From IMG/VR virus record IMGVR_UViG_3300044680_000280, positions 310,001 to 374,000 of that record: a stretch of DNA of 64,000 nt; one strand, 5' to 3'. This DNA is from a virus. Positions 1 to 64,000 of the stretch are shown here, one piece after another (within the stretch, counting starts at the first letter, position 1; each line of letters starts with the position of its first letter). A program made the translations under genes and the position numbers. Below the pieces are notes generated by a model. It had not been told where the DNA came from. It searched no databases and saw only the letters and a list, made by a program, of their open reading frames with translations.

Positions 1-189
1 TTCTTTGTCGTCACGCTTCCGCCTCTCGGCGAGCATCGTGTCGGCCATCTCGGCCGCATCGGCGGCAAGATCCTCCCTTTCATCTTCGCCTACCGGGGTC
101 ATGGAGCTGCTCGAGAAGGCGCCCCTGATGACGGCGGCAGCGAAGCGATCCCAGGCCTTGCGCTCCTCTTTCGTTCGAATTCGATCCAT
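1..189 (-). CDS. hypothetical protein, partial (runs off left edge)
   Basis: Sixty-three codons are visible before the gene leaves the window. The product is charged and helical, beginning MDRIRTKEERKAWDRF, with a serine-rich stretch near residue 25 and a glutamate/arginine-rich end. The start is set by a GGTGTA box (reverse of TACACC at 201-206) that ends 11 bases upstream. No family was recognised and the C-terminus is unseen. Confidence 0.7.
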   Translation of the reverse strand, partial: MDRIRTKEERKAWDRFAAAVIRGAFSSSSMTPVGEDEREDLAADAAEMADTMLAERRKRDDKE

Positions 190-289
190 GTTCCTCTACA
201 TACACCGACGCGGAGCGGGAGCCGAGCCCGAAAGGGGCTGGATAGTTGACCGATTTGCATGGCTTCGAGCCGGTGTACTTATATTCTAC

Positions 290-511
290 ATGAGCACAGA
301 GGACATCGTAAGGCTTACGCTCTGCATCATCCTATTCACGTTAATATGTCTCGCCTTGTCGGGCGTCTTGGACGAAGGGTCCGACAAGTCGAAGTCCGTG
401 GCGGAGAAGGGCGACGCTCTGTTCACTGAAGCCTGCGTTAACCAAGAGAACAGCGGGTCACCCCCTGAAAGCGGTGTATGGATAAAAAAGAACACCCATG
501 CCCACCGTTGA
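290..511 (+). CDS. small single-pass membrane protein (73 aa)
   Basis: Residues about 6-26 (IVRLTLCIILFTLICLALSG) form one clear membrane segment. A short polar tail with one cysteine follows. A GGTGTA box at 272-277 ends 12 bases before this ATG; longer in-frame starts upstream run antisense to the partial gene at the left edge and are rejected. The 3' end overlaps the HAD phosphatase gene by 14 bases, so the two are probably co-transcribed. The function is unknown. Confidence 0.7.
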   Translation: MSTEDIVRLTLCIILFTLICLALSGVLDEGSDKSKSVAEKGDALFTEACVNQENSGSPPESGVWIKKNTHAHR

Positions 512-1289
512 CGACGCTGCTTCGCCCCGACCTCAATTTGGCGTCATCTTTGACGTTGACGGGGTCCTTCTGGACTCCCTTCCCGCGCACCTGGACGTTT
601 GTCGAAAAAGGGGTCTCGAGTATGGGCTCAACCTCTCGATCCCGGACCCCGCGGCTTTCCGTTCGATGGTCCGTCAGGGCGTGAAGATCAGCCCCATGGT
701 CGACTTCTTCCGAGCGGTCGGCTTTCCGAGTGACCTAGCCGAACGTGCGGATTACGACTACCAACACAACTTCAGCCGTGAGTACACGTCTCCCCTCTTC
801 CCCGGTGTTTCCGAGATGCTGGCACGGTTCAAGACGGCCAACTGGGAGATGGGAATCGTGACGTCGAATACACGGGGAAATATTCGAGAATCTCTTGGAA
901 GTCTCAAGACGTACTTTCGGCACGAAAGCATATTCACCCGAGAGGACGGGATCTCCAAAGCGGTCGCCATCGAGTGCCTTACCGACCTGTTCTATCTCAA
1001 ACCCCACCAGGTCGTCTATATAGGAGACCAACCCGCCGATGCCAAGGCCGCTCTCGACGCGGGCGTCCGTTTCCTGGGCGTCACCTACGGTTGGGGTATC
1101 GAACGGGGAGACAACGGCATGGAGACGGTCGGTCACCCCAAGGAAATAGCCGATTATCTTCTCGCCGGTTTTACGGGCGGTACAACCCCGACGGAATCTT
1201 CGCCTTTGAGCGAGGATGCCCACATTTCATCAACACGTACATCGGCAAAACCTGCTCCTGCGACGACGCGCCAGTCCAGGAGGTCTTGA
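498..1289 (+). CDS. HAD-superfamily phosphatase (phosphoglycolate phosphatase-like)
   Basis: All four HAD motifs are visible: I, DVDGVLLDS with nucleophile Asp19 and acid Asp21; II, VTSN at 121-124; III, Lys154; IV, GDQPAD at 176-181. The helical cap lies between about residues 27 and 100. Such enzymes hydrolyse small phosphoesters in the cytoplasm through an aspartyl-phosphate; the substrate cannot be read from sequence. The ATG lies inside the end of the preceding membrane-protein gene. Residues after about 225 are low-complexity and Ser/Thr/Pro-rich. The -1 frame from position 1172 encodes a more protein-like, cysteine-containing end, so a frameshift at the TTTT run 1169-1172 is possible. 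Confidence 0.85.
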   Translation: MPTVDDAASPRPQFGVIFDVDGVLLDSLPAHLDVCRKRGLEYGLNLSIPDPAAFRSMVRQGVKISPMVDFFRAVGFPSDLAERADYDYQHNFSREYTSPLFPGVSEMLARFKTANWEMGIVTSNTRGNIRESLGSLKTYFRHESIFTREDGISKAVAIECLTDLFYLKPHQVVYIGDQPADAKAALDAGVRFLGVTYGWGIERGDNGMETVGHPKEIADYLLAGFTGGTTPTESSPLSEDAHISSTRTSAKPAPATTRQSRRS

Positions 1290-1292
1290 AGC

Positions 1293-1575
1293 ATGGGGCA
1301 GACAAAGCACGGCTCTCTAGGTTCAGTAAGCAACCTACACCTAACCACTTTCTTTTGTACGGCGTTGGGAAAGTGGCTTGCTCGCTGACCGTGCTCGGTT
1401 AGACTCTCCGTTGTCGAGGCGGTGAGTCGGTCCTGAGCACGGGCCGGTCTTTACAGCGTCGCAAGCCGGGCGAAACGACCGGCTAGAGCCCTGATTCGGT
1501 GTTCCACCACCGGGTCGGGGCTCGTGACTTTTGTGGGTTTGGATTGCGGCTAGGACTGTGCCTTTCGTCGGACCC
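1293..1575 (+). ncRNA. candidate structured non-coding RNA
   Basis: This 280-base gap holds no convincing ORF but several nested complementary segments. GCACGG 1307-1312 pairs with CCGTGC 1389-1394, enclosing AGGTT 1319-1323/AACCT 1332-1336 and CCACTTTC 1345-1352/GAAAGTGG 1369-1376. Downstream, GGCCGGTC 1442-1449 pairs with GACCGGC 1477-1483, and CGGTG/CACCG forms a small hairpin near 1497-1513. The first set looks like a multi-branch junction. It matches no RNA family I recognise (not tmRNA, RNase P or 6S). Its promoter is not evident; it could instead be a long structured leader. Confidence 0.4.
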
Positions 1576-1593
1576 GCGGTGTATTAAAAAGGA

Positions 1594-2019
1594 ATGTCAA
1601 CAATTAATCCGGGAGACATCGTGCAACTCAAGTCGGGCGGTCCCAACATGACCGTCTCTCACCTCAACTCGGAGGGTGGGCATAGGGCTCACTGCTTCTG
1701 GTTTGATGGAAATACCCGACGAGATGCGGAATTTAATTCATGCACCTTGAATAAGGTTACGCCTAAGGTTACGCCAAAGAAGGAACCTCTCCCTCATGGT
1801 GGGTATCTCGAGTACAGTGGTGTCATCATTAATGTGACGCCTACACACCGCAACTTTGCTGTTTCAGTGCAGGTCGATGGGTTCGGGGATTTCGTGGCGT
1901 ATACCGCAGTCGGTCAACATGCACCACCAGTAGGTGCCGTGGCTAAGATACGAATTTACGAAAATCCCAGTCTCAATCGCATCCTAGAGTGGTCGACTTG
2001 CCATCACTCATCGGTGTAA
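1594..2019 (+). CDS. DUF2158 (YodC-like) protein with extra C-terminal domain
   Basis: Residues 5-55 match the small DUF2158 fold: GDIVQLKSGGPNMTV, then a C-x-W-F strand. This is the first of three copies in the window (also 5246-5518 and 18547-18852). A second beta-rich domain follows at about 70-140 (YSGVIINVTP...). The start lies behind a GGTGTATT box at 1578-1585. The stop codon TAA is itself part of the GGTGTAA box that serves the next gene. DUF2158 proteins have no established function. Confidence 0.75.
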   Translation: MSTINPGDIVQLKSGGPNMTVSHLNSEGGHRAHCFWFDGNTRRDAEFNSCTLNKVTPKVTPKKEPLPHGGYLEYSGVIINVTPTHRNFAVSVQVDGFGDFVAYTAVGQHAPPVGAVAKIRIYENPSLNRILEWSTCHHSSV

Positions 2020-2028
2020 TGGGACGGC

Positions 2029-2340
2029 ATGAGCACCGATAGGCAAACCCTCATCGAGGACATTCCCTACGGCGCCATTGTTACGGTTCACGGAAATGAG
2101 GGCTCCGTCGTGTCCTACATCGAACGCGACCTCAGTATACGGTCATTCACGATGTCCAGGCGACCCTACCACTGGCACCCTTTCTTCATGGTGCCTCACG
2201 TGTCCTTGGAGATGGAACGCTTCTTGATCGACTCCCTCTGGAGGGAGTCGCCACATGCGGACGAGGTAGTGGTCGCTCGAAGCCTCAACTCGGACGGTAG
2301 TGTTGACCGCTTCCTCTGGTCAATCAAACACGTGCTTTGA
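2029..2340 (+). CDS. hypothetical protein (103 aa)
   Basis: A soluble alpha/beta protein with a glycine-turn strand pair near the N-terminus (YGAIVTVHGNEGSVVSYI), which resembles a small beta-barrel. No family was recognised. The GGTGTAA box overlaps the stop of the DUF2158 gene and ends 11 bases before the ATG. The 3' end overlaps the convergent TrpF-like gene by 17 bases. Confidence 0.65.
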   Translation: MSTDRQTLIEDIPYGAIVTVHGNEGSVVSYIERDLSIRSFTMSRRPYHWHPFFMVPHVSLEMERFLIDSLWRESPHADEVVVARSLNSDGSVDRFLWSIKHVL

Positions 2341-3004
2341 CGAATGGTCTTGCCAGTTCGAGCACACGAACGACTTGGGTGAGGTCAAACTGGTCGTCGA
2401 TCCTCACACCGGACTCCATGTCGATCCAGTAGGACTGCTCGAGGGGAATGGCGTTCAACCGTTCGATGACGTCGACGACATTGTCGGGGTTGATGCCGCC
2501 GGCGTACCCCACGGAGATTCCAGGTGGGGGCGCCACCCACTCCGCTTGGGCATCGATACCCCGACCCCCGGATGGGTCCAGGAGAACGCTCGCCGCGTAG
2601 TAATTCCTACCGATCGCTCGAACTTCATCGGCGGCGGCTTTGAGGCTTGGTTCGTTCTTTGCTTGAAGTATGAACTCCAGACGGCGCCAAAGTCGAGCAA
2701 GTTCGACGAAAAGGGGGCTCGGTCGCCAGCCGTTCACTTGAACTCGTTGGTACAAGTGGGATGGGAGACAGAAGCCGCTACCGTCGAGGACGTCTCGGGC
2801 GTAGCTACCGCATAGGTGGGCCGCGAGTGGCATGACGGGCATGCTGGCGACCCATTCATCGCTCGGGTACCGCGGCGTCCCGGTCCGTGCGGCCGAAAAG
2901 AGGATGCCCCATTCGACGAAGGGGAACTCCTTGGAGATACGTCGTAACTCCGAATGGGATACCTCGTCGTCGGCGCCCGTGATCGTGACCTTATTTAGAT
3001 ACAT
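2324..3004 (-). CDS. phosphoribosylanthranilate isomerase (TrpF)-like TIM barrel
   Basis: The 226-residue length suits TrpF. The motif order fits: an N-terminal strand KVTITG, AHLCG at 62-66 (TrpF usually has QLHG), LLDPSGGRG around Asp143 (TrpF general-acid region), YAGGINPDNV at 167-176 and SGVR at 198-201 (phosphate-binding end). The catalytic cysteine of TrpF (KxCG) is Thr9 here, so classical isomerase activity is doubtful. The start overlaps the upstream 71-aa gene by ten bases, indicating translational coupling. No other trp gene is present, so it may act on another phosphoribosyl compound. Confidence 0.7.
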   Translation of the reverse strand: MYLNKVTITGADDEVSHSELRRISKEFPFVEWGILFSAARTGTPRYPSDEWVASMPVMPLAAHLCGSYARDVLDGSGFCLPSHLYQRVQVNGWRPSPLFVELARLWRRLEFILQAKNEPSLKAAADEVRAIGRNYYAASVLLDPSGGRGIDAQAEWVAPPPGISVGYAGGINPDNVVDVIERLNAIPLEQSYWIDMESGVRIDDQFDLTQVVRVLELARPFVKARV

Positions 3005-3210
3005 GAACCTACTCCGACTTTACCGTCACACACCAGGAGCTCTGTGTCGTCGTCCAGCATGTAGGAGTAGCGCTTGTAGACGTCTTTGGCCTTTTCCAGT
3101 GTCTCTGGATCGAGCTTATCGGCCTCCGTTAGGAGCTCAACGGTGTGCTTGATTAGATTCCGCGTTTCACGGAAGAGCTCGTATTGCCAGGGGGCGATTC
3201 CGTAGGGCAT
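2995..3210 (-). CDS. hypothetical helical protein (71 aa)
   Basis: A largely helical, acidic protein without recognised family. It is the first gene of the operon that ends with the TrpF-like protein. The GGTGTAATAG box on the minus strand (3217-3226) ends 10 bases before the ATG. Confidence 0.7.
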   Translation of the reverse strand: MPYGIAPWQYELFRETRNLIKHTVELLTEADKLDPETLEKAKDVYKRYSYMLDDDTELLVCDGKVGVGSCI

Positions 3211-3220
3211 GACTCTCTAT

Positions 3221-3250
3221 TACACCGGCGGTGCCCCCCTTTTGGTGTAA
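3221..3250. promoter_or_regulatory. divergent GGTGTA promoter pair
   Basis: TACACC at 3221-3226 drives the minus-strand TrpF-like operon. GGTGTAA at 3244-3250 points right toward a region without an ORF start, suggesting a small RNA transcript. Confidence 0.55.
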
Positions 3251-3340
3251 AGGTAGAAGGAGGGCACGCCAGTTCTGGTGTCACCGTTGGGAACCCCCCT
3301 CGGCAGCCCTGCAAAAGCTTCAGCCGAGGGGGGCTTCGGT
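3251..3340 (+). ncRNA. candidate small RNA ending in a terminator hairpin
   Basis: Downstream of a type 1 promoter (GGTGTAA 3244-3250) there is no start codon at the usual spacing. Instead the sequence runs into an 11-bp perfect stem, CCCCCCTCGGC 3294-3304 with GCCGAGGGGGG 3323-3333, followed by a pyrimidine-rich stretch with T runs. The promoter-to-hairpin distance gives a transcript of about 80-90 nt. No known family was recognised. Confidence 0.4.
3294..3340 (+). terminator. rho-independent-type hairpin
   Basis: An 11-bp G/C stem (3294-3304 with 3323-3333) is followed by CTTCGGTCTTTCT, a weak T-tract. Confidence 0.5.
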
Positions 3341-3368
3341 CTTTCTCGGGGCGACTGCATTTGAATCT

Positions 3369-3389
3369 CAATCACCCCTCAGTGGGGAC
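3369..3389 (+). repeat. 21-bp dispersed palindromic repeat, copy 1
   Basis: CAATCACCCCTCAGTGGGGAC contains the short inverted repeat CCCC-TCAGT-GGGG. Near-identical copies occur at 14552-14572, 22985-23005, 25968-25988 and 42027-42047. This copy lies in the non-coding stretch before the gene at 3494. Confidence 0.7.
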
Positions 3390-3493
3390 AGGAAGACAAA
3401 CCCGTCGTTTCAATCCTATGTACGGACGGGCGAAGATAAAGACGTCGAGCACCCTGTTGGGGCACTAACCATGTGGGAGGTGGGGTACAAACA

Positions 3494-3736
3494 ATGGCAA
3501 AGACTGCTAAGCAGAAGGAATGGACGCCGAAGCGGCTGCGTAAGGCGGTCACGGCGGGATCGAATGCCGAAAAGGTCGAGCTACTTCAGGAGATCGGGGT
3601 TTTGAAGAGTGACGGCACGCTGACCGAACGCACCGAGGACTGGGGCAATAAGCCAACGCGGACCCCGGAGATTGCGCTGGAGAATAAGAGGGACCCGATG
3701 GTTGAAAGGCCGGCACGACGGAGATCGTGTCGTTGA
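3494..3736 (+). CDS. hypothetical basic protein (80 aa)
   Basis: Lysine/arginine-rich, starting MAKTAKQKEWTPKRLRKAV, which could bind nucleic acid. The ATG at 3494 is chosen over an upstream in-frame ATG at 3473 because of protein-like composition. The 3' end overlaps the GTG start of the next gene by ten bases. No family was recognised. Confidence 0.6.
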   Translation: MAKTAKQKEWTPKRLRKAVTAGSNAEKVELLQEIGVLKSDGTLTERTEDWGNKPTRTPEIALENKRDPMVERPARRRSCR

Positions 3737-3978
3737 AACCGATCAAAATCGGAGAGTACCCCATCAAGGGTCGTGCCGCCGATGTGCTGAAAGAGGCAAT
3801 TCGAGAAGCCAACGGCGTGCTTGCGGGCGGGGGTCTGTACCCTGAGACGCTGACCGTGCTTTCCCGTGCTGTGATCGCCATGGCGCCCGTCGTCGAGGCG
3901 GCGATTCAATACTCTGCCGGTAATGTGCCCCTACTGGAATTGGACGACGCTGTTCTCAAATTTGGGGAGTCGGCCTAG
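3727..3978 (+). CDS. hypothetical helical protein (83 aa), GTG start
   Basis: Mostly helical (AADVLKEAIREANGVLAGGG...). The GTG start overlaps the stop of the preceding gene. No domain was recognised. A GGTGTAA box for the next gene lies just after its stop. Confidence 0.6.
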   Translation: MSLKPIKIGEYPIKGRAADVLKEAIREANGVLAGGGLYPETLTVLSRAVIAMAPVVEAAIQYSAGNVPLLELDDAVLKFGESA

Positions 3979-4012
3979 GACGTGGTGTAAGGTCGTCGCA
4001 GAGGTACCAACC

Positions 4013-4441
4013 ATGATCAAGCAACTTTTCACCACCATTACATTCGCCGCTCCCCTAATGGTGGGCACGGTGCTCTTCGCGGCATGTGCCACCCCACCCA
4101 AGACCTCAGTGACCCCGCCGGCTCCCCCCGTTGTGGTTGCGACGGTCGCGCCCGCTCCTCCGAAGAATTGGTGTCAGGAGGCATGTGACCACATTGCCCA
4201 CACTTTTTCGTGCTCCGAGGGGAACGAAGCCGCGTGTGTTTCGGCCTACGAGACCATCGAAAAGGCGCCCATTCAAGGCATCGGGGGTCCGGGCTTCTGC
4301 CGGCAGATTGCCGAGGCGGCGAACGTCTCTTCGGTGTGTGACATCGGCATCAAGTGTACGGAACCGAATCCTGCGGGGCTCCTGATGCAGCCCCAGCGGT
4401 GCACGTGGGTCGACGTTTGCGGCAACAGGTGTGTCGACTGA
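4013..4441 (+). CDS. cysteine-rich lipoprotein
   Basis: The N-terminus is a classic type II signal: MIKQ, a hydrophobic core, then the lipobox LFAAC with lipidated Cys25. A proline-rich linker and a domain with about ten cysteines follow (CQEAC, FSC, AAC, FC, VC, KC, RC, VC, RC), suggesting disulphides outside the cytoplasm. The start is preceded by a GGTGTAA box at 3984-3990, farther away than usual. It implies export by the host Sec/Lol systems and may modify the cell surface during infection. Confidence 0.7.
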   Translation: MIKQLFTTITFAAPLMVGTVLFAACATPPKTSVTPPAPPVVVATVAPAPPKNWCQEACDHIAHTFSCSEGNEAACVSAYETIEKAPIQGIGGPGFCRQIAEAANVSSVCDIGIKCTEPNPAGLLMQPQRCTWVDVCGNRCVD

Positions 4442-4770
4442 TGTCGGTTCCGGAGTCTCTACGAGTTGTCCTTTTCGTCGAGGGCGATTACTGGATCGCC
4501 CAAGGACTCGAGGTTGACCAGAACGCCCATGCGAGGACGCCCGCAGGGGCGCTTGCGAATCTGAGGGTGATTCTACGTCTACGAGCGGGATTCGATGAGA
4601 AAGCGGGTCGTCCGTTCCTGTCGCGATCTCGCCGGGCGGACGATGAAATGTTTACCCTTTTCGAGGAAGGGCTCCGCTGGGCGTGTCCCCCGAAGTCCAT
4701 GATGGAAGGGACACCGCCGTTCTCTGAGGTCCGTATGGTGCACAGAGCAGATGGAGTGCTCATCGGATGA
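4441..4770 (+). CDS. HicB-like fold protein (109 aa)
   Basis: Residues 8-50 (VVLFVEGDYWIAQGLEVDQ... then TPAGALANLRVIL) follow the HicB/UPF0150 pattern of a three-strand sheet plus a T-x-x-x-AL-x-NL helix. No HicA toxin gene lies next to it, so an antitoxin role is not supported. The ATG overlaps the lipoprotein stop (TGATG), showing translational coupling. Confidence 0.55.
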   Translation: MSVPESLRVVLFVEGDYWIAQGLEVDQNAHARTPAGALANLRVILRLRAGFDEKAGRPFLSRSRRADDEMFTLFEEGLRWACPPKSMMEGTPPFSEVRMVHRADGVLIG

Positions 4771-4997
4771 TGACAAGTAAAGAGCAATGGGGAGTGTGGA
4801 TGCGGCCACTGTATCCCAATGTGGCCGAAGCTCAATGGTACCCGCCGCACTCACCGGACAAAGTTGTGGGGTCCTTGTTATTGGCCACTAGCGAGGCCGA
4901 CAGGCTGACCCGCGACGAATCAGTCGGTGGAGGCACTTGGCCTTGTTGGGCCTTTGAGGCGAAACCCTACGACCCGAGAGTTGGCGCGTCATTTTAA
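4767..4997 (+). CDS. hypothetical protein (76 aa)
   Basis: Tryptophan-rich short protein (WGVWMRPLYPN, AQWYPP, WPCWAFEAKP) coupled to the preceding gene by an ATGATGA overlap. No family was recognised. Confidence 0.6.
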   Translation: MMTSKEQWGVWMRPLYPNVAEAQWYPPHSPDKVVGSLLLATSEADRLTRDESVGGGTWPCWAFEAKPYDPRVGASF

Positions 4998-5010
4998 AGG
5001 AGCAACCGGA

Positions 5011-5178
5011 ATGAGCAACGATTTTGATGTAGAACTTTGGGCAACCTACCTTCGCATCGCCCTGGACAGCACGGCCGGTTCGAGCGACTCCCCATCGAAC
5101 ATCGTGGATAAGGCGAACGAGATCGCCAAGATAGCCGAGAGACTCGAACGAGAGACACGGCTAGCGTCGCGGGGCTAG
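5011..5178 (+). CDS. hypothetical helical protein (55 aa)
   Basis: Starts at an ATG preceded by AAAGGAGCAACCGGA, a clear Shine-Dalgarno site, so it is translated with a leader as part of the operon. It is acidic and helical: DVELWATYLRIALDS, then DKANEIAKIAERLER. Confidence 0.65.
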   Translation: MSNDFDVELWATYLRIALDSTAGSSDSPSNIVDKANEIAKIAERLERETRLASRG

Positions 5179-5245
5179 AGTTCCCATACCCGAGGGCCGA
5201 ACTTTTCGGACGGTCGCGCTATCCCGTCGGTGTAATGATAGAGGT

Positions 5246-5518
5246 ATGAACAACTCCACGTTTGAGGTCGGATCGACGGTTTATCTGAAGTCGGGCGGAC
5301 CCCGCATGACGGTCATCGATGTGAAAGATGGGCCTCTCTACCGAGAGGTCCACTTGGCGTGGTTTTCGAATGGGGACCTAAAAACGGCCCAGATGGTATC
5401 CGATGCTCTGACGGATGTGAATCCCGCGGTTCCGCCGAAGCCCGCCCGTCCACCGGCCATTCCACCGGCTCCCACGAAGGAGTCCCTCTTTGGGCTCCTT
5501 CGTGGGAACTTAGGGTAG
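5246..5518 (+). CDS. DUF2158 protein with degenerate WDHLM-like tail
   Basis: The second DUF2158 copy: VGSTVYLKSGGPRMTVIDV, then VHLAWFSNGDLK. A proline-rich linker follows, and the end PTKESLFGLLRGNLG resembles a worn version of the WDHLM tail. The GGTGTAATGATAGAGGTATG arrangement fixes the start. The last 12 codons lie inside a perfect 12-bp inverted repeat that may also terminate transcription. Confidence 0.75.
   Translation: MNNSTFEVGSTVYLKSGGPRMTVIDVKDGPLYREVHLAWFSNGDLKTAQMVSDALTDVNPAVPPKPARPPAIPPAPTKESLFGLLRGNLG
5471..5506 (+). terminator. 12-bp perfect hairpin inside gene end
   Basis: CCCACGAAGGAG (5471-5482) is complementary to CTCCTTCGTGGG (5495-5506) with a 12-base loop. It encodes most of the protein's tail and lacks a strong T-run, so termination is possible but not certain. 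Confidence 0.4.
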
Positions 5519-5712
5519 GGGTTTGACATCCTATTTCGTACGTGGCATCTTTGACGGCAATGCTGGCCTCTTAGGAGGCGCAGCAAGCCTCTCGTGCTCT
5601 TGCGGTGAGGGCTGATCCAGCGCCAATGAGCCGGAAACGGACGACGCTGGATCGGTTGTTTACCTCTTTAACGGGGATACCGTTCCGAAGGAATGACGAT
5701 GAGAGGTTCACC
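5519..5712 (+). promoter_or_regulatory. non-coding leader with hairpins before HTH gene
   Basis: About 190 bases without a credible ORF. It begins with TTGACA and contains GCCTC/GAGGC and a 9-bp stem GATCCAGCG/CGCTGGATC (near 5620-5655). This could be a structured 5' leader of the HTH gene. No known riboswitch was recognised. Confidence 0.35.
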
Positions 5713-5973
5713 ATGGCAAACGCGACCACGATGAAGGAACTCTACGACGCCTGCAAGGTCTGGAAGGAAGGCGACGACGTAGGCTTCGCCAACGTCATTA
5801 AGTGCTACCTCAGCTTGACAGACCGCAGCCCGCGCGTCTTGGCGGACGAGTTCGAAGCGGCGATCTCGACCGTCTCTCGATGGGCCAGTGGGTTCGCTAA
5901 GCCGAGACCCCGGATGCAGCGGGAGATCGTGGGCTGGATTGGCAAGCAGGCGGAGATGAGGCTATGCACGTGA
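5713..5973 (+). CDS. small helix-turn-helix DNA-binding protein
   Basis: The helices around residues 40-75 (VLADEFEAAISTVSRWASG, then PRPRMQREIVGWI) follow the Cro/XRE-like helix-turn-helix pattern. The same S-x-x-x-x-RW-x-x-G/R...P-P-x-x-x-R-x-I signature occurs in the proteins at 18987-19280 and 49789-50094. GAGAGG before the ATG serves as ribosome-binding site; an upstream in-frame ATG at 5605 lies in the hairpin leader and is rejected. It is probably a local regulator. Confidence 0.6.
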   Translation: MANATTMKELYDACKVWKEGDDVGFANVIKCYLSLTDRSPRVLADEFEAAISTVSRWASGFAKPRPRMQREIVGWIGKQAEMRLCT

Positions 5974-6182
5974 TCAGATCATCCGGTGAGAGGATTCGGA
6001 TCGCACATGCCATTGCCCGATTGAGAATCATCCTAGACCAGGTCGAACAGACGCTCGACGTGGACGCGCCCCCGGGGCCGGATGTCGGTCAAGCGGTCGC
6101 TCATACTGGTGTCGATCTTGCATGTTCGATTGCCCGTCTGGAAGCCTACATGCGTGCGGAAGAAGATAACGGTGGGGCGTGA
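5964..6182 (+). CDS. hypothetical helical protein (72 aa)
   Basis: Two amphipathic helices (IAHAIARLRIILDQVEQTL and GVDLACSIARLEAYMRAEED). It overlaps the HTH gene by ten bases and the next gene through TGATG, so it is operonic. No family was recognised. Confidence 0.65.
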   Translation: MHVIRSSGERIRIAHAIARLRIILDQVEQTLDVDAPPGPDVGQAVAHTGVDLACSIARLEAYMRAEEDNGGA

Positions 6183-6691
6183 TGCCCGATTGGCTCAGTC
6201 ACTTGCTCATCTTTTTCAATGAAACGGGGGTTACCGAAGGCAAGCAGATCCTCTCCCTCTCTGAGCAGTGGCAACCCTTCACGGAAGAACAGTGGGTGAG
6301 ACTGGACTACCGAGTTCGGTCGGTCTGCGTCCGGGAGGCGATGTCGTTCTTCAATATGAGGCTTTTCAAGAGGCTCGGGGTATGTAAGCAGATTATCGAT
6401 CTGTGTGACCGTGCAGGTCGTGGTGAGATAGTCGCCCTTGTTGAGTGGAGCGAAGCTCGCGCCCTGGCGTCAGGTAAGGGTCTGCCAGTCGAGATCGTGA
6501 GAGCAACGCGAGAGCCGTCGTTGGTTGGGTCCTGGGTGGTTCGTGAGTTGGCGTCGTTGGTGTCTAGGAAACGAGGGGCACTGACGTGCGTTGCTCAAGC
6601 CACGTACAAGCTCATCGAGGAAGAGATCCGAGTAACGAGAGCCGCTCGTCTAACCGTCTGGTCGCATCTGATGGACGAGGACTCGGTGTAA
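6182..6691 (+). CDS. paralogue family protein (MP[DE]WL) with WDHLM tail
   Basis: Shares MPxWLSxLL, EEQWVRLDYRVRSVC(V)REA, LCDR-x-GRGE and TRAAR with the protein at 52628-53119, so the two are clear paralogues. It ends LTVWSHLMDEDSV, a full WDHLM tail. ATG 6182 is preferred to the GTG at 6179 because the paralogue begins with the same MP-x-W. Its last codons GTG TAA are the GGTGTAA promoter box of the next gene. The function is unknown. Confidence 0.75.
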   Translation: MPDWLSHLLIFFNETGVTEGKQILSLSEQWQPFTEEQWVRLDYRVRSVCVREAMSFFNMRLFKRLGVCKQIIDLCDRAGRGEIVALVEWSEARALASGKGLPVEIVRATREPSLVGSWVVRELASLVSRKRGALTCVAQATYKLIEEEIRVTRAARLTVWSHLMDEDSV

Positions 6692-6700
6692 GGATAGGCT

Positions 6701-7528
6701 ATGTCCGAACCGAAAGAGCTAATTCGTGGAGTCGCAGACGCAGAAGTGCGTACGGTTTCAATTGACGTGCCATACGGTCAGGGCTGGCGCGTCTCCGTTG
6801 GGAAGGTTTCTCTCACGTCGGATTCGTCTTTAGCGTCCGTCACCGTCGTAGGACCCAACGGGGGCTTGCGGACCATCGGAATCGACTTGGACAAGGTCAT
6901 TTTACTCAATCCGCCGATGGACATTCCGACTCCCGACAGGGCGGTCGTTCACCATGTCGCAAACGTCATGAACGACGTACGGCGCAGTCGCTTGCTGGGC
7001 GGCTCGGTCGCGAACACAGAATCCGCAACGCAGCTTCTTCTTGAACTCGTCCGAGGGGATGAGTCATCTTTGGGGAGAAGCGTCCTCATCCGTAAGGACC
7101 GTACGAAGGGCACCTATACGGCGCGTTGGATGGAACGGAACGTCATCGGACAGGGGATGACGCTTGAACAAGCCCTTCAGGAACTTAAGGCGGTCATCCT
7201 CTTTCAGGAGAAAATTGACGAGGAGGTTCTTGCCGCGGCTGAGGGAGATCAGCGTCTTGGGTCAGACTCTTTCATCGAATTCGCGCTGAACGTTCCCATA
7301 AACGATCAGTGGCGGGTCACCATGGCACGGATCGGTGCGGACTTGGCTCCCATCGCACATGTGGTTTTTCAATGCCTCGACGGGCGAGAGCATATTACGG
7401 GCATCCATCTTGACAAGGGGATCCTGCTGTGTCCACTCATTCACTTACCAAATCCGACCCCTGAGGTCATGAGCCAGATAGTGTCGAGAATGAATGAAGA
7501 ACGGGCTCGGTCACGGACCTACAGGTAG
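6701..7528 (+). CDS. duplicated-domain protein with central HicB-like segment
   Basis: Residues ~18-95 and ~198-270 are two copies of one domain: IDVP-x-GQGWRVSVGK...IGIDLDKVILLNPP and NVPINDQWRVTMAR...TGIHLDKGILLCPL. A third copy seems present in the 32788-33222 protein. Between them lies a HicB-like stretch (TYTARWMERNVIGQGMTLEQ then AL-x-EL). The start follows GGTGTAAGGATAGGCTATG. No known family name can be given for the duplicated domain. Confidence 0.7.
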   Translation: MSEPKELIRGVADAEVRTVSIDVPYGQGWRVSVGKVSLTSDSSLASVTVVGPNGGLRTIGIDLDKVILLNPPMDIPTPDRAVVHHVANVMNDVRRSRLLGGSVANTESATQLLLELVRGDESSLGRSVLIRKDRTKGTYTARWMERNVIGQGMTLEQALQELKAVILFQEKIDEEVLAAAEGDQRLGSDSFIEFALNVPINDQWRVTMARIGADLAPIAHVVFQCLDGREHITGIHLDKGILLCPLIHLPNPTPEVMSQIVSRMNEERARSRTYR

Positions 7529-7611
7529 GTCCACTTCGGTCTCAATTCGCAAAAGCAGTGGGTCGAAACCATGGGTACATTACAGTCCAGAAGGAAAATG
7601 TAGGTGGTCTA

Positions 7612-7839
7612 ATGGGTCGTCCCGGTGGTAACAGTGGCAAAGGTGGGCGCAATTACCGCCTGAACTGGAAAGACCACGACGGAGTGTCAAGATACTCGAA
7701 GTGGTCGATCCACCTCAACTCTGCTGGGAAGGCTGTCATCTGCTTTGACGGGCAACCCATGACGGGCACCCGCTCCTTCGCTTCCGTGGAGAACGCAAAG
7801 CGGCGGGTGGAGAAGATGATAAGAAAGGCGAAACTATAA
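7612..7839 (+). CDS. hypothetical protein (75 aa)
   Basis: Glycine-rich N-terminus, then a beta-rich core (YRLNWKDHDGVSRYSKWSIHL) and a basic C-terminal helix. It resembles a small single-sheet nucleic-acid-binding fold, but no family can be named. An upstream in-frame GTG at 7558 is possible. The stop overlaps the next ATG (TAATG). Confidence 0.6.
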   Translation: MGRPGGNSGKGGRNYRLNWKDHDGVSRYSKWSIHLNSAGKAVICFDGQPMTGTRSFASVENAKRRVEKMIRKAKL

Positions 7840-8042
7840 TGGCTCAGCACGTCAAGCCCGCTGATCACCCGAACTGTCCCGAATGCCGAGGGGAGACGGT
7901 CGAAGAGCTCCCCGGTGCCCCCGAGTGCTCTCTCGGGTGCCACTTCTACATCCGGAGCCTGGGCGCTTGGTTCGACGCTGACGTGCGAGGGGGCCCGCCC
8001 CTCGCAACGCGGCCGCCGTGCGCCCCCGAGGACGTTGTTTGA
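7839..8042 (+). CDS. zinc-knuckle microprotein (67 aa)
   Basis: Two Cys pairs, CPEC at 17-20 and CSLGC further on, make a probable zinc site. It is the last gene of the run starting at 7612. Confidence 0.6.
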   Translation: MAQHVKPADHPNCPECRGETVEELPGAPECSLGCHFYIRSLGAWFDADVRGGPPLATRPPCAPEDVV

Positions 8043-8044
8043 GG

Positions 8045-8073
8045 TTGAACGTGGTTTCGATCTACGCTGTACT
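8045..8073 (+). promoter_or_regulatory. type 2 promoter, leaderless
   Basis: TTGAAC - 17 bp - TGTACT, with ATG of the next gene exactly six bases after the -10 hexamer. Confidence 0.7.
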
Positions 8074-8079
8074 TCCGCC

Positions 8080-8283
8080 ATGGAAACCGTCGAACGTCTG
8101 ATGAAGGAGAACGAAGAGCTTCGGGCTCAGGTCAAAAAGCAACTCGTTTTGCTGAGGTCGGCAGAGTACGAGCTTTACAATGTGCGAGTACGGATGATAG
8201 CCGAAGACAAATACAAAGGCGACGCGTGGACCAGGCTCAACGCGCTACTTCATCTCATTCATGTGGCTACGGTCTCGACATGA
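8080..8283 (+). CDS. coiled-coil microprotein (67 aa)
   Basis: The N-terminal half is a heptad-like helix (VERLMKENEELRAQVKKQL). The start is set by the type 2 promoter six bases upstream. The stop overlaps the start of the next gene (ATGA). Confidence 0.7.
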   Translation: METVERLMKENEELRAQVKKQLVLLRSAEYELYNVRVRMIAEDKYKGDAWTRLNALLHLIHVATVST

Positions 8284-8528
8284 ACGGCAAGGCCCGACTC
8301 ATCGTTCACGGTGTGACAGTAGAGACTTGGACGAAGCGGTACGGCGTTTTACCGTTCAGTCATCCGTGCTCCGAGTGCGGCCGTATGTTGACGACCACGA
8401 TTCCGTTTGCTCAGGGCACGCTTCGCGGCCTGGCGGCTCCTCGCTGCGTTTGCGGAAATGAGGCAACCCCTTACGGTCTCGTTCGAGACTCGGCCTATGG
8501 AGACCTGTTTACGGGTCGGGAACGTTGA
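8280..8528 (+). CDS. zinc-ribbon protein (82 aa)
   Basis: CSEC and CVC(G) pairs about 26 residues apart give a four-cysteine zinc ribbon (HPCSECGRML ... APRCVCGNE). It is translationally coupled to the coiled-coil gene. Confidence 0.65.
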   Translation: MNGKARLIVHGVTVETWTKRYGVLPFSHPCSECGRMLTTTIPFAQGTLRGLAAPRCVCGNEATPYGLVRDSAYGDLFTGRER

Positions 8529-8680
8529 TCGAAGTCGTACACGTCGAAACCGCCGAAGGTTGGGTACAAGGCGACGATCCGGATCTATCGGTCGGGCGGC
8601 GGGTGGTACCCCGGAGCGAGGAGAAGGAGAGGGTCGAAATTCGATCCTCTCTGGTCGGGCGTCGGTGTACCCTGATCGAC

Positions 8681-9124
8681 ATGAGCACACTTCTCGAGGA
8701 GCTGAGAAACGCCGGGTTTCAATACCACTCGAATCCGTTATTGGACCGAGCCGCGGATGAGATTGAACGGCTCACGAATGAGCTGGATGTGCTGATCGAT
8801 AACATTTGGCACGCGGGTAAGAACGAGTCAGACATCGTTGCCATCTCGAAGATCGTGGGGTACGAAGGGATCGGTAACCTCATTAGGATGGTCGAGGACC
8901 TCAAGAAGCGTGCCGACGAGGCCGAGAGTTACAAGGCGCAGGTCGAGGAACTTACGCAGAGGCTCGAAAGGGGGCGCATCCTCGAAGCTGCGGAGTCCGC
9001 GGTGACGTGCTTGTCGCACCGTACAGAGTGTCATGCAACGGGTTGCCTTTGCCATGACTGCCGGTCCTTCCGTTTTGCCACCCAGTTACTCGAATCCGTT
9101 AGAAGGGTTGACTCTAAAGATTGA
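8681..9124 (+). CDS. coiled-coil protein with C-terminal Cys cluster
   Basis: The start is assigned to ATG 8681, 13 bases after a GGTGTA box at 8663-8668. A longer frame back to TTG 8525 exists but crosses the promoter. A helical region (LLDRAADEIERLTNELDVLI, then EDLKKRADEAE) is followed by a compact cluster C-x5-C-x3-C-x-C-x2-C. The 150 bases between 8528 and 8681 remain unassigned. Confidence 0.65.
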   Translation: MSTLLEELRNAGFQYHSNPLLDRAADEIERLTNELDVLIDNIWHAGKNESDIVAISKIVGYEGIGNLIRMVEDLKKRADEAESYKAQVEELTQRLERGRILEAAESAVTCLSHRTECHATGCLCHDCRSFRFATQLLESVRRVDSKD

Positions 9125-9136
9125 TCCGTGAGCGGG

Positions 9137-9164
9137 TTGAACTCCGGCGAATCCCCGCTGTACT
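9137..9164 (+). promoter_or_regulatory. type 2 promoter with leader
   Basis: TTGAAC - 16 bp - TGTACT. Here a 21-base leader containing AGGAGGGAAGGAG precedes the ATG, so this mRNA is not leaderless. Confidence 0.65.
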
Positions 9165-9185
9165 AGGAGGGAAGGAGTTACGACG

Positions 9186-9395
9186 ATGAAAGCCTACGGA
9201 CTCAATCGAATCGAAGATGGGGATGATGACGCGGTTGGCTGCGCCAGCAACGGGCGTGCCACCCACATTTACAGCGTCACTGGACGTTCGTACCGAAGCC
9301 TTCGAGGCGGCCGTAAGGATGCAGCTCGCCGTACCCACAAGCGCCGCGCCCGTGCCGAGGGCAAAAACATTACCCGCAACTGCGGCGAGGAATGA
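9186..9395 (+). CDS. basic microprotein (69 aa)
   Basis: Strongly basic second half (SYRSLRGGRKDAARRTHKRR). It has a strong Shine-Dalgarno (AGGAGGGAAGGAG) and a type 2 promoter. Probably nucleic-acid-binding, judged from charge only. Confidence 0.6.
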   Translation: MKAYGLNRIEDGDDDAVGCASNGRATHIYSVTGRSYRSLRGGRKDAARRTHKRRARAEGKNITRNCGEE

Positions 9396-9408
9396 AAGGG
9401 AAACGACA

Positions 9409-9657
9409 ATGGTGATTGTTCAGACCGACTACCAATACAACGCTGAGGAATGGTGGGACGCGGCTAACGCACTGGCGAACAGCATGCGCGACCCGACGTT
9501 TACGCGCGTTTTCAATCTGATCACGCTGGCCGATGAGGTCAAAGTGGAGGAGAGCGACTTCGAGTCCTTCCTGTCGGCCGCTCGCAAGCTCGAGGGGTGG
9601 AGTGATGGCCCCGCAAAGGCCCCAAATCCGATTCTGTTTTCGTACGAGGAGAACTGA
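9409..9657 (+). CDS. hypothetical acidic protein (82 aa)
   Basis: Preceded by AAAGGGAAACGACA, a leader sequence shared in form with several genes here (GGGGAACGACAATG and similar). Helical and acidic, with YNAEEWWDAANALAN. No family was recognised. Confidence 0.65.
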   Translation: MVIVQTDYQYNAEEWWDAANALANSMRDPTFTRVFNLITLADEVKVEESDFESFLSAARKLEGWSDGPAKAPNPILFSYEEN

Positions 9658-9660
9658 CCG

Positions 9661-10308
9661 ATGAGTCAATGGAGGCTGTTCGAGAGTGGGTTTAACTACG
9701 ACACGATCGAGGCGGAGAGCGTCGAGGCGGCTCTCGAGGTCGCCAAGGACAATGTCGACCGAGACAATTACGAATCGTCCGACAAGACCTTCTACGTTGA
9801 CGTGCTTGTGCAGCGGGACCCGACGTTCGCGGTGTGGGGCCAGGGGGTGAGCAGTAGCGAGCTCATCCGCAACGGGAAGGCAACGGATCGAGCTCGTGCT
9901 CAGGCGGTCGAGCGCTCTGGCCCGATCGAGGGTGATAGGTGGGCGGTCGAGGTCACCTGCTCGAAAGATAAAATCGGCACCGAGGCTATACCCGACGAAG
10001 CGACCGAGTTTTACGCCGAGCTCGAGGGGGAGGAAGAGTCGTCGGCGTTAGTGGCCGTGGAGCCAGAGGAGCCCAAGTGCCCGAACGGGAAACACACGTG
10101 GGAGGAAACGAGCCTCCGTGGTAACGCGGGAGGAGTCATCATCAAGGAAACCTGTTCGACGTGCGGCTGTGTTCGCACGACGAACACGTGGGCTCAGAAC
10201 CCATCGACTGGTCAGCAGGGGCTGAGGTCGGTCGAGTACACCGTTTCGGACGACGACGATCAAGACCAGGTGGTCGACTACCCCGACAGTGCCGAGAGAG
10301 TCTATTGA
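9661..10308 (+). CDS. hypothetical protein with C-terminal zinc motif
   Basis: The N-terminal ~60 residues (FESGFNYDTIEAESVEAALE) resemble a small alpha/beta domain. The middle is acidic. Residues ~140-180 carry C-x4-H-x-W ... C-x2-C-x-C, a zinc-binding pattern common in phage hypothetical proteins. The C-terminus is very acidic (SDDDDQDQ). Confidence 0.6.
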   Translation: MSQWRLFESGFNYDTIEAESVEAALEVAKDNVDRDNYESSDKTFYVDVLVQRDPTFAVWGQGVSSSELIRNGKATDRARAQAVERSGPIEGDRWAVEVTCSKDKIGTEAIPDEATEFYAELEGEEESSALVAVEPEEPKCPNGKHTWEETSLRGNAGGVIIKETCSTCGCVRTTNTWAQNPSTGQQGLRSVEYTVSDDDDQDQVVDYPDSAERVY

Positions 10309-10634
10309 GATCTGTTCAGCCGAAATGCTACCACGCATGCGGTCGCAAAGCCGCGGTTGGGCGACTTTTCTGCTCTACCAAATGTGCCGCAGAATGGGCT
10401 GAGGAACTCGCTCGCGGCAACGAAGACGAATGGTGTGTGCCTTGCCAGGCGTGGCAATCCGCTTCCGTGACGACCACAAACAAGCTCGGATGCGGGCATA
10501 TGCGGGTTGGTCTCCTCGAAGGCATGAAACATGCCGATGCGTCGAAAAAGTACGGGGACGCTATTGGGGGTCAGATAGCGCACTGGGGAGAGGAAAGATT
10601 CACCTCGGAAGAAACACGAAAGGACGAGCTATGA
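10305..10634 (+). CDS. zinc-finger protein (109 aa), TTG start
   Basis: CYHACGRKAAVGRLFCSTKC forms a C-x3-C...C-x3-C finger resembling FCS/MYM-type fingers. A second C-x2-C pair follows (CVPC). No ATG or GTG is available before the finger. The TTG at 10305 overlaps the previous stop (TTGA), suggesting coupled initiation on a rare start codon. Confidence 0.55.
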   Translation: MRSVQPKCYHACGRKAAVGRLFCSTKCAAEWAEELARGNEDEWCVPCQAWQSASVTTTNKLGCGHMRVGLLEGMKHADASKKYGDAIGGQIAHWGEERFTSEETRKDEL

Positions 10635-10855
10635 TAATTTGGTCCGGAGGTCCACCGCCCGTGCATAAGGGCTCTGCGCCAGTCGATTCAAGACGAGAGA
10701 ACGGGTGGGAACCGATACCCCCGCCGCAGAAGTGCGACCTGTGCAATAAGCTGGCTCGGTACCAACACAAGGAGGGCGGGTTTCGGTGCGCGTCTTGCCC
10801 GTGTCCGCCCTCATCGAAATCTCGCCCTGACGGATGGCATTGCGTCGATGGGTAA
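10631..10855 (+). CDS. zinc-knuckle protein (74 aa)
   Basis: A proline-rich N-terminus, then CDLC ... CASC about 15 residues apart: a typical four-Cys site. The ATGA overlap couples it to the preceding gene. Confidence 0.65.
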   Translation: MIIWSGGPPPVHKGSAPVDSRRENGWEPIPPPQKCDLCNKLARYQHKEGGFRCASCPCPPSSKSRPDGWHCVDG

Positions 10856-10866
10856 GGGTTGACCAG

Positions 10867-11082
10867 ATGAGGTACTACATCGAAATCGCCCTTCTCGATC
10901 CCGAGACTGATGCGACGGTCGAGACCAGAAAGATGTCAAACGTCTACGACGACCTCATCGACGCGACGAACGACGTCCGTTCCGTTCTTGTCACTGGCGG
11001 TGATCAGTCCGTATGTGTCAGTGTGCGGAATGTCGCGACGGGCAAATTGCTCTATCAGGAGTTCGGCAAGATCTTCCGATGA
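10867..11082 (+). CDS. hypothetical beta-rich protein (71 aa)
   Basis: YYIEIALLDPETDATVETRK begins an alternating-strand pattern. ATG 10867 is chosen over an upstream in-frame ATG that would overlap the previous gene extensively. No family was recognised. Confidence 0.6.
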   Translation: MRYYIEIALLDPETDATVETRKMSNVYDDLIDATNDVRSVLVTGGDQSVCVSVRNVATGKLLYQEFGKIFR

Positions 11083-11249
11083 ACGGGAGAACCGTTGGTG
11101 TGTGGATTGGTGCCATGCCTACCATTACGGTCCAGTACTTACCGGATACTCTTCCCCCGTCGATCTCCTCGGAGGAAGACTATACGATACGTAGGATAAA
11201 GTATGAACGGTGGGAGCACCTTCGAAGGAAGTGCGTGCTCGAGGGGTAA
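11079..11249 (+). CDS. hypothetical microprotein (56 aa)
   Basis: Coupled to the previous gene by ATGA. It ends KYERWEHLRRKCVLEG; the WEHL is superficially like the WDHLM tail but lacks its other positions. It overlaps the next reading frame by about 40 bases if that gene starts at 11210. Confidence 0.5.
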   Translation: MNGRTVGVWIGAMPTITVQYLPDTLPPSISSEEDYTIRRIKYERWEHLRRKCVLEG

Positions 11250-11761
11250 GCGTCGATGTGCTGCCCGGTGTTGGGGGTATGGTCATCAGCGGATCGGAGC
11301 AGATTCTGAAGTGGTTTCAACTTCCCGGGGGCGTCTTCGAGCAACTCAACTTGAAACTCGTGGAGGAAACGACTTACACGGAAGGGGAGTCGAAAGATGG
11401 CGAGGGCGCAAGTCAGACGTCCGGTGTATGTATGCCCCCTATGGGAACGGAAAAAGGTGACGACGTCGCAGAGCGGTTGGGTAAGGCGTTCGGACGATTG
11501 GAGCAGTGGGACTTACGGGTTCGGGACGTGTGGCTCCATCCGAAGCAGATTGCTGAGCTCAAGGGGTCAAAGGCGTACGATCCCGTGGCGGACCGGCAAC
11601 TGCGGGACTTCTTCATCAAGTTGAGGGGCGCCTCCTACGTTGGCATGATTTATGGTGCCCGTGTCTTCGAGTCCGATGCCGTGCTGGAGGACCACGTCGT
11701 GCTGGCCCCCGACGGGCTTGATGCGAAGATTGAAGGTTCTGCCGCCTGTATGCCGTTCTGA
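11210..11761 (+). CDS. hypothetical protein (183 aa or 160 aa)
   Basis: The C-terminal 80 residues are well structured: VWLHPKQIAELKGS, then DFFIKLRGASYVGMIYGARV and VVLAPDGL. This is reminiscent of the C-terminal strand-turn pattern of HK97-type capsid-like or decoration folds, but that is only an impression. The GTG at 11210 overlaps the preceding gene. ATG 11279, which follows GGTGTTGGGGGTATG, is an attractive alternative start. Confidence 0.55.
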   Translation: MGAPSKEVRARGVSVDVLPGVGGMVISGSEQILKWFQLPGGVFEQLNLKLVEETTYTEGESKDGEGASQTSGVCMPPMGTEKGDDVAERLGKAFGRLEQWDLRVRDVWLHPKQIAELKGSKAYDPVADRQLRDFFIKLRGASYVGMIYGARVFESDAVLEDHVVLAPDGLDAKIEGSAACMPF

Positions 11762-11796
11762 TCGGTGTAAGGACAAGGTTGGAGGGTTTATTCCCC

Positions 11797-12087
11797 ATGA
11801 CCGAGATCGAACGACTCGAGATTCAACGACTGACGGCGGAGATTCGACGTGCGAGCGAGATCAACACTCTCACGTTGCTCGTCCAGAGCAAGATGAGGCT
11901 CACGAACATCTTTTGCTCCGAAGCCACGTGCGGGAAGGTGGCGACGTTGTCCATCGAAGGTGGGGAAGACAGCATCTATTCCATGTGGATCCAATGCGAC
12001 AACCACGGGCGGGACAGAAAGGGCGCTCGGGAATTCGAGTTCGCTAAGTTCTGTCGTCGGCTCAACACTTTGATCAGTGGGGAGTGA
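11797..12087 (+). CDS. hypothetical helical protein with Cys pair (96 aa)
   Basis: N-terminal helix (EIERLEIQRLTAEIRRASEI), then C-x4-C and C-x2-H, a possible zinc site. A GGTGTAA box lies at 11764-11770. The TTG at 11779 fits leaderless spacing better, whereas ATG 11797 is the more usual start; both are in frame. Confidence 0.6.
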   Translation: MTEIERLEIQRLTAEIRRASEINTLTLLVQSKMRLTNIFCSEATCGKVATLSIEGGEDSIYSMWIQCDNHGRDRKGAREFEFAKFCRRLNTLISGE

Positions 12088-12142
12088 TGGAACCTTGCCA
12101 GTGTGGGCGGGTAGAGCCGTGGATCACTGTTTTACTGGGACC

Positions 12143-12436
12143 ATGAAGCATCACGACTGGGTGCAAGAGACCCCACATCAGCCGTTGCATTTCCCCGAAA
12201 ACAAGCAATGGGTATGCCACGGTTGCGGAACTCGCATTATCTCTGTGGCTAGGCCCCAGGTCCTTGAGGATGACGCGGTCTGCTACACCGCGCGGCGAGT
12301 TGACACGGTCACTGGTGACGTTGTCTTGGAATTCTTCGGAAAGAAGTCATTACCTTACATTGTGACAGACTGCAATCTTCAGGGGCTTCACTTACTCTAC
12401 TTCGGTCTCATGGCGACCTGGGTCGCGAAATCCTGA
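12143..12436 (+). CDS. hypothetical zinc protein (97 aa)
   Basis: CHGC near residue 28 is the only clear Cys pair; a beta-rich middle follows. The ATG overlaps the stop of a 19-codon ORF at 12087-12146 (MEPCQCGRVEP...), which may be a coupled leader peptide. The last 40 bases overlap the convergent DUF4326 gene. Confidence 0.55.
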   Translation: MKHHDWVQETPHQPLHFPENKQWVCHGCGTRIISVARPQVLEDDAVCYTARRVDTVTGDVVLEFFGKKSLPYIVTDCNLQGLHLLYFGLMATWVAKS

Positions 12437-12717
12437 GCCTCTTCATCCGCAATCCTAGCGAGGACCTCCCCGTGACACGGTAGCGGGGCACACCAACACC
12501 CGAGGATCTTGCCCTTGAGCTCGTTCTTGACCCTCAGGACCATGTTGGGTTGAGCCAGAAGCCACTCCTCGTAGCGTCTGATCGCTTCCGTTCGAGAGGA
12601 GACTCGGAACTCGGCGAGGGTATCTTTCTTGTGGCTGAACGGGTTTCCCCAGGGTGACGGACGCCCGATGTAGACGTCGTAACGCCTCTTCTTGCAGTGG
12701 ACGACAGAGGTGGTCAT
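12397..12717 (-). CDS. DUF4326 family protein
   Basis: The full family signature is present: YDVYIGRPSPWGNPF at 13-27, EAIRRYEEWLLAQP in the middle and LKGKILGCWCAPLPCHGEVL near 68-87. The conserved Cys/His cluster (CWC...CHG) could bind metal. DUF4326 proteins are frequent in phages and their hosts and have no assigned biochemical role. The start is preceded by AGGAGCAGGGTGGATC. Confidence 0.85.
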   Translation of the reverse strand: MTTSVVHCKKRRYDVYIGRPSPWGNPFSHKKDTLAEFRVSSRTEAIRRYEEWLLAQPNMVLRVKNELKGKILGCWCAPLPCHGEVLARIADEEAQDFATQVAMRPK

Positions 12718-12735
12718 GATCCACCCTGCTCCTCG

Positions 12736-13182
12736 TCACTTTGCCGGGACATAACGGGTAGTTGTACGAGGCCCCCGAGCCATGATGCCGGCCAGGGACG
12801 GGGAGAGACAGCCCTTGTGGTCACCCGGATAGACGATCTCATCTCCCGTACGTTTCGGATCCGGTGTGGGGTGAGCTCTATACTCAAAGACTGCGGAGCA
12901 GATAGCCCATTTCAATACCTCTTGGCCCCATGACCCATCCTTCAACTGATTGGTATCCAACTTCGTACCATCCATGAAAACGTCGAATTCGGAGGCGAGG
13001 ACGCCTAGGCCCCAGGCCCAGACGCCGATTTCCCCGGGACGTGAGTGCACCACGGCCGCGTGGACTTCGATTCTAAGTCTCTCGGCGTCGACGCGGGCCA
13101 TCTTCGCGGTGCCCCGTCGAATGGCCTCCTCTATAGTGAGGCGTTCGTCTTTGGTCAACTTGTACGCGTGATGTGTATGCAT
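12736..13182 (-). CDS. hypothetical protein, paralogue of the 27189-27539 product
   Basis: The N-terminus AYKLT...EEAIRRGTAKMARVDAERLR aligns with AYKLT...SEATRKHAARTAKIDSERLS in the protein at 27189-27539, defining a small family. The GGTGTATCCTGAGGTATG arrangement fixes the start. The stop of the upstream membrane gene overlaps this promoter. Confidence 0.7.
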   Translation of the reverse strand: MHTHHAYKLTKDERLTIEEAIRRGTAKMARVDAERLRIEVHAAVVHSRPGEIGVWAWGLGVLASEFDVFMDGTKLDTNQLKDGSWGQEVLKWAICSAVFEYRAHPTPDPKRTGDEIVYPGDHKGCLSPSLAGIMARGPRTTTRYVPAK

Positions 13183-13185
13183 ACC

Positions 13186-13356
13186 TCAGGATACACCGAC
13201 TCTGTGGAGCCACATAGACACTGCGGCTCCGATGGCGATGATCGTCGCTGCACCCATGACCGCTGGAGCTGAAAAGGCTACTCCGACGGCCGCGAGCAAG
13301 GTCGAACCGACCGCGACGCTAAGCTCCGTAAGAGTGCGGGCTTCGTCTTTAGTCAT
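13186..13356 (-). CDS. small membrane protein (56 aa)
   Basis: A polar N-terminus is followed by two close hydrophobic stretches: VGSTLLAAVGVAFSAPAV and MGAATIIAIGAAVSMWL. AAGGAG seven bases before the ATG is the ribosome-binding site. It overlaps the upstream gene and its TGA lies in the GGTGTA region of the next gene. Confidence 0.7.
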   Translation of the reverse strand: MTKDEARTLTELSVAVGSTLLAAVGVAFSAPAVMGAATIIAIGAAVSMWLHRVGVS

Positions 13357-13597
13357 GGTGCTCTCCTTGGATGACCTTTGGACCGGGGAGACCCGGCTTC
13401 ATTCCGAAGAGCTTGGCGACTCTGTCCAAACAATTCCGGCACGATCCATGCTCGACCAGGTTGGCCATGATCTCACGAGCTTTCGTGTTCTCGTTCTGAA
13501 GACTTTCGATTTCGGCCAGTGCGGCCTCTAGAACCTCAAGTCGGTGTTTGTCCTCCACAATGGCGAACTGGAGGCGCTCTTTCGTAGCTTTGCTCAT
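13349..13597 (-). CDS. coiled-coil protein with CxxC (82 aa)
   Basis: Helical N-terminus (RLEVLEAALAEIESLQNENT), then CRNC, then a Gly/Pro-rich end. The GGTGTAGTATATAGGACATG arrangement fixes the start; it is divergent from the repeat-domain gene at 13646. Confidence 0.7.
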   Translation of the reverse strand: MSKATKERLQFAIVEDKHRLEVLEAALAEIESLQNENTKAREIMANLVEHGSCRNCLDRVAKLFGMKPGLPGPKVIQGEHHD

Positions 13598-13608
13598 GTC
13601 CTATATAC

Positions 13609-13635
13609 TACACCGGGTCCCCGCCCTCGGTGTAA
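13609..13635. promoter_or_regulatory. divergent GGTGTA promoter pair
   Basis: TACACC 13609-13614 serves the minus-strand operon and GGTGTAA 13629-13635 serves the gene at 13646; the boxes are only 14 bp apart. Confidence 0.7.
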
Positions 13636-13645
13636 AGATAGTCTC

Positions 13646-14569
13646 ATGCCGTTGGACGATGATGAGGTGCGGGTCCTAAATCTACGAATCCTGAATCTTG
13701 AGAACCATCTCGCGACGGTCAACGCGGTTCTTTCTCGTATGGCATTGCTTGAGACACCCTCGGTTGAGCCCCCAACCCCACCAGAGACCCCACCAGAGGT
13801 TGAATTCGATGAAACGGACCTCGCACGTATTTGGGTGGAGTGGGGTGAAGTTGAGGGCCGCATTGTTAACGACGGGCACCACCCCATTACTGAGCACTAT
13901 CCCGACAGTGCGTCCGGGTTCGAGTTGTACAGGGAAGAGTGGCTCGAACTACGAATGGGGTCTGAGGAATCGACATGGAACTCAGCTCAACAGAGCGCGG
14001 CTAGAGTTGTCAGGGCTATGCCGAATCCTTATGTGTTACAAGAGAGGGCTCAGGATGCATGGCATTCCATGTCCAGGTACATACAAGAAACGGGGCATCA
14101 TCCGTTTCTGTACGAGGGGAGAGAGTACGCTGATTCGGCGGCGGGGTTCGAGTTGTTCATTGACTATTGGGTAGAGAGATACGTGGGCTTGTGGGGTCGT
14201 GGGTCCTCAAGGTATGAGCTCCAAACCCGCATTGTGAATCGTATTGTCACCGCAACGCCGAACCCCTATTTGCTAAGGGCGCAGGGCCCGGGTCTTCGGG
14301 ATGAATTTCCAATACAGGCCATCGCATTGACCTCAGACTTCGAGGACGTGCCTCCAAACGTCGTCAAGGCCGAGTCAATACTATTGACTCCTGAGGAAGT
14401 GGCTAGACTCACAGGTTACCTCAAACCCTACGAAATGTCGGTCGGTCAGTTGGCCACCAACCTTTTGCGAGAATGGCTCACCACCCATCGAGAGTATGAA
14501 ATTGCAGCGGTGGATCAATCACCCAAGACCATTTGGGACCACATTATGGACGTCCCCACTGAGGGGTGA
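13646..14569 (+). CDS. repeat-domain protein A with WDHLM tail (307 aa)
   Basis: ATG 13646 lies 10 bases after the GGTGTA box; the frame upstream crosses the divergent promoter and is rejected. An N-terminal coiled coil (VLNLRILNLENHLATVN) is followed by two copies of a ~75-residue domain with the pattern HP...Y-x-DS-x-x-GFEL(Y/F)-x-x-x-W ... V-x-A-x-PNPY. The C-terminus is SPKTIWDHIMDVPTEG. Three further copies are in the protein at 15258-16523. No known domain was recognised; the four-gene cluster 13646-16523 may act together. Confidence 0.75.
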   Translation: MPLDDDEVRVLNLRILNLENHLATVNAVLSRMALLETPSVEPPTPPETPPEVEFDETDLARIWVEWGEVEGRIVNDGHHPITEHYPDSASGFELYREEWLELRMGSEESTWNSAQQSAARVVRAMPNPYVLQERAQDAWHSMSRYIQETGHHPFLYEGREYADSAAGFELFIDYWVERYVGLWGRGSSRYELQTRIVNRIVTATPNPYLLRAQGPGLRDEFPIQAIALTSDFEDVPPNVVKAESILLTPEEVARLTGYLKPYEMSVGQLATNLLREWLTTHREYEIAAVDQSPKTIWDHIMDVPTEG

Positions 14570-14572
14570 CTG
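14552..14572 (+). repeat. 21-bp dispersed palindromic repeat, copy 2
   Basis: GTCCCCACTGAGGGGTGACTG, reverse orientation to copy 1 with two changes. It spans the stop codon of the repeat-domain gene. Confidence 0.6.
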
Positions 14573-14574
14573 GG

Positions 14575-14898
14575 ATGGCAAAAGCACGAGGCATGATTGT
14601 CTACCGGGGATCGAGCACCAACCTGCTCGATACGGACAGATTCTACGCAAATTCAGACCCCACAATGGGGTACCGAATTGTGAACCCAGGTTACACACGG
14701 AACGGGGAGACGATAGAGGTCGAAGCTGAACAGGACGGGGAACACGGGAATCGCCCTTCAGGTGAGACCCTCACCTTTCTCTTCATTTCTACCCATTCCG
14801 TTGTGAACATCGTCGGTGGTGCCGATCTGATTCCTATTCCCATCGAACTTAACGGACCTCGGAAGACAATATGGGAACATTTGGTGGGTGAAGGGTGA
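14575..14898 (+). CDS. WDHLM-tail protein (107 aa)
   Basis: A beta-rich protein (GMIVYRGSSTNLLDTDRFY, then TLTFLFISTHSVVNIVG) ending GPRKTIWEHLVGEG. It follows repeat-domain protein A directly. The function is unknown apart from the shared tail. Confidence 0.7.
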   Translation: MAKARGMIVYRGSSTNLLDTDRFYANSDPTMGYRIVNPGYTRNGETIEVEAEQDGEHGNRPSGETLTFLFISTHSVVNIVGGADLIPIPIELNGPRKTIWEHLVGEG

Positions 14899-14919
14899 AA
14901 AGTGGTGTAAAATCGGGGA

Positions 14920-15255
14920 ATGCCTCCCTCTGAGAACCACTCAGAATGTGATGCTCGCATCGAGGCACTCCACTCAGAATGTGATGCTCGCATCGTGACA
15001 CTCCAGTTGGAAGTGCGGCGGCTCGATACACGGCTTATTTGGCTCAATACACGGCTCGTAACTCTAGAGGCAACGGTTGAGGAACGGAATGATGAACCGG
15101 AGACGACCTTAGCTTCCGAGGACGGATCACCCCCGTTCCGTGTGCCCAGTCTCTGGTCCTCGGATATCGTGGTATCCCATATATTCGAAGAACATAAGGA
15201 CGACGGTTCACCTAGGGTCTCAGCTTGGGATCACATAATGAGTGAGGACGCTTGA
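14920..15255 (+). CDS. coiled-coil WDHLM-tail protein (111 aa)
   Basis: The N-terminus has an 11-residue tandem repeat (HSECDARIEAL, HSECDARIVTL) leading into a coiled coil (VRRLDTRLIWLNTRLVTLEA). A Ser/Pro-rich linker ends in SPRVSAWDHIMSEDA. GGTGTAA at 14904-14910 sets the start. The coiled coil suggests oligomerisation that would display several tails. Confidence 0.75.
   Translation: MPPSENHSECDARIEALHSECDARIVTLQLEVRRLDTRLIWLNTRLVTLEATVEERNDEPETTLASEDGSPPFRVPSLWSSDIVVSHIFEEHKDDGSPRVSAWDHIMSEDA
14937..14995 (+). repeat. 26-bp tandem repeat, 33-bp period
   Basis: The 26-bp units at 14937-14962 and 14970-14995 are identical. The 33-bp period keeps the reading frame and encodes the 11-residue coiled-coil repeat. 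Confidence 0.85.
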
Positions 15256-15257
15256 CC

Positions 15258-16523
15258 ATGCCCGACGAAGTCACCACCCGAATTGAAGCGCTCGATAGAC
15301 GGATCTCCGACATCGAATCCCTTTACGGTAACCTCAGGGTGGTCAACTTTGAGAGCCAGGTTCGAGCTGCGTGGGCTCCCATTGAGGAGCAGATCCAATC
15401 GAGCGGACGTCACCCTCTCGAGTTCAACGGTTCTACCTACCCCGACACAAGTAGTGGATTTGAGAGGTTCCGTATCGACTGGATCTACGGCATCGTTGCT
15501 GTTGCTGAGACATCCCCACTGTACAACATCAGACTTCAAATTGCGTCTCTAGTGGTGATGTCAGTTCCCAACCCCTACATGTCACTAATCAATGTAGGAA
15601 ATCCAGACATTAATATGGGCTCCGGGGAGTGGGTACAGGTAGGAACCACTCGGTTTGCTGCTGCATACGAGAGTGCGATTCGAAGCTTATGGGGCAGGGC
15701 GATACCGCAAGAGTACGCGAGAGATTGGGTGGGATTTGAGTCTTTTCGTCAGGATTGGGTGACTCTACAGTTGCAGGATTACCCAACGACGAGTCCCGGA
15801 TACGCCGCTAGGGAGCCTATTATTAGGCGAGTGGTGGACGAGACGCCGAATCCGTATCCACGTATGGACAACCCTCAACGGGACATTCCCACTGCGACGA
15901 CTCTTGTCGATCTCGTACAGGCGGGCTCGTCGGCTGATGTAAGGGTCATCGCATTCATAGGTCGGGTTCGAGCTGCATGGGGGGAATCCGCTGCCTTCAT
16001 TGCGAGTAACGGTAGTCACCCCTTGCGTCCCATCTTTGGCATCTATGGTGAATCCGAAGAAGAGTACAATCGTTTCGTCGAGGATTGGATCAGCACTTTT
16101 ATCAGCGAAGATGTGACTGAGGATGAGCCGGACGACACCTATAAAACGATACTCGCGAATGGCGTCGTGTCTGAGACCCTTAACCCCTTTCGAACTCGTC
16201 GGCTTCACGCCTCGGTAGCCGGTGGTTCGATCGCGCCTACCGGCGGAACAGTTACGAATCAAATCGCCGACGATACGGTCGGATACGACATCGCTCTTCA
16301 GGAGTTCTTCATCCGGTTGCCGAATGTCACGCATTCCCAGATGCTTGAGTTTCAGAACGAAGTCTCTCACGTCGTACCCACCCGGGCGGGGGACGCTGTC
16401 GTTGCCTATATGAGGCGCACGGTAGGGGGTTTTTTCGGGACCGTAAAGCGAGATCCCTCGCCCGTTGAAAAAATTGAACCCAAGGTCTCCATTTGGGACC
16501 ATTTAATGGAAGGAGACCGGTAA
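15258..16523 (+). CDS. repeat-domain protein B with WDHLM tail (421 aa)
   Basis: A short coiled coil (TRIEALDRRISDIESL) is followed by three copies of the domain seen in protein A: HPLEFNGSTYPDTSSGFERF...PNPYM; GFESFRQDW...TPNPYP; HPLRPIFGIYGESEEEYNRF...TLNPF. The end EPKVSIWDHLMEGDR is a full tail. ATG 15258 overlaps the preceding stop region. The middle repeat is the most divergent and lacks the HP motif. Confidence 0.75.
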   Translation: MPDEVTTRIEALDRRISDIESLYGNLRVVNFESQVRAAWAPIEEQIQSSGRHPLEFNGSTYPDTSSGFERFRIDWIYGIVAVAETSPLYNIRLQIASLVVMSVPNPYMSLINVGNPDINMGSGEWVQVGTTRFAAAYESAIRSLWGRAIPQEYARDWVGFESFRQDWVTLQLQDYPTTSPGYAAREPIIRRVVDETPNPYPRMDNPQRDIPTATTLVDLVQAGSSADVRVIAFIGRVRAAWGESAAFIASNGSHPLRPIFGIYGESEEEYNRFVEDWISTFISEDVTEDEPDDTYKTILANGVVSETLNPFRTRRLHASVAGGSIAPTGGTVTNQIADDTVGYDIALQEFFIRLPNVTHSQMLEFQNEVSHVVPTRAGDAVVAYMRRTVGGFFGTVKRDPSPVEKIEPKVSIWDHLMEGDR

Positions 16524-16539
16524 TGAAAGATATGAGGCG

Positions 16540-17028
16540 TCACACATGCCAAAGGAGAGAACGTGGCGCCACGGTGCAGATTCCCTTGGAGGCGGTCACT
16601 AGAGCCGCCTCCTCCCGTGGGTCTAAAGAGACCGTCACCGCGTACTTGGGGTTGCCCGAGATGATCTTAATAGATGGCACATAACGCCGCAGACTCGTAA
16701 TAATGTCCACTTCTCTGCCCGCCGCTGACTCCCGTAGAAGCTCGGGAAGCAGCGTCAAGGTTCTCTCGAGCAGGATTCCTCCCAGTGCCTTTATGGATTG
16801 TTCGAGTGTCACTACCGATGGCAGACGTTCCAGGCTCGAGGTCCGCTGCCAAGCCACGTCGTCTAGTACCTTTGTGGCCGCCAAGACGATCTGGTAGAGA
16901 TCGAGCAGGTCCCTCGCCCTAATGCAGGGCTCATGATTGCATTCCTCAAAAGAACATTTGTGACCCATACCCTCATGGTGGTCTTTACGGTCCTGAGCAC
17001 TTGCTACTGCGTTCACAAAACTACCCAT
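16540..17028 (-). CDS. hypothetical helical protein with Cys cluster (162 aa)
   Basis: CSFEECNHEPC near residue 25 is a possible metal site; the rest is helical (LLDLYQIVLAATKVLDDVAW). ATG 17028 overlaps the end of the upstream WDHLM-tail gene and follows AGGAAGGGCAAGACA. Confidence 0.65.
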   Translation of the reverse strand: MGSFVNAVASAQDRKDHHEGMGHKCSFEECNHEPCIRARDLLDLYQIVLAATKVLDDVAWQRTSSLERLPSVVTLEQSIKALGGILLERTLTLLPELLRESAAGREVDIITSLRRYVPSIKIISGNPKYAVTVSLDPREEAALVTASKGICTVAPRSLLWHV

Positions 17029-17269
17029 TGTCTTGCCCTTCCTCTTCCAGCATGTGTTCAAAGACTGTTTTGGAATTAACCGGTTTTACGGGAATTTCTT
17101 GTGGTTGAGGAACGACTACGGGCTGCTCTGGCACCACCGCTCGTCGGGCTCTCCATCGGTTCCAAAGGGAACCAAAGAGGTTGTTGCGCACCGCGGTGGA
17201 TAGAGCGGCAAAGAACATGCTCACCGCGGTGTATGCCCCAACCTCCATAATGGTGTCGCGCGGTGTCAT
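17021..17269 (-). CDS. membrane-anchored WDHLM-tail protein (82 aa)
   Basis: One membrane segment (VGAYTAVSMFFAALSTAV, ~9-26), a basic stretch, a Pro/Val-rich linker, then NSKTVFEHMLEEEGQDNG, a tail with Phe replacing Trp. If the N-terminus is outside, the tail faces the cytoplasm, which would tether tail-binding partners to the membrane. It starts four bases after the upstream stop. Confidence 0.7.
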   Translation of the reverse strand: MTPRDTIMEVGAYTAVSMFFAALSTAVRNNLFGSLWNRWRARRAVVPEQPVVVPQPQEIPVKPVNSKTVFEHMLEEEGQDNG

Positions 17270-17285
17270 GTCACTTCTCTCGCAG
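17267..17285 (-). repeat. 19-bp repeated gene junction, copy 1
   Basis: The minus-strand sequence CTGCGAGAGAAGTGACATG is identical at 17709-17727. In both places it encodes the last residues (REK, stop) of one gene and the ATG of the next. Confidence 0.75.
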
Positions 17286-17711
17286 TGGCCTGTAGACCCG
17301 AACAATGCTGCCCTCGTATCCGCGTTCTAACCAGTCAGCTAACAGACGAAGTGCTCGTGACCTACTGACGAACTGCGGCTTCTTTGGGGAAGCAACGTAC
17401 CGTCCGTCGTCTTGCACGTACCATCCGTCTGACGTCTTGACGCGGTACCCTACGTACGTACGAATCCTTTTGCGGACCTTACGGATGGCATCATCCCAAT
17501 CATCGGCATTCAGAAGCCCCCTCTCGTCGAGCACTCTCCTCACGGTGAAGTTTAGTATGTTCTGCATGCACCCCCCTTTTTCAAATGGGGGTAACAGGAT
17601 GATAGTGCCCGTTCCTTCATGCCAATAAAATACATGTGCATGAATAGTCTGTTTCGGGGTGAACCCTAGACTCTTCAGCAGGCCGGAGATAAGTCTTGAG
17701 TCGTACAGCAT
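17271..17711 (-). CDS. hypothetical protein with WYV/SRSRAL domain (146 aa)
   Basis: Residues ~88-140 (GYRVKTSDGWYVQDDGRYVA ... FVSRSRALRLLADWLERGYE) match the 25601-25891 protein (GYLVRTQRHKWYV ... VMTRARARELLKAWEDSHHG), a small beta-strand/helix module of unknown role. The start sits in the 19-bp repeated junction after the 272-aa membrane gene. Confidence 0.65.
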   Translation of the reverse strand: MLYDSRLISGLLKSLGFTPKQTIHAHVFYWHEGTGTIILLPPFEKGGCMQNILNFTVRRVLDERGLLNADDWDDAIRKVRKRIRTYVGYRVKTSDGWYVQDDGRYVASPKKPQFVSRSRALRLLADWLERGYEGSIVRVYRPLREK

Positions 17712-17727
17712 GTCACTTCTCTCGCAG
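17709..17727 (-). repeat. 19-bp repeated gene junction, copy 2
   Basis: Identical to 17267-17285; both serve as a translation-initiation region for the downstream minus-strand gene. Confidence 0.75.
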
Positions 17728-18531
17728 GGCGGAGGGGGTACCCCTCTCTTCGAGAAGTTGAAGAACGGTCTTTTTCTGGTCCCGCCAGGCCACGTACTCG
17801 TCCTTCGTCATGCCGAGCCACGTCCAGACCTCGACACTGCGATCGACCGATTGGCGTTTCTTCCAGTCGTCTAAGTCTTTCAAAACCTCTTCTGGCTCGG
17901 CGCACCCGTGATCCAGACGGTCCATGAAAGGACCGTCTATGTAGTCGTCCTTCCACGAATCGAACCGTTGAGCCAGCTTCGCAAGTCGCCTCTTGGCATC
18001 ATATTGGGCTTGGACCTTCCGGACATAAGCCTCTTCGACGCCGTTGTGGTGATTGTGAAACGCTCGGTAGAGGGCTTCGGCGTCCTCGGGGGACAGTTGC
18101 GGGGCAAGCCTATGGTAGAGTGAAAACGAGTGGCGATCGATGCCCGTTGCCACTCGACCGAGTCCGTAGATGCCGTGAGCGAGGAGTAGAAGCGGAGACG
18201 TCAAGATTAGAGCAGGCAGACCGAGAAGAGCAATGCCGATTTCAGCCGAACCGTAACCACTGGTCCCGCTGATCAAATCCCAAGTGACGCGGGTGAAAAC
18301 GTTCTCTTCAGCGTCAATGTTGATCGTCCAGACGACTCCGCCTTCGACCTGACCGTGTATGGCCAATCGGGCGGGCTGTTCTTCTTCGCTCCCAAAATAG
18401 TCCTTCTTGACCTCACGCGGTAGGTGGAGCGCCTGGATAACAGTCAGCTTCTTCGTGCTGGGGAAGTCAAGAGCCAGCACGGGGGCGATGATCTGGGAAC
18501 CGAGAATGGGTCCTAACGCGTCGATGTTCAT
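17713..18531 (-). CDS. membrane protein with C-terminal helical domain (272 aa)
   Basis: An N-terminal beta-rich part (to ~85) is followed by a hydrophobic hairpin (IGIALLGLPALILTSPLLLL at ~97-116) and a long charged helical region. The end WLGMTKDEYVAWRDQKKTVL is a motif seen in many phage hypothetical proteins. AAAAGGACACAAA precedes the ATG. The function is unknown. Confidence 0.65.
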   Translation of the reverse strand: MNIDALGPILGSQIIAPVLALDFPSTKKLTVIQALHLPREVKKDYFGSEEEQPARLAIHGQVEGGVVWTINIDAEENVFTRVTWDLISGTSGYGSAEIGIALLGLPALILTSPLLLLAHGIYGLGRVATGIDRHSFSLYHRLAPQLSPEDAEALYRAFHNHHNGVEEAYVRKVQAQYDAKRRLAKLAQRFDSWKDDYIDGPFMDRLDHGCAEPEEVLKDLDDWKKRQSVDRSVEVWTWLGMTKDEYVAWRDQKKTVLQLLEERGTPSALREK

Positions 18532-18546
18532 TTTGTGTCCTTTTCA

Positions 18547-18852
18547 TCACCCAATGTAGGAGCGCTCGTGACCGCACCCCCGGCAATAATTGCTGGGCCA
18601 AGAGGCCTCGTTTTTGCACTTTTTGTTGAGGCAAGGTACGCCTTTGGACGTATCCTTGGGGGGATGAGGTTTCGGAAGCGAGCTAGGCGGCTTTTCGGTC
18701 GTCAGCATGTCGATGTGAAACAGCTCCTCGTAAACCGACTGGCCGCTGAACCACTTGCAGAGGACCCTGACCCTGTCCTCGGCGATGGTACTGGAGTAGA
18801 TGGTCATGGCTGGGCCGCCAGACTTGAGGTAGACGACGTCTCCGATCCGCAT
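18547..18852 (-). CDS. DUF2158 protein with C-terminal zinc ribbon
   Basis: Residues 1-55 are DUF2158 (GDVVYLKSGGPAMTI ... CKWFSGQ). After a Pro/Lys linker comes a ribbon with C-x4-C...C-x2-C (VPCLNKKCKN ... NYCRGCGHE), related in layout to the CPNxSCQR ribbon of three other proteins. The start follows GGTGTAAGAGTAAGGCATG. Confidence 0.8.
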   Translation of the reverse strand: MRIGDVVYLKSGGPAMTIYSSTIAEDRVRVLCKWFSGQSVYEELFHIDMLTTEKPPSSLPKPHPPKDTSKGVPCLNKKCKNEASWPSNYCRGCGHERSYIG

Positions 18853-18862
18853 GCCTTACTCT

Positions 18863-18976
18863 TACACCGTTTGAGAAGCCCCACCCCGTGTTCTTGGCAA
18901 TTTGGTCGCAACGGGGCGGGGGTGGTCGTAGGCCGGGGAGCTAGATAATCGTAGCATACCGGACGAGACCGGTGTA
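18863..18976. promoter_or_regulatory. divergent promoters flanking a 100-bp gap
   Basis: TACACC 18863-18868 serves the DUF2158 operon and GGTGTA 18971-18976 serves the HTH gene. The gap between is non-coding and may hold operator sites for the HTH protein. Confidence 0.55.
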
Positions 18977-18986
18977 TGGTGTCGGT

Positions 18987-19280
18987 ATGGGTGCACATTG
19001 GGCAACCGAACTCAAGGCGAAGCTGGACGAGGCCGATCCTTCTGATGACGCCGTGTTCGCTGAGCTCGTAGGGACCACTCTCGAAGCGACCAACACGTCG
19101 GACGCAGATGCGGCCGAGATACTGGGCGTCTCCCGTCCGACGGTCACTCGGTGGAGGCTGAGACAGTCCGTACCCCATCCGGCTATTCGGTCGACGATCT
19201 TCAAAATGCTGAAGGATCAGATCAGCCTACACACACTCAAGCATTTTCGTCGGCTTCGGCGCGGACAGAACCTTCTGTAG
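18987..19280 (+). CDS. helix-turn-helix protein (97 aa)
   Basis: DADAAEILGVSRPTVTRWRL (about 42-61) is a clear helix-turn-helix, followed by PHPAIRSTI, shared with the proteins at 5713-5973 and 49789-50094. ATG 18987 lies 10 bases after the GGTGTA box. It is probably a transcriptional regulator, perhaps of the divergent operon. Confidence 0.75.
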   Translation: MGAHWATELKAKLDEADPSDDAVFAELVGTTLEATNTSDADAAEILGVSRPTVTRWRLRQSVPHPAIRSTIFKMLKDQISLHTLKHFRRLRRGQNLL

Positions 19281-19296
19281 GGACTAGGACTTTTTA

Positions 19297-19551
19297 ATGG
19301 CAACTGAATTTATCCAAGCGGTTAGAGACAATGAAGACGTCGAGGGCAGTCCCGTTGCACGAGCACGAAAGGCGATTCTGCTCGCGGTCAACTCGACTCT
19401 CGACAAGGTTGAGGTGGAGTGGGAATACGAAGGTCTGTCCAGCACTCTTTCACATGTTGAGGTAAACTTCACCTTTAAGGATGATGGGGATCGATCCGTG
19501 GCCGCCCGTGTGGGACTCAAGTATTCTTGTCAGACCTCACCCAACGAATAA
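19297..19551 (+). CDS. hypothetical protein (84 aa)
   Basis: An N-terminal helix and a beta-rich second half (KVEVEWEYEGL, VEVNFTFKDDGD). It lies directly downstream of the HTH gene and probably shares its transcript. No family was recognised. Confidence 0.65.
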   Translation: MATEFIQAVRDNEDVEGSPVARARKAILLAVNSTLDKVEVEWEYEGLSSTLSHVEVNFTFKDDGDRSVAARVGLKYSCQTSPNE

Positions 19552-19554
19552 CCG

Positions 19555-19891
19555 TCACGACTCGTCCTCAACGAGGTGGTCCCAAACGGTTCGGCGCGGT
19601 GCTGGAGTCCCCTTTGGGCGGGGATCAAAGGGGATCTTGACGTCCTGTCCAGGTGACAACGGGGGGAGTTTCCCTTCCGCCCTCAACCGTTCCCCTAGTT
19701 CTGAGAAGAGGAGTCTCCCTTGTGCGGTCCTACGATAACCGTCATCTTGGTCAATTGAATCCCAAGGTAAGTCGGCGTAGTACTTTCCGAAGCATCTGTT
19801 GCAGGCCCAATTGACAGAACCCTTCCATAGAAGAATCCCCGCAGCACGGGCACACCGTCAACGGTCCGGTCGCTTCGTAGGTGGGCTTCAT
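19555..19891 (-). pseudogene. frameshifted paralogue of the 21062-21379 WDHLM protein
   Basis: Reading from ATG 19891 gives MKPTYEATGPLTVCPCCG, matching MILQPAYEPEGPLTVCPCCG of the neighbour. The frame then breaks: the neighbour has TGTGGGATC where this copy has TGCGGGGATT. Removing one G restores ...KYYADLPWD...LGERLRAEGKLPPLSPGQDV and the tail PRRTVWDHLVEDES down to TGA 19555. It is either a pseudogene, a sequencing error in the G-run or a programmed frameshift. A GGTGTA box is still present upstream (TACACC 19902-19907). Confidence 0.75.
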
Positions 19892-19918
19892 TCTGCCATT
19901 ATACACCGCCGGTTCCCG

Positions 19919-20143
19919 TTACTTTTTGACCGTCTCGAGGAGTTTGAAGGCCTCATTGAACGGTAGAGCCATGCTGGCAAGTCGCGACGAGGAGACGGTG
20001 TGGGCAAGCTCCCAGATCCCATCATTGGGGTTATAGAACCAAGCGGGACCCTCGACCTTGCGAATGATCCACCTGTCCTTGTCGGCCGTGCGAAAAAGGA
20101 CGACCCCATCTTCGCGTGTGAATACTGTAGCTTCAATTTTCAT
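19919..20143 (-). CDS. hypothetical beta-rich protein (74 aa)
   Basis: MKIEATVFTREDGVVLFRT begins a strand-rich protein with two Trp (RWIIRKVEGPAWFYNP). ATGA overlap with the MazG-like gene upstream. Longer in-frame starts are antisense-like and rejected. Confidence 0.65.
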   Translation of the reverse strand: MKIEATVFTREDGVVLFRTADKDRWIIRKVEGPAWFYNPNDGIWELAHTVSSSRLASMALPFNEAFKLLETVKK

Positions 20144-20667
20144 CGTGGTGGCGCCCCGTTCTGTTCCATGCAGGCGACGCCCATGGCCGCGATTTTTCGG
20201 ACGCTGTGAAGAGCCGCGACGCTGGCCCCCGGGTCCACGTTTCGAGACACGATGCGCATCGCTTCGGTCAGGTAGTCCTGCATGTAGACCAGCCATTCGG
20301 TCACGCTGTGGCGTCCGCCGCTTGACGTGGTCGCCAGATTCCATTTGGCCTCCTGGTACGCACGTTCCACGTTGATGGCTTCGTACACCTCGGCTCTCGA
20401 GGTTAGCAGGGGTACGGTCCGCGTCGGATTCCCGCTGAGTGGGGGTGGGAAGTTCACCGGGTCGCATTTGGAACACCCACATGTCCGCACTAGACCATGA
20501 TTTATGCCTCTCGGGGAGTTGCACGGGCAACCGTCCGTCATCCAAGAGTTTTCTATCAAAAGAGGTTTCCCACAACCTTTACAGTGGAGCGAAATAAGGT
20601 CGCACGCGTGCTTCTCACCACGCCCTCTACAGTTGACGGTTCCGTGTTCACACTCGTTTTCGTGCAT
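20140..20667 (-). CDS. MazG-like all-alpha NTP pyrophosphatase domain with N-terminal zinc region
   Basis: Residues 1-70 are Cys/His-rich (CKGC, CPC, CGCSKC), a probable zinc module. Residues ~92-175 follow a phage MazG-like pattern: EVYEAINVERAYQEAKWN, VTEWLVYMQDYLTEAMRIVS and the typical end VRKIAAMGVACMEQNGAPPR. Such proteins hydrolyse NTPs or are inactive relatives. Gene order from the promoter: 33-aa membrane protein, this gene, 74-aa protein. Confidence 0.65.
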   Translation of the reverse strand: MHENECEHGTVNCRGRGEKHACDLISLHCKGCGKPLLIENSWMTDGCPCNSPRGINHGLVRTCGCSKCDPVNFPPPLSGNPTRTVPLLTSRAEVYEAINVERAYQEAKWNLATTSSGGRHSVTEWLVYMQDYLTEAMRIVSRNVDPGASVAALHSVRKIAAMGVACMEQNGAPPR

Positions 20668-20679
20668 GTGGCCTCCTAC

Positions 20680-20781
20680 CTATCGGCGACTGATCTCGTA
20701 CATTTGCCCGGCCATGAATCCCATGACGAATGCGAGGAAGTAATCATAGTGCGCATTCACCCACATCCACAGGGTCGGCAT
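20680..20781 (-). CDS. tiny membrane protein (33 aa)
   Basis: MPTLWMWVNAHYDYFLAFVM begins it; GFMAGQMYEISRR ends it. One membrane span is predicted (YFLAFVMGFMAGQMY). The GGTGTAGAAAAGAGTCATG arrangement makes the start convincing despite the small size. It is the first gene of the MazG-like operon. Confidence 0.7.
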   Translation of the reverse strand: MPTLWMWVNAHYDYFLAFVMGFMAGQMYEISRR

Positions 20782-20791
20782 GACTCTTTTC

Positions 20792-20817
20792 TACACCGAC
20801 GCCCTCTCCCGGTGTAA
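20792..20817. promoter_or_regulatory. divergent GGTGTA promoter pair
   Basis: TACACC 20792-20797 (minus operon) and GGTGTAA 20811-20817 (gene at 20839) are 13 bp apart. Confidence 0.7.
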
Positions 20818-20838
20818 TGCCTTTTCGCGAGGCGAACG

Positions 20839-21078
20839 ATGGAACAGGTGAAGTACCCCAAGTTCGAGTTTTCGGACCTACTCTACCGCAAAACGGTTGT
20901 GTCCGGGCACACGTTTGTGGCAAAGGAGGACGAAAACACTAGTAACCTCGTCGTCTGCTCCGTGTGCGGACTCGAAGGATGGGGCGTTCGCGAGGCGGGC
21001 GTCGACTCGATCAAGAGCTACTCGCCAAACAAGCCGTGCACATCGAAGGTTAGGACGGTAGTCAATCCTCATTCGTGA
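20839..21078 (+). CDS. zinc-knuckle protein (79 aa)
   Basis: CSVCGLEGWG gives one Cys pair and a later single Cys a possible third ligand. The ATG is 21 bases after the GGTGTA box, so the mRNA has a short leader here. The end overlaps the convergent WDHLM gene by 17 bases. Confidence 0.65.
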   Translation: MEQVKYPKFEFSDLLYRKTVVSGHTFVAKEDENTSNLVVCSVCGLEGWGVREAGVDSIKSYSPNKPCTSKVRTVVNPHS

Positions 21079-21379
21079 GGTGATCCCAGACAGTAAGGCG
21101 AGCCCTCGGGGTGAACGCGACTTGGATGTCTTGATCTGGAGGTAACAAGGGCAGTTTCCCTTCTACCCGCAGGCGCTCCCCGGTCTCTGCGAATAGTTTG
21201 CGCCCTTCTTTGACATGAGAGTTGAGGGGGTCGTGGCCGAGAATTGTATGTGGTAAGTACTGACAATACTTACTGAAACAATCATCGCAGGCGAAAAGTT
21301 GCTTCTTATCCACCGAGATCCCACAGCACGGGCACACCGTCAACGGCCCTTCGGGTTCATAGGCGGGTTGCAATATCAT
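21062..21379 (-). CDS. zinc-finger WDHLM-tail protein (105 aa)
   Basis: CPCCG (18-22) and CDDC form a four-Cys site. The second half is helical with GERLRVEGKLPLLPPDQDI, then RARLTVWDHLTNED. Its frameshifted paralogue is at 19555-19891. The GGTGTAAAGAACCCGCATG arrangement fixes the start. Confidence 0.8.
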   Translation of the reverse strand: MILQPAYEPEGPLTVCPCCGISVDKKQLFACDDCFSKYCQYLPHTILGHDPLNSHVKEGRKLFAETGERLRVEGKLPLLPPDQDIQVAFTPRARLTVWDHLTNED

Positions 21380-21389
21380 GCGGGTTCTT

Positions 21390-21419
21390 TACACCGTAAC
21401 TTTACGGTGTACCGGTGTA
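21390..21419. promoter_or_regulatory. overlapping divergent promoters with palindrome
   Basis: TACACC 21390-21395 faces left; two GGTGTA boxes (21406-21411 and 21414-21419) face right. ACACCGTAA...TTACGGTGT is a perfect inverted repeat, so the divergent promoters share symmetry. Confidence 0.65.
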
Positions 21420-21430
21420 GAGAAGTAATC

Positions 21431-21715
21431 ATGAAAATCACCGACAGACAACAGCAACTCATGGGGGCATATACCCTGGCGTTCGGCACCCCCGCCTTTC
21501 TGCTTCTACTCAACGGTTGGGAGTGGAGTCTCATGACCGACGCCGAGCGCGTCACGTCGCTTCTGGCAACGGTCCTCTTTTCAATCGGCCTTGCCTGCGT
21601 GGTTCATGTGCCGTTTTGTAACGATGTCGTCGTGGCAAAATGTGCACGTGAGGGGTGTCGCCGTCCATGCTCCGACATGAGTTATCTCTGTGAAGTAGAT
21701 CACATGTCCCCGTAG
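21431..21715 (+). CDS. two-span membrane protein with Cys-rich tail (94 aa)
   Basis: Hydrophobic stretches YTLAFGTPAFLLLLNGW and VTSLLATVLFSIGLACVVHV are followed by a C-terminal C-x4-C-x3-C...C-x3-H cluster. The second GGTGTA box (21414-21419) ends 11 bases before the ATG. The function is unknown. Confidence 0.7.
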   Translation: MKITDRQQQLMGAYTLAFGTPAFLLLLNGWEWSLMTDAERVTSLLATVLFSIGLACVVHVPFCNDVVVAKCAREGCRRPCSDMSYLCEVDHMSP

Positions 21716-21716
21716 G

Positions 21717-21741
21717 GATGACCATGGACCGTATGGTCATC
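21717..21741. terminator. hairpin between convergent genes
   Basis: GATGACCAT 21717-21725 pairs with ATGGTCATC 21733-21741 over a 7-base loop. No T-run follows; its position between convergent ends suggests a bidirectional terminator or transcript-end hairpin. Confidence 0.4.
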
Positions 21742-21770
21742 CGCTCGAATCGAGCGATCTAGCAAACTCC

Positions 21771-22163
21771 TCAGGTTGCAGGGGTAACAGCCTCTCGTAG
21801 CAGTCGTATGTCCTCTGGCACTGGAATTTTCCCGGGATGTGCGTATTCGCACCTACAGCAGTCGATCCAATCTCCCCCAACACACAAGGGGGACTTGAGT
21901 TGACGCTTGTCGAAGTCCGCCGTGTAGACGCAATACTCGGGCGTGTGGTGGGACAATGGGACCCCACATTTAGGGCACTCTCGTGAGATGCCCATCATCT
22001 CAAATACGGTGTCGGGGTTGTGGTCGACATGAAGCTCAACTCCCCCAGACGGGGGGTAGTATAGGCGAATATTTTTGAACGACTTCCCCCATTTGAGCGT
22101 GAGATGTTCGACAAGCAGGTCGGTAATTTCAGTGGACGTCCAACTGTATTTCTCGGTGGGCAT
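21771..22163 (-). CDS. hypothetical zinc protein (130 aa)
   Basis: CPKC ... C...C...CCRC give two metal-binding pairs in the second half. GGGAGATGATCGCAG precedes the ATG. It is the last gene of a five-gene minus-strand operon starting at 23298. Confidence 0.65.
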   Translation of the reverse strand: MPTEKYSWTSTEITDLLVEHLTLKWGKSFKNIRLYYPPSGGVELHVDHNPDTVFEMMGISRECPKCGVPLSHHTPEYCVYTADFDKRQLKSPLCVGGDWIDCCRCEYAHPGKIPVPEDIRLLREAVTPAT

Positions 22164-22169
22164 CTGCGA

Positions 22170-22307
22170 TCATCTCCCGATGTAACGTGAATCGTTCCAC
22201 CCGTGGCAGTCCGGGGTGCATTCAATGTACATACTGAATCCGAAAAGGGCGACCAAAACCACAATGGCCCCCAAGGTGAGCACGGTGATGAGGGCGGCGG
22301 TTTTCAT
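22170..22307 (-). CDS. small membrane protein (45 aa)
   Basis: MKTAALITVLTLGAIVVLVA begins a single span ending near Met26; the tail has C-x3-C-H. It fits the gap between its operon neighbours, 3 bases after the upstream stop. Confidence 0.65.
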   Translation of the reverse strand: MKTAALITVLTLGAIVVLVALFGFSMYIECTPDCHGWNDSRYIGR

Positions 22308-22310
22308 TCC

Positions 22311-22691
22311 TCACACCCTTGCGATCCAGCGTTCGGGGTCGTCCAACTCTCGAAATCGGCCTTGTCTGATCCAGGTGAGGGCTTTCGGACCATCATAGAC
22401 CACCTCCACCATGGGGATGCCGTGCCTCCCGTGCATGGCAGTCGCGAACTTATCTCGACCCGTGTATGTTGAGAGCGCGGCGGCTACCCTCTCGTCCTTG
22501 TCGTCCTTGTCAGCTTCGGCGAACCTTTTGTGAAAGACCGCTTCGTCCAGAGCTTGGAACTCCTCCGGAAAACTGCGGATGAGAAGGCGTTGGAGTTTGA
22601 GCCGACGGATCCGCCTCTTGTAGTACTCTTCCTGGGTCTCGTTTCCGCGGGGGTCGGGGTCCGTTGTGAGAAATTCGTAAAGGACGCTCAT
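22311..22691 (-). CDS. hypothetical charged prot (126 aa)
   Basis: Strongly charged helical N-terminal half (EEYYKRRIRRLKLQRLLIR), then a mixed C-terminus with VEVVYDGPKALTWI. The ATG overlaps the upstream stop (ATGA). No family was recognised. Confidence 0.65.
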   Translation of the reverse strand: MSVLYEFLTTDPDPRGNETQEEYYKRRIRRLKLQRLLIRSFPEEFQALDEAVFHKRFAEADKDDKDERVAAALSTYTGRDKFATAMHGRHGIPMVEVVYDGPKALTWIRQGRFRELDDPERWIARV

Positions 22692-22903
22692 CGCCTTGCC
22701 CATTCGGGTAGCCTTTTATTGAGCTGATAAAGAACATTCTTGATGTTCTTTTCAACAGCGAGAGCGGTACGTTCTGGTAGCTCCTCGTGAGTCAGTGGAT
22801 GGTGGTATATGTAATCGGCTCCGTTGCTAAGGTCGCTCTGCACACCATCGATGATGGCCAGGTACGCCATTTGCTTCGGAGTGAGCTTCTTTTCTTTTGT
22901 CAC
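22688..22903 (-). CDS. hypothetical helical protein (71 aa), GTG start
   Basis: Helical throughout. The GTG start overlaps the stop of the upstream gene (GTGA), a pattern repeated at 34733 and 35077. No family was recognised. Confidence 0.65.
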   Translation of the reverse strand: MTKEKKLTPKQMAYLAIIDGVQSDLSNGADYIYHHPLTHEELPERTALAVEKNIKNVLYQLNKRLPEWARR

Positions 22904-23298
22904 AGGTCCGCCTCCTCTTCTGTGAGGTCGAGGGACTCGAGCTGAAGGAGTACGTCGTTTTTGAGTTTCCCGTCGGTCGGACTCGTCCCCATTGAGGGGT
23001 GATTGAGATTCCTACTCAAACGTTCCAAGAAGTTGAGTCGCTCGAGTTGTAGCTTGAGCTTGAGGATTTTGATCGTGCGGTACGGGCGCGAACGTGGCTT
23101 GGCACTGTAGTTCCAAAGTTTGTTGCAGCGGCACATCTTGTCGGCAATCTGGATCGCCTCCTCGTAGGGCCACTCTTTTTTGGGGTACTCCTCATACCAT
23201 TGCGGGTTTCCGTCGTGCCCGACCGGCTCGCACCATACGCCGTACAGCCCGGAGGGCGCGGCGTACACTTCGTTGGGGAGAGTCTCTAGAGAGTCCAT
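22900..23298 (-). CDS. hypothetical protein (132 aa) carrying the 21-bp repeat
   Basis: Aromatic-rich N-terminus (GLYGVWCEPVGHDGNPQWYE), basic centre and acidic end. The 21-bp dispersed repeat at 22985-23005 is in frame, encoding NHPSMGT. ATG 23298 lies 12 bases after a GGTGTA box; the GTG five codons upstream overlaps the box. First gene of its operon. Confidence 0.65.
   Translation of the reverse strand: MDSLETLPNEVYAAPSGLYGVWCEPVGHDGNPQWYEEYPKKEWPYEEAIQIADKMCRCNKLWNYSAKPRSRPYRTIKILKLKLQLERLNFLERLSRNLNHPSMGTSPTDGKLKNDVLLQLESLDLTEEEADL
22985..23005 (-). repeat. 21-bp dispersed palindromic repeat, copy 3
   Basis: On the minus strand CAATCACCCCTCAATGGGGAC, identical to the copies at 25968-25988 and 42027-42047. 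It lies inside a coding region. Confidence 0.75.
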
Positions 23299-23367
23299 GT
23301 GGGATGAATACACCGGCCCTGCTTCTCGGGCTTGAACTTTGTACGACCTTGCGGTGTAATCTGAGCC

Positions 23368-23673
23368 ATGGCAGGCACCAAGTCGAAAATGCTGCGGTTA
23401 CGCGCGGAAGCGATCAAGGACAGTTTGAACTTAGGCCTTGCTCAGTACGAGAGCTTTCTGAAGGAGAACTCTCGGATCCTGGCTTCACTGAAATGGCGAC
23501 GCCAAAACCCCGAGCTCGCTGAAAAGTACGAGAAAATCGCGGGAAACACATTTGATGCGCACAAAATGTGGCTTGCGGAGGTGAAGGTGGACCTCGCGCC
23601 GCTCGTTGCTCGTACCAAACAGAGACTTCAACTCGTGGACGAAATCCTCCAACGTTCCATATCCTCGTCGTGA
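23368..23673 (+). CDS. hypothetical helical protein (101 aa)
   Basis: Basic and helical. The promoter is a hybrid: TTGAAC, 17 bp, then GGTGTAAT, the clearest case linking the GGTGTA box to a -10 element. The stop overlaps the GTG start of the AlkB-like gene. Confidence 0.7.
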   Translation: MAGTKSKMLRLRAEAIKDSLNLGLAQYESFLKENSRILASLKWRRQNPELAEKYEKIAGNTFDAHKMWLAEVKVDLAPLVARTKQRLQLVDEILQRSISSS

Positions 23674-24239
23674 ACCTTCCCGATTGCGTAACCGTCCTCC
23701 CCGATTTTCTGACGGGTTCGGAAGCCGCGTCACTCTTCGATGCCCTCATGCAGGAGGTTGCGTGGCGGCAGACGCATGTTCGGATGTACGGGAAGAGCAT
23801 CCCCGTGCCCCGCCTCATTGCCTGGTACGGAGATCCCGGAGCCAATTACACGTACTCTGGAATCGAGAACGTCTCTCAAATGTGAACGCCCGCCCTCGTC
23901 GGAATCAAACCGAAGGTCGATGCCCTGCTCCCCCGAGGACTCAAATTCAACGGTGTCCTCTTGAATTACTACCGGGACGGAAAGGACAGGATCGGCTACC
24001 ATTCGGACGATGAGAAGGAACTCGGAGAGACTCCGTTCATCGCCTCCCTCTCCATCGGCGCCACCCGGCGGTTCCACCTCAAACACAAGGAAACGAAGGA
24101 CCGCGTCGAGATCCCTCTGACAAGCGGTACCCTCGTCATCATGCATGGGCTATGCCAGAAACTATGGCAACATGCGGTGCCGTCCGAATCTCGACCGACC
24201 GGTCCTCGAATCAATCTGACGTACCGACAGGTCGTTTAG
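23670..24239 (+). pseudogene. AlkB-like 2-oxoglutarate/Fe(II) dioxygenase with in-frame TGA
   Basis: Read through, the frame gives a full-length 189-residue AlkB-type protein: PVPRLIAWYGDPGANYTYSG, then NYYRDGKDRIGYHSDDEKEL with the HxD iron ligands His111/Asp113, IASLSIGATRRFHLKH, the distal His168 (QHAVP) and Arg180/Arg186 in RINLTYR for 2-oxoglutarate. AlkB proteins repair alkylated DNA/RNA bases. Codon 72 (23883-23885) is TGA exactly where the family has Trp before TP-x-L (the W of WTP/WPP). Nothing else is damaged. Either a recent nonsense mutation, readthrough, or a sequencing error (TGG to TGA). Confidence 0.85.
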
Positions 24240-24583
24240 CGGGCCGGCGGGGGAGCCGGGGTGATGTTGACCGTGAAAACGGGCGGAGGCGGCGGAACGG
24301 TTGGAATTAGGCTCGGATTCTTGCTTTGTAGGCTCTTGATCGCAACGTCGTGCCATGCGTCGATGAAAGAGTCGGCGTCGAGGGCCATTGCGATAACCGT
24401 TATCGCCGCAAGAACACAGATGACGACACGGACGATTCGTTGAGTCGTTTGGTATTCGTTGCTGGCGGCCTTCGTTTGGCGGGTCTTCTCTCGCTCGCGA
24501 CGCGTAGCTTCCCTTTCGGTGATCTGGGCCTTTAGGACCTCGGCTCGTTTTTCAGCATTGAGGAGGTAGGTGAATAGGGTCAT
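24236..24583 (-). CDS. membrane protein with proline-rich end (115 aa)
   Basis: A charged N-terminal helix (ITEREATRREREKTRQ), one membrane span (IVRVVICVLAAITVIAMAL), then a linker ending in PPPPPVFTVNITPAPPPAR. Promoter GGTGTAATAAG overlaps the stop of the upstream WDHLM gene. It overlaps the AlkB-like gene end by four bases. Confidence 0.7.
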   Translation of the reverse strand: MTLFTYLLNAEKRAEVLKAQITEREATRREREKTRQTKAASNEYQTTQRIVRVVICVLAAITVIAMALDADSFIDAWHDVAIKSLQSKNPSLIPTVPPPPPVFTVNITPAPPPAR

Positions 24584-24595
24584 GGTGAATACTTA

Positions 24596-24871
24596 TTACA
24601 CCGAGGGATCCATGAGATGGTCCCAAACCGTCTTCACTGGAATCTCTTCTTTCGGGGCCGCGGGCGGGTCATTTCCGTAAATGATTGACTCGCTGAGCAC
24701 GGGATGCCCCTCGCAGCATCTTTCATCCCACACGAAATGCGGATTTGCTGCGTGACGGCGAGTTGCTTTGGCGGCTCGTTCTGCGTCGGAAGGGGAATCA
24801 TGGTCGCTGCATCGAAGGCACCAACACTTTCCGCACCCCGCACACACCACTTCTATGCAATGGTTACCCAC
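24596..24871 (-). CDS. zinc WDHLM-tail protein (91 aa), GTG start
   Basis: The N-terminus is dense in cysteines (CIEVVCAGCGKCWCLRC), a likely zinc module, with CC-x2-H further on. It ends VKTVWDHLMDPSV; the final GTG TAA is the next gene's promoter box. The GTG start overlaps the 25-aa membrane gene by eight bases. Confidence 0.75.
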   Translation of the reverse strand: MGNHCIEVVCAGCGKCWCLRCSDHDSPSDAERAAKATRRHAANPHFVWDERCCEGHPVLSESIIYGNDPPAAPKEEIPVKTVWDHLMDPSV

Positions 24872-24941
24872 AGTGGACTCCCCATATAGCGATCACAGAG
24901 GCGATCGACCACAAGAGAACCGCTACAATGTCGTCTTCCAT
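24864..24941 (-). CDS. tiny membrane protein (25 aa)
   Basis: MEDDIVAVLLWSIASVIAIW then GVHCG: an acidic start and one membrane span. GGTGTAAGATATTTCATG places it as the leaderless first gene of the operon leading to the zinc WDHLM-tail protein. Confidence 0.65.
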   Translation of the reverse strand: MEDDIVAVLLWSIASVIAIWGVHCG

Positions 24942-24950
24942 GAAATATCT

Positions 24951-24975
24951 TACACCGATCGCCCGGGCGGTGTAA
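24951..24975. promoter_or_regulatory. divergent GGTGTA promoter pair
   Basis: TACACC 24951-24956 and GGTGTAA 24969-24975 are separated by 12 bp. Confidence 0.7.
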
Positions 24976-24985
24976 GAAAGATGGC

Positions 24986-25399
24986 ATGGACCTCAGAACC
25001 ACCGCCCTCATCGAGGACTTCGCCAAAGCTATCCTTGAGCTACGGTCCGCTCTCCAGAAGCTCATTGGGTGGACCATGGGGGGCACTTGCTCGGACTGTG
25101 ACAAGTTTCGAGAGGGGGCGCCGCGCGATTGGCTCCATCACGTCGAATGTGATCACCTGAAGGCGATCAACGAGGCCTATGTCCTCCTCGGACTACCTCC
25201 CGAAAAAGGACACACGTACAAAGACCCCAAGGGAGAGATGAAGCGTCTCGCAGACGAACGTCTGGCGGCCTGGTCGGTTAAGTACCGTGAAGCCGCCGAG
25301 GAGCTACGGCATTGCCGTTCGCTTCGGGACGGGGCGAGCGCCGTGACCTGCCCCGAGCCTCCGGAGACCAAAACCACGGAAAGCCCAGAGGGAACATGA
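24986..25399 (+). CDS. hypothetical helical zinc protein (137 aa)
   Basis: CSDC at 35-38 with H-H-x-x-C-x-H nearby suggests a metal site in a helical protein; the C-terminal part is a long charged helix. Leaderless start behind GGTGTAAGAAAGATGGCATG. ATGA overlap with the next gene. Confidence 0.7.
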   Translation: MDLRTTALIEDFAKAILELRSALQKLIGWTMGGTCSDCDKFREGAPRDWLHHVECDHLKAINEAYVLLGLPPEKGHTYKDPKGEMKRLADERLAAWSVKYREAAEELRHCRSLRDGASAVTCPEPPETKTTESPEGT

Positions 25400-25611
25400 A
25401 AAAGACGATCAATGCGAGCGCCAAGCCGTCTAAAAGCTCTACCCGAGCCAAAGAGAAGCGTAAAATCAAAGAGATAATTGATTGCGAGGGCTTCCACTAC
25501 GGCCTCGTCTCCTACAGCGACTTCGAAGACGTCAAGGATGAGCGTTTCCACGAGCTCCTCAAAGCGTATCGTTTGGCCGCGGGGGCAATCGAAGAGTACC
25601 TCAATCTTTGA
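25396..25611 (+). CDS. hypothetical protein with basic N-terminus (71 aa)
   Basis: A lysine/serine-rich start (MKKTINASAKPSKSSTRAK) precedes an acidic helical domain. Coupled by ATGA to the preceding gene; its end overlaps the convergent WDHLM gene. Confidence 0.65.
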   Translation: MKKTINASAKPSKSSTRAKEKRKIKEIIDCEGFHYGLVSYSDFEDVKDERFHELLKAYRLAAGAIEEYLNL

Positions 25612-25891
25612 GCAGATGGTCCCATATGGTCATGGTCGGCTTCTCGCGAACCTCCTCTTTGAGGGTTTTTCTGACCACACGGATGATCTTTGCTCGGTTT
25701 ATGCTTACACGGCCGTGATGGGAATCTTCCCAGGCCTTCAATAATTCACGAGCACGGGCTCGGGTCATGACTTCTGGCCTTTGGTGCGTGTCATACACGC
25801 CCTGCACGTTTAACCCGACCCTCGGGTTAAACGTGACGTACCATTTGTGCCTCTGCGTCCTAACCAGGTACCCTAGGACCTCCTTATTCAT
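25601..25891 (-). CDS. WYV/RARAREL-domain WDHLM-tail protein (96 aa)
   Basis: The first 55 residues match the domain in the 17271-17711 protein (GYLVRTQRHKWYV, VMTRARARELLKAW). The C-terminus KPTMTIWDHLLKD is a full tail. The start overlaps the stop of the 24-aa tail peptide upstream. Confidence 0.75.
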   Translation of the reverse strand: MNKEVLGYLVRTQRHKWYVTFNPRVGLNVQGVYDTHQRPEVMTRARARELLKAWEDSHHGRVSINRAKIIRVVRKTLKEEVREKPTMTIWDHLLKD

Positions 25892-25958
25892 CGTGTGCGA
25901 TCCTCTCCCACACGCTCAACTTGGCGCTGAGCCATCGGGCGATGAAATTGGGAATCAT
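25884..25958 (-). CDS. 24-aa micropeptide consisting of helix plus WDHLM-like tail
   Basis: MIPNFIARWLSAKLSVWERI then AHDE: an amphipathic helix running directly into a tail variant (KLSVWERIAHDE). A GGTGTA box (reverse of TACACC 26017-26022) lies 58 bases upstream; frames extending toward it lack a good start and would read through the 21-bp repeat. It is a minimal tail carrier coupled to a full tail protein. Confidence 0.5.
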   Translation of the reverse strand: MIPNFIARWLSAKLSVWERIAHDE

Positions 25959-25967
25959 GACGTTGGG

Positions 25968-25988
25968 GTCCCCATTGAGGGGTGATTG
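25968..25988 (-). repeat. 21-bp dispersed palindromic repeat, copy 4
   Basis: Identical on the minus strand to copies 3 and 5; here it lies between a GGTGTA box and the 24-aa peptide. Confidence 0.75.
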
Positions 25989-26053
25989 GGAAACCCTTAG
26001 GGTTTCAAAGACCACATACACCGACGCCAAAGGGGAACGACAATGAGAAAGGC

Positions 26054-26081
26054 TTGACACCGCCCGGGGACTCGTTAAACT
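26054..26081 (+). promoter_or_regulatory. sigma70-like promoter
   Basis: TTGACA - 16 bp - TAAACT, the closest match in the window to the bacterial housekeeping consensus. Confidence 0.65.
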
Positions 26082-26102
26082 CCGCTCGAAAGACGAGGCC
26101 CC

Positions 26103-26183
26103 ATGAAGTTCGTTTTTGCCGCCGTGTTTTGCGCCATTTCCGTCACCGGGATTGCCGCCGTTTGCGGTTTCTTCTCTCCCTGA
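26103..26183 (+). CDS. tiny membrane or secreted peptide (26 aa)
   Basis: MKFVFAAVFCAISVTGIAAV then CGFFSP. Almost the whole peptide is hydrophobic and contains a lipobox-like IAAVC. Driven by the sigma70-like promoter 21 bases upstream. Confidence 0.55.
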   Translation: MKFVFAAVFCAISVTGIAAVCGFFSP

Positions 26184-26190
26184 ACTTCCC

Positions 26191-26394
26191 ATGAAGACCA
26201 AACTGACATCTCTCGACGTTGCCCGCCGTATCGCTAACGGTAAGTGCCCGCTCGATATTTTGGATCACGTTCTCGTGGGAGAACTGACCAGGAGAGCCGT
26301 CGAGGACGGGTTCATCCGTCATAACTACGGTTGCAACGACGACTGGGGCGGGTACTCGGTGACCGACAAGGGGCGCAAGGCACTGGAAGGCTAA
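26191..26394 (+). CDS. small winged-helix-like protein (67 aa)
   Basis: Residues ~20-65 (DILDHVLVGELTRRAVEDGF ... GGYSVTDKGRKAL) have the spacing of a winged helix with the common GYSVTDKGRKAL ending. Seven bases after the 26-aa peptide, so co-transcribed. Confidence 0.55.
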   Translation: MKTKLTSLDVARRIANGKCPLDILDHVLVGELTRRAVEDGFIRHNYGCNDDWGGYSVTDKGRKALEG

Positions 26395-26424
26395 CCTACC
26401 GGCTCCGGAATGGTATACTGGTCC

Positions 26425-26559
26425 GTGACCAGGTCTCGCGAGGAAACCTACAGGCTTGCTCTGACCGTGCTCGAGGTAGCCCGTAAGAACGGGGACATCG
26501 TGAGTGCGGCTATCGCCTCCGCGGTCATCGCTGCCATTCACCGGTGCGAAAGGAACTGA
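26425..26559 (+). CDS. small helical protein (44 or 49 aa)
   Basis: RSREETYRLALTVLEVARKN is followed by AAIASAVIAAIHRCERN. A TATACT at 26414-26419 five bases before GTG 26425 suggests a leaderless GTG start; ATG 26410 in frame is the alternative. The stop is followed closely by ATG 26562. Confidence 0.5.
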   Translation: MTRSREETYRLALTVLEVARKNGDIVSAAIASAVIAAIHRCERN

Positions 26560-26651
26560 CCATGCCTGATTTCATCGTCGAAATGAGAATTCTCTGTGAG
26601 ACCCTCAAGCGAATCGAACGGCTGTCAACTCGTCGGTGTAATGGGGCTCTC

Positions 26652-27179
26652 ATGGAAGATGAAGTCACCAAATTGCGCCAGCAGGTCGAACAACTGCTAG
26701 GGGACATCCACGCGGTTTCCGAGGACTATGCGGACGCCAAGAAGCGTGCCGAAGAGGCAGAGGGTAAGCTCGACCGTATCCTCAAGCTGCCCCGGAAGTC
26801 CTACGGAGGTGATGTCAATGCTGACGGTTGGAACAACGCCCTCGATGAGATTCAGATCATCGTCGGGGCTCGGCGGGCCGTTTCACCAGAGGAGCGCGTC
26901 GAGACCGCTCCGTATCATTACACGTTCTACGTGCGTCCCCACAGAAACAGCAAACAAGAACCGTGCCCTATCAACAAACTTCACGTGGCGGTTGAAGCGG
27001 ACGGGACGGCCTGTCCGCCTCCGACGGCCTGTCCGGACTGTAAAACGGACCTGCTTTTTCGCCTCGCCACTAGGGGCCCAGCCAACGTGTTCGAGATCCT
27101 CGACAGAGACGAAGGTGTCGTATACGATGAGGACATCAAGAATCTGTGGGGCTCTCTCCTGGAGTCGGAAACGGTGTAA
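26652..27179 (+). CDS. coiled-coil/zinc protein with degenerate tail (175 aa)
   Basis: A coiled coil at ~1-45 (VTKLRQQVEQLLGDIHAV), a central domain, then CPDCKTD. It ends IKNLWGSLLESETV, a weakened WDHLM-type tail. A GGTGTAATGGGGCTCTCATG site sits exactly upstream of this ATG, inside a longer frame from ATG 26562 that adds 30 residues. Two forms may be made. The final GTG TAA is the next promoter box. Confidence 0.6.
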   Translation: MEDEVTKLRQQVEQLLGDIHAVSEDYADAKKRAEEAEGKLDRILKLPRKSYGGDVNADGWNNALDEIQIIVGARRAVSPEERVETAPYHYTFYVRPHRNSKQEPCPINKLHVAVEADGTACPPPTACPDCKTDLLFRLATRGPANVFEILDRDEGVVYDEDIKNLWGSLLESETV

Positions 27180-27188
27180 GGTAGTAGT

Positions 27189-27539
27189 ATGGCATACAAA
27201 CTGACTGTCTACGATTACACCCCCAACGAGGCGGAGCTTCTCGCGATGTCGGAGGCCACGCGAAAGCACGCCGCCCGCACGGCTAAAATCGATAGTGAGC
27301 GCCTCAGCGTACGGGTCGTGAGCACACAAACTGCTCAGATCAACGACAACCCACTCTATTGTTGCCAAACGGCGACCGAGGTCAAACTCGATGGCCGGGA
27401 CTTGAATACCCGCGTCCCCGAGGAGCGACAAATCTATTTTTCGGTTCGAAATGGAATGTGCCACCAAGAGGCACAAATCATACCGGACCCGAGCCGCCTC
27501 CGTTTGGTGCAAATCATCGAAGGACCGTTGGTTCCCTGA
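27189..27539 (+). CDS. hypothetical protein, paralogue of the 12736-13182 product
   Basis: AYKLTVYDYTPNEAE then SEATRKHAARTAKIDSERLS aligns with the minus-strand protein at 12736-13182. The C-terminal half differs. GGTGTAAGGTAGTAGTATG fixes the start. Confidence 0.7.
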   Translation: MAYKLTVYDYTPNEAELLAMSEATRKHAARTAKIDSERLSVRVVSTQTAQINDNPLYCCQTATEVKLDGRDLNTRVPEERQIYFSVRNGMCHQEAQIIPDPSRLRLVQIIEGPLVP

Positions 27540-27573
27540 CGAAACGAACACCGATCCGGTGTATAACTAGGGC

Positions 27574-27954
27574 ATGAATCGTCGAAGCTTTCTCACGTCC
27601 GCCTTTACGGGCGCTCTCGTGTTTATCGCCAGCAAATTACCGTGGAACAACTACGGCGCCGTGTTCGAGGTCGTCTACGAGGACCCCGATGGGAGCGGGA
27701 TGGACTATAGAGGTCACCTTGGCTCACACGTGTTCAATGCCAAACGATGCTGCAACAACTGCACCATCATCTTTGCTGCATTTGCGCCGGGCTCGGACGT
27801 CGACAACGGACCTTGCTTCGTTCCAGGGGAGCTGAAACCAATCAACGGGGCGGCAAAGAGACTCCAGGCTGAGATCGATGTCTCAAGGTTGGATTGTCTC
27901 GTTCCCCTACAAGAGCAGACTCAACGCACGTGGTACGCCGCGCCGCGAGTCTAG
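27574..27954 (+). CDS. putative Tat-exported protein (126 aa)
   Basis: MNRRSFLTSAFTGALVFIAS has the twin-arginine pattern RRSFL followed by a moderately hydrophobic core. The mature part has CC-x2-C and later Cys residues. GGTGTATAACTAGGGCATG sets a leaderless start. Export by Tat suggests folding before export, perhaps with a cofactor. Confidence 0.6.
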   Translation: MNRRSFLTSAFTGALVFIASKLPWNNYGAVFEVVYEDPDGSGMDYRGHLGSHVFNAKRCCNNCTIIFAAFAPGSDVDNGPCFVPGELKPINGAAKRLQAEIDVSRLDCLVPLQEQTQRTWYAAPRV

Positions 27955-27966
27955 CCTAAGGGAATC

Positions 27967-28317
27967 GTGACACCCCTCGCTGAAGTCGCTCGGTCCCTTC
28001 TCTGCGAGGGCGGTCTCGTTGCCCGCCAGTGGGCTCAAGACACGTCGAGGGAAGGTGTACGGTGGATTTTCATGGAGAAGCCAGAAGGACTCTCTGAAGA
28101 CGAACTGGCACTCGCCGCGGGACTCGTGGAGATGATGGCCGAGAGGGCCGGGCAACTTCCCCCCGACTGGACCGCCTCGGTTACCCGTCAGGGGGAACCG
28201 ATCTACCTCTTTGACCCCTCGCTGTTCCGATCCCGTAGGATGGCAGAGGAAGGTGGTCCGGAGCCCCTTCGGCGACGGGGTATCTACGCCATGCCCAATT
28301 TTCTGACGTGGGCGTAG
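27967..28317 (+). CDS. hypothetical protein (116 aa), GTG start
   Basis: Helical N-terminal half (TPLAEVARSLLCEGGLVARQ). AAGGGA eight bases before the GTG supports the start. Downstream of the Tat gene in the same direction. No family was recognised. Confidence 0.6.
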   Translation: MTPLAEVARSLLCEGGLVARQWAQDTSREGVRWIFMEKPEGLSEDELALAAGLVEMMAERAGQLPPDWTASVTRQGEPIYLFDPSLFRSRRMAEEGGPEPLRRRGIYAMPNFLTWA

Positions 28318-28340
28318 CTGAGCGGTGTAACAGCCTTGTT

Positions 28341-28730
28341 ATGAGCGATCACGCCAAGGTTGTAGAGGACGCCAAGTCGCTCGTAGCAGCGATTAACACC
28401 CTGAGGGGGTTCGGCATCGGGATCCCCCAGGAGTTCGCTCGACTCGGTCAGTTTGCCGAGAGCCTCCTTGAAGCCGTCGAACACTTCGATCGGTGGAACA
28501 CGGAGAACTGCTCCGATGAGCAATCCGTCAAAAACGCCCAGGAGGATCGCGATAAGGTCGAGGCCAAACTAGAAGAGGAGCAGGAGCTACGCAGGATCTA
28601 CCAGGAGAAGCTGTACAAGGCGAAAGACTGGCTTCGAAAGCTGTGTGACGTAGAGTACATCTACAGAGAATCGACCCTTCTCCTAGCGCTCGAGGACCTT
28701 AGGGTGCCTGACCCATATGGTAAGTTGTAG
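28341..28730 (+). CDS. coiled-coil protein (129 aa)
   Basis: A helical protein with a charged coiled-coil core (DRDKVEAKLEEEQELRRIYQ). GGTGTAACAGCCTTGTTATG fixes the start. No family was recognised. Confidence 0.7.
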   Translation: MSDHAKVVEDAKSLVAAINTLRGFGIGIPQEFARLGQFAESLLEAVEHFDRWNTENCSDEQSVKNAQEDRDKVEAKLEEEQELRRIYQEKLYKAKDWLRKLCDVEYIYRESTLLLALEDLRVPDPYGKL

Positions 28731-28797
28731 ACGGTGAACCCAAAGGCCTCAAAAAGAGTGAGACCAACGTCAATTTCGTCGGTGTAGACTTTACCCA

Positions 28798-29250
28798 GTG
28801 GATCCCGTATTCGTAAAAGTCAACGCCCGCGTCGATGCATCAGCGTCGGCCCTCGTCGTGGCCCTAAGTGAGTTCCCCGAGCTCTGCGTGACTGACAGTT
28901 GGGGTGTCGAGTCCTCCTCGCCTACTGTGGACGTATGGTTCACGTACGGGCGGACCCTTCACGAAGCAGCGGAATTCCTCGTGTGGCTCCCCGAGCACAT
29001 GCCCATTTTCCATGACCACGGCGCTACGTTGAAGGGTCGGAGCGTGAGGGTGCCAGACAAAGGAAAGACCCTCGTGTTCGAGTTGAGCGTGCTGCCTGAA
29101 CTCGTCGACCACGTTGCCTCAAACCTCTGTAAGCTGAGTCGTGAGTACAACGGTGAAACATACCCGCCCGTGCCTCCCCCGCAACCCGCGCTGCTCGAGG
29201 CGGCCCCCAAGTCCGAGATCCAACGAGTCCCGACCCGGCGGAAGAGGTAG
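28798..29250 (+). CDS. hypothetical protein (150 aa), leaderless GTG start
   Basis: GGTGTAGACTTTACCCAGTG places the GTG at the standard leaderless position, showing that the system accepts GTG. An alpha/beta protein (VDASASALVVALSEFPELCV) with a Pro-rich end. No family was recognised. Confidence 0.7.
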   Translation: MDPVFVKVNARVDASASALVVALSEFPELCVTDSWGVESSSPTVDVWFTYGRTLHEAAEFLVWLPEHMPIFHDHGATLKGRSVRVPDKGKTLVFELSVLPELVDHVASNLCKLSREYNGETYPPVPPPQPALLEAAPKSEIQRVPTRRKR

Positions 29251-29424
29251 TCAGTCCCTCGAGAAGTCTGTTACTTCTTTCGCAAAGTTCGTGATGCGGG
29301 TACGCGCCTTGCCAAGCACGGAGTCCTTCCCGATATTCTTGATCTTCTTTTGGATCTTGTACGTGGCGACGGCTCCGACGGCGACTCCGCTGATGAACGT
29401 GGCGGCAAAAATGTATAGAATCAT
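29251..29424 (-). CDS. small membrane protein (57 aa)
   Basis: MILYIFAATFISGVAVGAVA is a single span, followed by a basic cytoplasmic-type tail. AAGGAG before the ATG is a clear ribosome-binding site; the ATGA overlap couples it to the upstream gene. Confidence 0.7.
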   Translation of the reverse strand: MILYIFAATFISGVAVGAVATYKIQKKIKNIGKDSVLGKARTRITNFAKEVTDFSRD

Positions 29425-29876
29425 AGGATCTCCTTGGTGACCGGTGACCTGTGTGGGTCGTGAACTCGAACCCCGTCCTCGTAAATACTCTCCGCAAGTT
29501 CGTGAACAATCACACTTGTGAGGAACTGGCGCATGAATTCCCGCCAGTAGTTTTTGGTGAGTTCTGATCCGCTCTCCTCGTAGCTGGTCATCCGTGTGAA
29601 AGACACCTCTACGACCGGGGCGCGCGGCTCGAAGTGGCCATCTCTGGATACCACCCGAGTGTAACACTTGACCAGGATGCCGTTTTCGTCAGCATCGGCG
29701 CTGAGGTTTTCGATCCAAGGGAACGCCGACGGACTCAATTGGAAGGTCCGAGCAAACGCCTGAAGTTCCTCGATGACCCTCTTTTGCTTGGAATCGGGCC
29801 TGAAATGGCAGTCCGAGTAGACATAAATGCCCATGGCCGGCGGGGGCGCGACCTGTCTGATGTTCGGGCTCACCAC
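29421..29876 (-). CDS. hypothetical protein (151 aa), probable leaderless GTG
   Basis: GTG 29876 lies nine bases after the GGTGTA box (TACACC 29886-29891); ATG 29834 in frame is the alternative. The core has IYVYSDCHFRPDSKQKRVIE and a helix VIVHELAESIYEDG. The last could suggest a metal site, but HExxH is absent. Confidence 0.6.
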   Translation of the reverse strand: MVSPNIRQVAPPPAMGIYVYSDCHFRPDSKQKRVIEELQAFARTFQLSPSAFPWIENLSADADENGILVKCYTRVVSRDGHFEPRAPVVEVSFTRMTSYEESGSELTKNYWREFMRQFLTSVIVHELAESIYEDGVRVHDPHRSPVTKEIL

Positions 29877-29885
29877 TCCAACAAA

Positions 29886-29916
29886 TACACCGGGAAGGCA
29901 GGTTCCGTTGGTGTAA
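29886..29916. promoter_or_regulatory. divergent GGTGTA promoter pair
   Basis: TACACC 29886-29891 and GGTGTAA 29910-29916 are 18 bp apart. Confidence 0.7.
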
Positions 29917-29925
29917 TGGTAAGGC

Positions 29926-30396
29926 ATGAGCTTCAAAAGCCAACTCGTCCGGTTCGGGCTCCCTCTCATGCTTCGCACCCACAGCGACATCGAAGCCGTT
30001 TGGGAGAAAGAGTCGAAGCCCGCCCTGACCATGCTCGGAACGGTCAAGGAAATCTGCAAGACCGCTACCGATCTGAAGAAAACCAGCGGCCATGGAGCCG
30101 CCGGCACCTTTCAGATCAATGACGCCTGGCTCATGAGGACCATCGAAAAACACTGCGCGAAGTACCAGCTCGACTACAACAATCCGGTGGGGTCACCTGA
30201 CGACGTCCACTACACACTCGAACCCAAACATACGATCGGGTACCTCGTCAAACACAGTCTGACCGGTTACACGCTCGAGGTGATTGAGGCACTCGATGTT
30301 CGACTCACGGTGCTTCGTCGGTTCGGACGCCTCGCGGGTTGCAGTCTGACGATCGTCACTCGAGAAGAGAAAAGCGGTCCCGTTAAGGTGGTCTAG
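29926..30396 (+). CDS. hypothetical protein (156 aa)
   Basis: A helical N-terminal half and a mixed C-terminal half (HTIGYLVKHSLTGYTLEVIE). The GGTGTAATGGTAAGGCATG arrangement is typical. No family was recognised. Confidence 0.7.
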   Translation: MSFKSQLVRFGLPLMLRTHSDIEAVWEKESKPALTMLGTVKEICKTATDLKKTSGHGAAGTFQINDAWLMRTIEKHCAKYQLDYNNPVGSPDDVHYTLEPKHTIGYLVKHSLTGYTLEVIEALDVRLTVLRRFGRLAGCSLTIVTREEKSGPVKVV

Positions 30397-30399
30397 CCC

Positions 30400-30663
30400 C
30401 TAACTGTACTCCTTCTCAATTCCGTCGTCAGCCCACGGTCCAGTTGGGGCATCGATCGGATCGTCCTGTCCCCGCGCATCGATGCACAGATCGTGCGCCT
30501 CTTGAAGCACACCGTTGAGTATCGCTTGTTGGTTTTGGTTTCGATCGTTGCTGGCCACCCCCAGTGCACGACCGATCTTGCTTTGGAGGCGACCGATCAC
30601 GATGAGCAGGTCCCGACGTGTGGGTTTACGCCTGTCGTTCCGCCTATTGCTCTGCGATTTCAT
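30400..30663 (-). CDS. hypothetical protein with basic N-terminus (87 aa)
   Basis: The first 17 residues are very basic (MKSQSNRRNDRRKPTRR). Helical middle, acidic end. ATGA overlap with the short ORF upstream. Confidence 0.65.
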   Translation of the reverse strand: MKSQSNRRNDRRKPTRRDLLIVIGRLQSKIGRALGVASNDRNQNQQAILNGVLQEAHDLCIDARGQDDPIDAPTGPWADDGIEKEYS

Positions 30664-30770
30664 CGAGTGCGTCGCTGTGCGTCCGTCAGAGGGTCCGAGT
30701 AATACGTTATCCGCACCTTATCGCCGATGACAGAGATAACAGAAACCGCCCTTGCTGCGTTTATCCCCAT
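30660..30770 (-). CDS. possible short coupled protein (18-36 aa)
   Basis: The frame ends GDKVRITYYSDPLTDAQRRT before TGA overlapping the next ATG, a coupling pattern typical here. The start is unclear: ATG 30770 overlaps the upstream gene by 53 bases, whereas GTG 30716 directly after its stop gives 18 residues. Confidence 0.35.
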   Translation of the reverse strand: MGINAARAVSVISVIGDKVRITYYSDPLTDAQRRTR

Positions 30771-31059
30771 GACGTTCGGATCTCTCACACTCTTCGAGAG
30801 AGTCGTACTTGTATTCTGGAAGAACGTCGTCGTCGCACAGATCGGGTGCCGCCTTTCGGACCCGTTTGACGACGAGAAGCCCGTTCCGTAAAACGGCACG
30901 TTCTTCGGTCTCCGCCTCGAACTCCTCGTCGATCATGGCCAGCGCCTCGACGTCACGATCGAGCTTGGCGAGCAGCTCTGGCTTCAGTGTGTCTCCAAGC
31001 TCCTGAAGGTCGAGTAACTCTTGGGGTGTGAGATAAATTTTGTGAATCGGGATTCGCAT
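30718..31059 (-). CDS. hypothetical acidic protein with CxxC end (113 aa)
   Basis: Acidic helical N-terminus (QELLDLQELGDTLKPELLAK), C-terminal C-x2-C-H. Type 2 promoter upstream with a 17-base leader containing AAGAGACGGAA. Confidence 0.7.
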   Translation of the reverse strand: MRIPIHKIYLTPQELLDLQELGDTLKPELLAKLDRDVEALAMIDEEFEAETEERAVLRNGLLVVKRVRKAAPDLCDDDVLPEYKYDSLEECERSERHGDKRSKGGFCYLCHRR

Positions 31060-31076
31060 TTCCGTCTCTTGGATGG

Positions 31077-31105
31077 AGTACAGCGCGCACGATGGTGGAG
31101 TTCAA
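31077..31105 (-). promoter_or_regulatory. type 2 promoter
   Basis: On the minus strand TTGAAC - 17 bp - TGTACT; it lies inside the end of the upstream gene. Confidence 0.65.
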
Positions 31106-31425
31106 GCCGATTTTTTCTTGACCGCCTGGTTGATGTCCAGCAGGGCCCGACAGATCTGACAGACATCGCAGGTGCATGGGGACTCTGTCTTGTTCGCGTT
31201 AAGGCGTTCTCCTGCCAATCGGGCGCCTTTTCGCAGGATTCCCCGGATCTGTTTGAGCACCTTCTTCTTCTCGTTCAACTCGGCATGGATGACGTCCGTC
31301 TGCTCGTTGGTCGTCGTGAGCATCATGTCGAGCTCTTCAATACGGGTTTTCAGCCCGTCGTTTTCGGTGGTGAGTTTTTTGATCACCATCTTGTAGCCTC
31401 TCGAAATCAGATCTAGAGTGCTCAT
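31102..31425 (-). CDS. coiled-coil protein with Cys cluster (107 aa)
   Basis: Helix KMVIKKLTTENDGLKTRIEE and further heptads, then CTCDVCQIC, a probable zinc site, and a basic end. GGTGTAAAGATGTGACATG fixes the start. Confidence 0.7.
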   Translation of the reverse strand: MSTLDLISRGYKMVIKKLTTENDGLKTRIEELDMMLTTTNEQTDVIHAELNEKKKVLKQIRGILRKGARLAGERLNANKTESPCTCDVCQICRALLDINQAVKKKSA

Positions 31426-31435
31426 GTCACATCTT

Positions 31436-31497
31436 TACACCGAAAACCGCCTCGCTCGGGGTTGAAATGGCCTTTCGCTCCGGACGGTTCGGTGTAA
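31436..31497. promoter_or_regulatory. divergent GGTGTA promoter pair
   Basis: TACACC 31436-31441 serves the coiled-coil gene; GGTGTAA 31491-31497 serves the zinc-repeat gene. Confidence 0.65.
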
Positions 31498-31506
31498 GGA
31501 TGGGGT

Positions 31507-32154
31507 ATGGGCCAAACGACCGAGACGAACCCTCTCCTCTGCGTTGATTGCGGCGCTCCAGAGGACTCCCCATGCTCTCCGACGTGTTCCGTGCACTCCG
31601 TTCCCCCGTGCCCCGAATGCGGCGCCCCGGCCGATACGGACTGTCTCCCTTCGTGCTCTGAAGTAGAGGTGGAGGTAGAGGAACCGCCCTCCGACGAGTT
31701 CTTGGACAAGATCATTGAGTGCTATGCATGTTCCCCGCCGGAAGTTGAGACTCGGATGAGATACTCGATCGAACTTCTGGCGTGGCTCATTTCTGTGTAC
31801 CCCGTGTCCGTTAAGGCGGGGGACATGGACGGAATCGAGCTTCCTTGCGAAATCGATCTTGCGAAATTTCTCGGCCTCCTCGATGAGGTATCCTGGGTCG
31901 GAATTACCAACACATTCCCGGCTACCCGTACCCTCAGTTACGGCGCCGCTGTCGAGGGTGTGTACAGAGGGAGACATGTCGTCGTCATGCTTTTTACTCG
32001 AGCTCCGGACAACGTCAAACCTGCGTACGAGATGGTCGTGAATGAGGGAGGCAAGGAGCTCACGTTCGTCAAGCTCGAGGAGCCGCCGACAACTGACGTT
32101 GCTCCGACTGCGGAGCCCGCGGCAGCCCCATCTGAGGCAGCTACGGGGACTTGA
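31507..32154 (+). CDS. protein with N-terminal zinc-knuckle repeats (215 aa)
   Basis: Two tandem units of C-x2-CGAP-x-D...C-x3-C at residues 12-51 (CVDCGAPEDSPCSPTC and CPECGAPADTDCLPSC). A Glu/Val linker leads to an alpha/beta domain (~70-185) and an Ala/Pro/Thr-rich tail. Leaderless start behind GGTGTAAGGATGGGGTATG. The function is unknown. Confidence 0.7.
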   Translation: MGQTTETNPLLCVDCGAPEDSPCSPTCSVHSVPPCPECGAPADTDCLPSCSEVEVEVEEPPSDEFLDKIIECYACSPPEVETRMRYSIELLAWLISVYPVSVKAGDMDGIELPCEIDLAKFLGLLDEVSWVGITNTFPATRTLSYGAAVEGVYRGRHVVVMLFTRAPDNVKPAYEMVVNEGGKELTFVKLEEPPTTDVAPTAEPAAAPSEAATGT

Positions 32155-32155
32155 C

Positions 32156-32236
32156 GTGATCGTTTACTACCTTTTCGGAGCATTTGCGGGCATGTGCCTC
32201 CTGGCGTTCGTCGTTGGCATGCTTTGGCCCCGCTGA
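32156..32236 (+). CDS. tiny membrane protein (26 aa), GTG start
   Basis: After the GTG, IVYYLFGAFAGMCLLAFVVG forms one membrane span ending MLWPR. It starts one base after the stop of the zinc-repeat gene, so it is operonic. Confidence 0.6.
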   Translation: MIVYYLFGAFAGMCLLAFVVGMLWPR

Positions 32237-32242
32237 AGTCGG

Positions 32243-32271
32243 TTGAACCTTTCGACGTCTCGCGTTGTATT
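32243..32271 (+). promoter_or_regulatory. type 2 promoter with leader
   Basis: TTGAAC - 17 bp - TGTATT, with a 22-base leader carrying AAGGGGAACGACA before the ATG. Confidence 0.7.
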
Positions 32272-32293
32272 CTTCTCCAGAAGGGGAACGACA

Positions 32294-32488
32294 ATGACTC
32301 GAAGCATGGCGGTTCAGCTCGACAAAAAGGGCGACATTTACGTGGACAATTGGGAGGACGGTTTCGGGGTGTTCGGCACGGAATCGGGCTTCTGCTACGA
32401 GCTGTGCTCTGACAGGGGGACTGCTGAGGAGCAGGCAAAGAACCTCCGTGAGAAGCTCGGCATCGTTTCGTGGGGTCAGGATCTGTGA
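32294..32488 (+). CDS. hypothetical protein (64 aa)
   Basis: Beta-rich start (MAVQLDKKGDIYVDNWEDGF) and a helical end. Leader sequence AAGGGGAACGACAATG. TGATG overlap with the next gene. Confidence 0.65.
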   Translation: MTRSMAVQLDKKGDIYVDNWEDGFGVFGTESGFCYELCSDRGTAEEQAKNLREKLGIVSWGQDL

Positions 32489-32700
32489 TGCCCGAGACCC
32501 ATCGGCACATCGAGGCGAAGTGCGAGAGCTGCGGAGCAAAACTTCGCGTTCGCGTCGGCCTCAAGTCGACCGCCCGTTCGATCAACTGCTCGTGTGGGGT
32601 CCGGTATGTGTACTCGTGCTGGAATCTTCGAGAGTTGCCGGATGGAGGGGGTTTCGTCGACAAGTTCGAGGCGTATCCGATTCCGAAAAAGACCCGGTGA
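32488..32700 (+). CDS. zinc-ribbon protein (70 aa)
   Basis: CESCGAKLRVRVG and CSCGVRYVYSC give a rubredoxin-like four-cysteine ribbon. Coupled to the preceding gene. Confidence 0.7.
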   Translation: MPETHRHIEAKCESCGAKLRVRVGLKSTARSINCSCGVRYVYSCWNLRELPDGGGFVDKFEAYPIPKKTR

Positions 32701-32764
32701 CTTTCACTGCCGGGGTGCTAAAGTGTATCCCAATGACGTTGTGCGCGTTTGCGGCGCGTCAGGT

Positions 32765-32795
32765 TGAGCCCCCGTAAGGGGGCTCAGTCATTTTG
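32765..32795 (+). terminator. rho-independent terminator
   Basis: TGAGCCCCC 32765-32773 pairs with GGGGGCTCA 32778-32786 over a 4-base loop, followed by GTCATTTTG. Confidence 0.7.
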
Positions 32796-33222
32796 TCACC
32801 ATCGGGTTCTCTTTGTAGACCGGTGTGATGACGACGTTGGGGTTTGGTAGGTCGTCGCCGTCGTCGTCGTAGCACTCGTAATTCCAAATAGACCATCGGG
32901 CGAACTGCATTGAGTTGATGGCGGCGGCTAGTTCGCTCGGGTAGATGATCGACGCGATGTCCGCCGAATTAATGGCAACACCTTTGATCAAGTCGATTTG
33001 ACCGAAGGTGTCCGTACTTGGGTCATCATTCTTTCGAAACAGGATGGTGCACAGCCCTGGGTATCGAATCTTCCCACTGATGCGGCCTTCCACGATTTGC
33101 CAGCCATTTCCCAGGGGAATGTCCGAGAGTTGGACACGGTAGTACACCACCTCAAGAGATGGCCTCACCCCTTCGTGTGGGATAGTAGCTCCGCAATTCG
33201 GACATTCGATGGGTGTGGTCAT
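32788..33222 (-). CDS. zinc-finger plus GW-domain protein (144 aa)
   Basis: CPNCGATIPHEG at 8-19 is half of a zinc ribbon. Residues ~28-100 (VQLSDIPLGNGWQIVEGRIS ... QIDLIKGVAINSADI) resemble the duplicated domain of the 6701-7528 protein. Last gene of a three-gene minus operon. Confidence 0.6.
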   Translation of the reverse strand: MTTPIECPNCGATIPHEGVRPSLEVVYYRVQLSDIPLGNGWQIVEGRISGKIRYPGLCTILFRKNDDPSTDTFGQIDLIKGVAINSADIASIIYPSELAAAINSMQFARWSIWNYECYDDDGDDLPNPNVVITPVYKENPMVTK

Positions 33223-33235
33223 GACTCGTGATCCC

Positions 33236-33565
33236 TTACGCGACTAGGGTTCCGCACCAGTAACAGTTTCGTCCGACGTCGTTGACTCGTTGGCAACTGG
33301 AGTTTGGGCACGGGGCCTCCCTCGGCGGGATGAGCTTCCACTGTCCAGTAACCCTGGCCGTATGGTGCATGTACAAAACCCTACCACGGTGTCTTGGAGC
33401 GACATACTCCACCGGGGCCATCACCCACGAGTCCTCCCCGGCATCGTTCTCTTCGTTCGGGCGGATCACGTAGCAATGGGCTCCGACGAGCATGTCCTTG
33501 ATCGAAGCGGATGTGTTGTCGCTTCCAACGAATTCCCAAACCTGCCCCACCCTCACGTCGGTCAT
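33236..33565 (-). CDS. small barrel domain with CPNxSCQR zinc ribbon (109 aa)
   Basis: N-terminal VGQVWEFVGSDN starts a beta-barrel-like domain with CYVIRPN. The end APCPNSSCQRVNDVGRNCYW then CGTLVA is a C-x4-C...C-x2-C ribbon shared with the proteins at 51779-52288 and 57791-58255. Start next to the upstream stop. Possibly a nucleic-acid- or partner-binding module. Confidence 0.75.
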   Translation of the reverse strand: MTDVRVGQVWEFVGSDNTSASIKDMLVGAHCYVIRPNEENDAGEDSWVMAPVEYVAPRHRGRVLYMHHTARVTGQWKLIPPREAPCPNSSCQRVNDVGRNCYWCGTLVA

Positions 33566-33568
33566 GGG

Positions 33569-34156
33569 TCAATATCCGCCACGAATGTGTTTCTGAAGGT
33601 CCAGGTCAAGAGCAATGCGAGTGAGGGCATCCGCGTGGTGGAGAAACTCGTTTCTTCGGTCGAGCCTTCGCGCGGTTTCCTGATCCTCTTTATCAAAGTC
33701 ATCGGCAACGTGCCGAGCCGCACTCCTCAGTTCTTCTGCTCGAGATCGAATGTATCGTACGACCGGATCTCCGAGACGAATCTCGATCTCTTCAGGTGAT
33801 AGTCCCCCCGCGAGCATGGCAGCAATACGAGCTCGTCCATCGAGTCTGTTAAACGCCACACGAATGTTCGGGTGATCGGAGGCGAATCTCCGCATGTCTT
33901 GCACTTCGATACAAAAGCGCCAGCCTTTTTCCTCCTCATGGGTGGATGCCCGGGCACTCAGGTAGAAACCCAGGGCGGGCGGGAACACCGTTGGGTCGTC
34001 GGATGCGAGCACATTCACCGGGGTGTGCTCGTTGTTCGTGCTCAACAGAATGACACCCACGTGTATCGCCCCCATAAGGTCGAGTACGTTCGAGTACGTG
34101 GTGATGGTTTCTGGTTCGGGCATCGAGAGGTACTTCAGACACTCGCGGGTCAACAT
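33569..34156 (-). CDS. hypothetical protein (195 aa)
   Basis: N-terminal alpha/beta part, then ARIAAMLAGGLSPEEIEIRL and a long charged C-terminal helix. GGTGTATTAACAGAGCATG sets the start. First gene of the operon ending in the GW-domain protein. Confidence 0.7.
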   Translation of the reverse strand: MLTRECLKYLSMPEPETITTYSNVLDLMGAIHVGVILLSTNNEHTPVNVLASDDPTVFPPALGFYLSARASTHEEEKGWRFCIEVQDMRRFASDHPNIRVAFNRLDGRARIAAMLAGGLSPEEIEIRLGDPVVRYIRSRAEELRSAARHVADDFDKEDQETARRLDRRNEFLHHADALTRIALDLDLQKHIRGGY

Positions 34157-34166
34157 GCTCTGTTAA

Positions 34167-34198
34167 TACACCGGGAGCCGTCGCTTCAGATGGTGTAA
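34167..34198. promoter_or_regulatory. divergent GGTGTA promoter pair
   Basis: TACACC 34167-34172 and GGTGTAA 34192-34198; the right-facing box has the standard ATG at 34208. Confidence 0.65.
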
Positions 34199-34207
34199 GA
34201 ATGGGGT

Positions 34208-34330
34208 ATGCGCATCATCGGGCGGATCGGATACGCTGACCATCAAGATGCGAGAACCTCTCGGGGAGCTCTCGGACGAGCAGGTTGCGGCTCTTATGGC
34301 TCCGCGTACCGGTCAAGTGGGCGTTTCTGA
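34208..34330 (+). CDS. ambiguous short coding locus
   Basis: The leaderless ATG 34208 gives a 40-residue Gly/Ser/Arg-rich frame of doubtful quality. Within it, ATG 34248 in another frame encodes MREPLGELSDEQVAALMAPR then TGQVGVSD (to 34334), which looks more natural. An indel between the two frames is possible. Confidence 0.3.
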   Translation: MRIIGRIGYADHQDARTSRGALGRAGCGSYGSAYRSSGRF

Positions 34331-34359
34331 TTGAACCTTGATCCCTTCCGTGCTCTATT
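34331..34359 (+). promoter_or_regulatory. type 2 promoter
   Basis: TTGAAC - 17 bp - TCTATT, eight bases before ATG 34368. Confidence 0.6.
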
Positions 34360-34367
34360 GACCTCCC

Positions 34368-34736
34368 ATGAGCAGCACACCCATTGAGATACCCGTTGCC
34401 ATTCGTAGGGTACGTTTCAATCCGTTACCCGGGGTATCTTTTCGCCTCACCATGTGGGAGACTCGCGAAAAGTCCCTCCTGGGGGGCAACACGATCAGTT
34501 ACCGTCTCATGATGCACGTGACGGGGCATCCGGCCGTTGAGCTCTTCAATGGAACCCAGTTCTCCGTACTCAAACACACTACGGAGTCGGATGAGGCTCT
34601 GAGCCTTCTAATGTTTTACCTTGTGTTCGCGAAAGAGGCGAACCCCGCTACTGCGAAACATCACCAGGAATTCGTCGAAAAATACGCCGTCACCCTTTGG
34701 TCCGAGGTAGAGGACCGATTTGGAGGACTCCCGTGA
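34368..34736 (+). CDS. hypothetical protein (122 aa)
   Basis: Beta-rich first half (VRFNPLPGVSFRLTMWETRE), helical second half. Near-leaderless behind a type 2 promoter. GTGA overlap with the next gene. Confidence 0.7.
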   Translation: MSSTPIEIPVAIRRVRFNPLPGVSFRLTMWETREKSLLGGNTISYRLMMHVTGHPAVELFNGTQFSVLKHTTESDEALSLLMFYLVFAKEANPATAKHHQEFVEKYAVTLWSEVEDRFGGLP

Positions 34737-35080
34737 TTGAGAGAGCTGTGGAACGAGTGCGTGTAGGGGCGGCCATTGGGACAGCGTACCTGTCCACCGG
34801 GGTTGCGTATCTGTCGTCCGGTCTGGCCAAGCTGGGGGTCGTTTCCCACGGGTACGCTTGCGGTAGGCACATGGACGCTATCGATGCCCACGAGCTGTGC
34901 CACGACTGGAATGGGACCACGCGGCACATCGAACAGATGGCGCTGGAAGTCGAGCTTCAGAAGGCATGGGAACTCACCGAGGAGCTCCGCCTTCGGGAAC
35001 GACGGTTCGGCCCCCTACCTGCTGACGAAGTCAACCAGATGAAGGCTGAGTCCACCGTGCGGCTTTCGGGGTCCAAGTGA
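34733..35080 (+). CDS. hypothetical protein (115 aa), GTG start
   Basis: Weakly hydrophobic N-terminal part (VGAAIGTAYLSTGVAYLSSG), then a charged helical C-terminus with EVELQKAWELTEELRLRERR. Coupled on both sides by GTGA overlaps. Confidence 0.65.
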   Translation: MIERAVERVRVGAAIGTAYLSTGVAYLSSGLAKLGVVSHGYACGRHMDAIDAHELCHDWNGTTRHIEQMALEVELQKAWELTEELRLRERRFGPLPADEVNQMKAESTVRLSGSK

Positions 35081-35511
35081 GCGCGGCGCCCGGCTACTAC
35101 GTGTCGGCTATAAGAGGAGAACTCGTTGCATTGCCCGCCGGACCGTTTGCAACTCATGCCGAGGCCATCGCATCCGTCGACAGTGTTCGAACGCGATGGG
35201 CGGATTTGGACCCGTCAACACACTTTGCGGCCTGGGGCACGTGCCGGGTTCGCGCGGATGGAGAGGCTGCTCCCGAGAAGCCGAAGCGCCGTGTGCGCCT
35301 GCCGCTGTTTGATCCGTTGCCGAGCAAAGGTCGATTTCGCGTGTACGTGAACTCTATCGGCTCACTCTGTTGGCGCCCCGCTGGCGCCCCGATCCCCGAT
35401 AACGGACGATGGGAAGAACTTGCACGCGTGAACATGCCGCGTGGACGAGAAACCGACCTCAACGGCGTGTTTGCTGCATATGACGCGTTGCTTAGGGTGT
35501 ACGCGTTATGA
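35077..35511 (+). CDS. hypothetical protein (144 aa), GTG start
   Basis: Contains a small domain YYVSAIRGELVALPAGPFAT then HAEAIASV that looks like an alpha/beta fold, and a basic linker. Third gene of a coupled operon. No family was recognised. Confidence 0.65.
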   Translation: MSAAPGYYVSAIRGELVALPAGPFATHAEAIASVDSVRTRWADLDPSTHFAAWGTCRVRADGEAAPEKPKRRVRLPLFDPLPSKGRFRVYVNSIGSLCWRPAGAPIPDNGRWEELARVNMPRGRETDLNGVFAAYDALLRVYAL

Positions 35512-35564
35512 GTACGGATCTCTACTCTGGTGAGTGCAAGCATTCTTGTGCGTCAACCGGATAA
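35508..35564 (+). CDS. possible 18-aa Cys peptide
   Basis: MSTDLYSGECKHSCASTG, started by ATGA overlap with the previous gene. Very short, supported only by coupling and the C-x3-C spacing. Confidence 0.35.
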   Translation: MSTDLYSGECKHSCASTG

Positions 35565-35571
35565 GCATGGC

Positions 35572-35599
35572 TTGAACTTCTCGCTGGCCGGGCTGTACT
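35572..35599 (+). promoter_or_regulatory. type 2 promoter with leader
   Basis: TTGAAC - 16 bp - TGTACT; the 22-base leader contains CAAGGAAG. Confidence 0.7.
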
Positions 35600-35621
35600 C
35601 CCCCCAAGGAAGAAAAAACGA

Positions 35622-35852
35622 ATGATTACATTTGCAGCCGTGATGTCGTGCGACCATCCTGAATGTGAAACGAAGGTTGAAGTTAAACTTTACCTCAGGA
35701 TGAAGACTGGACGAGTCGGGTATGACGGAGGAGTGGGACGAGAAGTCCCAGAGCTGGGTTTTAATCACCCCTTAGGTTGGAGCGAGGAGCAGGACTGTTC
35801 CGGTCGGATGCGAAACTTTTGTAAGGAGCACGTCCAGGGGGAACGACGATGA
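35622..35852 (+). CDS. zinc protein (76 aa)
   Basis: C-x2-H-x2-C near residue 10 and C...C-x3-H near the end: a treble-clef-like arrangement. Type 2 promoter with leader. ATGA overlap downstream. Confidence 0.65.
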   Translation: MITFAAVMSCDHPECETKVEVKLYLRMKTGRVGYDGGVGREVPELGFNHPLGWSEEQDCSGRMRNFCKEHVQGERR

Positions 35853-36130
35853 AGGCCGCCGACAAGATTTGGATCTACTACCAGTTTTTCACGAAGGAGC
35901 CCGCGTTCAAGGAGATCCTTCGTGATGATCCGAGGCTCGAATGGGACGCTCCGGGCACCCCTCCGGGCACAGTCCGTTACTCCCATCGAAAAGGGGGGAA
36001 GTGGACCTACGCCAACTTCGGCAACACCAAGCAGGAAGCCGCGGACAGCGCCAATCGTTACGATTTCGAAAAGATCGCGAAACTCGAAGCCGAGATCACT
36101 AGGATCAAGGCGAGACTCGTCAAGCCGTAA
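35849..36130 (+). CDS. hypothetical protein (93 aa)
   Basis: Aromatic N-terminus (IWIYYQFFTKEPAFKEILRD), Gly/Pro loop, basic helical end (KIAKLEAEITRIKARL). Preceded by GGGGGAACGACG. Confidence 0.65.
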   Translation: MKAADKIWIYYQFFTKEPAFKEILRDDPRLEWDAPGTPPGTVRYSHRKGGKWTYANFGNTKQEAADSANRYDFEKIAKLEAEITRIKARLVKP

Positions 36131-36133
36131 AGG

Positions 36134-36162
36134 TTGAACTTCCCTCACTCCAGCGCTGTACT
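36134..36162 (+). promoter_or_regulatory. type 2 promoter, leaderless
   Basis: TTGAAC - 17 bp - TGTACT, then six bases, then ATG 36169. Confidence 0.75.
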
Positions 36163-36168
36163 ACTCCC

Positions 36169-36528
36169 ATGCTCACCAACTTTTCGATCGGTCGCCGCTA
36201 CCTTTGCACTCCAAAGGGTCGCGCCCACTTCTACTTCACGATCCTCGGTCCCGGGCCGAACTACGCGGACAAGCCGTCGAAGACGCACAAACTGTGCCGC
36301 ATCGACGTTCTCCCCGACCATCTCAACATGCCCGGCGGATCGTCCAACGGTTCCGTGGCGACCTACTCCCACTCACATTTGAAGAAATACGGGAAGCTCG
36401 TCGAGGTCAAGTCGCTCGAGGTGAAGCCTGGGGCCTTCTGTATGTACGCGGAGTATGTTACGCTCGAGGGTGAGACCGTCTCGATCAGTCTGGAGGGCGA
36501 GAACCGAGCCCCCGCGAGCCTCACATGA
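36169..36528 (+). CDS. hypothetical protein (119 aa)
   Basis: Basic N-terminal half, beta-rich second half (VKSLEVKPGAFCMYAEYVTL). Exact leaderless geometry. ATGA overlap with the next gene. Confidence 0.7.
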   Translation: MLTNFSIGRRYLCTPKGRAHFYFTILGPGPNYADKPSKTHKLCRIDVLPDHLNMPGGSSNGSVATYSHSHLKKYGKLVEVKSLEVKPGAFCMYAEYVTLEGETVSISLEGENRAPASLT

Positions 36529-36725
36529 AAACTCGAATGACCAAGGTCGACCGTACTGCCGCGTGGTCCAGGCTCGGTAAAGAGATCTCGCGCTGGCAGA
36601 AGCTCAGTGAAACGGACCTCTTTGAGGAGGTCAAAAGGGAATGGCCCAGCGTCGTCAGCGCGACGCGCGATGAGTGCCTACGATTTCTCGTGCTCAACTT
36701 TGTGTCGCGTCACTTCGACGCGTAG
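36525..36725 (+). CDS. hypothetical helical protein (66 aa)
   Basis: Helical, Trp-containing (WSRLGKEISRWQKLSETDLF). Coupled by ATGA. No family was recognised. Confidence 0.65.
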   Translation: MKTRMTKVDRTAAWSRLGKEISRWQKLSETDLFEEVKREWPSVVSATRDECLRFLVLNFVSRHFDA

Positions 36726-36758
36726 TAGTCGGAGTCGGAGTCGGTGTACTGATAAGGC

Positions 36759-37007
36759 ATGGACGATCCTCACGTTGAGGTTTGGGTAAAGTGTCTCCCG
36801 TGCAACGGAACGGGTGACGAGCCCCATTTGCCTTTCGAGCAGTACAAGCCCTGGGAAGTACCGCTGGACATCATTGCGACCGGTCATCCACGTCCGTGCC
36901 TCCAGTGCAATGCTCATCACACTGGGAAGCATCCTGGACGAGTTATGATTCTGGTGCCGGTGTCTGAGCTCAAGCCCGCCGTGGACCGTGGGGTGGTCGA
37001 GGCATGA
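36759..37007 (+). CDS. DnaJ-type zinc-finger-like protein (82 aa)
   Basis: CLPCNGTGDE and CLQCNAHH resemble half of a DnaJ cysteine-rich domain (CxxCxGxG). GGTGTACTGATAAGGCATG sets the start; the promoter is preceded by a GTCGGA tandem repeat. Confidence 0.65.
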   Translation: MDDPHVEVWVKCLPCNGTGDEPHLPFEQYKPWEVPLDIIATGHPRPCLQCNAHHTGKHPGRVMILVPVSELKPAVDRGVVEA

Positions 37008-37303
37008 AGCCCTGCCCCAACTGCGGCTCGACGAGCCCACGGCGCTTGCACGACCCGGACACGGGGGTCTGCAAGAACGAGTACGGTTGTCTCTCCCGCT
37101 GCTGCCGACGCCGCAAGGAAGAGGACGACAAGCGATTCGGGGGCAAGCGGCGGGTGCAGTGCACCGCAACGACCGGACATCTGAGCATCACCTTCTGTGA
37201 GCTGGGAGAAGGGCACACGGGACTCCACCAACGCAATACGAAGCAGTGGGGAGGTAACTGCACGCACCCTCTGGCCGCCGCTCTCCACGCGGGGCTCGCG
37301 TAA
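37004..37303 (+). CDS. zinc protein (99 aa)
   Basis: CPNCGS at 4-9, then C...C...CC and a later C...H...C set: two candidate zinc sites with a basic linker (RRRKEEDDKRFGGKRR). ATGA overlap with the previous gene. Confidence 0.65.
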   Translation: MKPCPNCGSTSPRRLHDPDTGVCKNEYGCLSRCCRRRKEEDDKRFGGKRRVQCTATTGHLSITFCELGEGHTGLHQRNTKQWGGNCTHPLAAALHAGLA

Positions 37304-37311
37304 ACCCATAC

Positions 37312-37794
37312 CTACTTCCGAAGGGCTAGCTTCGTTCCCGTGGCGACCGAGTTAACGAAGATCAAGTACCCGAGAGCGACGTACGGCATCGCGTGAAGAA
37401 TCTCGGGCATCGGGGTGATCAGGACGAGCTCGATGAGTGCGACGAAACCGAGCGCCTTTCGCTTGCAGAAAAACGCACGAGCCGTCCACTCGTAGACCGT
37501 CGGGGCGCTGAAAAGCAGGGCTCCCGCGACGATGACGAGGTAGGAGGCGAGGAGCGGCATCGGGGTCGTCGCCGTGATCGCCAGGTGGCTGATGCAGTAG
37601 GCAAACGACGGGACGACTGCTCCGAACGCCCCACCCATTAGGGTAGCAAGGCAGTTCTCCGGGCGGCACGCAACCTGAATCTGCTCGACCACACCCATCG
37701 CATTGATTTCGGTCTTCGACCGCTTCGCGCTGACCTTGCGGGCCGACTTCGGTGACTCTTCCTCGGGTCCAATGAGCTTCAGATTCGGGTTCAT
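37312..37794 (-). CDS. multi-span membrane protein (160 aa)
   Basis: A basic cytoplasmic N-terminus (ARKVSAKRSKTEIN) is followed by three or four hydrophobic segments: GGAFGAVVPSFAYCISHLAI, LLASYLVIVAGALLFSAPTV, ALGFVALIELVLITPM, YVALGYLIFVNSV. ATG 37794 follows CAAGGAGACAACG. Type 2 promoter upstream. Confidence 0.75.
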   Translation of the reverse strand: MNPNLKLIGPEEESPKSARKVSAKRSKTEINAMGVVEQIQVACRPENCLATLMGGAFGAVVPSFAYCISHLAITATTPMPLLASYLVIVAGALLFSAPTVYEWTARAFFCKRKALGFVALIELVLITPMPEILHAMPYVALGYLIFVNSVATGTKLALRK

Positions 37795-37813
37795 CGTTGT
37801 CTCCTTGGGAATG

Positions 37814-37842
37814 AGTACAACGCGACAAGTGGGAAGGTTCAA
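37814..37842 (-). promoter_or_regulatory. type 2 promoter with leader
   Basis: Minus strand TTGAAC - 17 bp - TGTACT, followed by a leader with AAGGAGACAACG. Confidence 0.75.
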
Positions 37843-37878
37843 ACCCCAAATGGAGTGAATCGGTGTATACGCCTATTC

Positions 37879-38340
37879 ATGACGAAGGACGAACGAATTC
37901 AAGCTCTTTGCATCAGCCTCGCCAGCTTCATTGCTGAGATTGACACCAGTAGCATCAAGGTCGCGACCTATTTGGAACAGAGGTTGCGTCCGATTCTCTC
38001 CGAAGTAAGCAATGACCTGCTTGACCAAGTCGGGAACGACGGTCGGAAGTTGCTCGAGCCATCAGCGCTACCACCGGGCGACGTGGTGAACCCCGTGGAC
38101 TGTCGCCATGGGAATTCCGAATCCGAATGTTGGGTGTGTGCTGACAGCCGTGCCGATGAGACCATTCAAAAACTCCGAGATTCTCTTATCTCTTCAAGGG
38201 AAACTCTGCTCGACTGCCATCGAGCCCTGAGAAGTCTGAAACCGTATCAAGCGATGCTCGTCGCCGAGCTCGAAGAGGCCTTCAAGAAGATCGATGAGAT
38301 TCTCAGTGGGACTTGCGGAGGTCCACGCTCCGAGATATAA
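37879..38340 (+). CDS. hypothetical helical protein (153 aa)
   Basis: N-terminal helices (ALCISLASFIAEIDTSSIKV), a central C...H...C-x2-C set, and a coiled-coil C-terminus. GGTGTATACGCCTATTCATG sets the start. After its TAA the same frame continues with a zinc-like segment (see 38341-38468). Confidence 0.7.
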   Translation: MTKDERIQALCISLASFIAEIDTSSIKVATYLEQRLRPILSEVSNDLLDQVGNDGRKLLEPSALPPGDVVNPVDCRHGNSESECWVCADSRADETIQKLRDSLISSRETLLDCHRALRSLKPYQAMLVAELEEAFKKIDEILSGTCGGPRSEI

Positions 38341-38468
38341 TCATGGGGATCCTCGGAAGATATTGGCGCCTTAGATCCGAAGGGGTTGTGCTGGGGCTGC
38401 GACCAAGCTTACTGGCACCCCGTGGGGTTGACCGACCGTAACAAGTCGGCGGCCCCACGTTCTTTCCA
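38341..38468 (+). other. non-annotated gap with protein-like same-frame continuation
   Basis: Directly after the TAA at 38338-38340 the frame continues open and encodes LDPKGLCWGCDQAYWHPVGL, later FHQNC: a plausible zinc ribbon. Only a TTG (38386) could start it. A C-terminal extension lost through a stop mutation is possible. Confidence 0.3.
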
Positions 38469-39239
38469 TCAGAATTGCAGTTTCGGACTGTCGCCCGGGT
38501 CGTCGCCCGCTATCGGCTCATCGTTCAATATGCCTCTGGCGATGCATATATCCCAGAAGGCATACCAAACAGTTCGAGTCTCCGCGCGGACTGCATTCAA
38601 GGCGCGGAGAACAATGTTTTTGTCGTCCTCGTTTTCTGCCTTCTCGTAGATGTCTCGTAGATGTTGGATACTGGTATGGAGGACACCCAATCCTGACACC
38701 CAATCCACGTCCTGTTTGATATTTGAGTCGTCGGGTATCAACTTCGTCAGGGCCCAAAGGACACGGTAGATGTCCCCCGTTGAGAGGACGAATCGGTCAG
38801 GATCAGAAGAGTTCCACCGTTTCTCGAACTCGGTTTTCCATTCAGGAGGGGGGTAGAGAGGTGCTTCTGGCGCCCCTCGGAGAAGGAACTTCTTGAGGCT
38901 CGGGAACTCTTGAGCGAGCTTGCATACGCTTGCCCACTGTCGGCTCGTCGGAGCCCTCAGAACGCCATCGAGCGCCTCATTCAAGTGCTCAACCGGGATT
39001 CCGTGCTCAGTGGCGAAGTGAGCACACTGTCGGTCATTTGGATCACAATCCCAACGACGGCCTCGGATAATACGCTTGAGCTCAGTGGCAAGCGAGACGT
39101 TCGTGTAGGCGGCGATGTCGGTCGGAAGCGGGGGCTCGACGTAGACGTACGGTCTCTCTTCTTCCTCGAGAATGTGTTCCCACACCGACTTTTTCGGCTC
39201 CCGCATGGGAGCCTTTGCACGGCGCAAGCTGATTGCCAT
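38469..39239 (-). CDS. 256-aa protein with N-terminal WDHLM motif
   Basis: EPKKSVWEHILEEEE lies at residues ~14-28, not at the C-terminus; this is the only N-terminal example. The rest is helical (VEHLNEALDGVLRAPTSRQW, VLWALTKLIPDDSN). GGTGTACGTATAGGTGCATG fixes the start, so the motif position is not an artefact. No family was recognised. Confidence 0.75.
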   Translation of the reverse strand: MAISLRRAKAPMREPKKSVWEHILEEEERPYVYVEPPLPTDIAAYTNVSLATELKRIIRGRRWDCDPNDRQCAHFATEHGIPVEHLNEALDGVLRAPTSRQWASVCKLAQEFPSLKKFLLRGAPEAPLYPPPEWKTEFEKRWNSSDPDRFVLSTGDIYRVLWALTKLIPDDSNIKQDVDWVSGLGVLHTSIQHLRDIYEKAENEDDKNIVLRALNAVRAETRTVWYAFWDICIARGILNDEPIAGDDPGDSPKLQF

Positions 39240-39261
39240 GCACCTATACGTACACCGATCC

Positions 39262-39657
39262 TCACGAGACGACTAGAACGGTTTTTGGGGCTAGTTTCCT
39301 GTCAACCGACACGTGCACGGCGCTGGGTGAACCGTCATCCATGAGCGATAAACACCCTAGGATGCCCCGACGGTTCAAGGCCGAGTCGACGACCATCTTG
39401 ATCCGATGCCACGCGTACTGGCGGATGGCGGCGAAGTCCTCCGGGTACAGGGCGATTTGTATGGCCTCCGTAGGGATTCGGTTGATCAAATCGAGGACTT
39501 CGGGCGGGCACCTATTGTCCAGCTCTTTTTCCAGCTCTTGTATTCGATTCCACAAGAGAACTTCCTCTCGAGTGGCTTCGTGTTCTTCACAAGGTGAGCG
39601 GAAACCGACTCTTTCAATCCACCCCGTCGAGTCTTTGTAGTTGAAATCGAAACCCAC
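39262..39657 (-). CDS. hypothetical protein (131 aa), leaderless GTG start
   Basis: GGTGTACTGATACGGTGTG places GTG 39657 at the usual distance. Acidic helical middle (LLWNRIQELEKELDNRCPPE) and a beta-rich end. No family was recognised. Confidence 0.65.
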   Translation of the reverse strand: MGFDFNYKDSTGWIERVGFRSPCEEHEATREEVLLWNRIQELEKELDNRCPPEVLDLINRIPTEAIQIALYPEDFAAIRQYAWHRIKMVVDSALNRRGILGCLSLMDDGSPSAVHVSVDRKLAPKTVLVVS

Positions 39658-39794
39658 ACCGTATCAGTACACCGACGCCCGTAAAATCCTAGGTAGACCG
39701 TTCCCACAAATAAAACGCTTGTACACCCACCCTAAGCTTCAAACGCCGAAGACATTGTCAGGCAAAGCCCGACGCAACGACGGAATGCGTGTCC

Positions 39795-40346
39795 TTACAT
39801 CAAATCGGCGGGGTCGCCCGGCTCGGCGTCCGCCGGACCATCGAACTCAACCGAACCCTTGACGAGGTCCTTTTTGAACTGTCGCTTGAGGAACTTCTCG
39901 AGCGCGACCAGGAACTCGGGCGAGTTGGCGACATCCGAGACGTCCGCCGTCGCTGTAAATAGGACGTTCATCTTGTGGTAAAAAGGCTGCTTGTTCATGG
40001 TGTCAGTACGGCGTGGCGAGTGTGGGGGTTCAAGTGCTTCGTCCATGAGGTGGCTCCAAATGGTGCGACGCGGTCCGTTTGGAGCCACCTTGGGCTCCTC
40101 CTTCAGCTCTTCGACCAAAGACTGACGCTCATCCCGCTCTCGAATGATTCGTCGTAAGACGTCGACGGCGCCCCCATCCGGCCCATGTTCACCGACGTGT
40201 TGGACGAGTATTTGTAGCAGCTCCCCGTACGTGCCTGGAACCGCCATTGCTTCCCCATCCTGAAGCTGAGACAGGAGATCGGAAACGGCATCGAGCTCCC
40301 CTGGGAGCAGGTCACCGAGCAAGTCTCGTTGGAGGGTAAAAGGCAT
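39795..40346 (-). CDS. protein with internal WDHLM motif (183 aa), possible gene fusion
   Basis: Residues ~1-90 are a helical domain with an acidic linker, ending GPRRTIWSHLMDEA at ~92-105, which looks like a normal protein end. A linker (LEPPHSPRRTD) and a second domain starting MNKQPFYHKMNVLFTATADV follow without a stop. This suggests a fusion after loss of the stop, or an internal start at that Met. Promoter GGTGTAGGTAAATC upstream. Confidence 0.7.
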   Translation of the reverse strand: MPFTLQRDLLGDLLPGELDAVSDLLSQLQDGEAMAVPGTYGELLQILVQHVGEHGPDGGAVDVLRRIIRERDERQSLVEELKEEPKVAPNGPRRTIWSHLMDEALEPPHSPRRTDTMNKQPFYHKMNVLFTATADVSDVANSPEFLVALEKFLKRQFKKDLVKGSVEFDGPADAEPGDPADLM

Positions 40347-40485
40347 CGTCAGATTTACCTACACCGGATCTGGACTTACGGCCCGACGGGGGTTTCATCT
40401 TCCACTTGTCGATCGCGTTAGGGTATGATCCCCCTCGTGGCTCGCGTTGTGAGACGTGGTCGGAACTTTTAGGAACTGTTTTAAG

Positions 40486-40514
40486 TTGAACCCTAGGGGA
40501 GACCGCGCTGTACT
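40486..40514 (+). promoter_or_regulatory. type 2 promoter, leaderless
   Basis: TTGAAC - 17 bp - TGTACT, six bases, ATG 40521. The 140 bases upstream (40347-40485) are non-coding with no clear feature. Confidence 0.75.
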
Positions 40515-40520
40515 CCCCCC

Positions 40521-40880
40521 ATGGAAGACCGGCTCATTCTAATCTCAGCCTTTTGGCGGAACGATTGCCCCGACGGAGTCGGCTGCACGTTCGAGTTCCA
40601 AGGGAACGATGGGGAAACGATGGCGAAGTTGATCGAGGATACCGTCAAGGTGTACGATCAGCACCCTGAGGTTCCCGTCGAGGAGTACGTTGAACAGTTG
40701 CGAGCGATTGGGCTGACCCCGATAGATCTCCGAGACGAGCAGATGCTGATGCTCGCGATGATCAACATCGCCTGGCTCGAGCGTCGCGGCCACATTCCGA
40801 CGGATGAGTTCAACGGAATGCTCTACGTGCGGTTGATCAAAGGTGAACCCACTCCGTCGAAGGTGCCCTTCACCAACTGA
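40521..40880 (+). CDS. hypothetical protein (119 aa)
   Basis: Helical (MAKLIEDTVKVYDQHPEVPV; LMLAMINIAWLERRGHIPTD). Exact leaderless start. It ends four bases from the convergent Tat protein gene. Confidence 0.7.
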   Translation: MEDRLILISAFWRNDCPDGVGCTFEFQGNDGETMAKLIEDTVKVYDQHPEVPVEEYVEQLRAIGLTPIDLRDEQMLMLAMINIAWLERRGHIPTDEFNGMLYVRLIKGEPTPSKVPFTN

Positions 40881-40883
40881 GTC

Positions 40884-41558
40884 TCAGAGGTGGTGGAAGT
40901 CGATTTCGATGTGGCTGATTTCGTTGCGATCGATTCGGCGAGGTAGGTAGTCCAGTGGGTACTTGCCGTTTGTTTTGTAAACTTGCCGCCGATGGTCGGC
41001 TCTTTCAATGTTGATGATCGCATCGGTGACCCGCGTCCAACCACCACGAAACACACGGACAGCATCCAAGGACAGTGGGTTGGCGGTGTAGAAGGGCGGT
41101 ATCTGTGGGTGAATGCTCGAGCCGTCGTGGAAGTACATCACTGGGGGTGTGGAGAAAAGCAACCCCTCTTTCTCTCCCCAGAGCTTCCCATCTTGCGTGA
41201 AGACTCGCAGCTCCATTGATGTGTCGATCCTCGGGACGTCCGTAATGGAAAGAACCGCCTCTTTGAAGGTTCTTACGATGCGGGACCCTCTTCTGGCGGC
41301 GCACTGCTCCTCGTACATCTGACGTATGCGGCCCGGTTCTAAATTGCTGAATGGATCGTTCTCTCGTCGCGGCCACAGGCGATTGAGCTCGTTGAGGTCG
41401 ACGGGTAGGGAAATCCGACTGAACCTCGTTCCAGGGAGTTTATCCTCGGGAGTTCTCTCGACAGCCTCTTTGGTCGCTGCGTTGGCACGGGAACCCGCAA
41501 AGAGAGCGGTGGGAATGGCGGCAAGGCCGGATAGAAGGGATCTTCTGGTGGTGTGCAT
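40884..41558 (-). CDS. putative Tat-exported protein (224 aa)
   Basis: MHTTRRSLLSGLAAIPTALF then AGSRANA: twin arginine, hydrophobic core and AxA cleavage site near residue 27. The mature ~197 residues contain tryptophan/arginine-rich segments and a HIEIDFHHL end but no recognised family. GGTGTAACCTTTCTCCATG fixes the start. Confidence 0.7.
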   Translation of the reverse strand: MHTTRRSLLSGLAAIPTALFAGSRANAATKEAVERTPEDKLPGTRFSRISLPVDLNELNRLWPRRENDPFSNLEPGRIRQMYEEQCAARRGSRIVRTFKEAVLSITDVPRIDTSMELRVFTQDGKLWGEKEGLLFSTPPVMYFHDGSSIHPQIPPFYTANPLSLDAVRVFRGGWTRVTDAIINIERADHRRQVYKTNGKYPLDYLPRRIDRNEISHIEIDFHHL

Positions 41559-41568
41559 GGAGAAAGGT

Positions 41569-41623
41569 TACACCAACGCCTGGGCGTTTTGGGATTCTTC
41601 GGCAATTTCTCCCAACGGTGTAA
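41569..41623. promoter_or_regulatory. divergent GGTGTA promoter pair
   Basis: TACACC 41569-41574 serves the Tat protein; GGTGTAA 41617-41623 serves the gene at 41634. Confidence 0.65.
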
Positions 41624-41633
41624 TCTTTCTCCC

Positions 41634-41981
41634 ATGAGCACCCAATTGCAAATGAATGCTCGGTATGCCGAGACCCGCATCGAAAACGCGAAGGGTCAGA
41701 CCATGGACGAGGTGGTCGAGGAGATGCGACAGAAGCACTGGGTGCCACTTCGCCGGGCTCTACTGCTGGAAGGTGTGACCCTAAGTCGCTACTGCGACTT
41801 TCTCAACGCTTGGCGAAAAGGGATCACGCGTTACATAACCCACGGTTGGCCGGAATTTTGCTACATTCGTCTGCAACCGGGGTCGATTTCGTCGCTGGCG
41901 CACCCGGATCAAGGTCGCGGGCTGACCGAGGTAGGGGTTGTAGACGAGGTTCATGCAGGAAATACAGCGAATGAGCTCTAG
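41634..41981 (+). CDS. hypothetical protein (115 aa)
   Basis: Helical central part (WVPLRRALLLEGVTLSRYCD, then FLNAWRKGITRYI) that could be a small DNA-binding bundle. Leaderless start behind GGTGTAATCTTTCTCCCATG. A type 2 promoter and an ORF run antisense to its 3' half. Confidence 0.65.
   Translation: MSTQLQMNARYAETRIENAKGQTMDEVVEEMRQKHWVPLRRALLLEGVTLSRYCDFLNAWRKGITRYITHGWPEFCYIRLQPGSISSLAHPDQGRGLTEVGVVDEVHAGNTANEL
41654..41674 (+). repeat. 21-bp imperfect palindrome, copy 1
   Basis: GAATGCTCGGTATGCCGAGAC, 20/21 identical to the minus strand of 49706-49726; core CTCGG-TA(C/T)G-CCGAG. Confidence 0.6.
41781..41954 (-). CDS. candidate antisense protein (57 aa)
   Basis: A perfect-geometry leaderless type 2 promoter (41961-41989) sits six bases before ATG 41954. 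The frame is MNLVYNPYLGQPATLIRVRQ and onward, basic, to TAG 41781. It lies wholly antisense to the 41634-41981 gene; one of the two may be non-coding. Confidence 0.4.
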   Translation of the reverse strand: MNLVYNPYLGQPATLIRVRQRRNRPRLQTNVAKFRPTVGYVTRDPFSPSVEKVAVAT

Positions 41982-41989
41982 AAGTTCAA
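41961..41989 (-). promoter_or_regulatory. type 2 promoter, leaderless, antisense
   Basis: Minus strand TTGAAC - 17 bp - TGTATT, six bases, ATG. Confidence 0.6.
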
Positions 41990-42026
41990 GAGTTGCGGGA
42001 AGCTAAAGTTTTCCGGAAACCCTACC

Positions 42027-42047
42027 CAATCACCCCTCAATGGGGAC
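42027..42047 (+). repeat. 21-bp dispersed palindromic repeat, copy 5
   Basis: CAATCACCCCTCAATGGGGAC in an intergenic region. Identical to copies 3 and 4 in reverse orientation. Confidence 0.75.
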
Positions 42048-42130
42048 GAGTCCTGGAAGGCCCCGAGACGGGTCGAGTCGTGACGGGACTCACTCGAGGT
42101 ACGCTGAGAACGGAGCGTTGAATTTTTCAC

Positions 42131-42159
42131 TTGAACCCGGGTCGGGTTGTGGCTTTACT
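42131..42159 (+). promoter_or_regulatory. type 2 promoter with leader
   Basis: TTGAAC - 17 bp - TTTACT, leader with AAGGAGACAACG before ATG 42180. Confidence 0.7.
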
Positions 42160-42179
42160 GTCAACACAAGGAGACAACG

Positions 42180-42443
42180 ATGAAGACTTTTCAGGTGGCA
42201 GATCGTGAACACATGGGCGGACACGTTGCGGTTCTCAAGCGGGTGGACAACGCCGAAGTTCAAGTGCCCCCGTCGAAGGGGTTCTACGTCCGGGCCATCC
42301 GAGCCGATGGTTCCCCCAGCACGATCGGCTTCTACTCCGACGAGCATACGGCCAACACCGAAATCTCGTTCCTGAAAGGGAACCGTATCCCGGACCCCAA
42401 GCTGGCGGACGCCGTCGACTTCGACATCGTTCCCGGCCGCTGA
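42180..42443 (+). CDS. hypothetical protein (87 aa)
   Basis: Mixed alpha/beta protein (GFYVRAIRADGSPSTIGFYS). Strong ribosome-binding site AAGGAG. Followed by a small gene and a strong terminator, so probably highly expressed. Confidence 0.7.
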   Translation: MKTFQVADREHMGGHVAVLKRVDNAEVQVPPSKGFYVRAIRADGSPSTIGFYSDEHTANTEISFLKGNRIPDPKLADAVDFDIVPGR

Positions 42444-42486
42444 TTCCGACACACAGAAGACCTCTCACCCACACGCAAGAAAGACC

Positions 42487-42624
42487 ATGGAGACCGACAA
42501 CCAGACCAACGAACAGAACGAGCAGACCAACGAACAGGAGATGCCTGACGCCGAACCGGAGTTCAAACTCACGGTACGGAAGCTCGAAATGCCCGTGCGA
42601 CCGCGCGGCGTCCTGGCCGAGTAA
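42487..42624 (+). CDS. Gln/Asn/Glu-rich microprotein (45 aa)
   Basis: METDNQTNEQNEQTNEQEMP opens with repeated Q-T-N-E units; the second half FKLTVRKLEMPVRPRGVLAE is basic/hydrophobic. The layout (acidic leader, distinct core, abundant transcription unit) is reminiscent of a modified-peptide precursor, but no maturation gene is adjacent. Confidence 0.55.
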   Translation: METDNQTNEQNEQTNEQEMPDAEPEFKLTVRKLEMPVRPRGVLAE

Positions 42625-42639
42625 CCGACAACCAAAAAC

Positions 42640-42684
42640 AAACGGGGTGTGGGCCTTAAAAGGTTCACACCCCGTTTCTATTCC
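42640..42684 (+). terminator. strong rho-independent terminator
   Basis: A 12-bp stem, AAACGGGGTGTG 42640-42651 with CACACCCCGTTT 42666-42677, then CTATT. It acts between convergent transcription units. Confidence 0.75.
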
Positions 42685-42695
42685 ATACCGTGGAA

Positions 42696-43046
42696 TCACT
42701 CGTCTTCCACGAGGCGTTGCCATAAGGTCGTTCGTGGCTCGGAAGGGGGCTCCTCAGGGCACGGTTCTTTCGTGAGGGTTAGGAGGTACTTCCAGACAGG
42801 ACAGTCGTTGTCGTGTCGCCTCTCGTTGGGCATGATGCTTTCAGAGTCGAATCCGCAGAACAGACATTCCCCTGCCTGTTCTGCGTACTCAACGGCATCC
42901 TGACCGATTTCGGCTCGGGCGATGAGCTCCTCAAGAACGCTTTCAAATTCATCCCACACCTTCTTGGCGTATTCGGGCGAACTGAGCGCCTGGGTCCTCC
43001 TGGCTTTTTTCAGGAGCGCAAGGGCCTCTTCCCCGGAACAGGGCAT
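42696..43046 (-). CDS. zinc WDHLM-tail protein (116 aa)
   Basis: Helical N-terminal part (YAKKVWDEFESVLEELIARA), then C-x2-C...H-x4-C, and the tail EPRTTLWQRLVEDE (H replaced by R). TGATG overlap with the upstream gene decides ATG 43046 over longer frames. Confidence 0.75.
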   Translation of the reverse strand: MPCSGEEALALLKKARRTQALSSPEYAKKVWDEFESVLEELIARAEIGQDAVEYAEQAGECLFCGFDSESIMPNERRHDNDCPVWKYLLTLTKEPCPEEPPSEPRTTLWQRLVEDE

Positions 43047-43333
43047 CAGTTCGCGGCCGTGTTCCGCGGAGAAGCCTCGGGAGTCGGCATGGCGTCGTTG
43101 TGTCCCCTGTCCCAAGCTTCAACCTGCTCCATAGTAGGCTCGCACCCGACCCAAATTCGTTGTGCGTTGTAGGCCGACATGTCGTAGGAGATGGGGTCGA
43201 CGAGGGCCGCCGTCTCCGCGGCGGCTTCCGTGAGGGTCTCGAGGATTTCGTCGAGATCGAACTGCTCCTTCTTAAGTTCAGCCTCCACGAGGGCCTTGAT
43301 GGATCGCTGAAAGTCCGAGAGCTCTCTGGTCAT
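43046..43333 (-). CDS. hypothetical helical protein (95 aa)
   Basis: Acidic helix KALVEAELKKEQFDLDEILE, later Trp-containing end. GGTGTAACGCTTAGAGCATG fixes the start. Operon with the tail protein. Confidence 0.7.
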   Translation of the reverse strand: MTRELSDFQRSIKALVEAELKKEQFDLDEILETLTEAAAETAALVDPISYDMSAYNAQRIWVGCEPTMEQVEAWDRGHNDAMPTPEASPRNTAAN

Positions 43334-43344
43334 GCTCTAAGCGT

Positions 43345-43404
43345 TACACCGCCCGGAGCCCCGGGGACGAATCTTTTTCGATCTTCCGCTTCCCGTCGGT
43401 GTAA
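43345..43404. promoter_or_regulatory. divergent GGTGTA promoter pair
   Basis: TACACC 43345-43350 and GGTGTAA 43398-43404. Confidence 0.7.
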
Positions 43405-43413
43405 TGCTAGAGC

Positions 43414-44424
43414 ATGGAGATCACCGAGGTGGACGCCATTCGGCTTACTCACTGTGGCCCTATCGCGAAACGGCCCTGTTTCGAATGTGACTTGCCTTGG
43501 ATCGAACGGACCTGTAAAAAGATCGAGGAAACTGAGGTCGTAAGTCTTGCTCCGTGGATCGGTCAGACCCTGCAAACGGCCGTCGAGGCAATTATTGCCG
43601 ACACCTCGAAGAAAAAGGAGTACCTATCCTCCTTCAATTTGTTGGTTCGGAACGATCGTCATATCGATCGTTCCCCGGACCCGGAGTTTCCCGAACTCGC
43701 GGTCAATAAGTATGGGTGGTCGTATAATGTGTCACGGGACTATGTCGTCCAAAAAGGAGACGATATTTTACTCTGGGTCAACACTTACTACCACCATTTG
43801 TGCAGCAAAAGGCGCGTGGAACGGCTCTATCGCGAGCAGTTTGAGGGCATTTTCAAGTCGGCTGGAGTAGAAGCAACCCTCACCAGCATTCCCAACGAAT
43901 ACTGCCCATGCGATAATTGCGGACCCTGGTTCACGGCTCAAATGCCGTTCGGAACGCTGAAGCTTGGGTGGCGGAAAAGGGTCATCAACATCGATTGGTC
44001 TGACACGGGTTTGGACCTACAAGACCTCTTTATCAATGAGAGCACGACCAAAGGCGCGCATTTCATTCACGCTTGGGGTGTCAAGAAGGCGGTCGAGTAC
44101 CTACAGTTGATAGTGAAACATATGCCTGCGAACAACGACCTCGAAGTGAAGAGACGAGAGATCCTCGCGATCCACTACCACAACGCTTTGCTCCACACGG
44201 TCAAGTTGCAAGACGCTTTAAAAAAGGTCGTCAGTTTACTCGGTAGCCCCGAGGCTACCGCTCAACTATCAGCCTTCTCCGTGGCCAAAGCCGCTCTCGA
44301 GAGCACCGTCTCCCCTCCCAACCCTCTTGCCAACCTTTATGATCAGGGGTTCCATACGGGTCACTTGTTTCCCGAGTACATGCATCTGCCTATGAGACCG
44401 GAAGACCCGTACATCGAGCCTTGA
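43414..44424 (+). CDS. unknown protein with zinc pairs (336 aa)
   Basis: C-x2-C pairs at residues ~22 (CFEC) and ~168 (CPCDNC) frame a mixed alpha/beta domain; TLKLGWRKRVINIDWSDTGL and HFIHAWGVKKAVEYLQLI are well conserved-looking segments. The C-terminal third is helical. Leaderless start behind GGTGTAATGCTAGAGCATG. One of the largest unknowns here; it precedes another ~330-aa unknown. Confidence 0.7.
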   Translation: MEITEVDAIRLTHCGPIAKRPCFECDLPWIERTCKKIEETEVVSLAPWIGQTLQTAVEAIIADTSKKKEYLSSFNLLVRNDRHIDRSPDPEFPELAVNKYGWSYNVSRDYVVQKGDDILLWVNTYYHHLCSKRRVERLYREQFEGIFKSAGVEATLTSIPNEYCPCDNCGPWFTAQMPFGTLKLGWRKRVINIDWSDTGLDLQDLFINESTTKGAHFIHAWGVKKAVEYLQLIVKHMPANNDLEVKRREILAIHYHNALLHTVKLQDALKKVVSLLGSPEATAQLSAFSVAKAALESTVSPPNPLANLYDQGFHTGHLFPEYMHLPMRPEDPYIEP

Positions 44425-44613
44425 CAGTTACGGTGGGGTGACTTACTCATGTGGTGGGCCCTACCATCGTAGGCCTCATCTCGCTCTGTTCGACCTACCC
44501 TCGAACTCACTGCGGGACAAAGAGGGAGATCCTCGGCGGGGTGCATTTTTCTCTAGTGCGCTGGTCGGTTTCGGGGTGGGCGGGAGCGACCAGTTGCTCG
44601 CTGGAGAACGACG
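44425..44613 (+). promoter_or_regulatory. 190-bp leader with short peptide and hairpin
   Basis: It begins with TTGACA (44422-44427) and a 7-codon frame MWWALPS at 44450-44473. A stem CTGGTCG 44561-44567/CGACCAG 44587-44593 lies just before the ribosome-binding region GGAGAACGACG. It could be an attenuating leader; no known riboswitch was recognised. Confidence 0.35.
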
Positions 44614-45612
44614 ATGCCCACCAACAAGAAGAAGCGAATCCGTGCCCGCATGGCCAAAACGGGTGAGTCCTACGTGACCGCCAAACGCCACGTCGATCCG
44701 CCGCCGACCGAAGAGAAACCCCTCGTTGAGGAGCGGCCCGTTGCCCACTTCAGAGATGAAAAAACTGGGTTGTACTTGGATTCGTATCCGCCCGAAATCA
44801 CATATGACAACCTGAACGACAAAATGGCCCGAGCCCCAACCTATGCAACGATAGGTGAGGGTCACGCCCACTACATTTATCAGAAGCACAATGCCCCATT
44901 GAGAGTTCGCGAAGATGCCACAAGCTTCGTCGTCACTATGTACTATGACTTTGATGAGGCGGCAGCCATTCGAGATCTTTGCAATGTTGGTTGTAATGAA
45001 ATCCTCATCGTTCGGGACGAAATAGGATCTATCGGGGGAGCCACGGGAAGCCGCCCCATCATAGCATCTTGGCTCGGTTCGACCGTACAAAGTACAAGTG
45101 GTAAGTACTACGACTCCATCGGTGAACTGCAACAGGTTATCCTGTACTATAAGAGACTCAAGGGAAGCCTCCCCATCGTCGCGATCACGCATCCTAAAGA
45201 GCTGCGATGGGAATTCAAAGCTGGAAACCTGTCGTGGTTTATTAGAGTCTCGACTTTGGTGAAGCACGGCAACAAGGAATCGGTTCTCAGCTCCTACTTC
45301 AAGACGGATGAGGGACTGAAGGCTCTCACGTCCTTGTGGAACAAAGGCTTCGAGCCTGTTACGCCCTTCGTTGAGACTGTGCTTCGCACGAAGGCCCCTA
45401 CTCCCGAGGTTAACGAACAGGCGGTCGAAATCCTTGCAAAGTCCGAAGTAGCACGGCTACGGCGTGTTGAAGCTGCGGCTAGGACGTGTCTCGAACAACT
45501 TCGAACCCCGAGCTCCACGTACACCCTCAGGGAAACCTCACTTGAGTGCATACTCCTTCAGGCGTTCGACGTTCAGGTTCCCCTTCAGAATCAACCGCCA
45601 CCGACTTCTTGA
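44614..45612 (+). CDS. unknown protein with basic N-terminus (332 aa)
   Basis: MPTNKKKRIRARMAKTGESY then VTAKRHV resembles the basic RARMAxTGExYxxAxR segment found at the start of various phage/plasmid and actinobacterial proteins. A large alpha/beta domain (~75-250) and a C-terminal helical part follow. GGAGAACGACG precedes the ATG. The role is unknown; nucleic-acid contact is plausible from the start. Confidence 0.7.
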   Translation: MPTNKKKRIRARMAKTGESYVTAKRHVDPPPTEEKPLVEERPVAHFRDEKTGLYLDSYPPEITYDNLNDKMARAPTYATIGEGHAHYIYQKHNAPLRVREDATSFVVTMYYDFDEAAAIRDLCNVGCNEILIVRDEIGSIGGATGSRPIIASWLGSTVQSTSGKYYDSIGELQQVILYYKRLKGSLPIVAITHPKELRWEFKAGNLSWFIRVSTLVKHGNKESVLSSYFKTDEGLKALTSLWNKGFEPVTPFVETVLRTKAPTPEVNEQAVEILAKSEVARLRRVEAAARTCLEQLRTPSSTYTLRETSLECILLQAFDVQVPLQNQPPPTS

Positions 45613-45641
45613 ATTTTAGGCCTTTTGGTGTAAGGTAGAGG

Positions 45642-46298
45642 ATGACCGCGTACTTCGACAAGAAGGGCATCGACCTGGCGAACATGGAGAGGTCGCTGAA
45701 AAACGGCGTCCTCTCTCTGACAGCCTTCGGGACGCAGATCGACGAACTCGAGCAGGAACTCGTCTGGGATGTCACGATCGCAACAGAGTTCCCTGGGTTC
45801 CCGCCAGACCTAGCAACCGAGGTCAATGAGGCCATCCTCAAACGTGGCACGGTGACTCAACCCCTCAACGCCTCTCGCCCGTCGTTCGAGACAGTGGAAG
45901 ATCACGTGTACAACTTGTCGTCTCTTGTCGGAGACTTCCACTCAATCTTCCACAAAGTCTCACAGCGCAAGATTGTCGGGTTCTCCGACGATCCTCGGAG
46001 CCCGCTCCGAGTCCTCTACGCGAAGTCCGAGGAAAAACGGGAAATGATGGTCGAGAGGAAAAACAGGGACGCCAAAATCAAGGAGCTTTACGTCCAACGC
46101 CGCCCCTTGACTCGAAAGAAGCGCCTCAAGGGTCATTTGTCCGAAAAAGACGCTGCTGACCTCGCTCGAATTGAGAGAGAGATCAATGACCTACAGATGT
46201 TGGAGGCGGCGGCCCAACCTCCGTTCGCGAACGTTCTCATAGAGGCGCTGGAAGACTTGAACAAGACGATGGAGCTTCACTTTCGGGTCAAATCTTGA
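45642..46298 (+). CDS. coiled-coil protein (218 aa)
   Basis: Helical with a basic stretch (RRPLTRKKRLKGHLSEKDAA) and a coiled-coil end. GGTGTAAGGTAGAGGATG fixes the start. No family was recognised. Confidence 0.7.
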   Translation: MTAYFDKKGIDLANMERSLKNGVLSLTAFGTQIDELEQELVWDVTIATEFPGFPPDLATEVNEAILKRGTVTQPLNASRPSFETVEDHVYNLSSLVGDFHSIFHKVSQRKIVGFSDDPRSPLRVLYAKSEEKREMMVERKNRDAKIKELYVQRRPLTRKKRLKGHLSEKDAADLARIEREINDLQMLEAAAQPPFANVLIEALEDLNKTMELHFRVKS

Positions 46299-46328
46299 GT
46301 CGATTTTTTCTTGCATCCGGGTTCCGAT

Positions 46329-46524
46329 GGTGTATAACTTTGATGTGCGCCTGGAGCCGGGACACTGATGGCCCGACTCAGCCGCAGTTACGTGAGTAAG
46401 GAGAGCCCTCGAGCCTAGTCCAACAGGGGGTGTTGTGGGGTCGGGTTAGCTACCCGAATGATTCGGATTCCCCAGTCCGCACGGCCGCCGCCCTTGGATC
46501 CAGGACGGCGGCCGTTTCTTTTTG
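46329..46524 (+). ncRNA. terminator-bounded short transcript (RNA or 18-aa peptide)
   Basis: GGTGTATAACT at 46329-46339 starts it and a very strong terminator ends it. It contains the hairpin TCGGGT-TAGCT-ACCCGA (46441-46457). ATG 46342 sits at leaderless spacing and encodes MCAWSRDTDGPTQPQLRE, so the product may be a peptide, a small RNA, or both. Confidence 0.45.
46481..46524 (+). terminator. very strong rho-independent terminator
   Basis: ACGGCCGCCG 46481-46490 pairs with CGGCGGCCGT 46506-46515, followed by TTCTTTTT. Confidence 0.8.
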
Positions 46525-46559
46525 GTTCCTCTCACGTCTCTTCGGTGTAGCTACTCAGA

Positions 46560-47090
46560 ATGCCCTCAGAGATCAGCAAGAAGTACACGCCCAAAACCAC
46601 TCCGGAGAAACTGGGCTACCTCGTAGAGGAGTGTGGAGAAACCCTCGCGGCAGTGGGCAAAACTCTTCGGTGGGGGTTGGAGAGCTACAATCCCGAGCTC
46701 CCCGTCGCTGAGCGGGAAACAAACCGTGATTGGATCCTGCGGGAGATTCACGACCTCGAGCGGGCGATCACCCTCGTCCGAGAGGCCCTTACAAAAGTCC
46801 GGGTCACCTACGACCACAAGAGTGACGTCCTCTACGTGAAGAATACGGAGACGGACATCTACAGCAGTCAGGAGCTCCCGGACGACACCTTCGTCATTGT
46901 GAACCGAGACTACCACGGGAATCCCGTTGGTCTCCAAGTCCTCGAAGCGAGCAAGACGACCACGGCTTGGCACCTCTACGAGAAGGCTATTCCCAAATAC
47001 TTGTTTGTCGCGGTCTCCGATTGGATCAGTCGGCTCGGTACTCGAGCCGAACTCATCGGTCATTTAGTACAAGGAGAGGAAAAGTCATGA
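46560..47090 (+). CDS. MazG-like NTP pyrophosphatase domain fused to DUF2283
   Basis: Residues ~15-78 (EKLGYLVEECGETLAAVGKT ... NRDWILREIHDLERAI) follow the MazG-like helical pattern with the acidic EExxE-type and ExxDL motifs. Residues ~85-130 (RVTYDHKSDVLYVKNTE ... NRDYHGNPVGLQVLEAS) are DUF2283. The fusion is unusual. Leaderless start behind GGTGTAGCTACTCAGAATG. It may hydrolyse (deoxy)nucleotide triphosphates. Confidence 0.75.
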   Translation: MPSEISKKYTPKTTPEKLGYLVEECGETLAAVGKTLRWGLESYNPELPVAERETNRDWILREIHDLERAITLVREALTKVRVTYDHKSDVLYVKNTETDIYSSQELPDDTFVIVNRDYHGNPVGLQVLEASKTTTAWHLYEKAIPKYLFVAVSDWISRLGTRAELIGHLVQGEEKS

Positions 47091-48043
47091 ACATGGCCGA
47101 ACTAGAGTTACGGTTGCGCCGCCAATTTTCCATCGACGCTGGGGAAGCCCTTGTCGACTACATGAACGCCACCGTGGTGAGTAAACTTCAAGCGCTCAAT
47201 GTCATCTGTCGGCACAGCATCTGTCCGCCCGGGGCTTGCGGCCCCTGTTACGACGATAGAGAGTGGCAGGATGAAGTCGCACGAGCCTCTTACGGTAACT
47301 TCTGTCCCCAATGTGGGGCAAAAATGCCCGGTCAGCACGAACTGTCCTGCATGTATGTGTTACCGGCCGATGAGTGTGTTGACGCACTGGTCGATGAGGG
47401 CGTTAACGTGCCCACGCCACCTTCTTCCGAGTCTGAAGATTCGCGCGACCACCTCATCGACGATCTCAGTCGCCAACTCACCGAAATGACCGAACGTTAC
47501 TCGATGGCAATGGGGCCCGGTTCATCGTTTGCCGTCGTCAACCACTTTGAGCGGGCTAAAGAGCTCCTCGGCGCCGGTCAGGAATTCATCGACGAAGCCG
47601 TCGAACGGGTTCTCAAGGCTCGACAAGAACGGGAAGCTGCCCTCGAAGCCGAACTCGCTGAGGCAAAGAAGGACCGCGACACCCTACGAGACCGTGCGGT
47701 CGAAGCTCTACAGCAAAGGGATCGAGCCCGGGATGAAACGGACGCTATTCGAAAGGAGCTGAACGCCCTTAAAGACCAGGGACCATTTGTGCGTTCCGTC
47801 AAAAAATCGCCCAAATCTGACACGTACCGCGTCCCCCGAGCAAAGTGCATCACGTGTGATACGGAATTGAGTTTCCGCCAACACCTTCCCGCCGTACCCG
47901 AGTCTCCTGAAGACCCACCCGGGCCGGCTTTCAATGTTTTCGTTCACACCGACCCCTGTTCGCAAGGATGGGTGTGTCCAGCCGGGGGAAAGATCATCGG
48001 GGCGAATGGATTGGTGCGTTTAAACGAAGCGCCGATGCCCTAG
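47087..48043 (+). CDS. zinc and coiled-coil protein (318 aa)
   Basis: Cys-rich N-terminal third (C...CPPGACGPC, CPQCGAK), a long coiled coil at ~185-255 (ALEAELAEAKKDRDTLRDRA) and a C-terminal zinc part (CITC...C...C). ATGA overlap couples it to the MazG-DUF2283 gene, suggesting joint action. Confidence 0.7.
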   Translation: MNMAELELRLRRQFSIDAGEALVDYMNATVVSKLQALNVICRHSICPPGACGPCYDDREWQDEVARASYGNFCPQCGAKMPGQHELSCMYVLPADECVDALVDEGVNVPTPPSSESEDSRDHLIDDLSRQLTEMTERYSMAMGPGSSFAVVNHFERAKELLGAGQEFIDEAVERVLKARQEREAALEAELAEAKKDRDTLRDRAVEALQQRDRARDETDAIRKELNALKDQGPFVRSVKKSPKSDTYRVPRAKCITCDTELSFRQHLPAVPESPEDPPGPAFNVFVHTDPCSQGWVCPAGGKIIGANGLVRLNEAPMP

Positions 48044-48297
48044 CCGTTCCATGTTGTCCGCTTTAGCCATTGCTCGCGCTGCCAATCGGGACCCGTGGTG
48101 ACGGTAGCTTGGCGATCCCGTAGAGTCTTCTCCCCAAGAGCGGCGACCTCGAGCTTGTCCGCAATGCGATCTAGCTCGATGGCGGCCTGCCTAGGATTGA
48201 ACCCTAAGGGCTTGGTCAAAAGGCGGTGTCTCAGGCTGTCAAGTTCCCGAAGAACCGTGTTCACGTCCGTCACTTTGAAATTCTGCTGAAAAGGCAT
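48040..48297 (-). CDS. hypothetical helical protein (85 aa)
   Basis: Starts MPFQQNFKVTDVNTVLRELD; helical. No clear promoter box on this strand; the start is chosen by protein-like composition. It overlaps the convergent gene by four bases. Confidence 0.6.
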   Translation of the reverse strand: MPFQQNFKVTDVNTVLRELDSLRHRLLTKPLGFNPRQAAIELDRIADKLEVAALGEKTLRDRQATVTTGPDWQREQWLKRTTWNG

Positions 48298-48333
48298 AGC
48301 GCGACCCTCATTCGTCCGGTGTACTACTGTAGG

Positions 48334-48549
48334 ATGAGAGTTCTCTGGTGCTCGTGCCAATGGCAGGTACAACTTTTCAGTAGGGTGTGGACAATTCGTA
48401 GCCCTCTCTGTCAGGCTCACGGGTGGAAGTCCCTTCACCGCTGGCACCGACTGGGGCCCAAGAAGCGGTCTGTCCTGGCTCCAAAGAGCATCCTTCGGAG
48501 CCTCGGAACGGAGCGTCTCAAAAAGGCATTGGATCCGACGAAGCCCTGA
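48334..48549 (+). CDS. basic Trp/Cys microprotein (71 aa)
   Basis: MRVLWCSCQWQVQLFSRVWT opens a basic protein with C-x-C and a later C...H. GGTGTACTACTGTAGGATG supports the start. It overlaps the convergent gene by 32 bases. Confidence 0.6.
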   Translation: MRVLWCSCQWQVQLFSRVWTIRSPLCQAHGWKSLHRWHRLGPKKRSVLAPKSILRSLGTERLKKALDPTKP

Positions 48550-49030
48550 CCCGGAGGCGAACCTCGTTTGCCTCTTTCAGCGAAAAAAGCCTCAGATCGG
48601 TGATGTTCTGTGGGCGTTCGGTCGCCAAACGCGACACGAACGCCCGTACCGCCATCCCGATCTTTTTGTCCTGCTCCTCGAGTGACGGATCCAAGTGCAC
48701 CCACGGGCCGTCGAACAGGTAAACATGCCCAAAGATTTTGGGCGGCTCATCCGAATTCCACGCACGGTACTCGACGAAAGCGTCCGGCTCCTTACCGCGG
48801 CAATACTCCTCTTGGGCTTCCGTCAGAATCCGTTCGGTCTCCTCCTCGGTGTCCATGTAGTTACGCCAAGCGCCCGTGAGGATCGACTGGATCTCTCCGT
48901 CAACGTAACGGACGAGTTGGTCTCGGTTGGGTCCGTTCCACTGTCGTCCGCCGTTAGCCACGTTGCCGATCCCAGCGGCGAGGTAGTTCGTGATGGCGAC
49001 AACGATCTGGTCGATTTTTTTGGGTTCCAT
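48518..49030 (-). CDS. hypothetical protein (170 aa)
   Basis: Helical N-terminal half (IDQIVVAITNYLAAGIGNVA), then a mixed domain with FGHVYLFDGPWVHLDPSLEE. ATG 49030 is fixed by GGTGTACTATGGTCAAATG. No family was recognised. Confidence 0.7.
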   Translation of the reverse strand: MEPKKIDQIVVAITNYLAAGIGNVANGGRQWNGPNRDQLVRYVDGEIQSILTGAWRNYMDTEEETERILTEAQEEYCRGKEPDAFVEYRAWNSDEPPKIFGHVYLFDGPWVHLDPSLEEQDKKIGMAVRAFVSRLATERPQNITDLRLFSLKEANEVRLRVRASSDPMPF

Positions 49031-49040
49031 TTGACCATAG

Positions 49041-49063
49041 TACACCGGTCGTGAGTGGTGTAA
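49041..49063. promoter_or_regulatory. divergent GGTGTA promoter pair
   Basis: TACACC 49041-49046 and GGTGTAA 49057-49063, the closest pair in the window. Confidence 0.7.
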
Positions 49064-49074
49064 TCCTAGAAGGT

Positions 49075-49392
49075 ATGGCTTACGATGCGGACACCGTCAC
49101 GGCTCAGGTGGCTCCTCAGTTGGACCGTCTGTTCGCCCCCTGGCGGGTAGGTCGACCCGATGGGTGGATTCCCGACCCACGAACGAAGGAACTCGTCTGC
49201 ATCGGTCTGTGGCTCCGTGAGGAACTCACCCGTCTAGGACTATCCGATACGGACCGTAAGACGCAGGAAGGCTACTATCATCGGCACAGCCGTAGCGACG
49301 AGAACCTTTACGAGCTTGCTGCCAAGGTTCTCAATGATGCGGTCGCTGGGGATATTCCTCAGAATCGCAAACCTCATCGACGGTGGGGCTGA
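49075..49392 (+). CDS. hypothetical protein (105 aa)
   Basis: Helical; LFAPWRVGRPDGWIPDPRTK and LVCIGLWLREELTRLGLSDT are its distinct segments. Leaderless start behind GGTGTAATCCTAGAAGGTATG. Confidence 0.7.
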   Translation: MAYDADTVTAQVAPQLDRLFAPWRVGRPDGWIPDPRTKELVCIGLWLREELTRLGLSDTDRKTQEGYYHRHSRSDENLYELAAKVLNDAVAGDIPQNRKPHRRWG

Positions 49393-49394
49393 CC

Positions 49395-49607
49395 TCAGTC
49401 CTTGTCGTTGATGCGATAGAGGTTGATGTAGACGTTGTCCTTCCACGAGATCACGGCGCAAGGATCGAGTTGAATCGAGATTCCTTGCTCGTCTTCCCAA
49501 GCCGCACCGATTCGGTGAAAACGTTTCGCTTCTTTATCCCCTTTGTCTCCCGTCGGCTTGACCTTTACGGTCATGATGTAGTCCGGTTTTCTCGACGCGT
49601 TTGCCAT
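49395..49607 (-). CDS. hypothetical small barrel-like protein (70 aa)
   Basis: Basic, beta-rich (YIMTVKVKPTGDKGDKEAKR; ISWKDNVYINLYRI), a layout seen in small phage proteins. Exact leaderless type 2 start. Confidence 0.7.
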   Translation of the reverse strand: MANASRKPDYIMTVKVKPTGDKGDKEAKRFHRIGAAWEDEQGISIQLDPCAVISWKDNVYINLYRINDKD

Positions 49608-49613
49608 GAGTCG

Positions 49614-49642
49614 AATACAACGCAGGTAGTCGAAAGGTTCAA
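49614..49642 (-). promoter_or_regulatory. type 2 promoter, leaderless
   Basis: Minus strand TTGAAC - 17 bp - TGTATT, six bases, ATG 49607. The region 49643-49788 holds a palindromic repeat and a possible 23-codon minus-strand ORF, nothing firmer. Confidence 0.75.
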
Positions 49643-49705
49643 GAGTACGTGGCTAGGAGATTTTGCACAGGAGCTTGTTGGCTCCGTACAAGCCAGAGTA
49701 GGTCT

Positions 49706-49726
49706 GTCTCGGCGTACCGAGCATTC
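49706..49726 (-). repeat. 21-bp imperfect palindrome, copy 2
   Basis: Minus strand GAATGCTCGGTACGCCGAGAC; one base differs from 41654-41674. It lies just beyond an HTH gene and could be an operator. Confidence 0.6.
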
Positions 49727-49788
49727 GTTTGAAGTGTAAGGTCGATGCTTACACGAGCACTTCCCCGCCACACCCCGCGCAACGTTTG

Positions 49789-50094
49789 TCAGGCATCCGG
49801 ATTAGATACCTCAGACTTGAGTTTCGTCAAGAGTCGCTCGATTCCGAGGGCGATGTTGTCGTAAATGGGGCGCCTCATCGCTGGGTGCGGGGCGGTCCGA
49901 CCGTTTTTCCAACGTTCGAAACTCGACACGCTCAAACCGAACCGTACTCTGAGGACCTTCTCCTCGTCAAATACCCTCAGTTCTACCATCCGGTTGATAA
50001 GTTCTCGAAAAGTATCAGAGCTGTGCGTGGGGGCCGCCTTCAGATCCTCCATGAGTTTCGTGAGTTCTGCGATACGGTTGGACACGGTAAACAT
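49789..50094 (-). CDS. helix-turn-helix protein (101 aa)
   Basis: EEKVLRVRFGLSVSSFERWK is the helix-turn-helix; NGRTAPHPAMRRPI matches the signature of the proteins at 18987-19280 and 5713-5973. ATG 50094 follows GGTGTAGTAGAATG. Divergent from pyrF, which it may regulate. Confidence 0.75.
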   Translation of the reverse strand: MFTVSNRIAELTKLMEDLKAAPTHSSDTFRELINRMVELRVFDEEKVLRVRFGLSVSSFERWKNGRTAPHPAMRRPIYDNIALGIERLLTKLKSEVSNPDA

Positions 50095-50099
50095 TCTAC

Positions 50100-50141
50100 T
50101 ACACCAAGATTCTCGATGAGTCAAGACCTCAGCCGGTGTAA
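50100..50141. promoter_or_regulatory. divergent promoters of HTH gene and pyrF
   Basis: TACACC 50100-50105 and GGTGTAA 50135-50141. Confidence 0.7.
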
Positions 50142-50151
50142 CCTGGGAACT

Positions 50152-50886
50152 ATGGGCAACCCGCAAGACCGCATCATTTTCGCTTTGGACCTTCCCACCT
50201 ACAAGGAAGCCGCCGGTTACGTTTCCGCTCTGCGGGAACACGTCGGCTGCTTCAAGGTGGGGCTCGAGCTTTTTATGGTTGATGGCCCTTTAATGGTTCA
50301 CCATATTCAACACGTACACAAAAGGTCGGTCATGCTCGACCTGAAGTTTCACGATATCCCTGAAACCGTTGCGCGAGCCCTCGTCCAGGCGGGGGATATG
50401 GGCGTGCGGTTCGCCACGATTCACGTGCAGCAAAGAGCAACGATGAAGAAGGCTGTCACGGTGGCAAAGCAGTACGGCATCCAACTCCTCGCCGTGACAG
50501 TTCTGACGTCGATGACGGACGATGACCTTTTCGACCTGGATATGTCGCCGCCGTTCCTTGGTTTTTTCCCCGGTGGAGTATCGAACCGTGTCGAACGTCT
50601 GGCAAAGCTTGCCTGGTCGGAGGGTGTCACGGGCTTCGTTTGCTCTCCCATGGAGGTGAAGCGGCTCCGTAACAGTTTGCCCAATGCTGTCCTCGTGACC
50701 CCAGGAGTGCGTCCCGCGGGTAGTGATGTCGGAGACCAAAAACGAATCGGGACGCCGTCTCAAGCTATTTCTGACGGAGCAAACTACATCGTCGTAGGTC
50801 GTCCGATTCGAGATGCCGCCGATCCTGTCGCCGCCGCGGCTCTGATCGCAAAAGAGATCGACTTCGACTTGGTGGACTCCCCTTGA
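50152..50886 (+). CDS. pyrF: orotidine 5'-phosphate decarboxylase
   Basis: Converts OMP to UMP plus CO2, the last step of de novo UMP synthesis. Visible motifs: FALD at 10-13, KVGLELF from Lys36, the catalytic DLKFHDIP (Asp63, Lys65, Asp68), VTPGVRP and the phosphate-binding VVGRPI. The 244-residue length is normal. ATG 50152 lies 11 bases after the GGTGTA box; a frame from 49729 is an open upstream extension and is rejected. With the pyrE gene at 60552-61163 the window encodes orotate to UMP completely. Confidence 0.95.
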   Translation: MGNPQDRIIFALDLPTYKEAAGYVSALREHVGCFKVGLELFMVDGPLMVHHIQHVHKRSVMLDLKFHDIPETVARALVQAGDMGVRFATIHVQQRATMKKAVTVAKQYGIQLLAVTVLTSMTDDDLFDLDMSPPFLGFFPGGVSNRVERLAKLAWSEGVTGFVCSPMEVKRLRNSLPNAVLVTPGVRPAGSDVGDQKRIGTPSQAISDGANYIVVGRPIRDAADPVAAAALIAKEIDFDLVDSP

Positions 50887-50910
50887 CGTGTTCCCCGGAC
50901 GGGGTAGGAT
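50883..50910 (+). promoter_or_regulatory. sigma70-like promoter
   Basis: TTGACG - 16 bp - TAGGAT, overlapping the pyrF stop and 10 bases before ATG 50921. Confidence 0.55.
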
Positions 50911-50920
50911 TCGAGCCACC

Positions 50921-51031
50921 ATGAAACAAGAAAGCTCCGAAACCGTTCTAAACATCGTCATTACGACCGCCCTTCTCGCCCTCGGGGTGGCGTTCATCAT
51001 CGGTTCTTACCAAGGGTGGCTCACGCAGTAA
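50921..51031 (+). CDS. tiny membrane protein (36 aa)
   Basis: MKQESSETVLNIVITTALLA then LGVAFIIGSYQGWLTQ: one membrane span after a short polar start. Confidence 0.65.
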   Translation: MKQESSETVLNIVITTALLALGVAFIIGSYQGWLTQ

Positions 51032-51033
51032 GG

Positions 51034-51062
51034 TTGAACCGACCGCCCTTCCGTGTTGTACT
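51034..51062 (+). promoter_or_regulatory. type 2 promoter with leader
   Basis: TTGAAC - 17 bp - TGTACT; leader with AAAGGACGAG before GTG 51085. Confidence 0.7.
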
Positions 51063-51084
51063 CCCGTTAAAGGACGAGCGAACC

Positions 51085-51429
51085 GTGGCGAACAAGATCA
51101 AATGGGCGTGCCCCAGGTGCGGCGCTCCGGCAAACGAACACGGTAAGGGTGGTCACGACACATGCCACTCTCATAAGCGCGGTGCGGATCCCAACAACGC
51201 ATGCATGGGGTTCATCTGCGATTGCGACTGGGAGACCGGACCTGAGCACGGAGAATCCTACCAGGATCCGTGCGAGGAAGCTTACTGCTACCATTGCGGA
51301 TGGGGTGGCACGTTTCCCGAGAAGCCGAAGGGTCTCCAGTCGTGGGAAAAGAAAGCCCTTGATGCAGGGTGGACGATGCCCGAAGCTCGTATGGCAGAAC
51401 TCGGGCTCGCCACGGAAAAGAAGAAGTAA
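51085..51429 (+). CDS. multi-zinc protein (114 aa), GTG start
   Basis: CPRC...C-x-H, CDC, and CYHCGWGG give at least two zinc sites. AAAGGA supports the GTG at 51085. Confidence 0.7.
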   Translation: MANKIKWACPRCGAPANEHGKGGHDTCHSHKRGADPNNACMGFICDCDWETGPEHGESYQDPCEEAYCYHCGWGGTFPEKPKGLQSWEKKALDAGWTMPEARMAELGLATEKKK

Positions 51430-51433
51430 CCCC

Positions 51434-51721
51434 ATGTCCGTCTTTGTCACGAAAGGCATGCGAATTCGAGCCAAGTGGTTCGAGGCTCGCCTGGAGTCCC
51501 TCTCTGGAGGAGTGCCCAAGGTCGGAGCCGTCGAAAAGGTGGTGACGGGCGTCGTCCGTCACGTTCGTGGAGATCATCCGACGGATCCGAAGACGGTTCG
51601 GGTCTACGTGGAGTCGGAGGACGGACTTGGCGTTCCGTGTGGCCGCTGTCAGGTTCGCGAGATGGAGATTCACCCAGAACACATCGTCGAGGTACTCAAT
51701 TCCCGGACTGTCGTCGGCTAA
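51434..51721 (+). CDS. hypothetical beta-rich protein (95 aa)
   Basis: Strand-rich (MRIRAKWFEARLESLSGG; VVTGVVRHVRGDHPTDPKTV) with C-x2-C (CGRC), like a small SH3-type barrel. Four bases after the zinc gene. Confidence 0.7.
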   Translation: MSVFVTKGMRIRAKWFEARLESLSGGVPKVGAVEKVVTGVVRHVRGDHPTDPKTVRVYVESEDGLGVPCGRCQVREMEIHPEHIVEVLNSRTVVG

Positions 51722-51782
51722 GTACCCGCCAAACGAACGCGGCGCCGAGGATCGCTCCGATGATTGTCGCTGCTTTGATCAT
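51696..51782 (-). CDS. tiny membrane protein (28 aa)
   Basis: MIKAATIIGAILGAAFVWRV then LSRRQSGN: a single span with a basic end. ATGA overlap with the zinc-ribbon gene upstream. Confidence 0.65.
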   Translation of the reverse strand: MIKAATIIGAILGAAFVWRVLSRRQSGN

Positions 51783-52288
51783 GGTCCTACCACCTTCGTC
51801 CCGCACCAGTAGCAGTTCTTTCCGATGTCGTTTTTCCGTTGACAGCTAGAGTTCGGACAAAGAGCCTCCTTCGGGGCTCCTGTCGTTGCTGTCGAGTCGC
51901 CAGCCTGAACGGTGAGTTGCCACCAATTGTAGAAGTCGAATCGTTCGATCTGCGTTGTGCCGACGGGCTCTACTTCAATGGTCGGTTCCCCCAGCCGATT
52001 ACCTAAGGTCACTAAGTGCCTACGAAAGGTGAACTTCTGACCTTGTGACCAAATCCTTGACCCCGTGCTCACTACGATGGTGTCCCCATCCTTGATGGGT
52101 GTGAGGTCCTTCTCGTGAAAGGTGTGCATGGACGTGTTCGTTGGATCCACACTGAACCGTATAGACCATAGTCCCGACGGGGGAGTACCTCCGATCTGGT
52201 CGTACACGACTCCAAGCCAGGACGAGGTTGGTACCCGGACGGGATCCCCTATTTTGGGGACGTAAGAAGCAGCGGCTACGGGATACAT
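51779..52288 (-). CDS. barrel-domain protein with CPNxSCQR zinc ribbon (169 aa)
   Basis: KOW/SH3-like segments (GDPVRVPTSSWLGVVYDQIG; LTPIKDGDTIVVSTGSRI) fill the first ~140 residues. The C-terminus LCPNSSCQRKNDIGKNCYW then CGTKVVGP is the ribbon shared with 33236-33565 and 57791-58255. ATG 52288 is preferred to TTG 52312. Confidence 0.75.
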   Translation of the reverse strand: MYPVAAASYVPKIGDPVRVPTSSWLGVVYDQIGGTPPSGLWSIRFSVDPTNTSMHTFHEKDLTPIKDGDTIVVSTGSRIWSQGQKFTFRRHLVTLGNRLGEPTIEVEPVGTTQIERFDFYNWWQLTVQAGDSTATTGAPKEALCPNSSCQRKNDIGKNCYWCGTKVVGP

Positions 52289-52313
52289 CCCGCCAAACGG
52301 GTACCCGAACAAC

Positions 52314-52562
52314 TCAGCCCTCTTTGGTCTTCAGTTTCGAAGCGTTGTCGTCGAGGAAGCCGCGAATCTCGTCGGCCATGTCGAGCACCTTCTCCCACTG
52401 CTCCTTGTAGAGCGTGACGGGGAAGCGCCCGAGGCCGTAGAGCGAGACGCCGCCCTTCTCGGAAACCTTGAGGCTGATTGCTCGCTTCGGTTGAGCCTTG
52501 AGCTTCTCGTTCTCAGCTCGGAGTCGATTGAGTTCGGCTTGGACTTCGGGATCGAGGGTCAT
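52314..52562 (-). CDS. conserved phage-type small protein (82 aa)
   Basis: N-terminal coiled coil (EVQAELNRLRAENEKLK), then LKVSEKGGVSLYGLGRFPVT and LYKEQWEKVLD, a pattern I recall from conserved phage proteins of unknown role. GGTGTAATAAAAAGGCATG fixes the start. Confidence 0.7.
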   Translation of the reverse strand: MTLDPEVQAELNRLRAENEKLKAQPKRAISLKVSEKGGVSLYGLGRFPVTLYKEQWEKVLDMADEIRGFLDDNASKLKTKEG

Positions 52563-52572
52563 GCCTTTTTAT

Positions 52573-52616
52573 TACACCGTTTTTTTACACTCGCCGCAGG
52601 TTTTTGGCTCGGTGTA
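52573..52616. promoter_or_regulatory. divergent GGTGTA promoter pair
   Basis: TACACC 52573-52578 and GGTGTA 52611-52616. Confidence 0.65.
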
Positions 52617-52627
52617 CGCTATTGGGT

Positions 52628-53119
52628 ATGCCGGAGTGGCTTTCTAGCCTGCTCAGATTATTCACCGATAATGGGGTCAGGAACGGGATCGTCTCGGATC
52701 TAGCCAGTCGGTGGGGCGTTCTGTCTGACGAACAGTGGGTGAGACTGGACTACCGAGTCCGGTCGGTTTGCATCCGTGAAGCGGTGAGTCACACGAACGG
52801 TATTACGATTCTCGCTGTTTGTGAGACCGCGGCAACTCTATGTGACCGTAGAGGTCGAGGTGAGCCCGTCACTGATGCCGAATGGTTGGACGCCCGCCGC
52901 AAGGCGTCGGCGGTGACAGGGAGTCCGGCGGTGGTGGCGTTGGCGTCGACGTTGGCAGCATCGAATTCGATGCCATGTGCATGGTTGGCGGCGAGTTCGG
53001 CATCGTCGTTGACCCGCATTGCCCAAGCCACCTACGACCTCATCGACCAAGAAATCGATTTGACGCGAGCCGCCAGACCCAAAGCCATGACGATCTGGGA
53101 GCACATAATGGAGAATTGA
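52628..53119 (+). CDS. paralogue family protein (MP[DE]WL) with WDHLM tail (163 aa)
   Basis: Paralogue of 6182-6691: MPEWLSSLL, DEQWVRLDYRVRSVCIREA, LCDRRGRGEP, LTRAAR. It ends KAMTIWEHIMEN. GGTGTACGCTATTGGGTATG fixes the start. The Ala/Ser-rich region at ~100-130 is longer than in the paralogue. Confidence 0.75.
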   Translation: MPEWLSSLLRLFTDNGVRNGIVSDLASRWGVLSDEQWVRLDYRVRSVCIREAVSHTNGITILAVCETAATLCDRRGRGEPVTDAEWLDARRKASAVTGSPAVVALASTLAASNSMPCAWLAASSASSLTRIAQATYDLIDQEIDLTRAARPKAMTIWEHIMEN

Positions 53120-53141
53120 CCCTAGAACCTGCGGTCGCAGT

Positions 53142-53366
53142 CTAGAAGCAGTCCTCGTTGCTGTACTCGATGCTGTCGGTTCCCATATCGTCGGCGGAGA
53201 CGGGGGCGCGCCTTGAGGTGTGGCGAACGTGGGCCGCGGCGGGGGGTGCCGCCTCGCAAACCGCGTGACGGACGGGGTTGCCCTTCACCCATTCGATTTT
53301 TTCGCCGACACGGACGCGGCGGTTGCAGACCTTGCAGAACGAAGCGAACTTTGCTGTGAGGACCAT
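53142..53366 (-). CDS. PARP-type zinc-finger-like protein (74 aa)
   Basis: AKFASFCKVCNRRVRVGEKI then EWVKGNPVRHAVC: C-x2-C...W-x-KG-x3-RH-x2-C, a small finger common in bacterial and phage proteins. GAGGGAG before ATG 53366 decides the start. Confidence 0.7.
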   Translation of the reverse strand: MVLTAKFASFCKVCNRRVRVGEKIEWVKGNPVRHAVCEAAPPAAAHVRHTSRRAPVSADDMGTDSIEYSNEDCF

Positions 53367-53451
53367 TTTTCTGTTCTCCCTCTCACTCATATAGAACGGA
53401 CCGTTCCGGAGGAACTTGAGAAAAATTCGGCGTTGCGGTGTAAGGGACCGC

Positions 53452-54024
53452 ATGCTCTCGGATCAAACGAAGGAAGCCATTCTCACCGAGTATCTCAAAA
53501 ATGGTGGGCGTCACCAAAAGCCGCCTGAGACCTCATTTGGACCGAAAACTGGGTTCCGTTGTACGTGCGGCGGCCCCCTTTACCAAAGGTACGACCTCTT
53601 CGAGTCGCGACTTCCCCCGCGCAAAGGTCCTCGTCGTAGCAAAAACCGTCGGATCGCCAAAAAGCAACTCAAGAGGTGGCTCGAGGAAGAATGCATGCTT
53701 TATCGGTTCGAGTTCGCGTTGAACCTTCTACGAGGCCCCCGCGGGTATATCTGCGGCTCTTGTTACAGAAACGTTGGATTTTACGAGGCCATCGGCCGCA
53801 ACACCTTCATTGTTGAGCAACTCCCGGACGGCGCTCTGCCGATTTACGACCGAGATCCTGATGTTACGGCGTTCGATCCCGCCTCAGGACAAGCTCTTAC
53901 GGTAGAGAACGTCCTCCCCGGCTCCCAAACCGTAGAGGTCCTCGATCGTTTGGATCCGATACCCCTCCCCAAAGAGGAAGGTACGGATCTCCAGGTTCCC
54001 AACCTTGGCGTCGACGAGGACTGA
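53452..54024 (+). CDS. zinc protein (190 aa) overlapping a convergent gene
   Basis: CTCG...C...C-x2-C (GYICGSCYRNVG) form a zinc site with a basic middle (RKGPRRSKNRRIAKKQLKRW). GGTGTAAGGGACCGCATG fixes the start. The last 47 codons are antisense to the GNAT gene, so the natural end may be earlier in an undamaged relative. Confidence 0.65.
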   Translation: MLSDQTKEAILTEYLKNGGRHQKPPETSFGPKTGFRCTCGGPLYQRYDLFESRLPPRKGPRRSKNRRIAKKQLKRWLEEECMLYRFEFALNLLRGPRGYICGSCYRNVGFYEAIGRNTFIVEQLPDGALPIYDRDPDVTAFDPASGQALTVENVLPGSQTVEVLDRLDPIPLPKEEGTDLQVPNLGVDED

Positions 54025-54366
54025 ACGGACGCCGAACTCACGGGCGCCCTCAACCTCGACGTTCCGGACGAGGAAGGAAGCGATGTGCCGACCCCGCATG
54101 TCGGGACGGACCGTGATGTTTTTAATCTCGAGCGCGGTCGGTTCTGCCATGTGCCGCTGGTAGATTACGGCTCCGATGACATTCCCTCTTGAAAGAGCCA
54201 CGAGAGCCCGTTTGGTCTCATCCTTGAGCTGGGAGTGGACCTTTTGGAGCCATCCGTCGAAGTCTGGGTAGTCCTCGTGTGGGATCCAGAGTCGCGGTCC
54301 CCGCAGGTAGTTCAAGATCTCATCCGCCCGCCGGTCCATCCCGTCGCTGGTGAACAGGAATTCCAT
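53884..54366 (-). CDS. GNAT-family N-acetyltransferase
   Basis: Residues ~80-135 hold the GNAT core: LEIKNITVRPDMRGRHIASF with the acetyl-CoA R-x-x-G-x-x loop, then EFGVRSVLVDAKVGN and a final strand GYRIQTIEDLYG. GNAT enzymes transfer acetyl groups to amines; the substrate is unknown. It starts three bases after the upstream stop. Confidence 0.8.
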   Translation of the reverse strand: MEFLFTSDGMDRRADEILNYLRGPRLWIPHEDYPDFDGWLQKVHSQLKDETKRALVALSRGNVIGAVIYQRHMAEPTALEIKNITVRPDMRGRHIASFLVRNVEVEGAREFGVRSVLVDAKVGNLEIRTFLFGEGYRIQTIEDLYGLGAGEDVLYRKSLS

Positions 54367-54369
54367 GGC

Positions 54370-54603
54370 TCAGACCTTCCGCTTTTTTGCCGTCTTTTTC
54401 TTCGCCTGCTTCTTTGGCGCCGGGGCCTTGATCTCGGTAGCCGCAATCAACCAGTCGAGATGTGACAACTCGGCGTTGTTCACGAGCATATTGTAGGCAA
54501 TATGCTCGGCGAGCTCCGTAGGTGTGTAGAGCTTGTAAAAAATGCTCCTCCACTGGAGCTCGACTTCGCACTCGAAGTTTACGAGAAACGTTCGCATCCC
54601 CAT
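54370..54603 (-). CDS. hypothetical protein with lysine-rich tail (77 aa)
   Basis: A beta-rich start (MGMRTFLVNFECEVELQWRS), helical middle, and an Ala/Lys tail (KKQAKKKTAKKRKV). GGTGTAATAGAAGGAGCATG combines the box with an SD-like GAAGGAG. First gene before the GNAT gene. Confidence 0.7.
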   Translation of the reverse strand: MGMRTFLVNFECEVELQWRSIFYKLYTPTELAEHIAYNMLVNNAELSHLDWLIAATEIKAPAPKKQAKKKTAKKRKV

Positions 54604-54622
54604 GCTCCTTCTATTACACCGT

Positions 54623-54651
54623 TTGAACTTCGGGCAACCCCGGGTCGTACT
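54623..54651 (+). promoter_or_regulatory. type 2 promoter
   Basis: TTGAAC - 17 bp - CGTACT, with GGAGAGG before ATG 54664. It is divergent from the lysine-tail gene. Confidence 0.7.
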
Positions 54652-54663
54652 GGAGAGGAACAC

Positions 54664-54861
54664 ATGGCCACCAAACCCGTCTTCCCGATTGGCGCCGCCG
54701 TCTACATCGATGGTCGCGATGCCGCGATCGTTCGAGCCGCCTTTCCCGAGGGCTCGTCATCTTTTCTGTTCCCGCACTACAAGGTGCACGTCATCGGCGG
54801 CGACAGAAACATGGCCGTTTCGATGTCCCGCGTTGGGGTGAAACGGAAGGAATCGGTGTAA
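54664..54861 (+). CDS. hypothetical small barrel protein (65 aa)
   Basis: FPIGAAVYIDGRDAAIVRAA then FPHYKVHVIGG resembles a small SH3-like barrel. Its final codons GTG TAA belong to the next promoter box. Confidence 0.65.
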   Translation: MATKPVFPIGAAVYIDGRDAAIVRAAFPEGSSSFLFPHYKVHVIGGDRNMAVSMSRVGVKRKESV

Positions 54862-54870
54862 CTGTACAGA

Positions 54871-55179
54871 ATGGCCCACGTGTGGACTACAACGCTGCCC
54901 GACAAGACTACAGTGTGGGTGTATTCGCGCTTCTACCATCAGGGTGTCCACTACAACGGGACCTGCTGTCAATACTGCGGAGCCCAAAAGTGCACCGTTC
55001 CGGGGAGCCGTGCGGGTCTTGTTCGCACCCTCTACATCACATTCAAATACGGCAAACCGTATCGTTTTAGTCCCAAAGCCCCGATCTGCATTCGAGAGGA
55101 CGAGACCTTTGCCGTTGAGGTACCCAAACCTCTCCCGAACAGGATGACGGTCTATGACCATCTGCTGAGCCCGAGCTAA
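54871..55179 (+). CDS. zinc WDHLM-tail protein (102 aa)
   Basis: CCQYC...C near residue 32 is a zinc-type cluster; basic middle; end NRMTVYDHLLSPS is a tail with Tyr for Trp. Leaderless start behind GGTGTAACTGTACAGAATG. Confidence 0.75.
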   Translation: MAHVWTTTLPDKTTVWVYSRFYHQGVHYNGTCCQYCGAQKCTVPGSRAGLVRTLYITFKYGKPYRFSPKAPICIREDETFAVEVPKPLPNRMTVYDHLLSPS

Positions 55180-55225
55180 AGTTTCTCAGGGGACTTCCGT
55201 TCCATTGAGTAAGAGGGTACGAACG

Positions 55226-55438
55226 ATGCGAGACTTCACCAACATCTCCCTGCACAGCCCCCGCATGATGGAGCACCACGAGACGGATCCTCGGTTCGAG
55301 CGGTTCGTCAAGCTCGCCAGCAGCATGACCGCCTTTCGGGTCTCGGTGCACGAGGTGTCCAGCGCCCTCAGGTCGATGGGCGCCAACGAGGGCGAGATTT
55401 TCATCGTCATCCACGCTGTGAAAATACTGGAGTCTTAG
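55226..55438 (+). CDS. hypothetical helical protein (70 aa)
   Basis: AAGAGGGTACGAACG before ATG 55226 favours this start over TTG 55205. Helical, with VSVHEVSSALRSMGANEGEI. No family was recognised. Confidence 0.65.
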   Translation: MRDFTNISLHSPRMMEHHETDPRFERFVKLASSMTAFRVSVHEVSSALRSMGANEGEIFIVIHAVKILES

Positions 55439-55465
55439 CCTGCTCATCCGGTGTAAGGTTCTCTT

Positions 55466-55738
55466 ATGAACCGCACCGTTGTCGCTGCCATCCTCTGCGC
55501 CCTTTCCGTCGCCGCCTGCGAGGGTCCCCAGACGCAGCACATTTTTCGCATCCGAGCTCCGTCCGACGTCGTCTACGTTCCCATCGTCGACCACTCGAGG
55601 GAGCACGACAAGGCACTGCAAGAAGCCATCGATAAGGCCGTTCGGGCACAGGAAGTGCAAGATCTCCGGCAAGAAGTTCGTTCCGAGTTGCTCGATATCC
55701 CGAACGGCCCGTCGACCCGCTCGCTCACTCAGCAATAA
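55466..55738 (+). CDS. lipoprotein (90 aa)
   Basis: MNRTVVAAILCALSVAACEG: signal peptide with lipobox SVAAC, lipidated Cys18. Polar, helical mature part. Leaderless start behind GGTGTAAGGTTCTCTTATG. Confidence 0.7.
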   Translation: MNRTVVAAILCALSVAACEGPQTQHIFRIRAPSDVVYVPIVDHSREHDKALQEAIDKAVRAQEVQDLRQEVRSELLDIPNGPSTRSLTQQ

Positions 55739-55754
55739 CCGTGTAGGCTTACGT

Positions 55755-55925
55755 GTGCCTAAATTCACCATCCAAGTCCGTCAGTCTCCCCTCATACCTG
55801 ACATCCGGTGCAGGGGCTGCAACGTTCGGCCACCTCGAGACGTGACAGGATGGTTTATCGCAGCCGTCCATCTGATTCTCTGCCCCGATTGTCGTAAGAA
55901 ACCGCTCAAACGTCATCATACGTAG
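55755..55925 (+). CDS. zinc protein (56 aa), GTG start
   Basis: CRGC and CPDC about 25 residues apart. CGTGTAGGCTTACGTGTG resembles a one-mismatch GGTGTA promoter with a leaderless GTG. Confidence 0.55.
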   Translation: MPKFTIQVRQSPLIPDIRCRGCNVRPPRDVTGWFIAAVHLILCPDCRKKPLKRHHT

Positions 55926-55947
55926 CATTCTGGTGTACGGATAAAAC

Positions 55948-57309
55948 ATGCGAACCTCCTTCTGTGGGCGACTTCGAGACCGTGCTGAGGCCTTTTGGCA
56001 AAAGCACAAGAACTGGGAAGCCCCGCCGATCCCGAAGAACGTTCGACGAGTCGTGGGTGCGGTTCAAACTTTGCTCCCATTCCTGGCGGACAGGGAGGAC
56101 ACCCTTATCCAAAAGACGCTGAAGGGCATCTCTCTCGCTGAAGCCGTATACCGCATAGTGGAGGGGAACCGCCTGATTTCCGAGTATTCGGCGTACCTAG
56201 AACAGTGGGATTTGGTCCAGTCGTCAAACCGTAACCTTGCCCAACTGCTCTCTCAGTCGAAGATCTTGGAGATGCTTCCCTGCAATGAGATCCCGCTTTC
56301 CCACGGTGAGGCCAAATTCTGGGAGATTAATTCCGAGCAGGGGAAGTTTCTACTTGGAATTGGCGAGTACAACTCCAGCCTCGCTTATCCGGAGAATTTC
56401 GACGTACCAGGACTCCTGAACAGCCTCTGGAGCTGGTACGGGAACTGTATAACGATAAGTGTCCCTAAAAGGGGACACGGTAATCTGAGTTTGGAGTCCT
56501 TCCAAGAGCACCACGGGGAAATCCTCGGGAGCGCAAAGGCCACGTACGAACACTTCCTCTCGCAGCATCGCCGCTTTAAGGCGAATGGTAAGTCACGAAC
56601 TTACCTCTTCTACGGACCCCCCGGCACCGGAAAGAGCACCTTTTCTCGTAGACTGGCCTTGGAAACGAGCTCCCGCGTGCTCATCATCGACGCAACCTCC
56701 ATCTCTTTTTGGGGGTGCGACGAACTTCTCTACCTGCTATCAGCTCTTCAACCGGAGTTTGTTCTGCTGGACGACATTGATCGTGCTTCGAGTTCCATGT
56801 TTCTGCCGCTCCTCGAAAGGGTCAAACAAGAGGTGCCGGAAACGTCGTTCGTAATCACGGTCAACGATGTCTCGAAGCTCGACAAGGCACTGTTTCGACC
56901 CGGTCGGATCGATACCGTGCATGAATTTCTTTCTCCGGTGGAGGACGACCGCCGTGAAGTCATCTTGGGTTATCTCAAGCAGAGTCTTCAAATCGTGGAC
57001 AAGGAGACCCTGGAATTCCTAGTCAAAAGTACGGAAGGAATGTCTCAAGACTACCTCAGAGAGCTCGTTCTACGCCTCGACTACGAGGATGTGCCGAGCG
57101 CCCTCCTTTCTGTCATGAATCTGTGGAATCTTTCAGGCGGGAAATCTTCGAACAGCGCACCGGTTCCGGTCGGGTCTTCGTCAGAGCCAGAAGAGTCAGA
57201 GTCGGAGCCAAAGTCGGATAGACAACCACCGGTAAATATGACCAAAAGCACCGTTTCCTGGCGGTCTGTAAAAGATGGCTCAGTTTCGTCATACCCGATT
57301 GCCCGTTGA
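55948..57309 (+). CDS. AAA ATPase, BCS1-like (453 aa)
   Basis: Walker A GPPGTGKS at 223-230, Walker B VLLDDID at 272-278, sensor-1-type FVITVND at 301-307 and the RPGRID segment at 317-322, which is diagnostic for BCS1/FtsH-type AAA proteins. The first 200 residues have no membrane segment, unlike mitochondrial BCS1. The C-terminal ~60 residues are Ser/Pro/Glu-rich. Likely an oligomeric remodeller or unfoldase whose target is set by the N-terminal domain. Start fixed by GGTGTACGGATAAAACATG. Confidence 0.85.
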   Translation: MRTSFCGRLRDRAEAFWQKHKNWEAPPIPKNVRRVVGAVQTLLPFLADREDTLIQKTLKGISLAEAVYRIVEGNRLISEYSAYLEQWDLVQSSNRNLAQLLSQSKILEMLPCNEIPLSHGEAKFWEINSEQGKFLLGIGEYNSSLAYPENFDVPGLLNSLWSWYGNCITISVPKRGHGNLSLESFQEHHGEILGSAKATYEHFLSQHRRFKANGKSRTYLFYGPPGTGKSTFSRRLALETSSRVLIIDATSISFWGCDELLYLLSALQPEFVLLDDIDRASSSMFLPLLERVKQEVPETSFVITVNDVSKLDKALFRPGRIDTVHEFLSPVEDDRREVILGYLKQSLQIVDKETLEFLVKSTEGMSQDYLRELVLRLDYEDVPSALLSVMNLWNLSGGKSSNSAPVPVGSSSEPEESESEPKSDRQPPVNMTKSTVSWRSVKDGSVSSYPIAR

Positions 57310-57310
57310 G
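57289..57310 (+). repeat. 22-bp direct repeat, copy 1
   Basis: The 22 bases, starting TCATACCCGATTGCCC, are identical to 57831-57852. Here it covers the stop of the AAA gene, encoding SYPIAR, in a different frame from copy 2. Confidence 0.8.
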
Positions 57311-57318
57311 TCTCAATT

Positions 57319-57771
57319 ATGAGTAAACTTCACCACATTTCCCGCAGGTTCGGTTCCCAAGACTCAGCGCGAAGAGCCGTAAGCGCCCTCGTTTCCTCCC
57401 TCCTGGATTACGTTGAGGTTCATGCAACGGGGGACGTTCGCAACGGTCGTCTAGCACCATTTACGGTCTCTGTGACCGTCGATAACCTGGACGATAAAGT
57501 CCTTGCCGTGTCCCTTATGGGAGCGTTCGGCGCTCTTTCTCCGACGATGGCGGAGGACTCGGCGATCGGGTTCGAGGATTCGAACTGGCACCCCCGAGTC
57601 CTGACCTGGGGAGATGAGAAATGGGGAAGCGTGGACCCGACAGTCATGATTCCCTCGTCCATTCGGGTCTACAGCGACGGTTCAGCTCTGGCGGTCCATG
57701 ACGGGGAGGTGAGTAAACCGTTCCCGTCCCTGTCCGAACTCTCAACAACATATCGCATCGACGTCCATTAG
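57319..57771 (+). CDS. hypothetical protein (150 aa)
   Basis: Alpha/beta protein (AVSALVSSLLDYVEVHATGD; FTVSVTVDNLDDKVLAVSLM). Nine bases after the AAA ATPase gene and therefore probably its partner. No family was recognised. Confidence 0.7.
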   Translation: MSKLHHISRRFGSQDSARRAVSALVSSLLDYVEVHATGDVRNGRLAPFTVSVTVDNLDDKVLAVSLMGAFGALSPTMAEDSAIGFEDSNWHPRVLTWGDEKWGSVDPTVMIPSSIRVYSDGSALAVHDGEVSKPFPSLSELSTTYRIDVH

Positions 57772-57790
57772 CTCGGTGTATACTAAGGGG

Positions 57791-58255
57791 ATGGTGTATC
57801 AGCCTAGGTCGGGAGATATTGTTCGGAGTGTCATACCCGATTGCCCGTTGAGCGCTCGAATTGGTGTGGTGCGGTCGCTGACTCCGGGTGGGTCGTACAA
57901 CGTTGCCTTTTCGAATACCTCCGTGGCCGTGTATACAGCCGATGAGATCGTCCCGCTCGTGGAAGGGGTAAATCGAGTCGAGCTGATCGGCGGTGTAAGC
58001 GCCATGGGTACTTATGCTGGGAAGTACCTACATAGTCCGGTGCACGGAATCTCCATCGACTGGGACCAGCACGGACGTGGAACTTTTCTGTTCGTCAACT
58101 CCGTACAAGCGTGTGATTGGGATCGTCTCAGACTCGTTGACAAAGTTGGTATGTCGATGACAGCCCCGAGGGAGATCCCGTGCCCAAACAAGAGCTGCCA
58201 ACGGAAGAACGATATCGGACGAAACTGCTACTGGTGCGGAACCCTCGTAGTATAA
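57791..58255 (+). CDS. two-barrel protein with CPNxSCQR zinc ribbon (154 aa)
   Basis: Two KOW/SH3-like units (GDIVRSVIPDCPLSARIGVV; GYGx-type strands to ~135) and the C-terminal ribbon IPCPNKSCQRKNDIGRNCYW then CGTLVV, shared with 33236-33565 and 51779-52288. Leaderless start behind GGTGTATACTAAGGGGATG. Confidence 0.75.
   Translation: MVYQPRSGDIVRSVIPDCPLSARIGVVRSLTPGGSYNVAFSNTSVAVYTADEIVPLVEGVNRVELIGGVSAMGTYAGKYLHSPVHGISIDWDQHGRGTFLFVNSVQACDWDRLRLVDKVGMSMTAPREIPCPNKSCQRKNDIGRNCYWCGTLVV
57831..57852 (+). repeat. 22-bp direct repeat, copy 2
   Basis: Identical to 57289-57310; here inside the zinc-ribbon gene, encoding VIPDCPL. Confidence 0.8.
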
Positions 58256-58264
58256 TCAAGGCTC

Positions 58265-58651
58265 ATGCCGTATAGCGAAAAAGTCATCAATCACTTCGAG
58301 AATCCTCGCAACGTTGGCTCCCTCGATAAGAACGATCCGAACGTCGGAACGGGCGTCGTCGGCGCCCCGGCCTGTGGAGACGTGATGAAGCTCCAGATCC
58401 TCGTCAACGACGACGGGGTCATCGAGGATGCTAAATTCAAAACCTTTGGGTGTGGAAGCGCGATTGCCAGTTCGTCCCTCGCGACCGAGTGGATCAAAGG
58501 CAAAACGCTCGACGAGGCGCAAGCCCTCAAGAACACGTCCATCGTCGAGGAACTCTGTTTGCCTCCCGTCAAAATTCACTGCTCTGTCCTGGCCGAGGAT
58601 GCCATCAAGAGCGCCATCGCTGATTACAGGAAAAAGAAGGGTTTGACTTGA
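58265..58651 (+). CDS. iscU: Fe-S cluster assembly scaffold IscU
   Basis: Full-length and very close to proteobacterial IscU from residue 1: YSEKVINHFENPRNVGS, VVGAPACGDVMKLQI, FKTFGCGSAIASSSLATEWI, LPPVKIHCSVLAEDAIKSAI. Cluster ligands Cys37, Cys63, His105/Cys106 and Asp39 are present; Cys98 is extra. IscU receives sulphur from IscS and passes [2Fe-2S]/[4Fe-4S] clusters on with HscA/HscB; none of these is encoded nearby, so host partners would be needed. TATAAT at 58251-58256 lies eight bases before the ATG. Its high similarity to cellular proteins suggests fairly recent acquisition. Confidence 0.93.
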   Translation: MPYSEKVINHFENPRNVGSLDKNDPNVGTGVVGAPACGDVMKLQILVNDDGVIEDAKFKTFGCGSAIASSSLATEWIKGKTLDEAQALKNTSIVEELCLPPVKIHCSVLAEDAIKSAIADYRKKKGLT

Positions 58652-58671
58652 CTGGCTGGGGTGCATACGTT
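58643..58671 (+). promoter_or_regulatory. type 2 promoter, leaderless
   Basis: TTGACT - 17 bp - TACGTT, six bases, ATG 58678; it overlaps the end of iscU. Confidence 0.65.
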
Positions 58672-58677
58672 GTTGTC

Positions 58678-58947
58678 ATGAATCGTACACTGTTGGTCAA
58701 GTTTCCGTTTTTCCACGCTTTCAAATTACTGTTTGGGTATGGCGCAGTGGTCTGTCTGGACGATGGTCTGGAGGGCCACGAACCAGATTTGTACGTTACG
58801 GTGTCTGTCCGACCAGAAGTTGGAGACGGTAAATCTAGATCCACCATCCAAGGTAAGCTGACTCGCGAGGGCTTCTTTCCACGGGGAACTTGGGGAGGCG
58901 GTGGAACGTGGGGTGAATCAGGTTTAAGGTGGGGTAAGAAAGCCTGA
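58678..58947 (+). CDS. hypothetical Gly/Trp-rich-ended protein (89 aa)
   Basis: Hydrophobic beta-rich start (LLVKFPFFHAFKLLFGYGAV) and a C-terminus of Gly/Trp repeats (GTWGGGGTWGESGLRWG). Leaderless start. No family was recognised. Confidence 0.6.
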   Translation: MNRTLLVKFPFFHAFKLLFGYGAVVCLDDGLEGHEPDLYVTVSVRPEVGDGKSRSTIQGKLTREGFFPRGTWGGGGTWGESGLRWGKKA

Positions 58948-58977
58948 AGGCTCACTCCCTCTTTAATTCGTGATACC

Positions 58978-59009
58978 GCTCTGTCTCTTTCAATTCGGCT
59001 TGACAGAGC
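58978..59009. terminator. hairpin between convergent genes
   Basis: GCTCTGTC 58978-58985 pairs with GACAGAGC 59002-59009; a T-rich loop, no strong T-tail. Confidence 0.4.
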
Positions 59010-59016
59010 CTAACAC

Positions 59017-60090
59017 TTAAACAGGATGACTCTCAATCCAATCCAACACTCGACGAACAATAAGGTTGACTGACTCCAGAGCCTCTCGGGCCTCCTCCGG
59101 TCGGACACCGGGTAACGGTCCAGAGGGATTGTCCGCCAAGAGTCGCCCAGGGTGGATCCACTGGCGAGTTTGACAGAGGCGATCTGCTCTGTCCCGAGCC
59201 TTCGGATCTAGGATCGCGTTCGGTCCCCCTTTTGACGCGCTACTCAAAAGCTCATCAAATGACCACCTTGTAGGTGATTCATTGAAGGTCTTAGACGCTA
59301 GTGTGCCAGAGCCTGTATCTCTAGCCCGCTTGACGACGAACGTTAAAGCCCCCTCCGATAGCGCTGCCGCAAGAACACATATTGTGATGGACGATGTGGA
59401 CGGATTCGCCCTTTGTAGCTCGTCGCATGTGGCGGTCCACCACACTCGAAATCTTCCGTGTCCCAGCGACTCCAATACAGATCCAAAAGCTATTAGGGGT
59501 TCAACAGAGACAGGGCGACCGCTCGTACGTTTTTGAATTACATCTTTGACAATACCGTGGATTTCCGCCATACCGGAACGAGGCTGCTTGTGGAATTGGT
59601 GCGGGACAGTATGACTCGGAAGCCACTGACTATAACTTCGCCCCCGTGGAAACGTAATCATACCGTCGTCTCGCAAAGTGAGCGCCCGGTCATGCAGGTA
59701 GAGGGTGATGGCCACCTCCACATCGTTTTCCGGAATACCATCTTTAATCGCGTTTGCTACAATTACATTGCGAGGCGCCATCGCATTAGCCATCGTCTCC
59801 AAGCGCCCGATATCCTGTAGATAACTGATAACGAAATCAAACGCAAGTGCGTTCCTGTATTCAGGTTCGTAGCCTATGGAAAAATTGGTCAGCATTCCAT
59901 TTTGTGGAAGTTGGTGGCGGCCTTTTTGCGCAGGAAACCCCCGTAACCCGTCGATGATTTCTCCTCGCCGAAAATTCAACCGACTGGCCACCTCAATCAA
60001 CTCATCACACGTCAATCCAGGTTCACGCGGACTATGGTAAACACTGCACTCCAAAGCCCACATAATAACATGCTCAACCGACAAACTCAT
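59017..60090 (-). CDS. unknown protein with possible HEPN-like C-terminus (357 aa)
   Basis: An N-terminal winged-helix-like part (PREPGLTCDELIEVASRLNF), a central domain and a C-terminal helical stretch (ARDRADRLCQTRQWIHPGRL ... EAREALESVNLIVRRVLDWI) resembling DUF4145/HEPN-type helices seen in defence proteins. This is tentative. Codon use looks less GC-biased than the neighbours, which suggests transfer. GGTGTATGGAGGAGAGTATG fixes the start. Confidence 0.6.
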   Translation of the reverse strand: MSLSVEHVIMWALECSVYHSPREPGLTCDELIEVASRLNFRRGEIIDGLRGFPAQKGRHQLPQNGMLTNFSIGYEPEYRNALAFDFVISYLQDIGRLETMANAMAPRNVIVANAIKDGIPENDVEVAITLYLHDRALTLRDDGMITFPRGRSYSQWLPSHTVPHQFHKQPRSGMAEIHGIVKDVIQKRTSGRPVSVEPLIAFGSVLESLGHGRFRVWWTATCDELQRANPSTSSITICVLAAALSEGALTFVVKRARDTGSGTLASKTFNESPTRWSFDELLSSASKGGPNAILDPKARDRADRLCQTRQWIHPGRLLADNPSGPLPGVRPEEAREALESVNLIVRRVLDWIESHPV

Positions 60091-60121
60091 ACTCTCCTCC
60101 ATACACCAACGGTTCTCCCGT

Positions 60122-60301
60122 TTATCGAAACATCGGGTCGTCCGAATCCGTCTCGATGATAAGGTCACCGTTCCTTACATCGTCGATCTCGAGAAACTCG
60201 TAAAGCCCAGCCTCTTTGCCGTTGATCTCGAGACATGCCCATCTCCCCTTCGGGAGCACGGCTCCGTCCGGGTGATGTCTCAGGTACACTAAAATGTTCA
60301 T
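60122..60301 (-). CDS. hypothetical acidic protein (59 aa)
   Basis: MNILVYLRHHPDGAVLPKGR then an acidic end. ATGA overlap; last gene of the pyrE operon. Confidence 0.65.
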   Translation of the reverse strand: MNILVYLRHHPDGAVLPKGRWACLEINGKEAGLYEFLEIDDVRNGDLIIETDSDDPMFR

Positions 60302-60552
60302 TGGACGTCGTCCTCGACTCCGCCGCCGCCCATGAGCTGGGCCTCCAGGCAATCGTACACGCTCTCGGTGATGAGCATGCACCGCATCATTGCTCGATTG
60401 GACAGGGCCTGGGAGTGATACTTGCACGACGCGATCAGTCCTCCGGTAGAGGAGTAGAATACCGTCGGCTTGTTTACGCATACGAAGGGGTTATCGTTGT
60501 CAAGATTCGCCAGGAATAGTGAGGCGAACCCCATGCAGCAGATCCTAGCCAT
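60298..60552 (-). CDS. hypothetical Cys-containing protein (84 aa)
   Basis: Possible weak signal-like start (MARICCMGFASLFLA), several scattered Cys. TAATG overlap with the pyrE stop. No family was recognised. Confidence 0.65.
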   Translation of the reverse strand: MARICCMGFASLFLANLDNDNPFVCVNKPTVFYSSTGGLIASCKYHSQALSNRAMMRCMLITESVYDCLEAQLMGGGGVEDDVQ

Positions 60553-61163
60553 TAGCGAGAAAGGTCCGTGATGTGAAACAGACTTAGAACTCGGTAAATT
60601 CGGCCCCTCTCGGTGTCCTTCAATGGGACATCGAGGTTTGGGTATCTGCGCTCGACAACGGTCACGATTCCGACGACCAAGTATTGGTTGGAGTCCTCGA
60701 GTGCTCGGATGGCTTTAATGGAGGACCCGCCCGTTGTGACAACGTCCTCAACCAAAACGACTCTGTTTAGCCTACCCTCGACCGGAGCGGGACCCTCGAT
60801 GAGATTCTTCGTTCCGTGGTCTTTTGCTTCCTTGCGAACGTGAAGGACGTCCAGGGGGAGGTCCTCGAGTGCGGCTTGGAAGCCCACGAGGCTTGCCAGG
60901 TGGCACCCGCCGAGGGCAACGCCCGCCACGGCATCGAATTGACTAACACCGACGAGCTGAAGCACGTGTTGGTGTAGGACGTAGGCGAGGGTCCGTTGAA
61001 TCGAATGGTGCATCGACGACTTTTTGACGTCGATGTAAACGTCCGACTTCTCTCCAGAGGCGAGGGTGAAGGGCTCCCCCTCCGGTGCGATTCGAACGGA
61101 TCGCTCTTTCATGACATCTCTGATTCGATTCAAATGAGGACGGAGATTCTCTCGGATGCTCAT
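60552..61163 (-). CDS. pyrE: orotate phosphoribosyltransferase
   Basis: Makes OMP from orotate and PRPP. Visible: FTLASGEKSDVYIDVKK (32-48, orotate side), HVRKEAKDHGTKNLIEG (108-124, flexible-loop residues) and the PRPP motif VLVEDVVTTGGSS (136-148). The length of 203 is normal. The ATG overlaps the upstream 157-aa gene. Together with pyrF it completes UMP synthesis from orotate; no earlier pyrimidine genes are present, so orotate must come from the host. Confidence 0.95.
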   Translation of the reverse strand: MSIRENLRPHLNRIRDVMKERSVRIAPEGEPFTLASGEKSDVYIDVKKSSMHHSIQRTLAYVLHQHVLQLVGVSQFDAVAGVALGGCHLASLVGFQAALEDLPLDVLHVRKEAKDHGTKNLIEGPAPVEGRLNRVVLVEDVVTTGGSSIKAIRALEDSNQYLVVGIVTVVERRYPNLDVPLKDTERGRIYRVLSLFHITDLSR

Positions 61164-61633
61164 GTGTTCTCCTTCGCCATGCGGGTGCGGTAGCCCGGGA
61201 TGTAATCGTCGAGAATGATGGTGATGCCATCAACGTAGACGTCCCACTCCACTTTCTCGTCGCCCCAGCTCTCGCAGAGAGTGAGCTCATGCGTAACGGG
61301 GTAAGAGGTGTAGATCGAGTTCTTCCATGTGACGGCGAGGTAGTTGTATCTAAGTTGCTGGTTTTCCCCGACTCGAACTTCCGGTCGGTCGATTGCGTAC
61401 AGGTGAATCCCGACGCTTTCGAGAGTCACGTCATTCTGACCTTTTCCGACGTCCTCGGTTGGAGTCAGACGCTTCTGCCTTTTTCCTTCTTCGCTCGAGT
61501 GAAACCCATTGTGTCGACCCGCAAACACCCCGCACTCTTTGCGGCCCTGATCCGAATCGATCAGGACGGCGAGGGTCGTCTGGTACTGGTGGGGGTCGAT
61601 GACGAGCCGTCCCTGGGAGAAGTCGATGAGCAT
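61160..61633 (-). CDS. hypothetical protein (157 aa)
   Basis: Beta-rich (GRLVIDPHQYQTTLAVLIDS; LAVTWKNSIYTSYPVTHELT). GGTGTAAGAATCACCCATG fixes the start. First gene of the pyrE operon. No family was recognised. Confidence 0.7.
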   Translation of the reverse strand: MLIDFSQGRLVIDPHQYQTTLAVLIDSDQGRKECGVFAGRHNGFHSSEEGKRQKRLTPTEDVGKGQNDVTLESVGIHLYAIDRPEVRVGENQQLRYNYLAVTWKNSIYTSYPVTHELTLCESWGDEKVEWDVYVDGITIILDDYIPGYRTRMAKENT

Positions 61634-61667
61634 GGGTGATTCTTACACCAGGTTCCGCGAAGGATGG

Positions 61668-61695
61668 TTGAACTTTCGGGCGGGTGTGTTGTATC
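61668..61695 (+). promoter_or_regulatory. type 2 promoter, leaderless
   Basis: TTGAAC - 16 bp - TGTATC, six bases, ATG 61702. Confidence 0.75.
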
Positions 61696-61701
61696 TATTC
61701 C

Positions 61702-61896
61702 ATGTCTAAGCGCGGGTTTCGATTCTTCGATGATAGGGAATACATGCTCGTTCAGAAGCACACGGGAGAACTCTCTAAGGAAGCGGCCGATGAGCAGGCC
61801 GATCGTCTCCGTAAGGAGGGCTTCTTGGTGCGGGTCGTCAAGAGTGGCCGCTTTTCACACTCTGTCTACTCGCACCTACCGGACGACTCCCCGTAA
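61702..61896 (+). CDS. hypothetical protein (64 aa)
   Basis: FRFFDDREYMLVQKHTGELS then KEAADEQADRLRKEGFLVRV: a strand-helix-strand pattern like small phage nucleotide- or DNA-binding microproteins. The end overlaps the convergent gene. Confidence 0.7.
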   Translation: MSKRGFRFFDDREYMLVQKHTGELSKEAADEQADRLRKEGFLVRVVKSGRFSHSVYSHLPDDSP

Positions 61897-62157
61897 TTTC
61901 GCCACGGACGCGAGCAGGTCGGATGCGTCCTTGGTCTGCCTCGTCGGCGGACGGTCATCCTCATCGTCGTCCTCTGGTGGAGTCGGTTGAGCTTCGGGAG
62001 GTTTGGGGGTTACGGGTTGGACGGTGTGCTTGATGGGCTTTCCGACGATGAGCTTGGCGATGAAGTCGTCCCAGCTCATGTTGCCCTTCAGTTGACGGGC
62101 GGTCTCGTAGACCTCGTCGCTGAGCTGGGCTTTAATCCATCGGTAACCAGCGGCCAT
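61876..62157 (-). CDS. ribbon-helix-helix-like small protein (93 aa)
   Basis: RWIKAQLSDEVYETARQLKG then MSWDDFIAKLIVG has the strand-helix-helix layout of small ribbon-helix-helix repressors. A Pro/Asp-rich C-terminal half follows. GGTGTAGTAACAG upstream. Confidence 0.6.
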   Translation of the reverse strand: MAAGYRWIKAQLSDEVYETARQLKGNMSWDDFIAKLIVGKPIKHTVQPVTPKPPEAQPTPPEDDDEDDRPPTRQTKDASDLLASVAKLRGVVR

Positions 62158-62172
62158 GACTCATTCTGTTAC

Positions 62173-62214
62173 TACACCGATCCTGGAAGACTCGGGCATT
62201 TAATCCCGGTGTAA
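62173..62214. promoter_or_regulatory. divergent GGTGTA promoter pair
   Basis: TACACC 62173-62178 and GGTGTAA 62208-62214. The rightward transcript has a ~50-base leader before the next gene. Confidence 0.55.
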
Positions 62215-62269
62215 CTGGAAGTTCACTCTCCGATCCCGTCCTCGTCAAACTGACCAAGTAACGTAATGG

Positions 62270-62479
62270 GTGCGGCGCCGTCGACATCCACTTCGTCTCG
62301 TGTGGTTGTTGATTGTGCTTTGGTTTCGGAGCTGGCGGCTTCTCTGGAGGTGCCCCATCTGCTCGAAGGTCAGGCGCTGGGGAACCGAACACCCGCTCGA
62401 CACGTATCCGATGTTATGCGACATGTGGAACCAGCCGGAGTGCTGTCGTCGAGAGTTTCCTAAATGGGCGTACGCTTGA
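62270..62479 (+). CDS. membrane-anchored zinc protein (69 aa), GTG start
   Basis: Basic start, one short hydrophobic span (LVWLLIVLWFRSWRLLW), then CPIC ... C...CC, a compact zinc module. The overlapping frame from ATG 62266 is less protein-like. Confidence 0.5.
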   Translation: MRRRRHPLRLVWLLIVLWFRSWRLLWRCPICSKVRRWGTEHPLDTYPMLCDMWNQPECCRREFPKWAYA

Positions 62480-62504
62480 ACTTTCCGATGCTCCGCGCCG
62501 TACT
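62476..62504 (+). promoter_or_regulatory. type 2 promoter, leaderless
   Basis: TTGAAC - 17 bp - CGTACT, six bases, ATG 62511. Confidence 0.75.
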
Positions 62505-62510
62505 CCCGCC

Positions 62511-62933
62511 ATGGGTCTCATCGAACGTTTAATGCGGGAATTCCAGGATCGAAAAGCTCGTTGGCAACCAATTCGAGCAGCCATCCTCGCCCTTTCTGCC
62601 GAAGAACGCCTACAGTTCCTCGCGGAAATGATCACTGAAATCGAGGACAAAACCCCTAAAGGCAGACAGCTTAACAGCCACGATCACCTGTTAGCCGGGC
62701 CCGGTGAGTACACGTTTGGAGCGTCCAGGTTCCGCCTCAGTCGCAAAGTTGCAAAGAGGGTGGATCGCATCGCCAATGCGCACGGCTTTTGTCTGATTGA
62801 GGTCTCGAACTTTCCTGGTGGCGTGGAGTACCAGCGGTGGTTTTCTGGTCCGAGTCGTGGCAGCCCCATCGATGAAGAGACTGAGGTTGCCATTCTATCC
62901 GACATCGAGAAGGATGGGATCCCCTTGTGGTGA
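62511..62933 (+). CDS. hypothetical protein (140 aa)
   Basis: Helical N-terminal half (ALSAEERLQFLAEMITEIED), mixed C-terminal half (VAKRVDRIANAHGFCLIEVS). Exact leaderless start. No family was recognised. Confidence 0.7.
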   Translation: MGLIERLMREFQDRKARWQPIRAAILALSAEERLQFLAEMITEIEDKTPKGRQLNSHDHLLAGPGEYTFGASRFRLSRKVAKRVDRIANAHGFCLIEVSNFPGGVEYQRWFSGPSRGSPIDEETEVAILSDIEKDGIPLW

Positions 62934-62943
62934 CACTCGACGT

Positions 62944-62972
62944 TTGAACTTTCGGCTACACCACGCCGTACT
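62944..62972 (+). promoter_or_regulatory. type 2 promoter with leader
   Basis: TTGAAC - 17 bp - CGTACT; ATG 62993 follows a 20-base leader containing ACAGGAA. Confidence 0.65.
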
Positions 62973-62992
62973 TTCATGAGACAGGAACTTCA

Positions 62993-63175
62993 ATGTCACG
63001 CCCTACCAAAGCATCGCAATTCGTAGAAAGCCTTACAACGACTCAACGTCTCGCACTGATCGAGCTCATTGCTGGTACTGACGAGCTTGTCGGGCAGAAG
63101 AAGGCGACGTGCATACGTGACGCCCGGGCGCTCCTAGTGGGTGCCCTCGATCGCCTCTGCAAAGAATCTTGGTAA
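62993..63175 (+). CDS. hypothetical helical protein (60 aa)
   Basis: Helical throughout (FVESLTTTQRLALIELIAGT). No family was recognised. It ends two bases before the convergent WDHLM gene. Confidence 0.65.
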   Translation: MSRPTKASQFVESLTTTQRLALIELIAGTDELVGQKKATCIRDARALLVGALDRLCKESW

Positions 63176-63177
63176 CC

Positions 63178-63471
63178 TCAGTCGTCTCCCATCATCTGCT
63201 CAAAAATACTCTTCCGGGGCGGCGGTTCAGGAGGCGCGGGCGGGGGAGACGACGGTGTTCTCGGACGGTTCCCATGCCACGCCTCGATGTTCTCCAGGCT
63301 CCGCCTAGTCGTCGACGGACACGGTAGCTTCTCAGGATCGGTCTCGCCCGTAAAGTTGATTCCCCACGCCTCCCGCAACTCCTGCCATTCTGGGTGGCTA
63401 TCACAGTACTCACATTTTGCGGGGGCATGAAGTACGGATGAGTCGCAGTGGGGGAATTGCTCGATGGGCAT
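63178..63471 (-). CDS. zinc WDHLM-tail protein (97 aa)
   Basis: C...C-x2-C-x-H near the N-terminus (CDSSVLHAPAKCEYCDSH), a proline-rich linker, then PPRKSIFEQMMGDD, a tail with Phe and Gln substitutions. ATG 63471 follows GGTGTATGGAAGGGAATG. Confidence 0.7.
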   Translation of the reverse strand: MPIEQFPHCDSSVLHAPAKCEYCDSHPEWQELREAWGINFTGETDPEKLPCPSTTRRSLENIEAWHGNRPRTPSSPPPAPPEPPPRKSIFEQMMGDD

Positions 63472-63521
63472 TCCCTTCCATACACCACGCACCGTGCCGA
63501 CGGGCGGTGAGTCCGATGTTC

Positions 63522-63872
63522 CTACCCCAGGTCCCCGTCCCGATAGGGCCCGTGATCGTCGCCCAGGCTCGGGCGCGCAAGCACGGACATCGCTCCATGC
63601 TTGGGACCCAAGCATCGGCAGGAATGGCCTTCCTTAGATGGCGCCTTCTCCAGCTCGGGAAGGAGCTTCTCAATGGCGGCCTGGACCTTCTTGAAGTCGC
63701 CTACATAGAGCACGTTCGCGCGCCCTCCCGAGTAGTGCCAGTCCACGGCCTGACCGCTCTCCTTGGCGACGGCCTTGACCCACTTCTCGACCCGGTGCGA
63801 ACAGCCGTCGAGAATGATGGCCGAGTGGCCTTTCTTGAACACCTTGTCGTTGCAGGGCGGCGGCGAGGGCAT
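63522..63872 (-). CDS. hypothetical protein (116 aa)
   Basis: CSHRVEKWVKAVAKESGQAV then DWHYSGGRANVLYVGDFKKV suggests an alpha/beta domain, followed by a loop with C-x-C. ATG 63872 follows GGTGTATAGATATGGTATG. No family was recognised. Confidence 0.7.
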   Translation of the reverse strand: MPSPPPCNDKVFKKGHSAIILDGCSHRVEKWVKAVAKESGQAVDWHYSGGRANVLYVGDFKKVQAAIEKLLPELEKAPSKEGHSCRCLGPKHGAMSVLARPSLGDDHGPYRDGDLG

Positions 63873-63879
63873 ACCATAT

Positions 63880-63957
63880 CTATACACCGGCGACGCGTCT
63901 GCCGAGCTTCTTGTTCGCCATGAACGGAACGACACCCACAGGACTCGGGAACTTCAC
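63880..63957 (-). CDS. basic micropeptide (25 aa), GTG start
   Basis: After the GTG: KFPSPVGVVPFMANKKLGRR then VAGV. Its TAG stop lies in the GGTGTATAG box of the next gene, and its GTG overlaps an upstream TGA (GTGA): the two coupling patterns typical of this window. Confidence 0.5.
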   Translation of the reverse strand: MKFPSPVGVVPFMANKKLGRRVAGV

Positions 63958-64000
63958 GGGTTTCCCGGTTCACTTTCGTCGATGTCTGGCATCGATGACC
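63954..64000 (-). CDS. end of a gene entering from the right edge (partial)
   Basis: The frame ends MPDIDESEPGNP then TGA 63954, overlapping the next GTG. Too little is visible to say more. Confidence 0.3.
   Translation of the reverse strand, partial: SSMPDIDESEPGNP

Follow-up and report, generated by a model that had tools for sequence, protein, structure and literature searches.

Tagged genes in the window

The analysed window, a 64,000-nt stretch of a 406,734-bp jumbo-phage record, contains a series of open reading frames (ORFs) whose products carry variants of one short peptide, in most cases at the C-terminus. On the plus strand, ORF 6182-6691 (...LTVWSHLMDEDSV) is a paralogue of 52628-53119 (...KAMTIWEHIMEN), and ORF 13646-14569 (...KTIWDHIMDVPTEG), preceded by a GGTGTAA motif 17 nt 5′ of its ATG, opens a run of four consecutive tagged genes that continues with 14575-14898 (...PRKTIWEHLVGEG), 14920-15255 (...PRVSAWDHIMSEDA) and 15258-16523 (...PKVSIWDHLMEGDR), the last of which is a distant paralogue of the first. 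The GGTGTAA motif is also found 16 nt 5′ of the ATG of 54871-55179 (+; ...NRMTVYDHLLSPS). Minus-strand copies end ORFs 17021-17269 (...SKTVFEHMLEEEGQDNG), 21062-21379 (...ARLTVWDHLTNED), 24596-24871 (...PVKTVWDHLMDPSV; the top-scoring copy, on a Cys-rich body), 25601-25891 (...PTMTIWDHLLKD), 42696-43046 (...PRTTLWQRLVEDE) and 63178-63471 (...PPPRKSIFEQMMGDD), where the tag stands behind a proline-rich linker. Two further ORFs of the same strand carry the peptide elsewhere: 38469-39239 at its N-terminus (MREPKKSVWEHILEEEE) and 39795-40346 at an internal position (PRRTIWSHLMDEA) followed by a second segment, so that the latter resembles a fusion of a tagged protein with a second one.

The original prediction had listed 17 clear copies, 16 of which contain the quoted residues. 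The listed 19555-19891 is not a single open frame. Its tag belongs to a short ORF (19555-19686, −; ...PRRTVWDHLVEDES) that seems to be the 3′ portion of a broken paralogue of 21062-21379; a stretch farther upstream and in another frame (19751-19906) also matches 21062-21379, so that the region looks like a split copy. ORF 25884-25958 (−; ...AKLSVWERIAHDE), also counted as clear, has to be regraded as weak, as its score of 15.6 lies below that of the best shuffled protein (16.1). As to the two copies proposed as weak, the end of 26652-27179 (+; IKNLWGSLLESETV, with NLWGSLLESETV) is doubtful and merely tag-like, and that of 5246-5518 (+; ESLFGLLRGNLG, with ESLFGLL) is equally doubtful, being off the consensus of this genome, and resembles a form found in another lineage (STLFRLLKDPE). 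The description of the tagged proteins as otherwise unrelated is nearly right, the exceptions in the window being three paralogous pairs (6182/52628, 13646/15258 and 19555/21062).

As to expression timing, host-type promoters are not enriched at the tagged genes, and the GGTGTAA start motif was rejected as a marker of them, since it marks accessory genes generally.

Frequency of the tag and its lineage dialects

Across the whole record there are about 31 tagged ORFs, some 14 of them beyond the window (at 18.5 kb, 280-307 kb and 378-384 kb), with the consensus P-R-K-[TS]-[VI]-W-[DE]-H-[LM]-[LM]-x-[DE]-[DE] located at the C-terminus in nearly all copies. The set of tagged proteins is real, and larger than first reported. 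Compared with 200 shuffles, the 7-residue core is found near a C-terminus 19 times, where 0.075 would be expected, and elsewhere 5 times, the shuffled total (terminal and other) being 0.73; the 10-residue pattern of the original prediction, evaluated in the same way, has 8 matches no more than 10 residues from the C-terminus and two others, where the shuffles give a total of 0.01. A matrix trained on two relatives only identifies 18 C-termini in the record, compared to 0.8 in shuffled proteins (maximum 3). Of the two objections that had been raised in advance, chance frequency is thus contradicted by the shuffled proteins, and lack of conservation by the relatives, in which the aromatic, acidic and His-or-Arg positions recur.

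Five related jumbo phages carry lineage-specific forms of the tag: LWDHL in two relatives (44 and 46 proteins), [ST]R[FY][DE]R in a third (85 proteins), LW[DE]R[LI]..DE in a fourth (about 15) and TAWxRLMGDDEY in a fifth (about 7). Overall, the 228 tagged proteins belong to 195 families, 178 of which are singletons. An unbiased screen of C-termini ranks the tag top in G006, G007 and G008, and the region preceding it is enriched in proline in five of six genomes. The pattern in its first form gave only two matches in all of IMG/VR, both to short fragments that show no obvious connection with the clade. The nearest isolate, Tunturi_5, has no tag. In LR745208 a TPYRHG ending recurs, which may be a repeat at the DNA level and not a tag.

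Searches of the tagged proteins against Pfam and PHROGs returned almost no matches beyond DUF1643, DUF3268, zinc ribbons and a KOW motif, so that the protein bodies do not reveal a function. A conserved core protein, core1, is missing from Tunturi_5 and, across the ClpX-bearing lineages, ends in the dialect of its own lineage (degenerate in G002). Its confident model contains small β-barrels followed by an unstructured tail; the best PDB match of this fold is no better than E 0.08, and PDB profile searches with core1, its neighbour (A9) and a PolA-linked protein (A10) yielded nothing significant.

Selection on the peptide and its portability

The LWDHL form is encoded by 20 DNA versions among 31 copies in one set and by 19 among 22 in the other, and RF[DE]R by 36 among 64; because the codons vary in this way, selection acts on the peptide. 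The tag has also been gained by existing proteins. Three DUF1643 homologues from other phages end before the tag position, indicating that the tag is an add-on, and in both a DUF1848 protein and the PolA-linked protein it is inserted at a gap of the orthologues; the DUF1848 insertion coincides exactly with a low-confidence loop of the model (219-226). In an SNF2 helicase the tag lies between the two lobes. Internal positions are thus tolerated, and together with the N-terminal copy they argue against a requirement for a free C-terminus. Considering that core1 ends in dialect-specific forms and that loops of conserved enzymes have received insertions, the tag is probably a portable docking motif, and is neither a domain, nor a repeat at the DNA level, nor a signal confined to C-termini.

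The idea of a short linear signal under selection, put forward in the original prediction, is accordingly strongly upheld by the shuffles, the unbiased screen in relatives and the codon diversity, as well as by the orthologues that keep the tag and by its lineage-specific insertion into enzyme loops. Virion packaging, hub docking and a stability tag, the functions that the prediction had offered, are possible readings taken up below. It is extremely improbable that the peptide has no function and is a mobile DNA repeat, or the remnant of one gene family with worn-out bodies: although tagged genes cluster and include a few paralogues, this reading is contradicted by the diversity of tag codons, the 178 singleton families, the gain of the tag on an old domain and the maintenance of dialects in orthologues.

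Candidate partners of the tag

The tag is probably a short linear docking motif that recruits accessory proteins to one common partner, and we infer that this partner is single and phage-encoded. A flexible, often proline-rich tail ending in [TS]-hydrophobic-aromatic-[DE]-[HR]-[LIM]-[LM]-x-[DE][DE], which probably becomes one amphipathic turn on binding, would bring dozens of fast-evolving accessory proteins, and occasionally a core enzyme, to one common clade-encoded partner; tag and partner would drift in concert, giving each lineage a dialect of its own.

By analogy with SspB, a tethering adaptor of ClpX (PMC7226468), our leading, though tentative, candidate for the partner is the phage-encoded ClpX, whose zinc N-domain may be the docking site of the tag, on the model of the C-terminal tail by which SspB is tethered. 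The two cases would share a docking peptide at the C-terminus, carried by a flexible tail, and a ClpX with a zinc domain is present in every tagged genome; SspB is, however, a single adaptor family of different sequence, whereas here ClpX binding is a candidate only. The phage protein scores above the NCBIfam ClpX cut-offs and retains the Cys4 zinc N-domain, the GYVG pore loop and an LGF/IGF-type loop. It is encoded in 12 of the 12 records with a tagged core1 and absent from G010, Tunturi_5 and LR745208, a correlation that amounts to roughly a single phylogenetic contrast and includes several ClpX-negative records that are fragments. The portal of several of these fragments is identical to that of a ClpX-positive record, and about 15 other core genes have the same presence pattern as ClpX. 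A ClpX-like gene is present in Bacillus phage G, in which no tag is seen over the 200 kb examined; the LKxh motif reported to bind the zinc domain of E. coli ClpX was not seen in the tag; and the ClpP family has no match in G000. On the ClpX reading, the tagged proteins would be interchangeable adaptors or clients of the phage ClpX acting with ClpP. Its most elaborate version, which we regard as unlikely, gives each genome of the clade, besides its own ClpX, a set of 30-85 swappable small adaptors. Every adaptor would capture a different target, from the host (or the phage), and all would dock on ClpX by the lineage-specific tail, in a viral, bacterial counterpart of target selection by cullin and F-box proteins.

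The main rival to ClpX is the capsid. Tagged proteins might be packaged into the phage head and delivered by injection to act in anti-defence or takeover roles, a rather doubtful possibility modelled on the T4 internal proteins Ip1-3, which have no homology to one another except for a packaging-directing leader, have many counterparts in related phages and block host restriction enzymes (PMC12373910, PMC7697877). As in T4, one short peptide is found on small, hypervariable, unrelated phage proteins from accessory loci (PMC12373910, PMC7697877). The T4 leader is N-terminal, about 10 residues long, cleaved in the prohead and reported on at least 10 proteins; here, in contrast, one copy is N-terminal, several are internal and the rest C-terminal, without a cleavage signature, on 31-85 proteins per genome (four genomes) and with a dialect per lineage. 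No cleavage site is conserved, as LM may be followed by E, D, G, K, S, A or another residue, and removal of an internal copy would necessarily sever the protein. Moreover, the head cluster (166-177 kb) lacks any tagged gene, and the strict GGTGTAA start motif occurs at 60 genes, 4 of them tagged, all outside the 30-220 kb structural part, which suggests non-late expression. T4 internal proteins are themselves also made early. No virion proteome turned up for the clade, and the paper on the nearest isolate makes no reference to mass spectrometry.

Docking to a hub of DNA replication or transcription, such as a sliding clamp, SSB or the phage nucleoid, would take accessory proteins to phage DNA. 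This rather improbable reading draws on the internal copies in the SNF2 helicase and the protein adjoining PolA, on the few tagged bodies with zinc-ribbon or KOW/SH3-like domains, and on the resemblance of the tag pattern to C-terminal clamp-binding peptides of T4-type polymerases; it is at odds with the untagged polymerase, ligase, RecD2 and clamp loader of G000. The sliding clamp is a less likely partner, the β-clamp family having no match in seven clade records at E ≤ 1; clamp-loader-like proteins are present. Improbable, too, is a role as degron or stability tag, in which the peptide would determine how long the proteins carrying it persist. The many small accessory proteins and the phage ClpX would suit it, and the phage tmRNA encodes a separate ssrA-type tag (ANDNGIPDLAIAA); however, copies also occur in internal loops and at one N-terminus, the acidic end is unlike the hydrophobic, LAA-like free C-terminus of ssrA-type degrons, and retention on the conserved core1 in every lineage would be hard to explain.

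In giant phages the function of most proteins is unknown. If the tag is a docking motif, the 30-85 such proteins in each of four genomes constitute a testable set, and the identity of the partner would assign a process to all of them. Were it ClpX, these phages would target proteins by a modular system whose adaptors can be exchanged; were it the capsid, the clade would have an unusually large repertoire of injected effectors. Under either reading, the lineage dialects may be a ready source of orthogonal peptide tags with which to target proteins in bacteria.

Literature searches brought up no account of a system of this kind, in agreement with the original prediction; the closest precedent is the N-terminal capsid-targeting leader of T4. 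With a version of its own in each lineage, the peptide looks like a portable docking tag for one common partner. The cargo peptides of bacterial microcompartments and encapsulins are likewise short, stand behind a linker and, from termini or linkers, direct numerous unrelated cargo proteins into a single shell. The tag differs from them in its acidic end and in being carried mostly by proteins without known function, and no shell or encapsulin is among the annotated-family matches listed. Finally, the CheR/CheB-binding NWETF pentapeptide of chemoreceptors is a Trp-containing C-terminal tether on a flexible linker, confined to one receptor family, whereas the tag described here is spread over 195.

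Lineage-specific versions of the tag

By its gene content, the 406,734-bp record (G000; classed as linear in IMG/VR, with the window at bases 310001-374000) is a jumbo tailed phage, having portal and head-protease matches, a family A DNA polymerase, NAD ligase, RecD2, clamp-loader-like proteins, GroEL, a B12-dependent ribonucleotide reductase, about 38 tRNA genes and a tmRNA. The latter (record 224741-225104 (−); L015:4741-5104), situated amid the tRNA genes, encodes a tag peptide of its own, ANDNGIPDLAIAA. Two conserved adjoining proteins of about 300 aa (L014:1651-2553 and L014:2673-3560 (−)), encoded beside a RuvC-like gene, both have an acidic tail with a hydrophobic tip, and the former occupies the place of the annotated SSB in Tunturiibacter phage Tunturi_5, the closest cultured phage with a portal match (37% identity). 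The G000 portal protein retrieved 47 IMG/VR relatives, several of 300-530 kb.

Re-inspection of the record bore out, with small corrections, where the original prediction had placed open reading frames (ORFs) carrying a WDHLM-like terminal motif: about 31 tagged ORFs lie at 18.5 kb and between 280 and 384 kb, nearly all with the tag no more than 10 residues from the C-terminus. The exact 10-residue pattern then proposed occurs 10 times against 0.01 expected from shuffled proteins, and for a 7-residue core the counts are 24 and 0.73. To avoid the circularity of a matrix built from G000 hits, another was trained on two relatives only; it scored 18 G000 C-termini at 12 or above, versus 0.8 in shuffles (maximum 3). 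Window positions 19555-19906 (−) apparently hold a split copy of the tagged gene at 21062-21379, its N-terminal and tag-bearing parts being in different frames.

Relatives G001, G002, G006, G007 and G008, as well as G010, were fetched whole or in large part, and a motif-free screen sought four-residue patterns enriched at ORF ends, genome by genome. Its top patterns in G007 and G008 were pieces of LWDHL (LWDH: 38 ORF ends of G008 versus 2 internal windows), and that of G006 was P-x-R-F-x-R (49 ORF ends versus 4 internal); alone, the screen was not significant in G001, G002 and G000, the genomes with fewer tagged proteins, where a pattern or a matrix picked up the tag. Lists for each genome, built on regular expressions so that a few members may be chance, comprise 31 ORFs with TVWDHLM in G000, 46 and 44 with LWDHL in G008 and G007, 85 with [ST]R[FY][DE]Rx[DE][VP][LIV] in G006, about 15 with xLW[DE]R[LI]xxDE in G002 and about 7 with TAWxRLMGDDEY in G001. 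Where tagged genes are densest, a 20-kb stretch contains 37 to 60 called genes, 13 to 27 of them with the tag, and as many as seven tagged genes follow one another without interruption. No such tag was found in the comparison phages G010, Tunturi_5 and LR745208 (first 200 kb). Judged from sequence, the tag is a clade-wide system with dialects. In LR745208.1, 0-200 kb (L203-L206), about nine ORF ends carry TPYRHG[KE]xTF, which may be a repetitive DNA element and not a peptide tag.

No relevant account of a C-terminal tag common to several phage proteins emerged from searches of the literature. Recruitment of many proteins to a hub by a short linear motif is a known principle; a clade with 30-85 unrelated proteins per genome sharing a lineage-specific motif is, as far as we could establish, undescribed and new as a system.

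An added peptide at flexible sites

The 228 tagged proteins fall into 195 families, 178 of them singletons, and selection acts on the tag as a peptide. Its codons vary synonymously from copy to copy, and a DNA repeat was therefore rejected as its nature. In the DUF1643 protein at record 306966-307601, the domain is followed by a linker and RTTVYDHMMAPDEELT, and three homologues from Pseudomonas and Microbacterium phages stop after the domain, untagged; the tag on this protein is evidently an add-on. A phrog_1934-related protein is likewise tagged in G001 and untagged in G008 and G006. Compared with the small genes of their own genome that lack the tag, tagged genes have lower codon-usage scores (0.055 versus 0.113 per codon in G000, with smaller gaps in G006, G007 and G008), a hint that they arose recently or are expressed at a low level.

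Orthologues of core1 (record 18524-19030), a conserved tagged protein, occur throughout the clade and end in the matching dialects (KTVFDHLLKDDEDT, LTAYDHLLGDTLGEDE, KTAFDHLLEGDDDEDTP, TTLDRLMDTSPFDDEDD and SRFTREADDIVGDD, as well as NLFDHLLDDED, STLFRLLKDPE, NLYDHLMGDE and NLYDHLLEDE); the G002 end, IDRILEDEG, is a degenerate tag, and the G010 orthologue has none. The predicted core1 model is confident (pLDDT 85.7) and beta-rich with one C-terminal helix, the tag falling in its low-confidence tail.

Other copies are internal or N-terminal. A G007 DUF1848 protein has NRNLWDHVT at a gap position of five orthologues, and exactly residues 219-226 of its model fall below pLDDT 50; in a conserved G008 protein encoded beside the polymerase, QNDLWDHLRDD occupies a loop that is shorter in four orthologues; SPSLWDRIISDED lies between the two lobes of a G002 SNF2-type helicase; and the window has an N-terminal copy and another at the junction of a fusion. 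The tag therefore does not require a free C-terminus, an argument against recognition of the ssrA or PDZ kind.

Probable docking on a shared partner, and capsid loading as a possible alternative

Gain on unrelated proteins, retention in orthologues, coherent drift within each genome and flexible sites together suggest that the tag is most likely a docking motif, with a single partner common to all tagged proteins. This partner has to differ between phage lineages and is therefore probably phage-encoded.

Four other well-covered tagged genomes conserve 74 G000 genes, 16 of which are missing in G010, in Tunturi_5 and in that part of LR745208 which was examined. These 16 include a full-length ClpX (record 25237-26523 (−); L005:5237-6523) that passes both NCBIfam ClpX cut-offs (equivalog) and retains the Cys4 zinc N-domain, the GYVG pore loop and an LGF/IGF-type loop. 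Loops of this last type dock on ClpP; no match to the ClpP family was found in G000. The gene occurs in 12 of 26 records searched, the same 12 in which tagged core1 was found. By analogy with SspB, an adaptor recruited at the ClpX zinc domain via a C-terminal tail on a linker (PMC7226468), ClpX is the sole candidate of the set with such known recruitment. This and its co-occurrence with the tag favour it as a tentative, rather doubtful candidate for the partner. Weighty objections apply: some fragments with portals identical to those of ClpX-positive records also lack the gene, so that the correlation amounts to nearly one phylogenetic event; a ClpX-like gene is present in Bacillus phage G, yet no tag is visible in the 200 kb of it that were read; and the tag does not fit the LKxh zinc-domain motif reported for E. 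coli ClpX. Jumbo phages encoding ClpX, ClpP and ClpS are already known (PMC7824862), and an accompanying tag is not known from the literature on them.

The chief rival explanation is that the tag is a capsid-loading signal, the proteins being injected as with the internal proteins of T4. The latter are the nearest precedent, having nothing in common but a leader and being injected anti-restriction proteins (PMC12373910), and the scale, small size and hypervariability of the tagged set fit such a role. However, the T4 leader is N-terminal, whereas the clade tag is C-terminal and no conserved cleavage site was found with it; moreover, the head cluster has no tagged genes, and the start motif of the accessory genes, GGTGTAA 15-18 nt before ATG, is absent from the structural part by strict count.

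The longer form of this motif, CGGTGTA(A), stands exactly 15-18 nt before ATG record-wide outside 30-220 kb, for instance at window positions 13629-13646 (+), 54855-54871 (+) and 21379-21395 (−), and also in relatives; strict GGTGTAA precedes about 60 genes of the record, and GGTGTA[AGT] occurs at 126 places. The motif resembles either a −10 element of leaderless transcripts or a start signal of an unusual kind.
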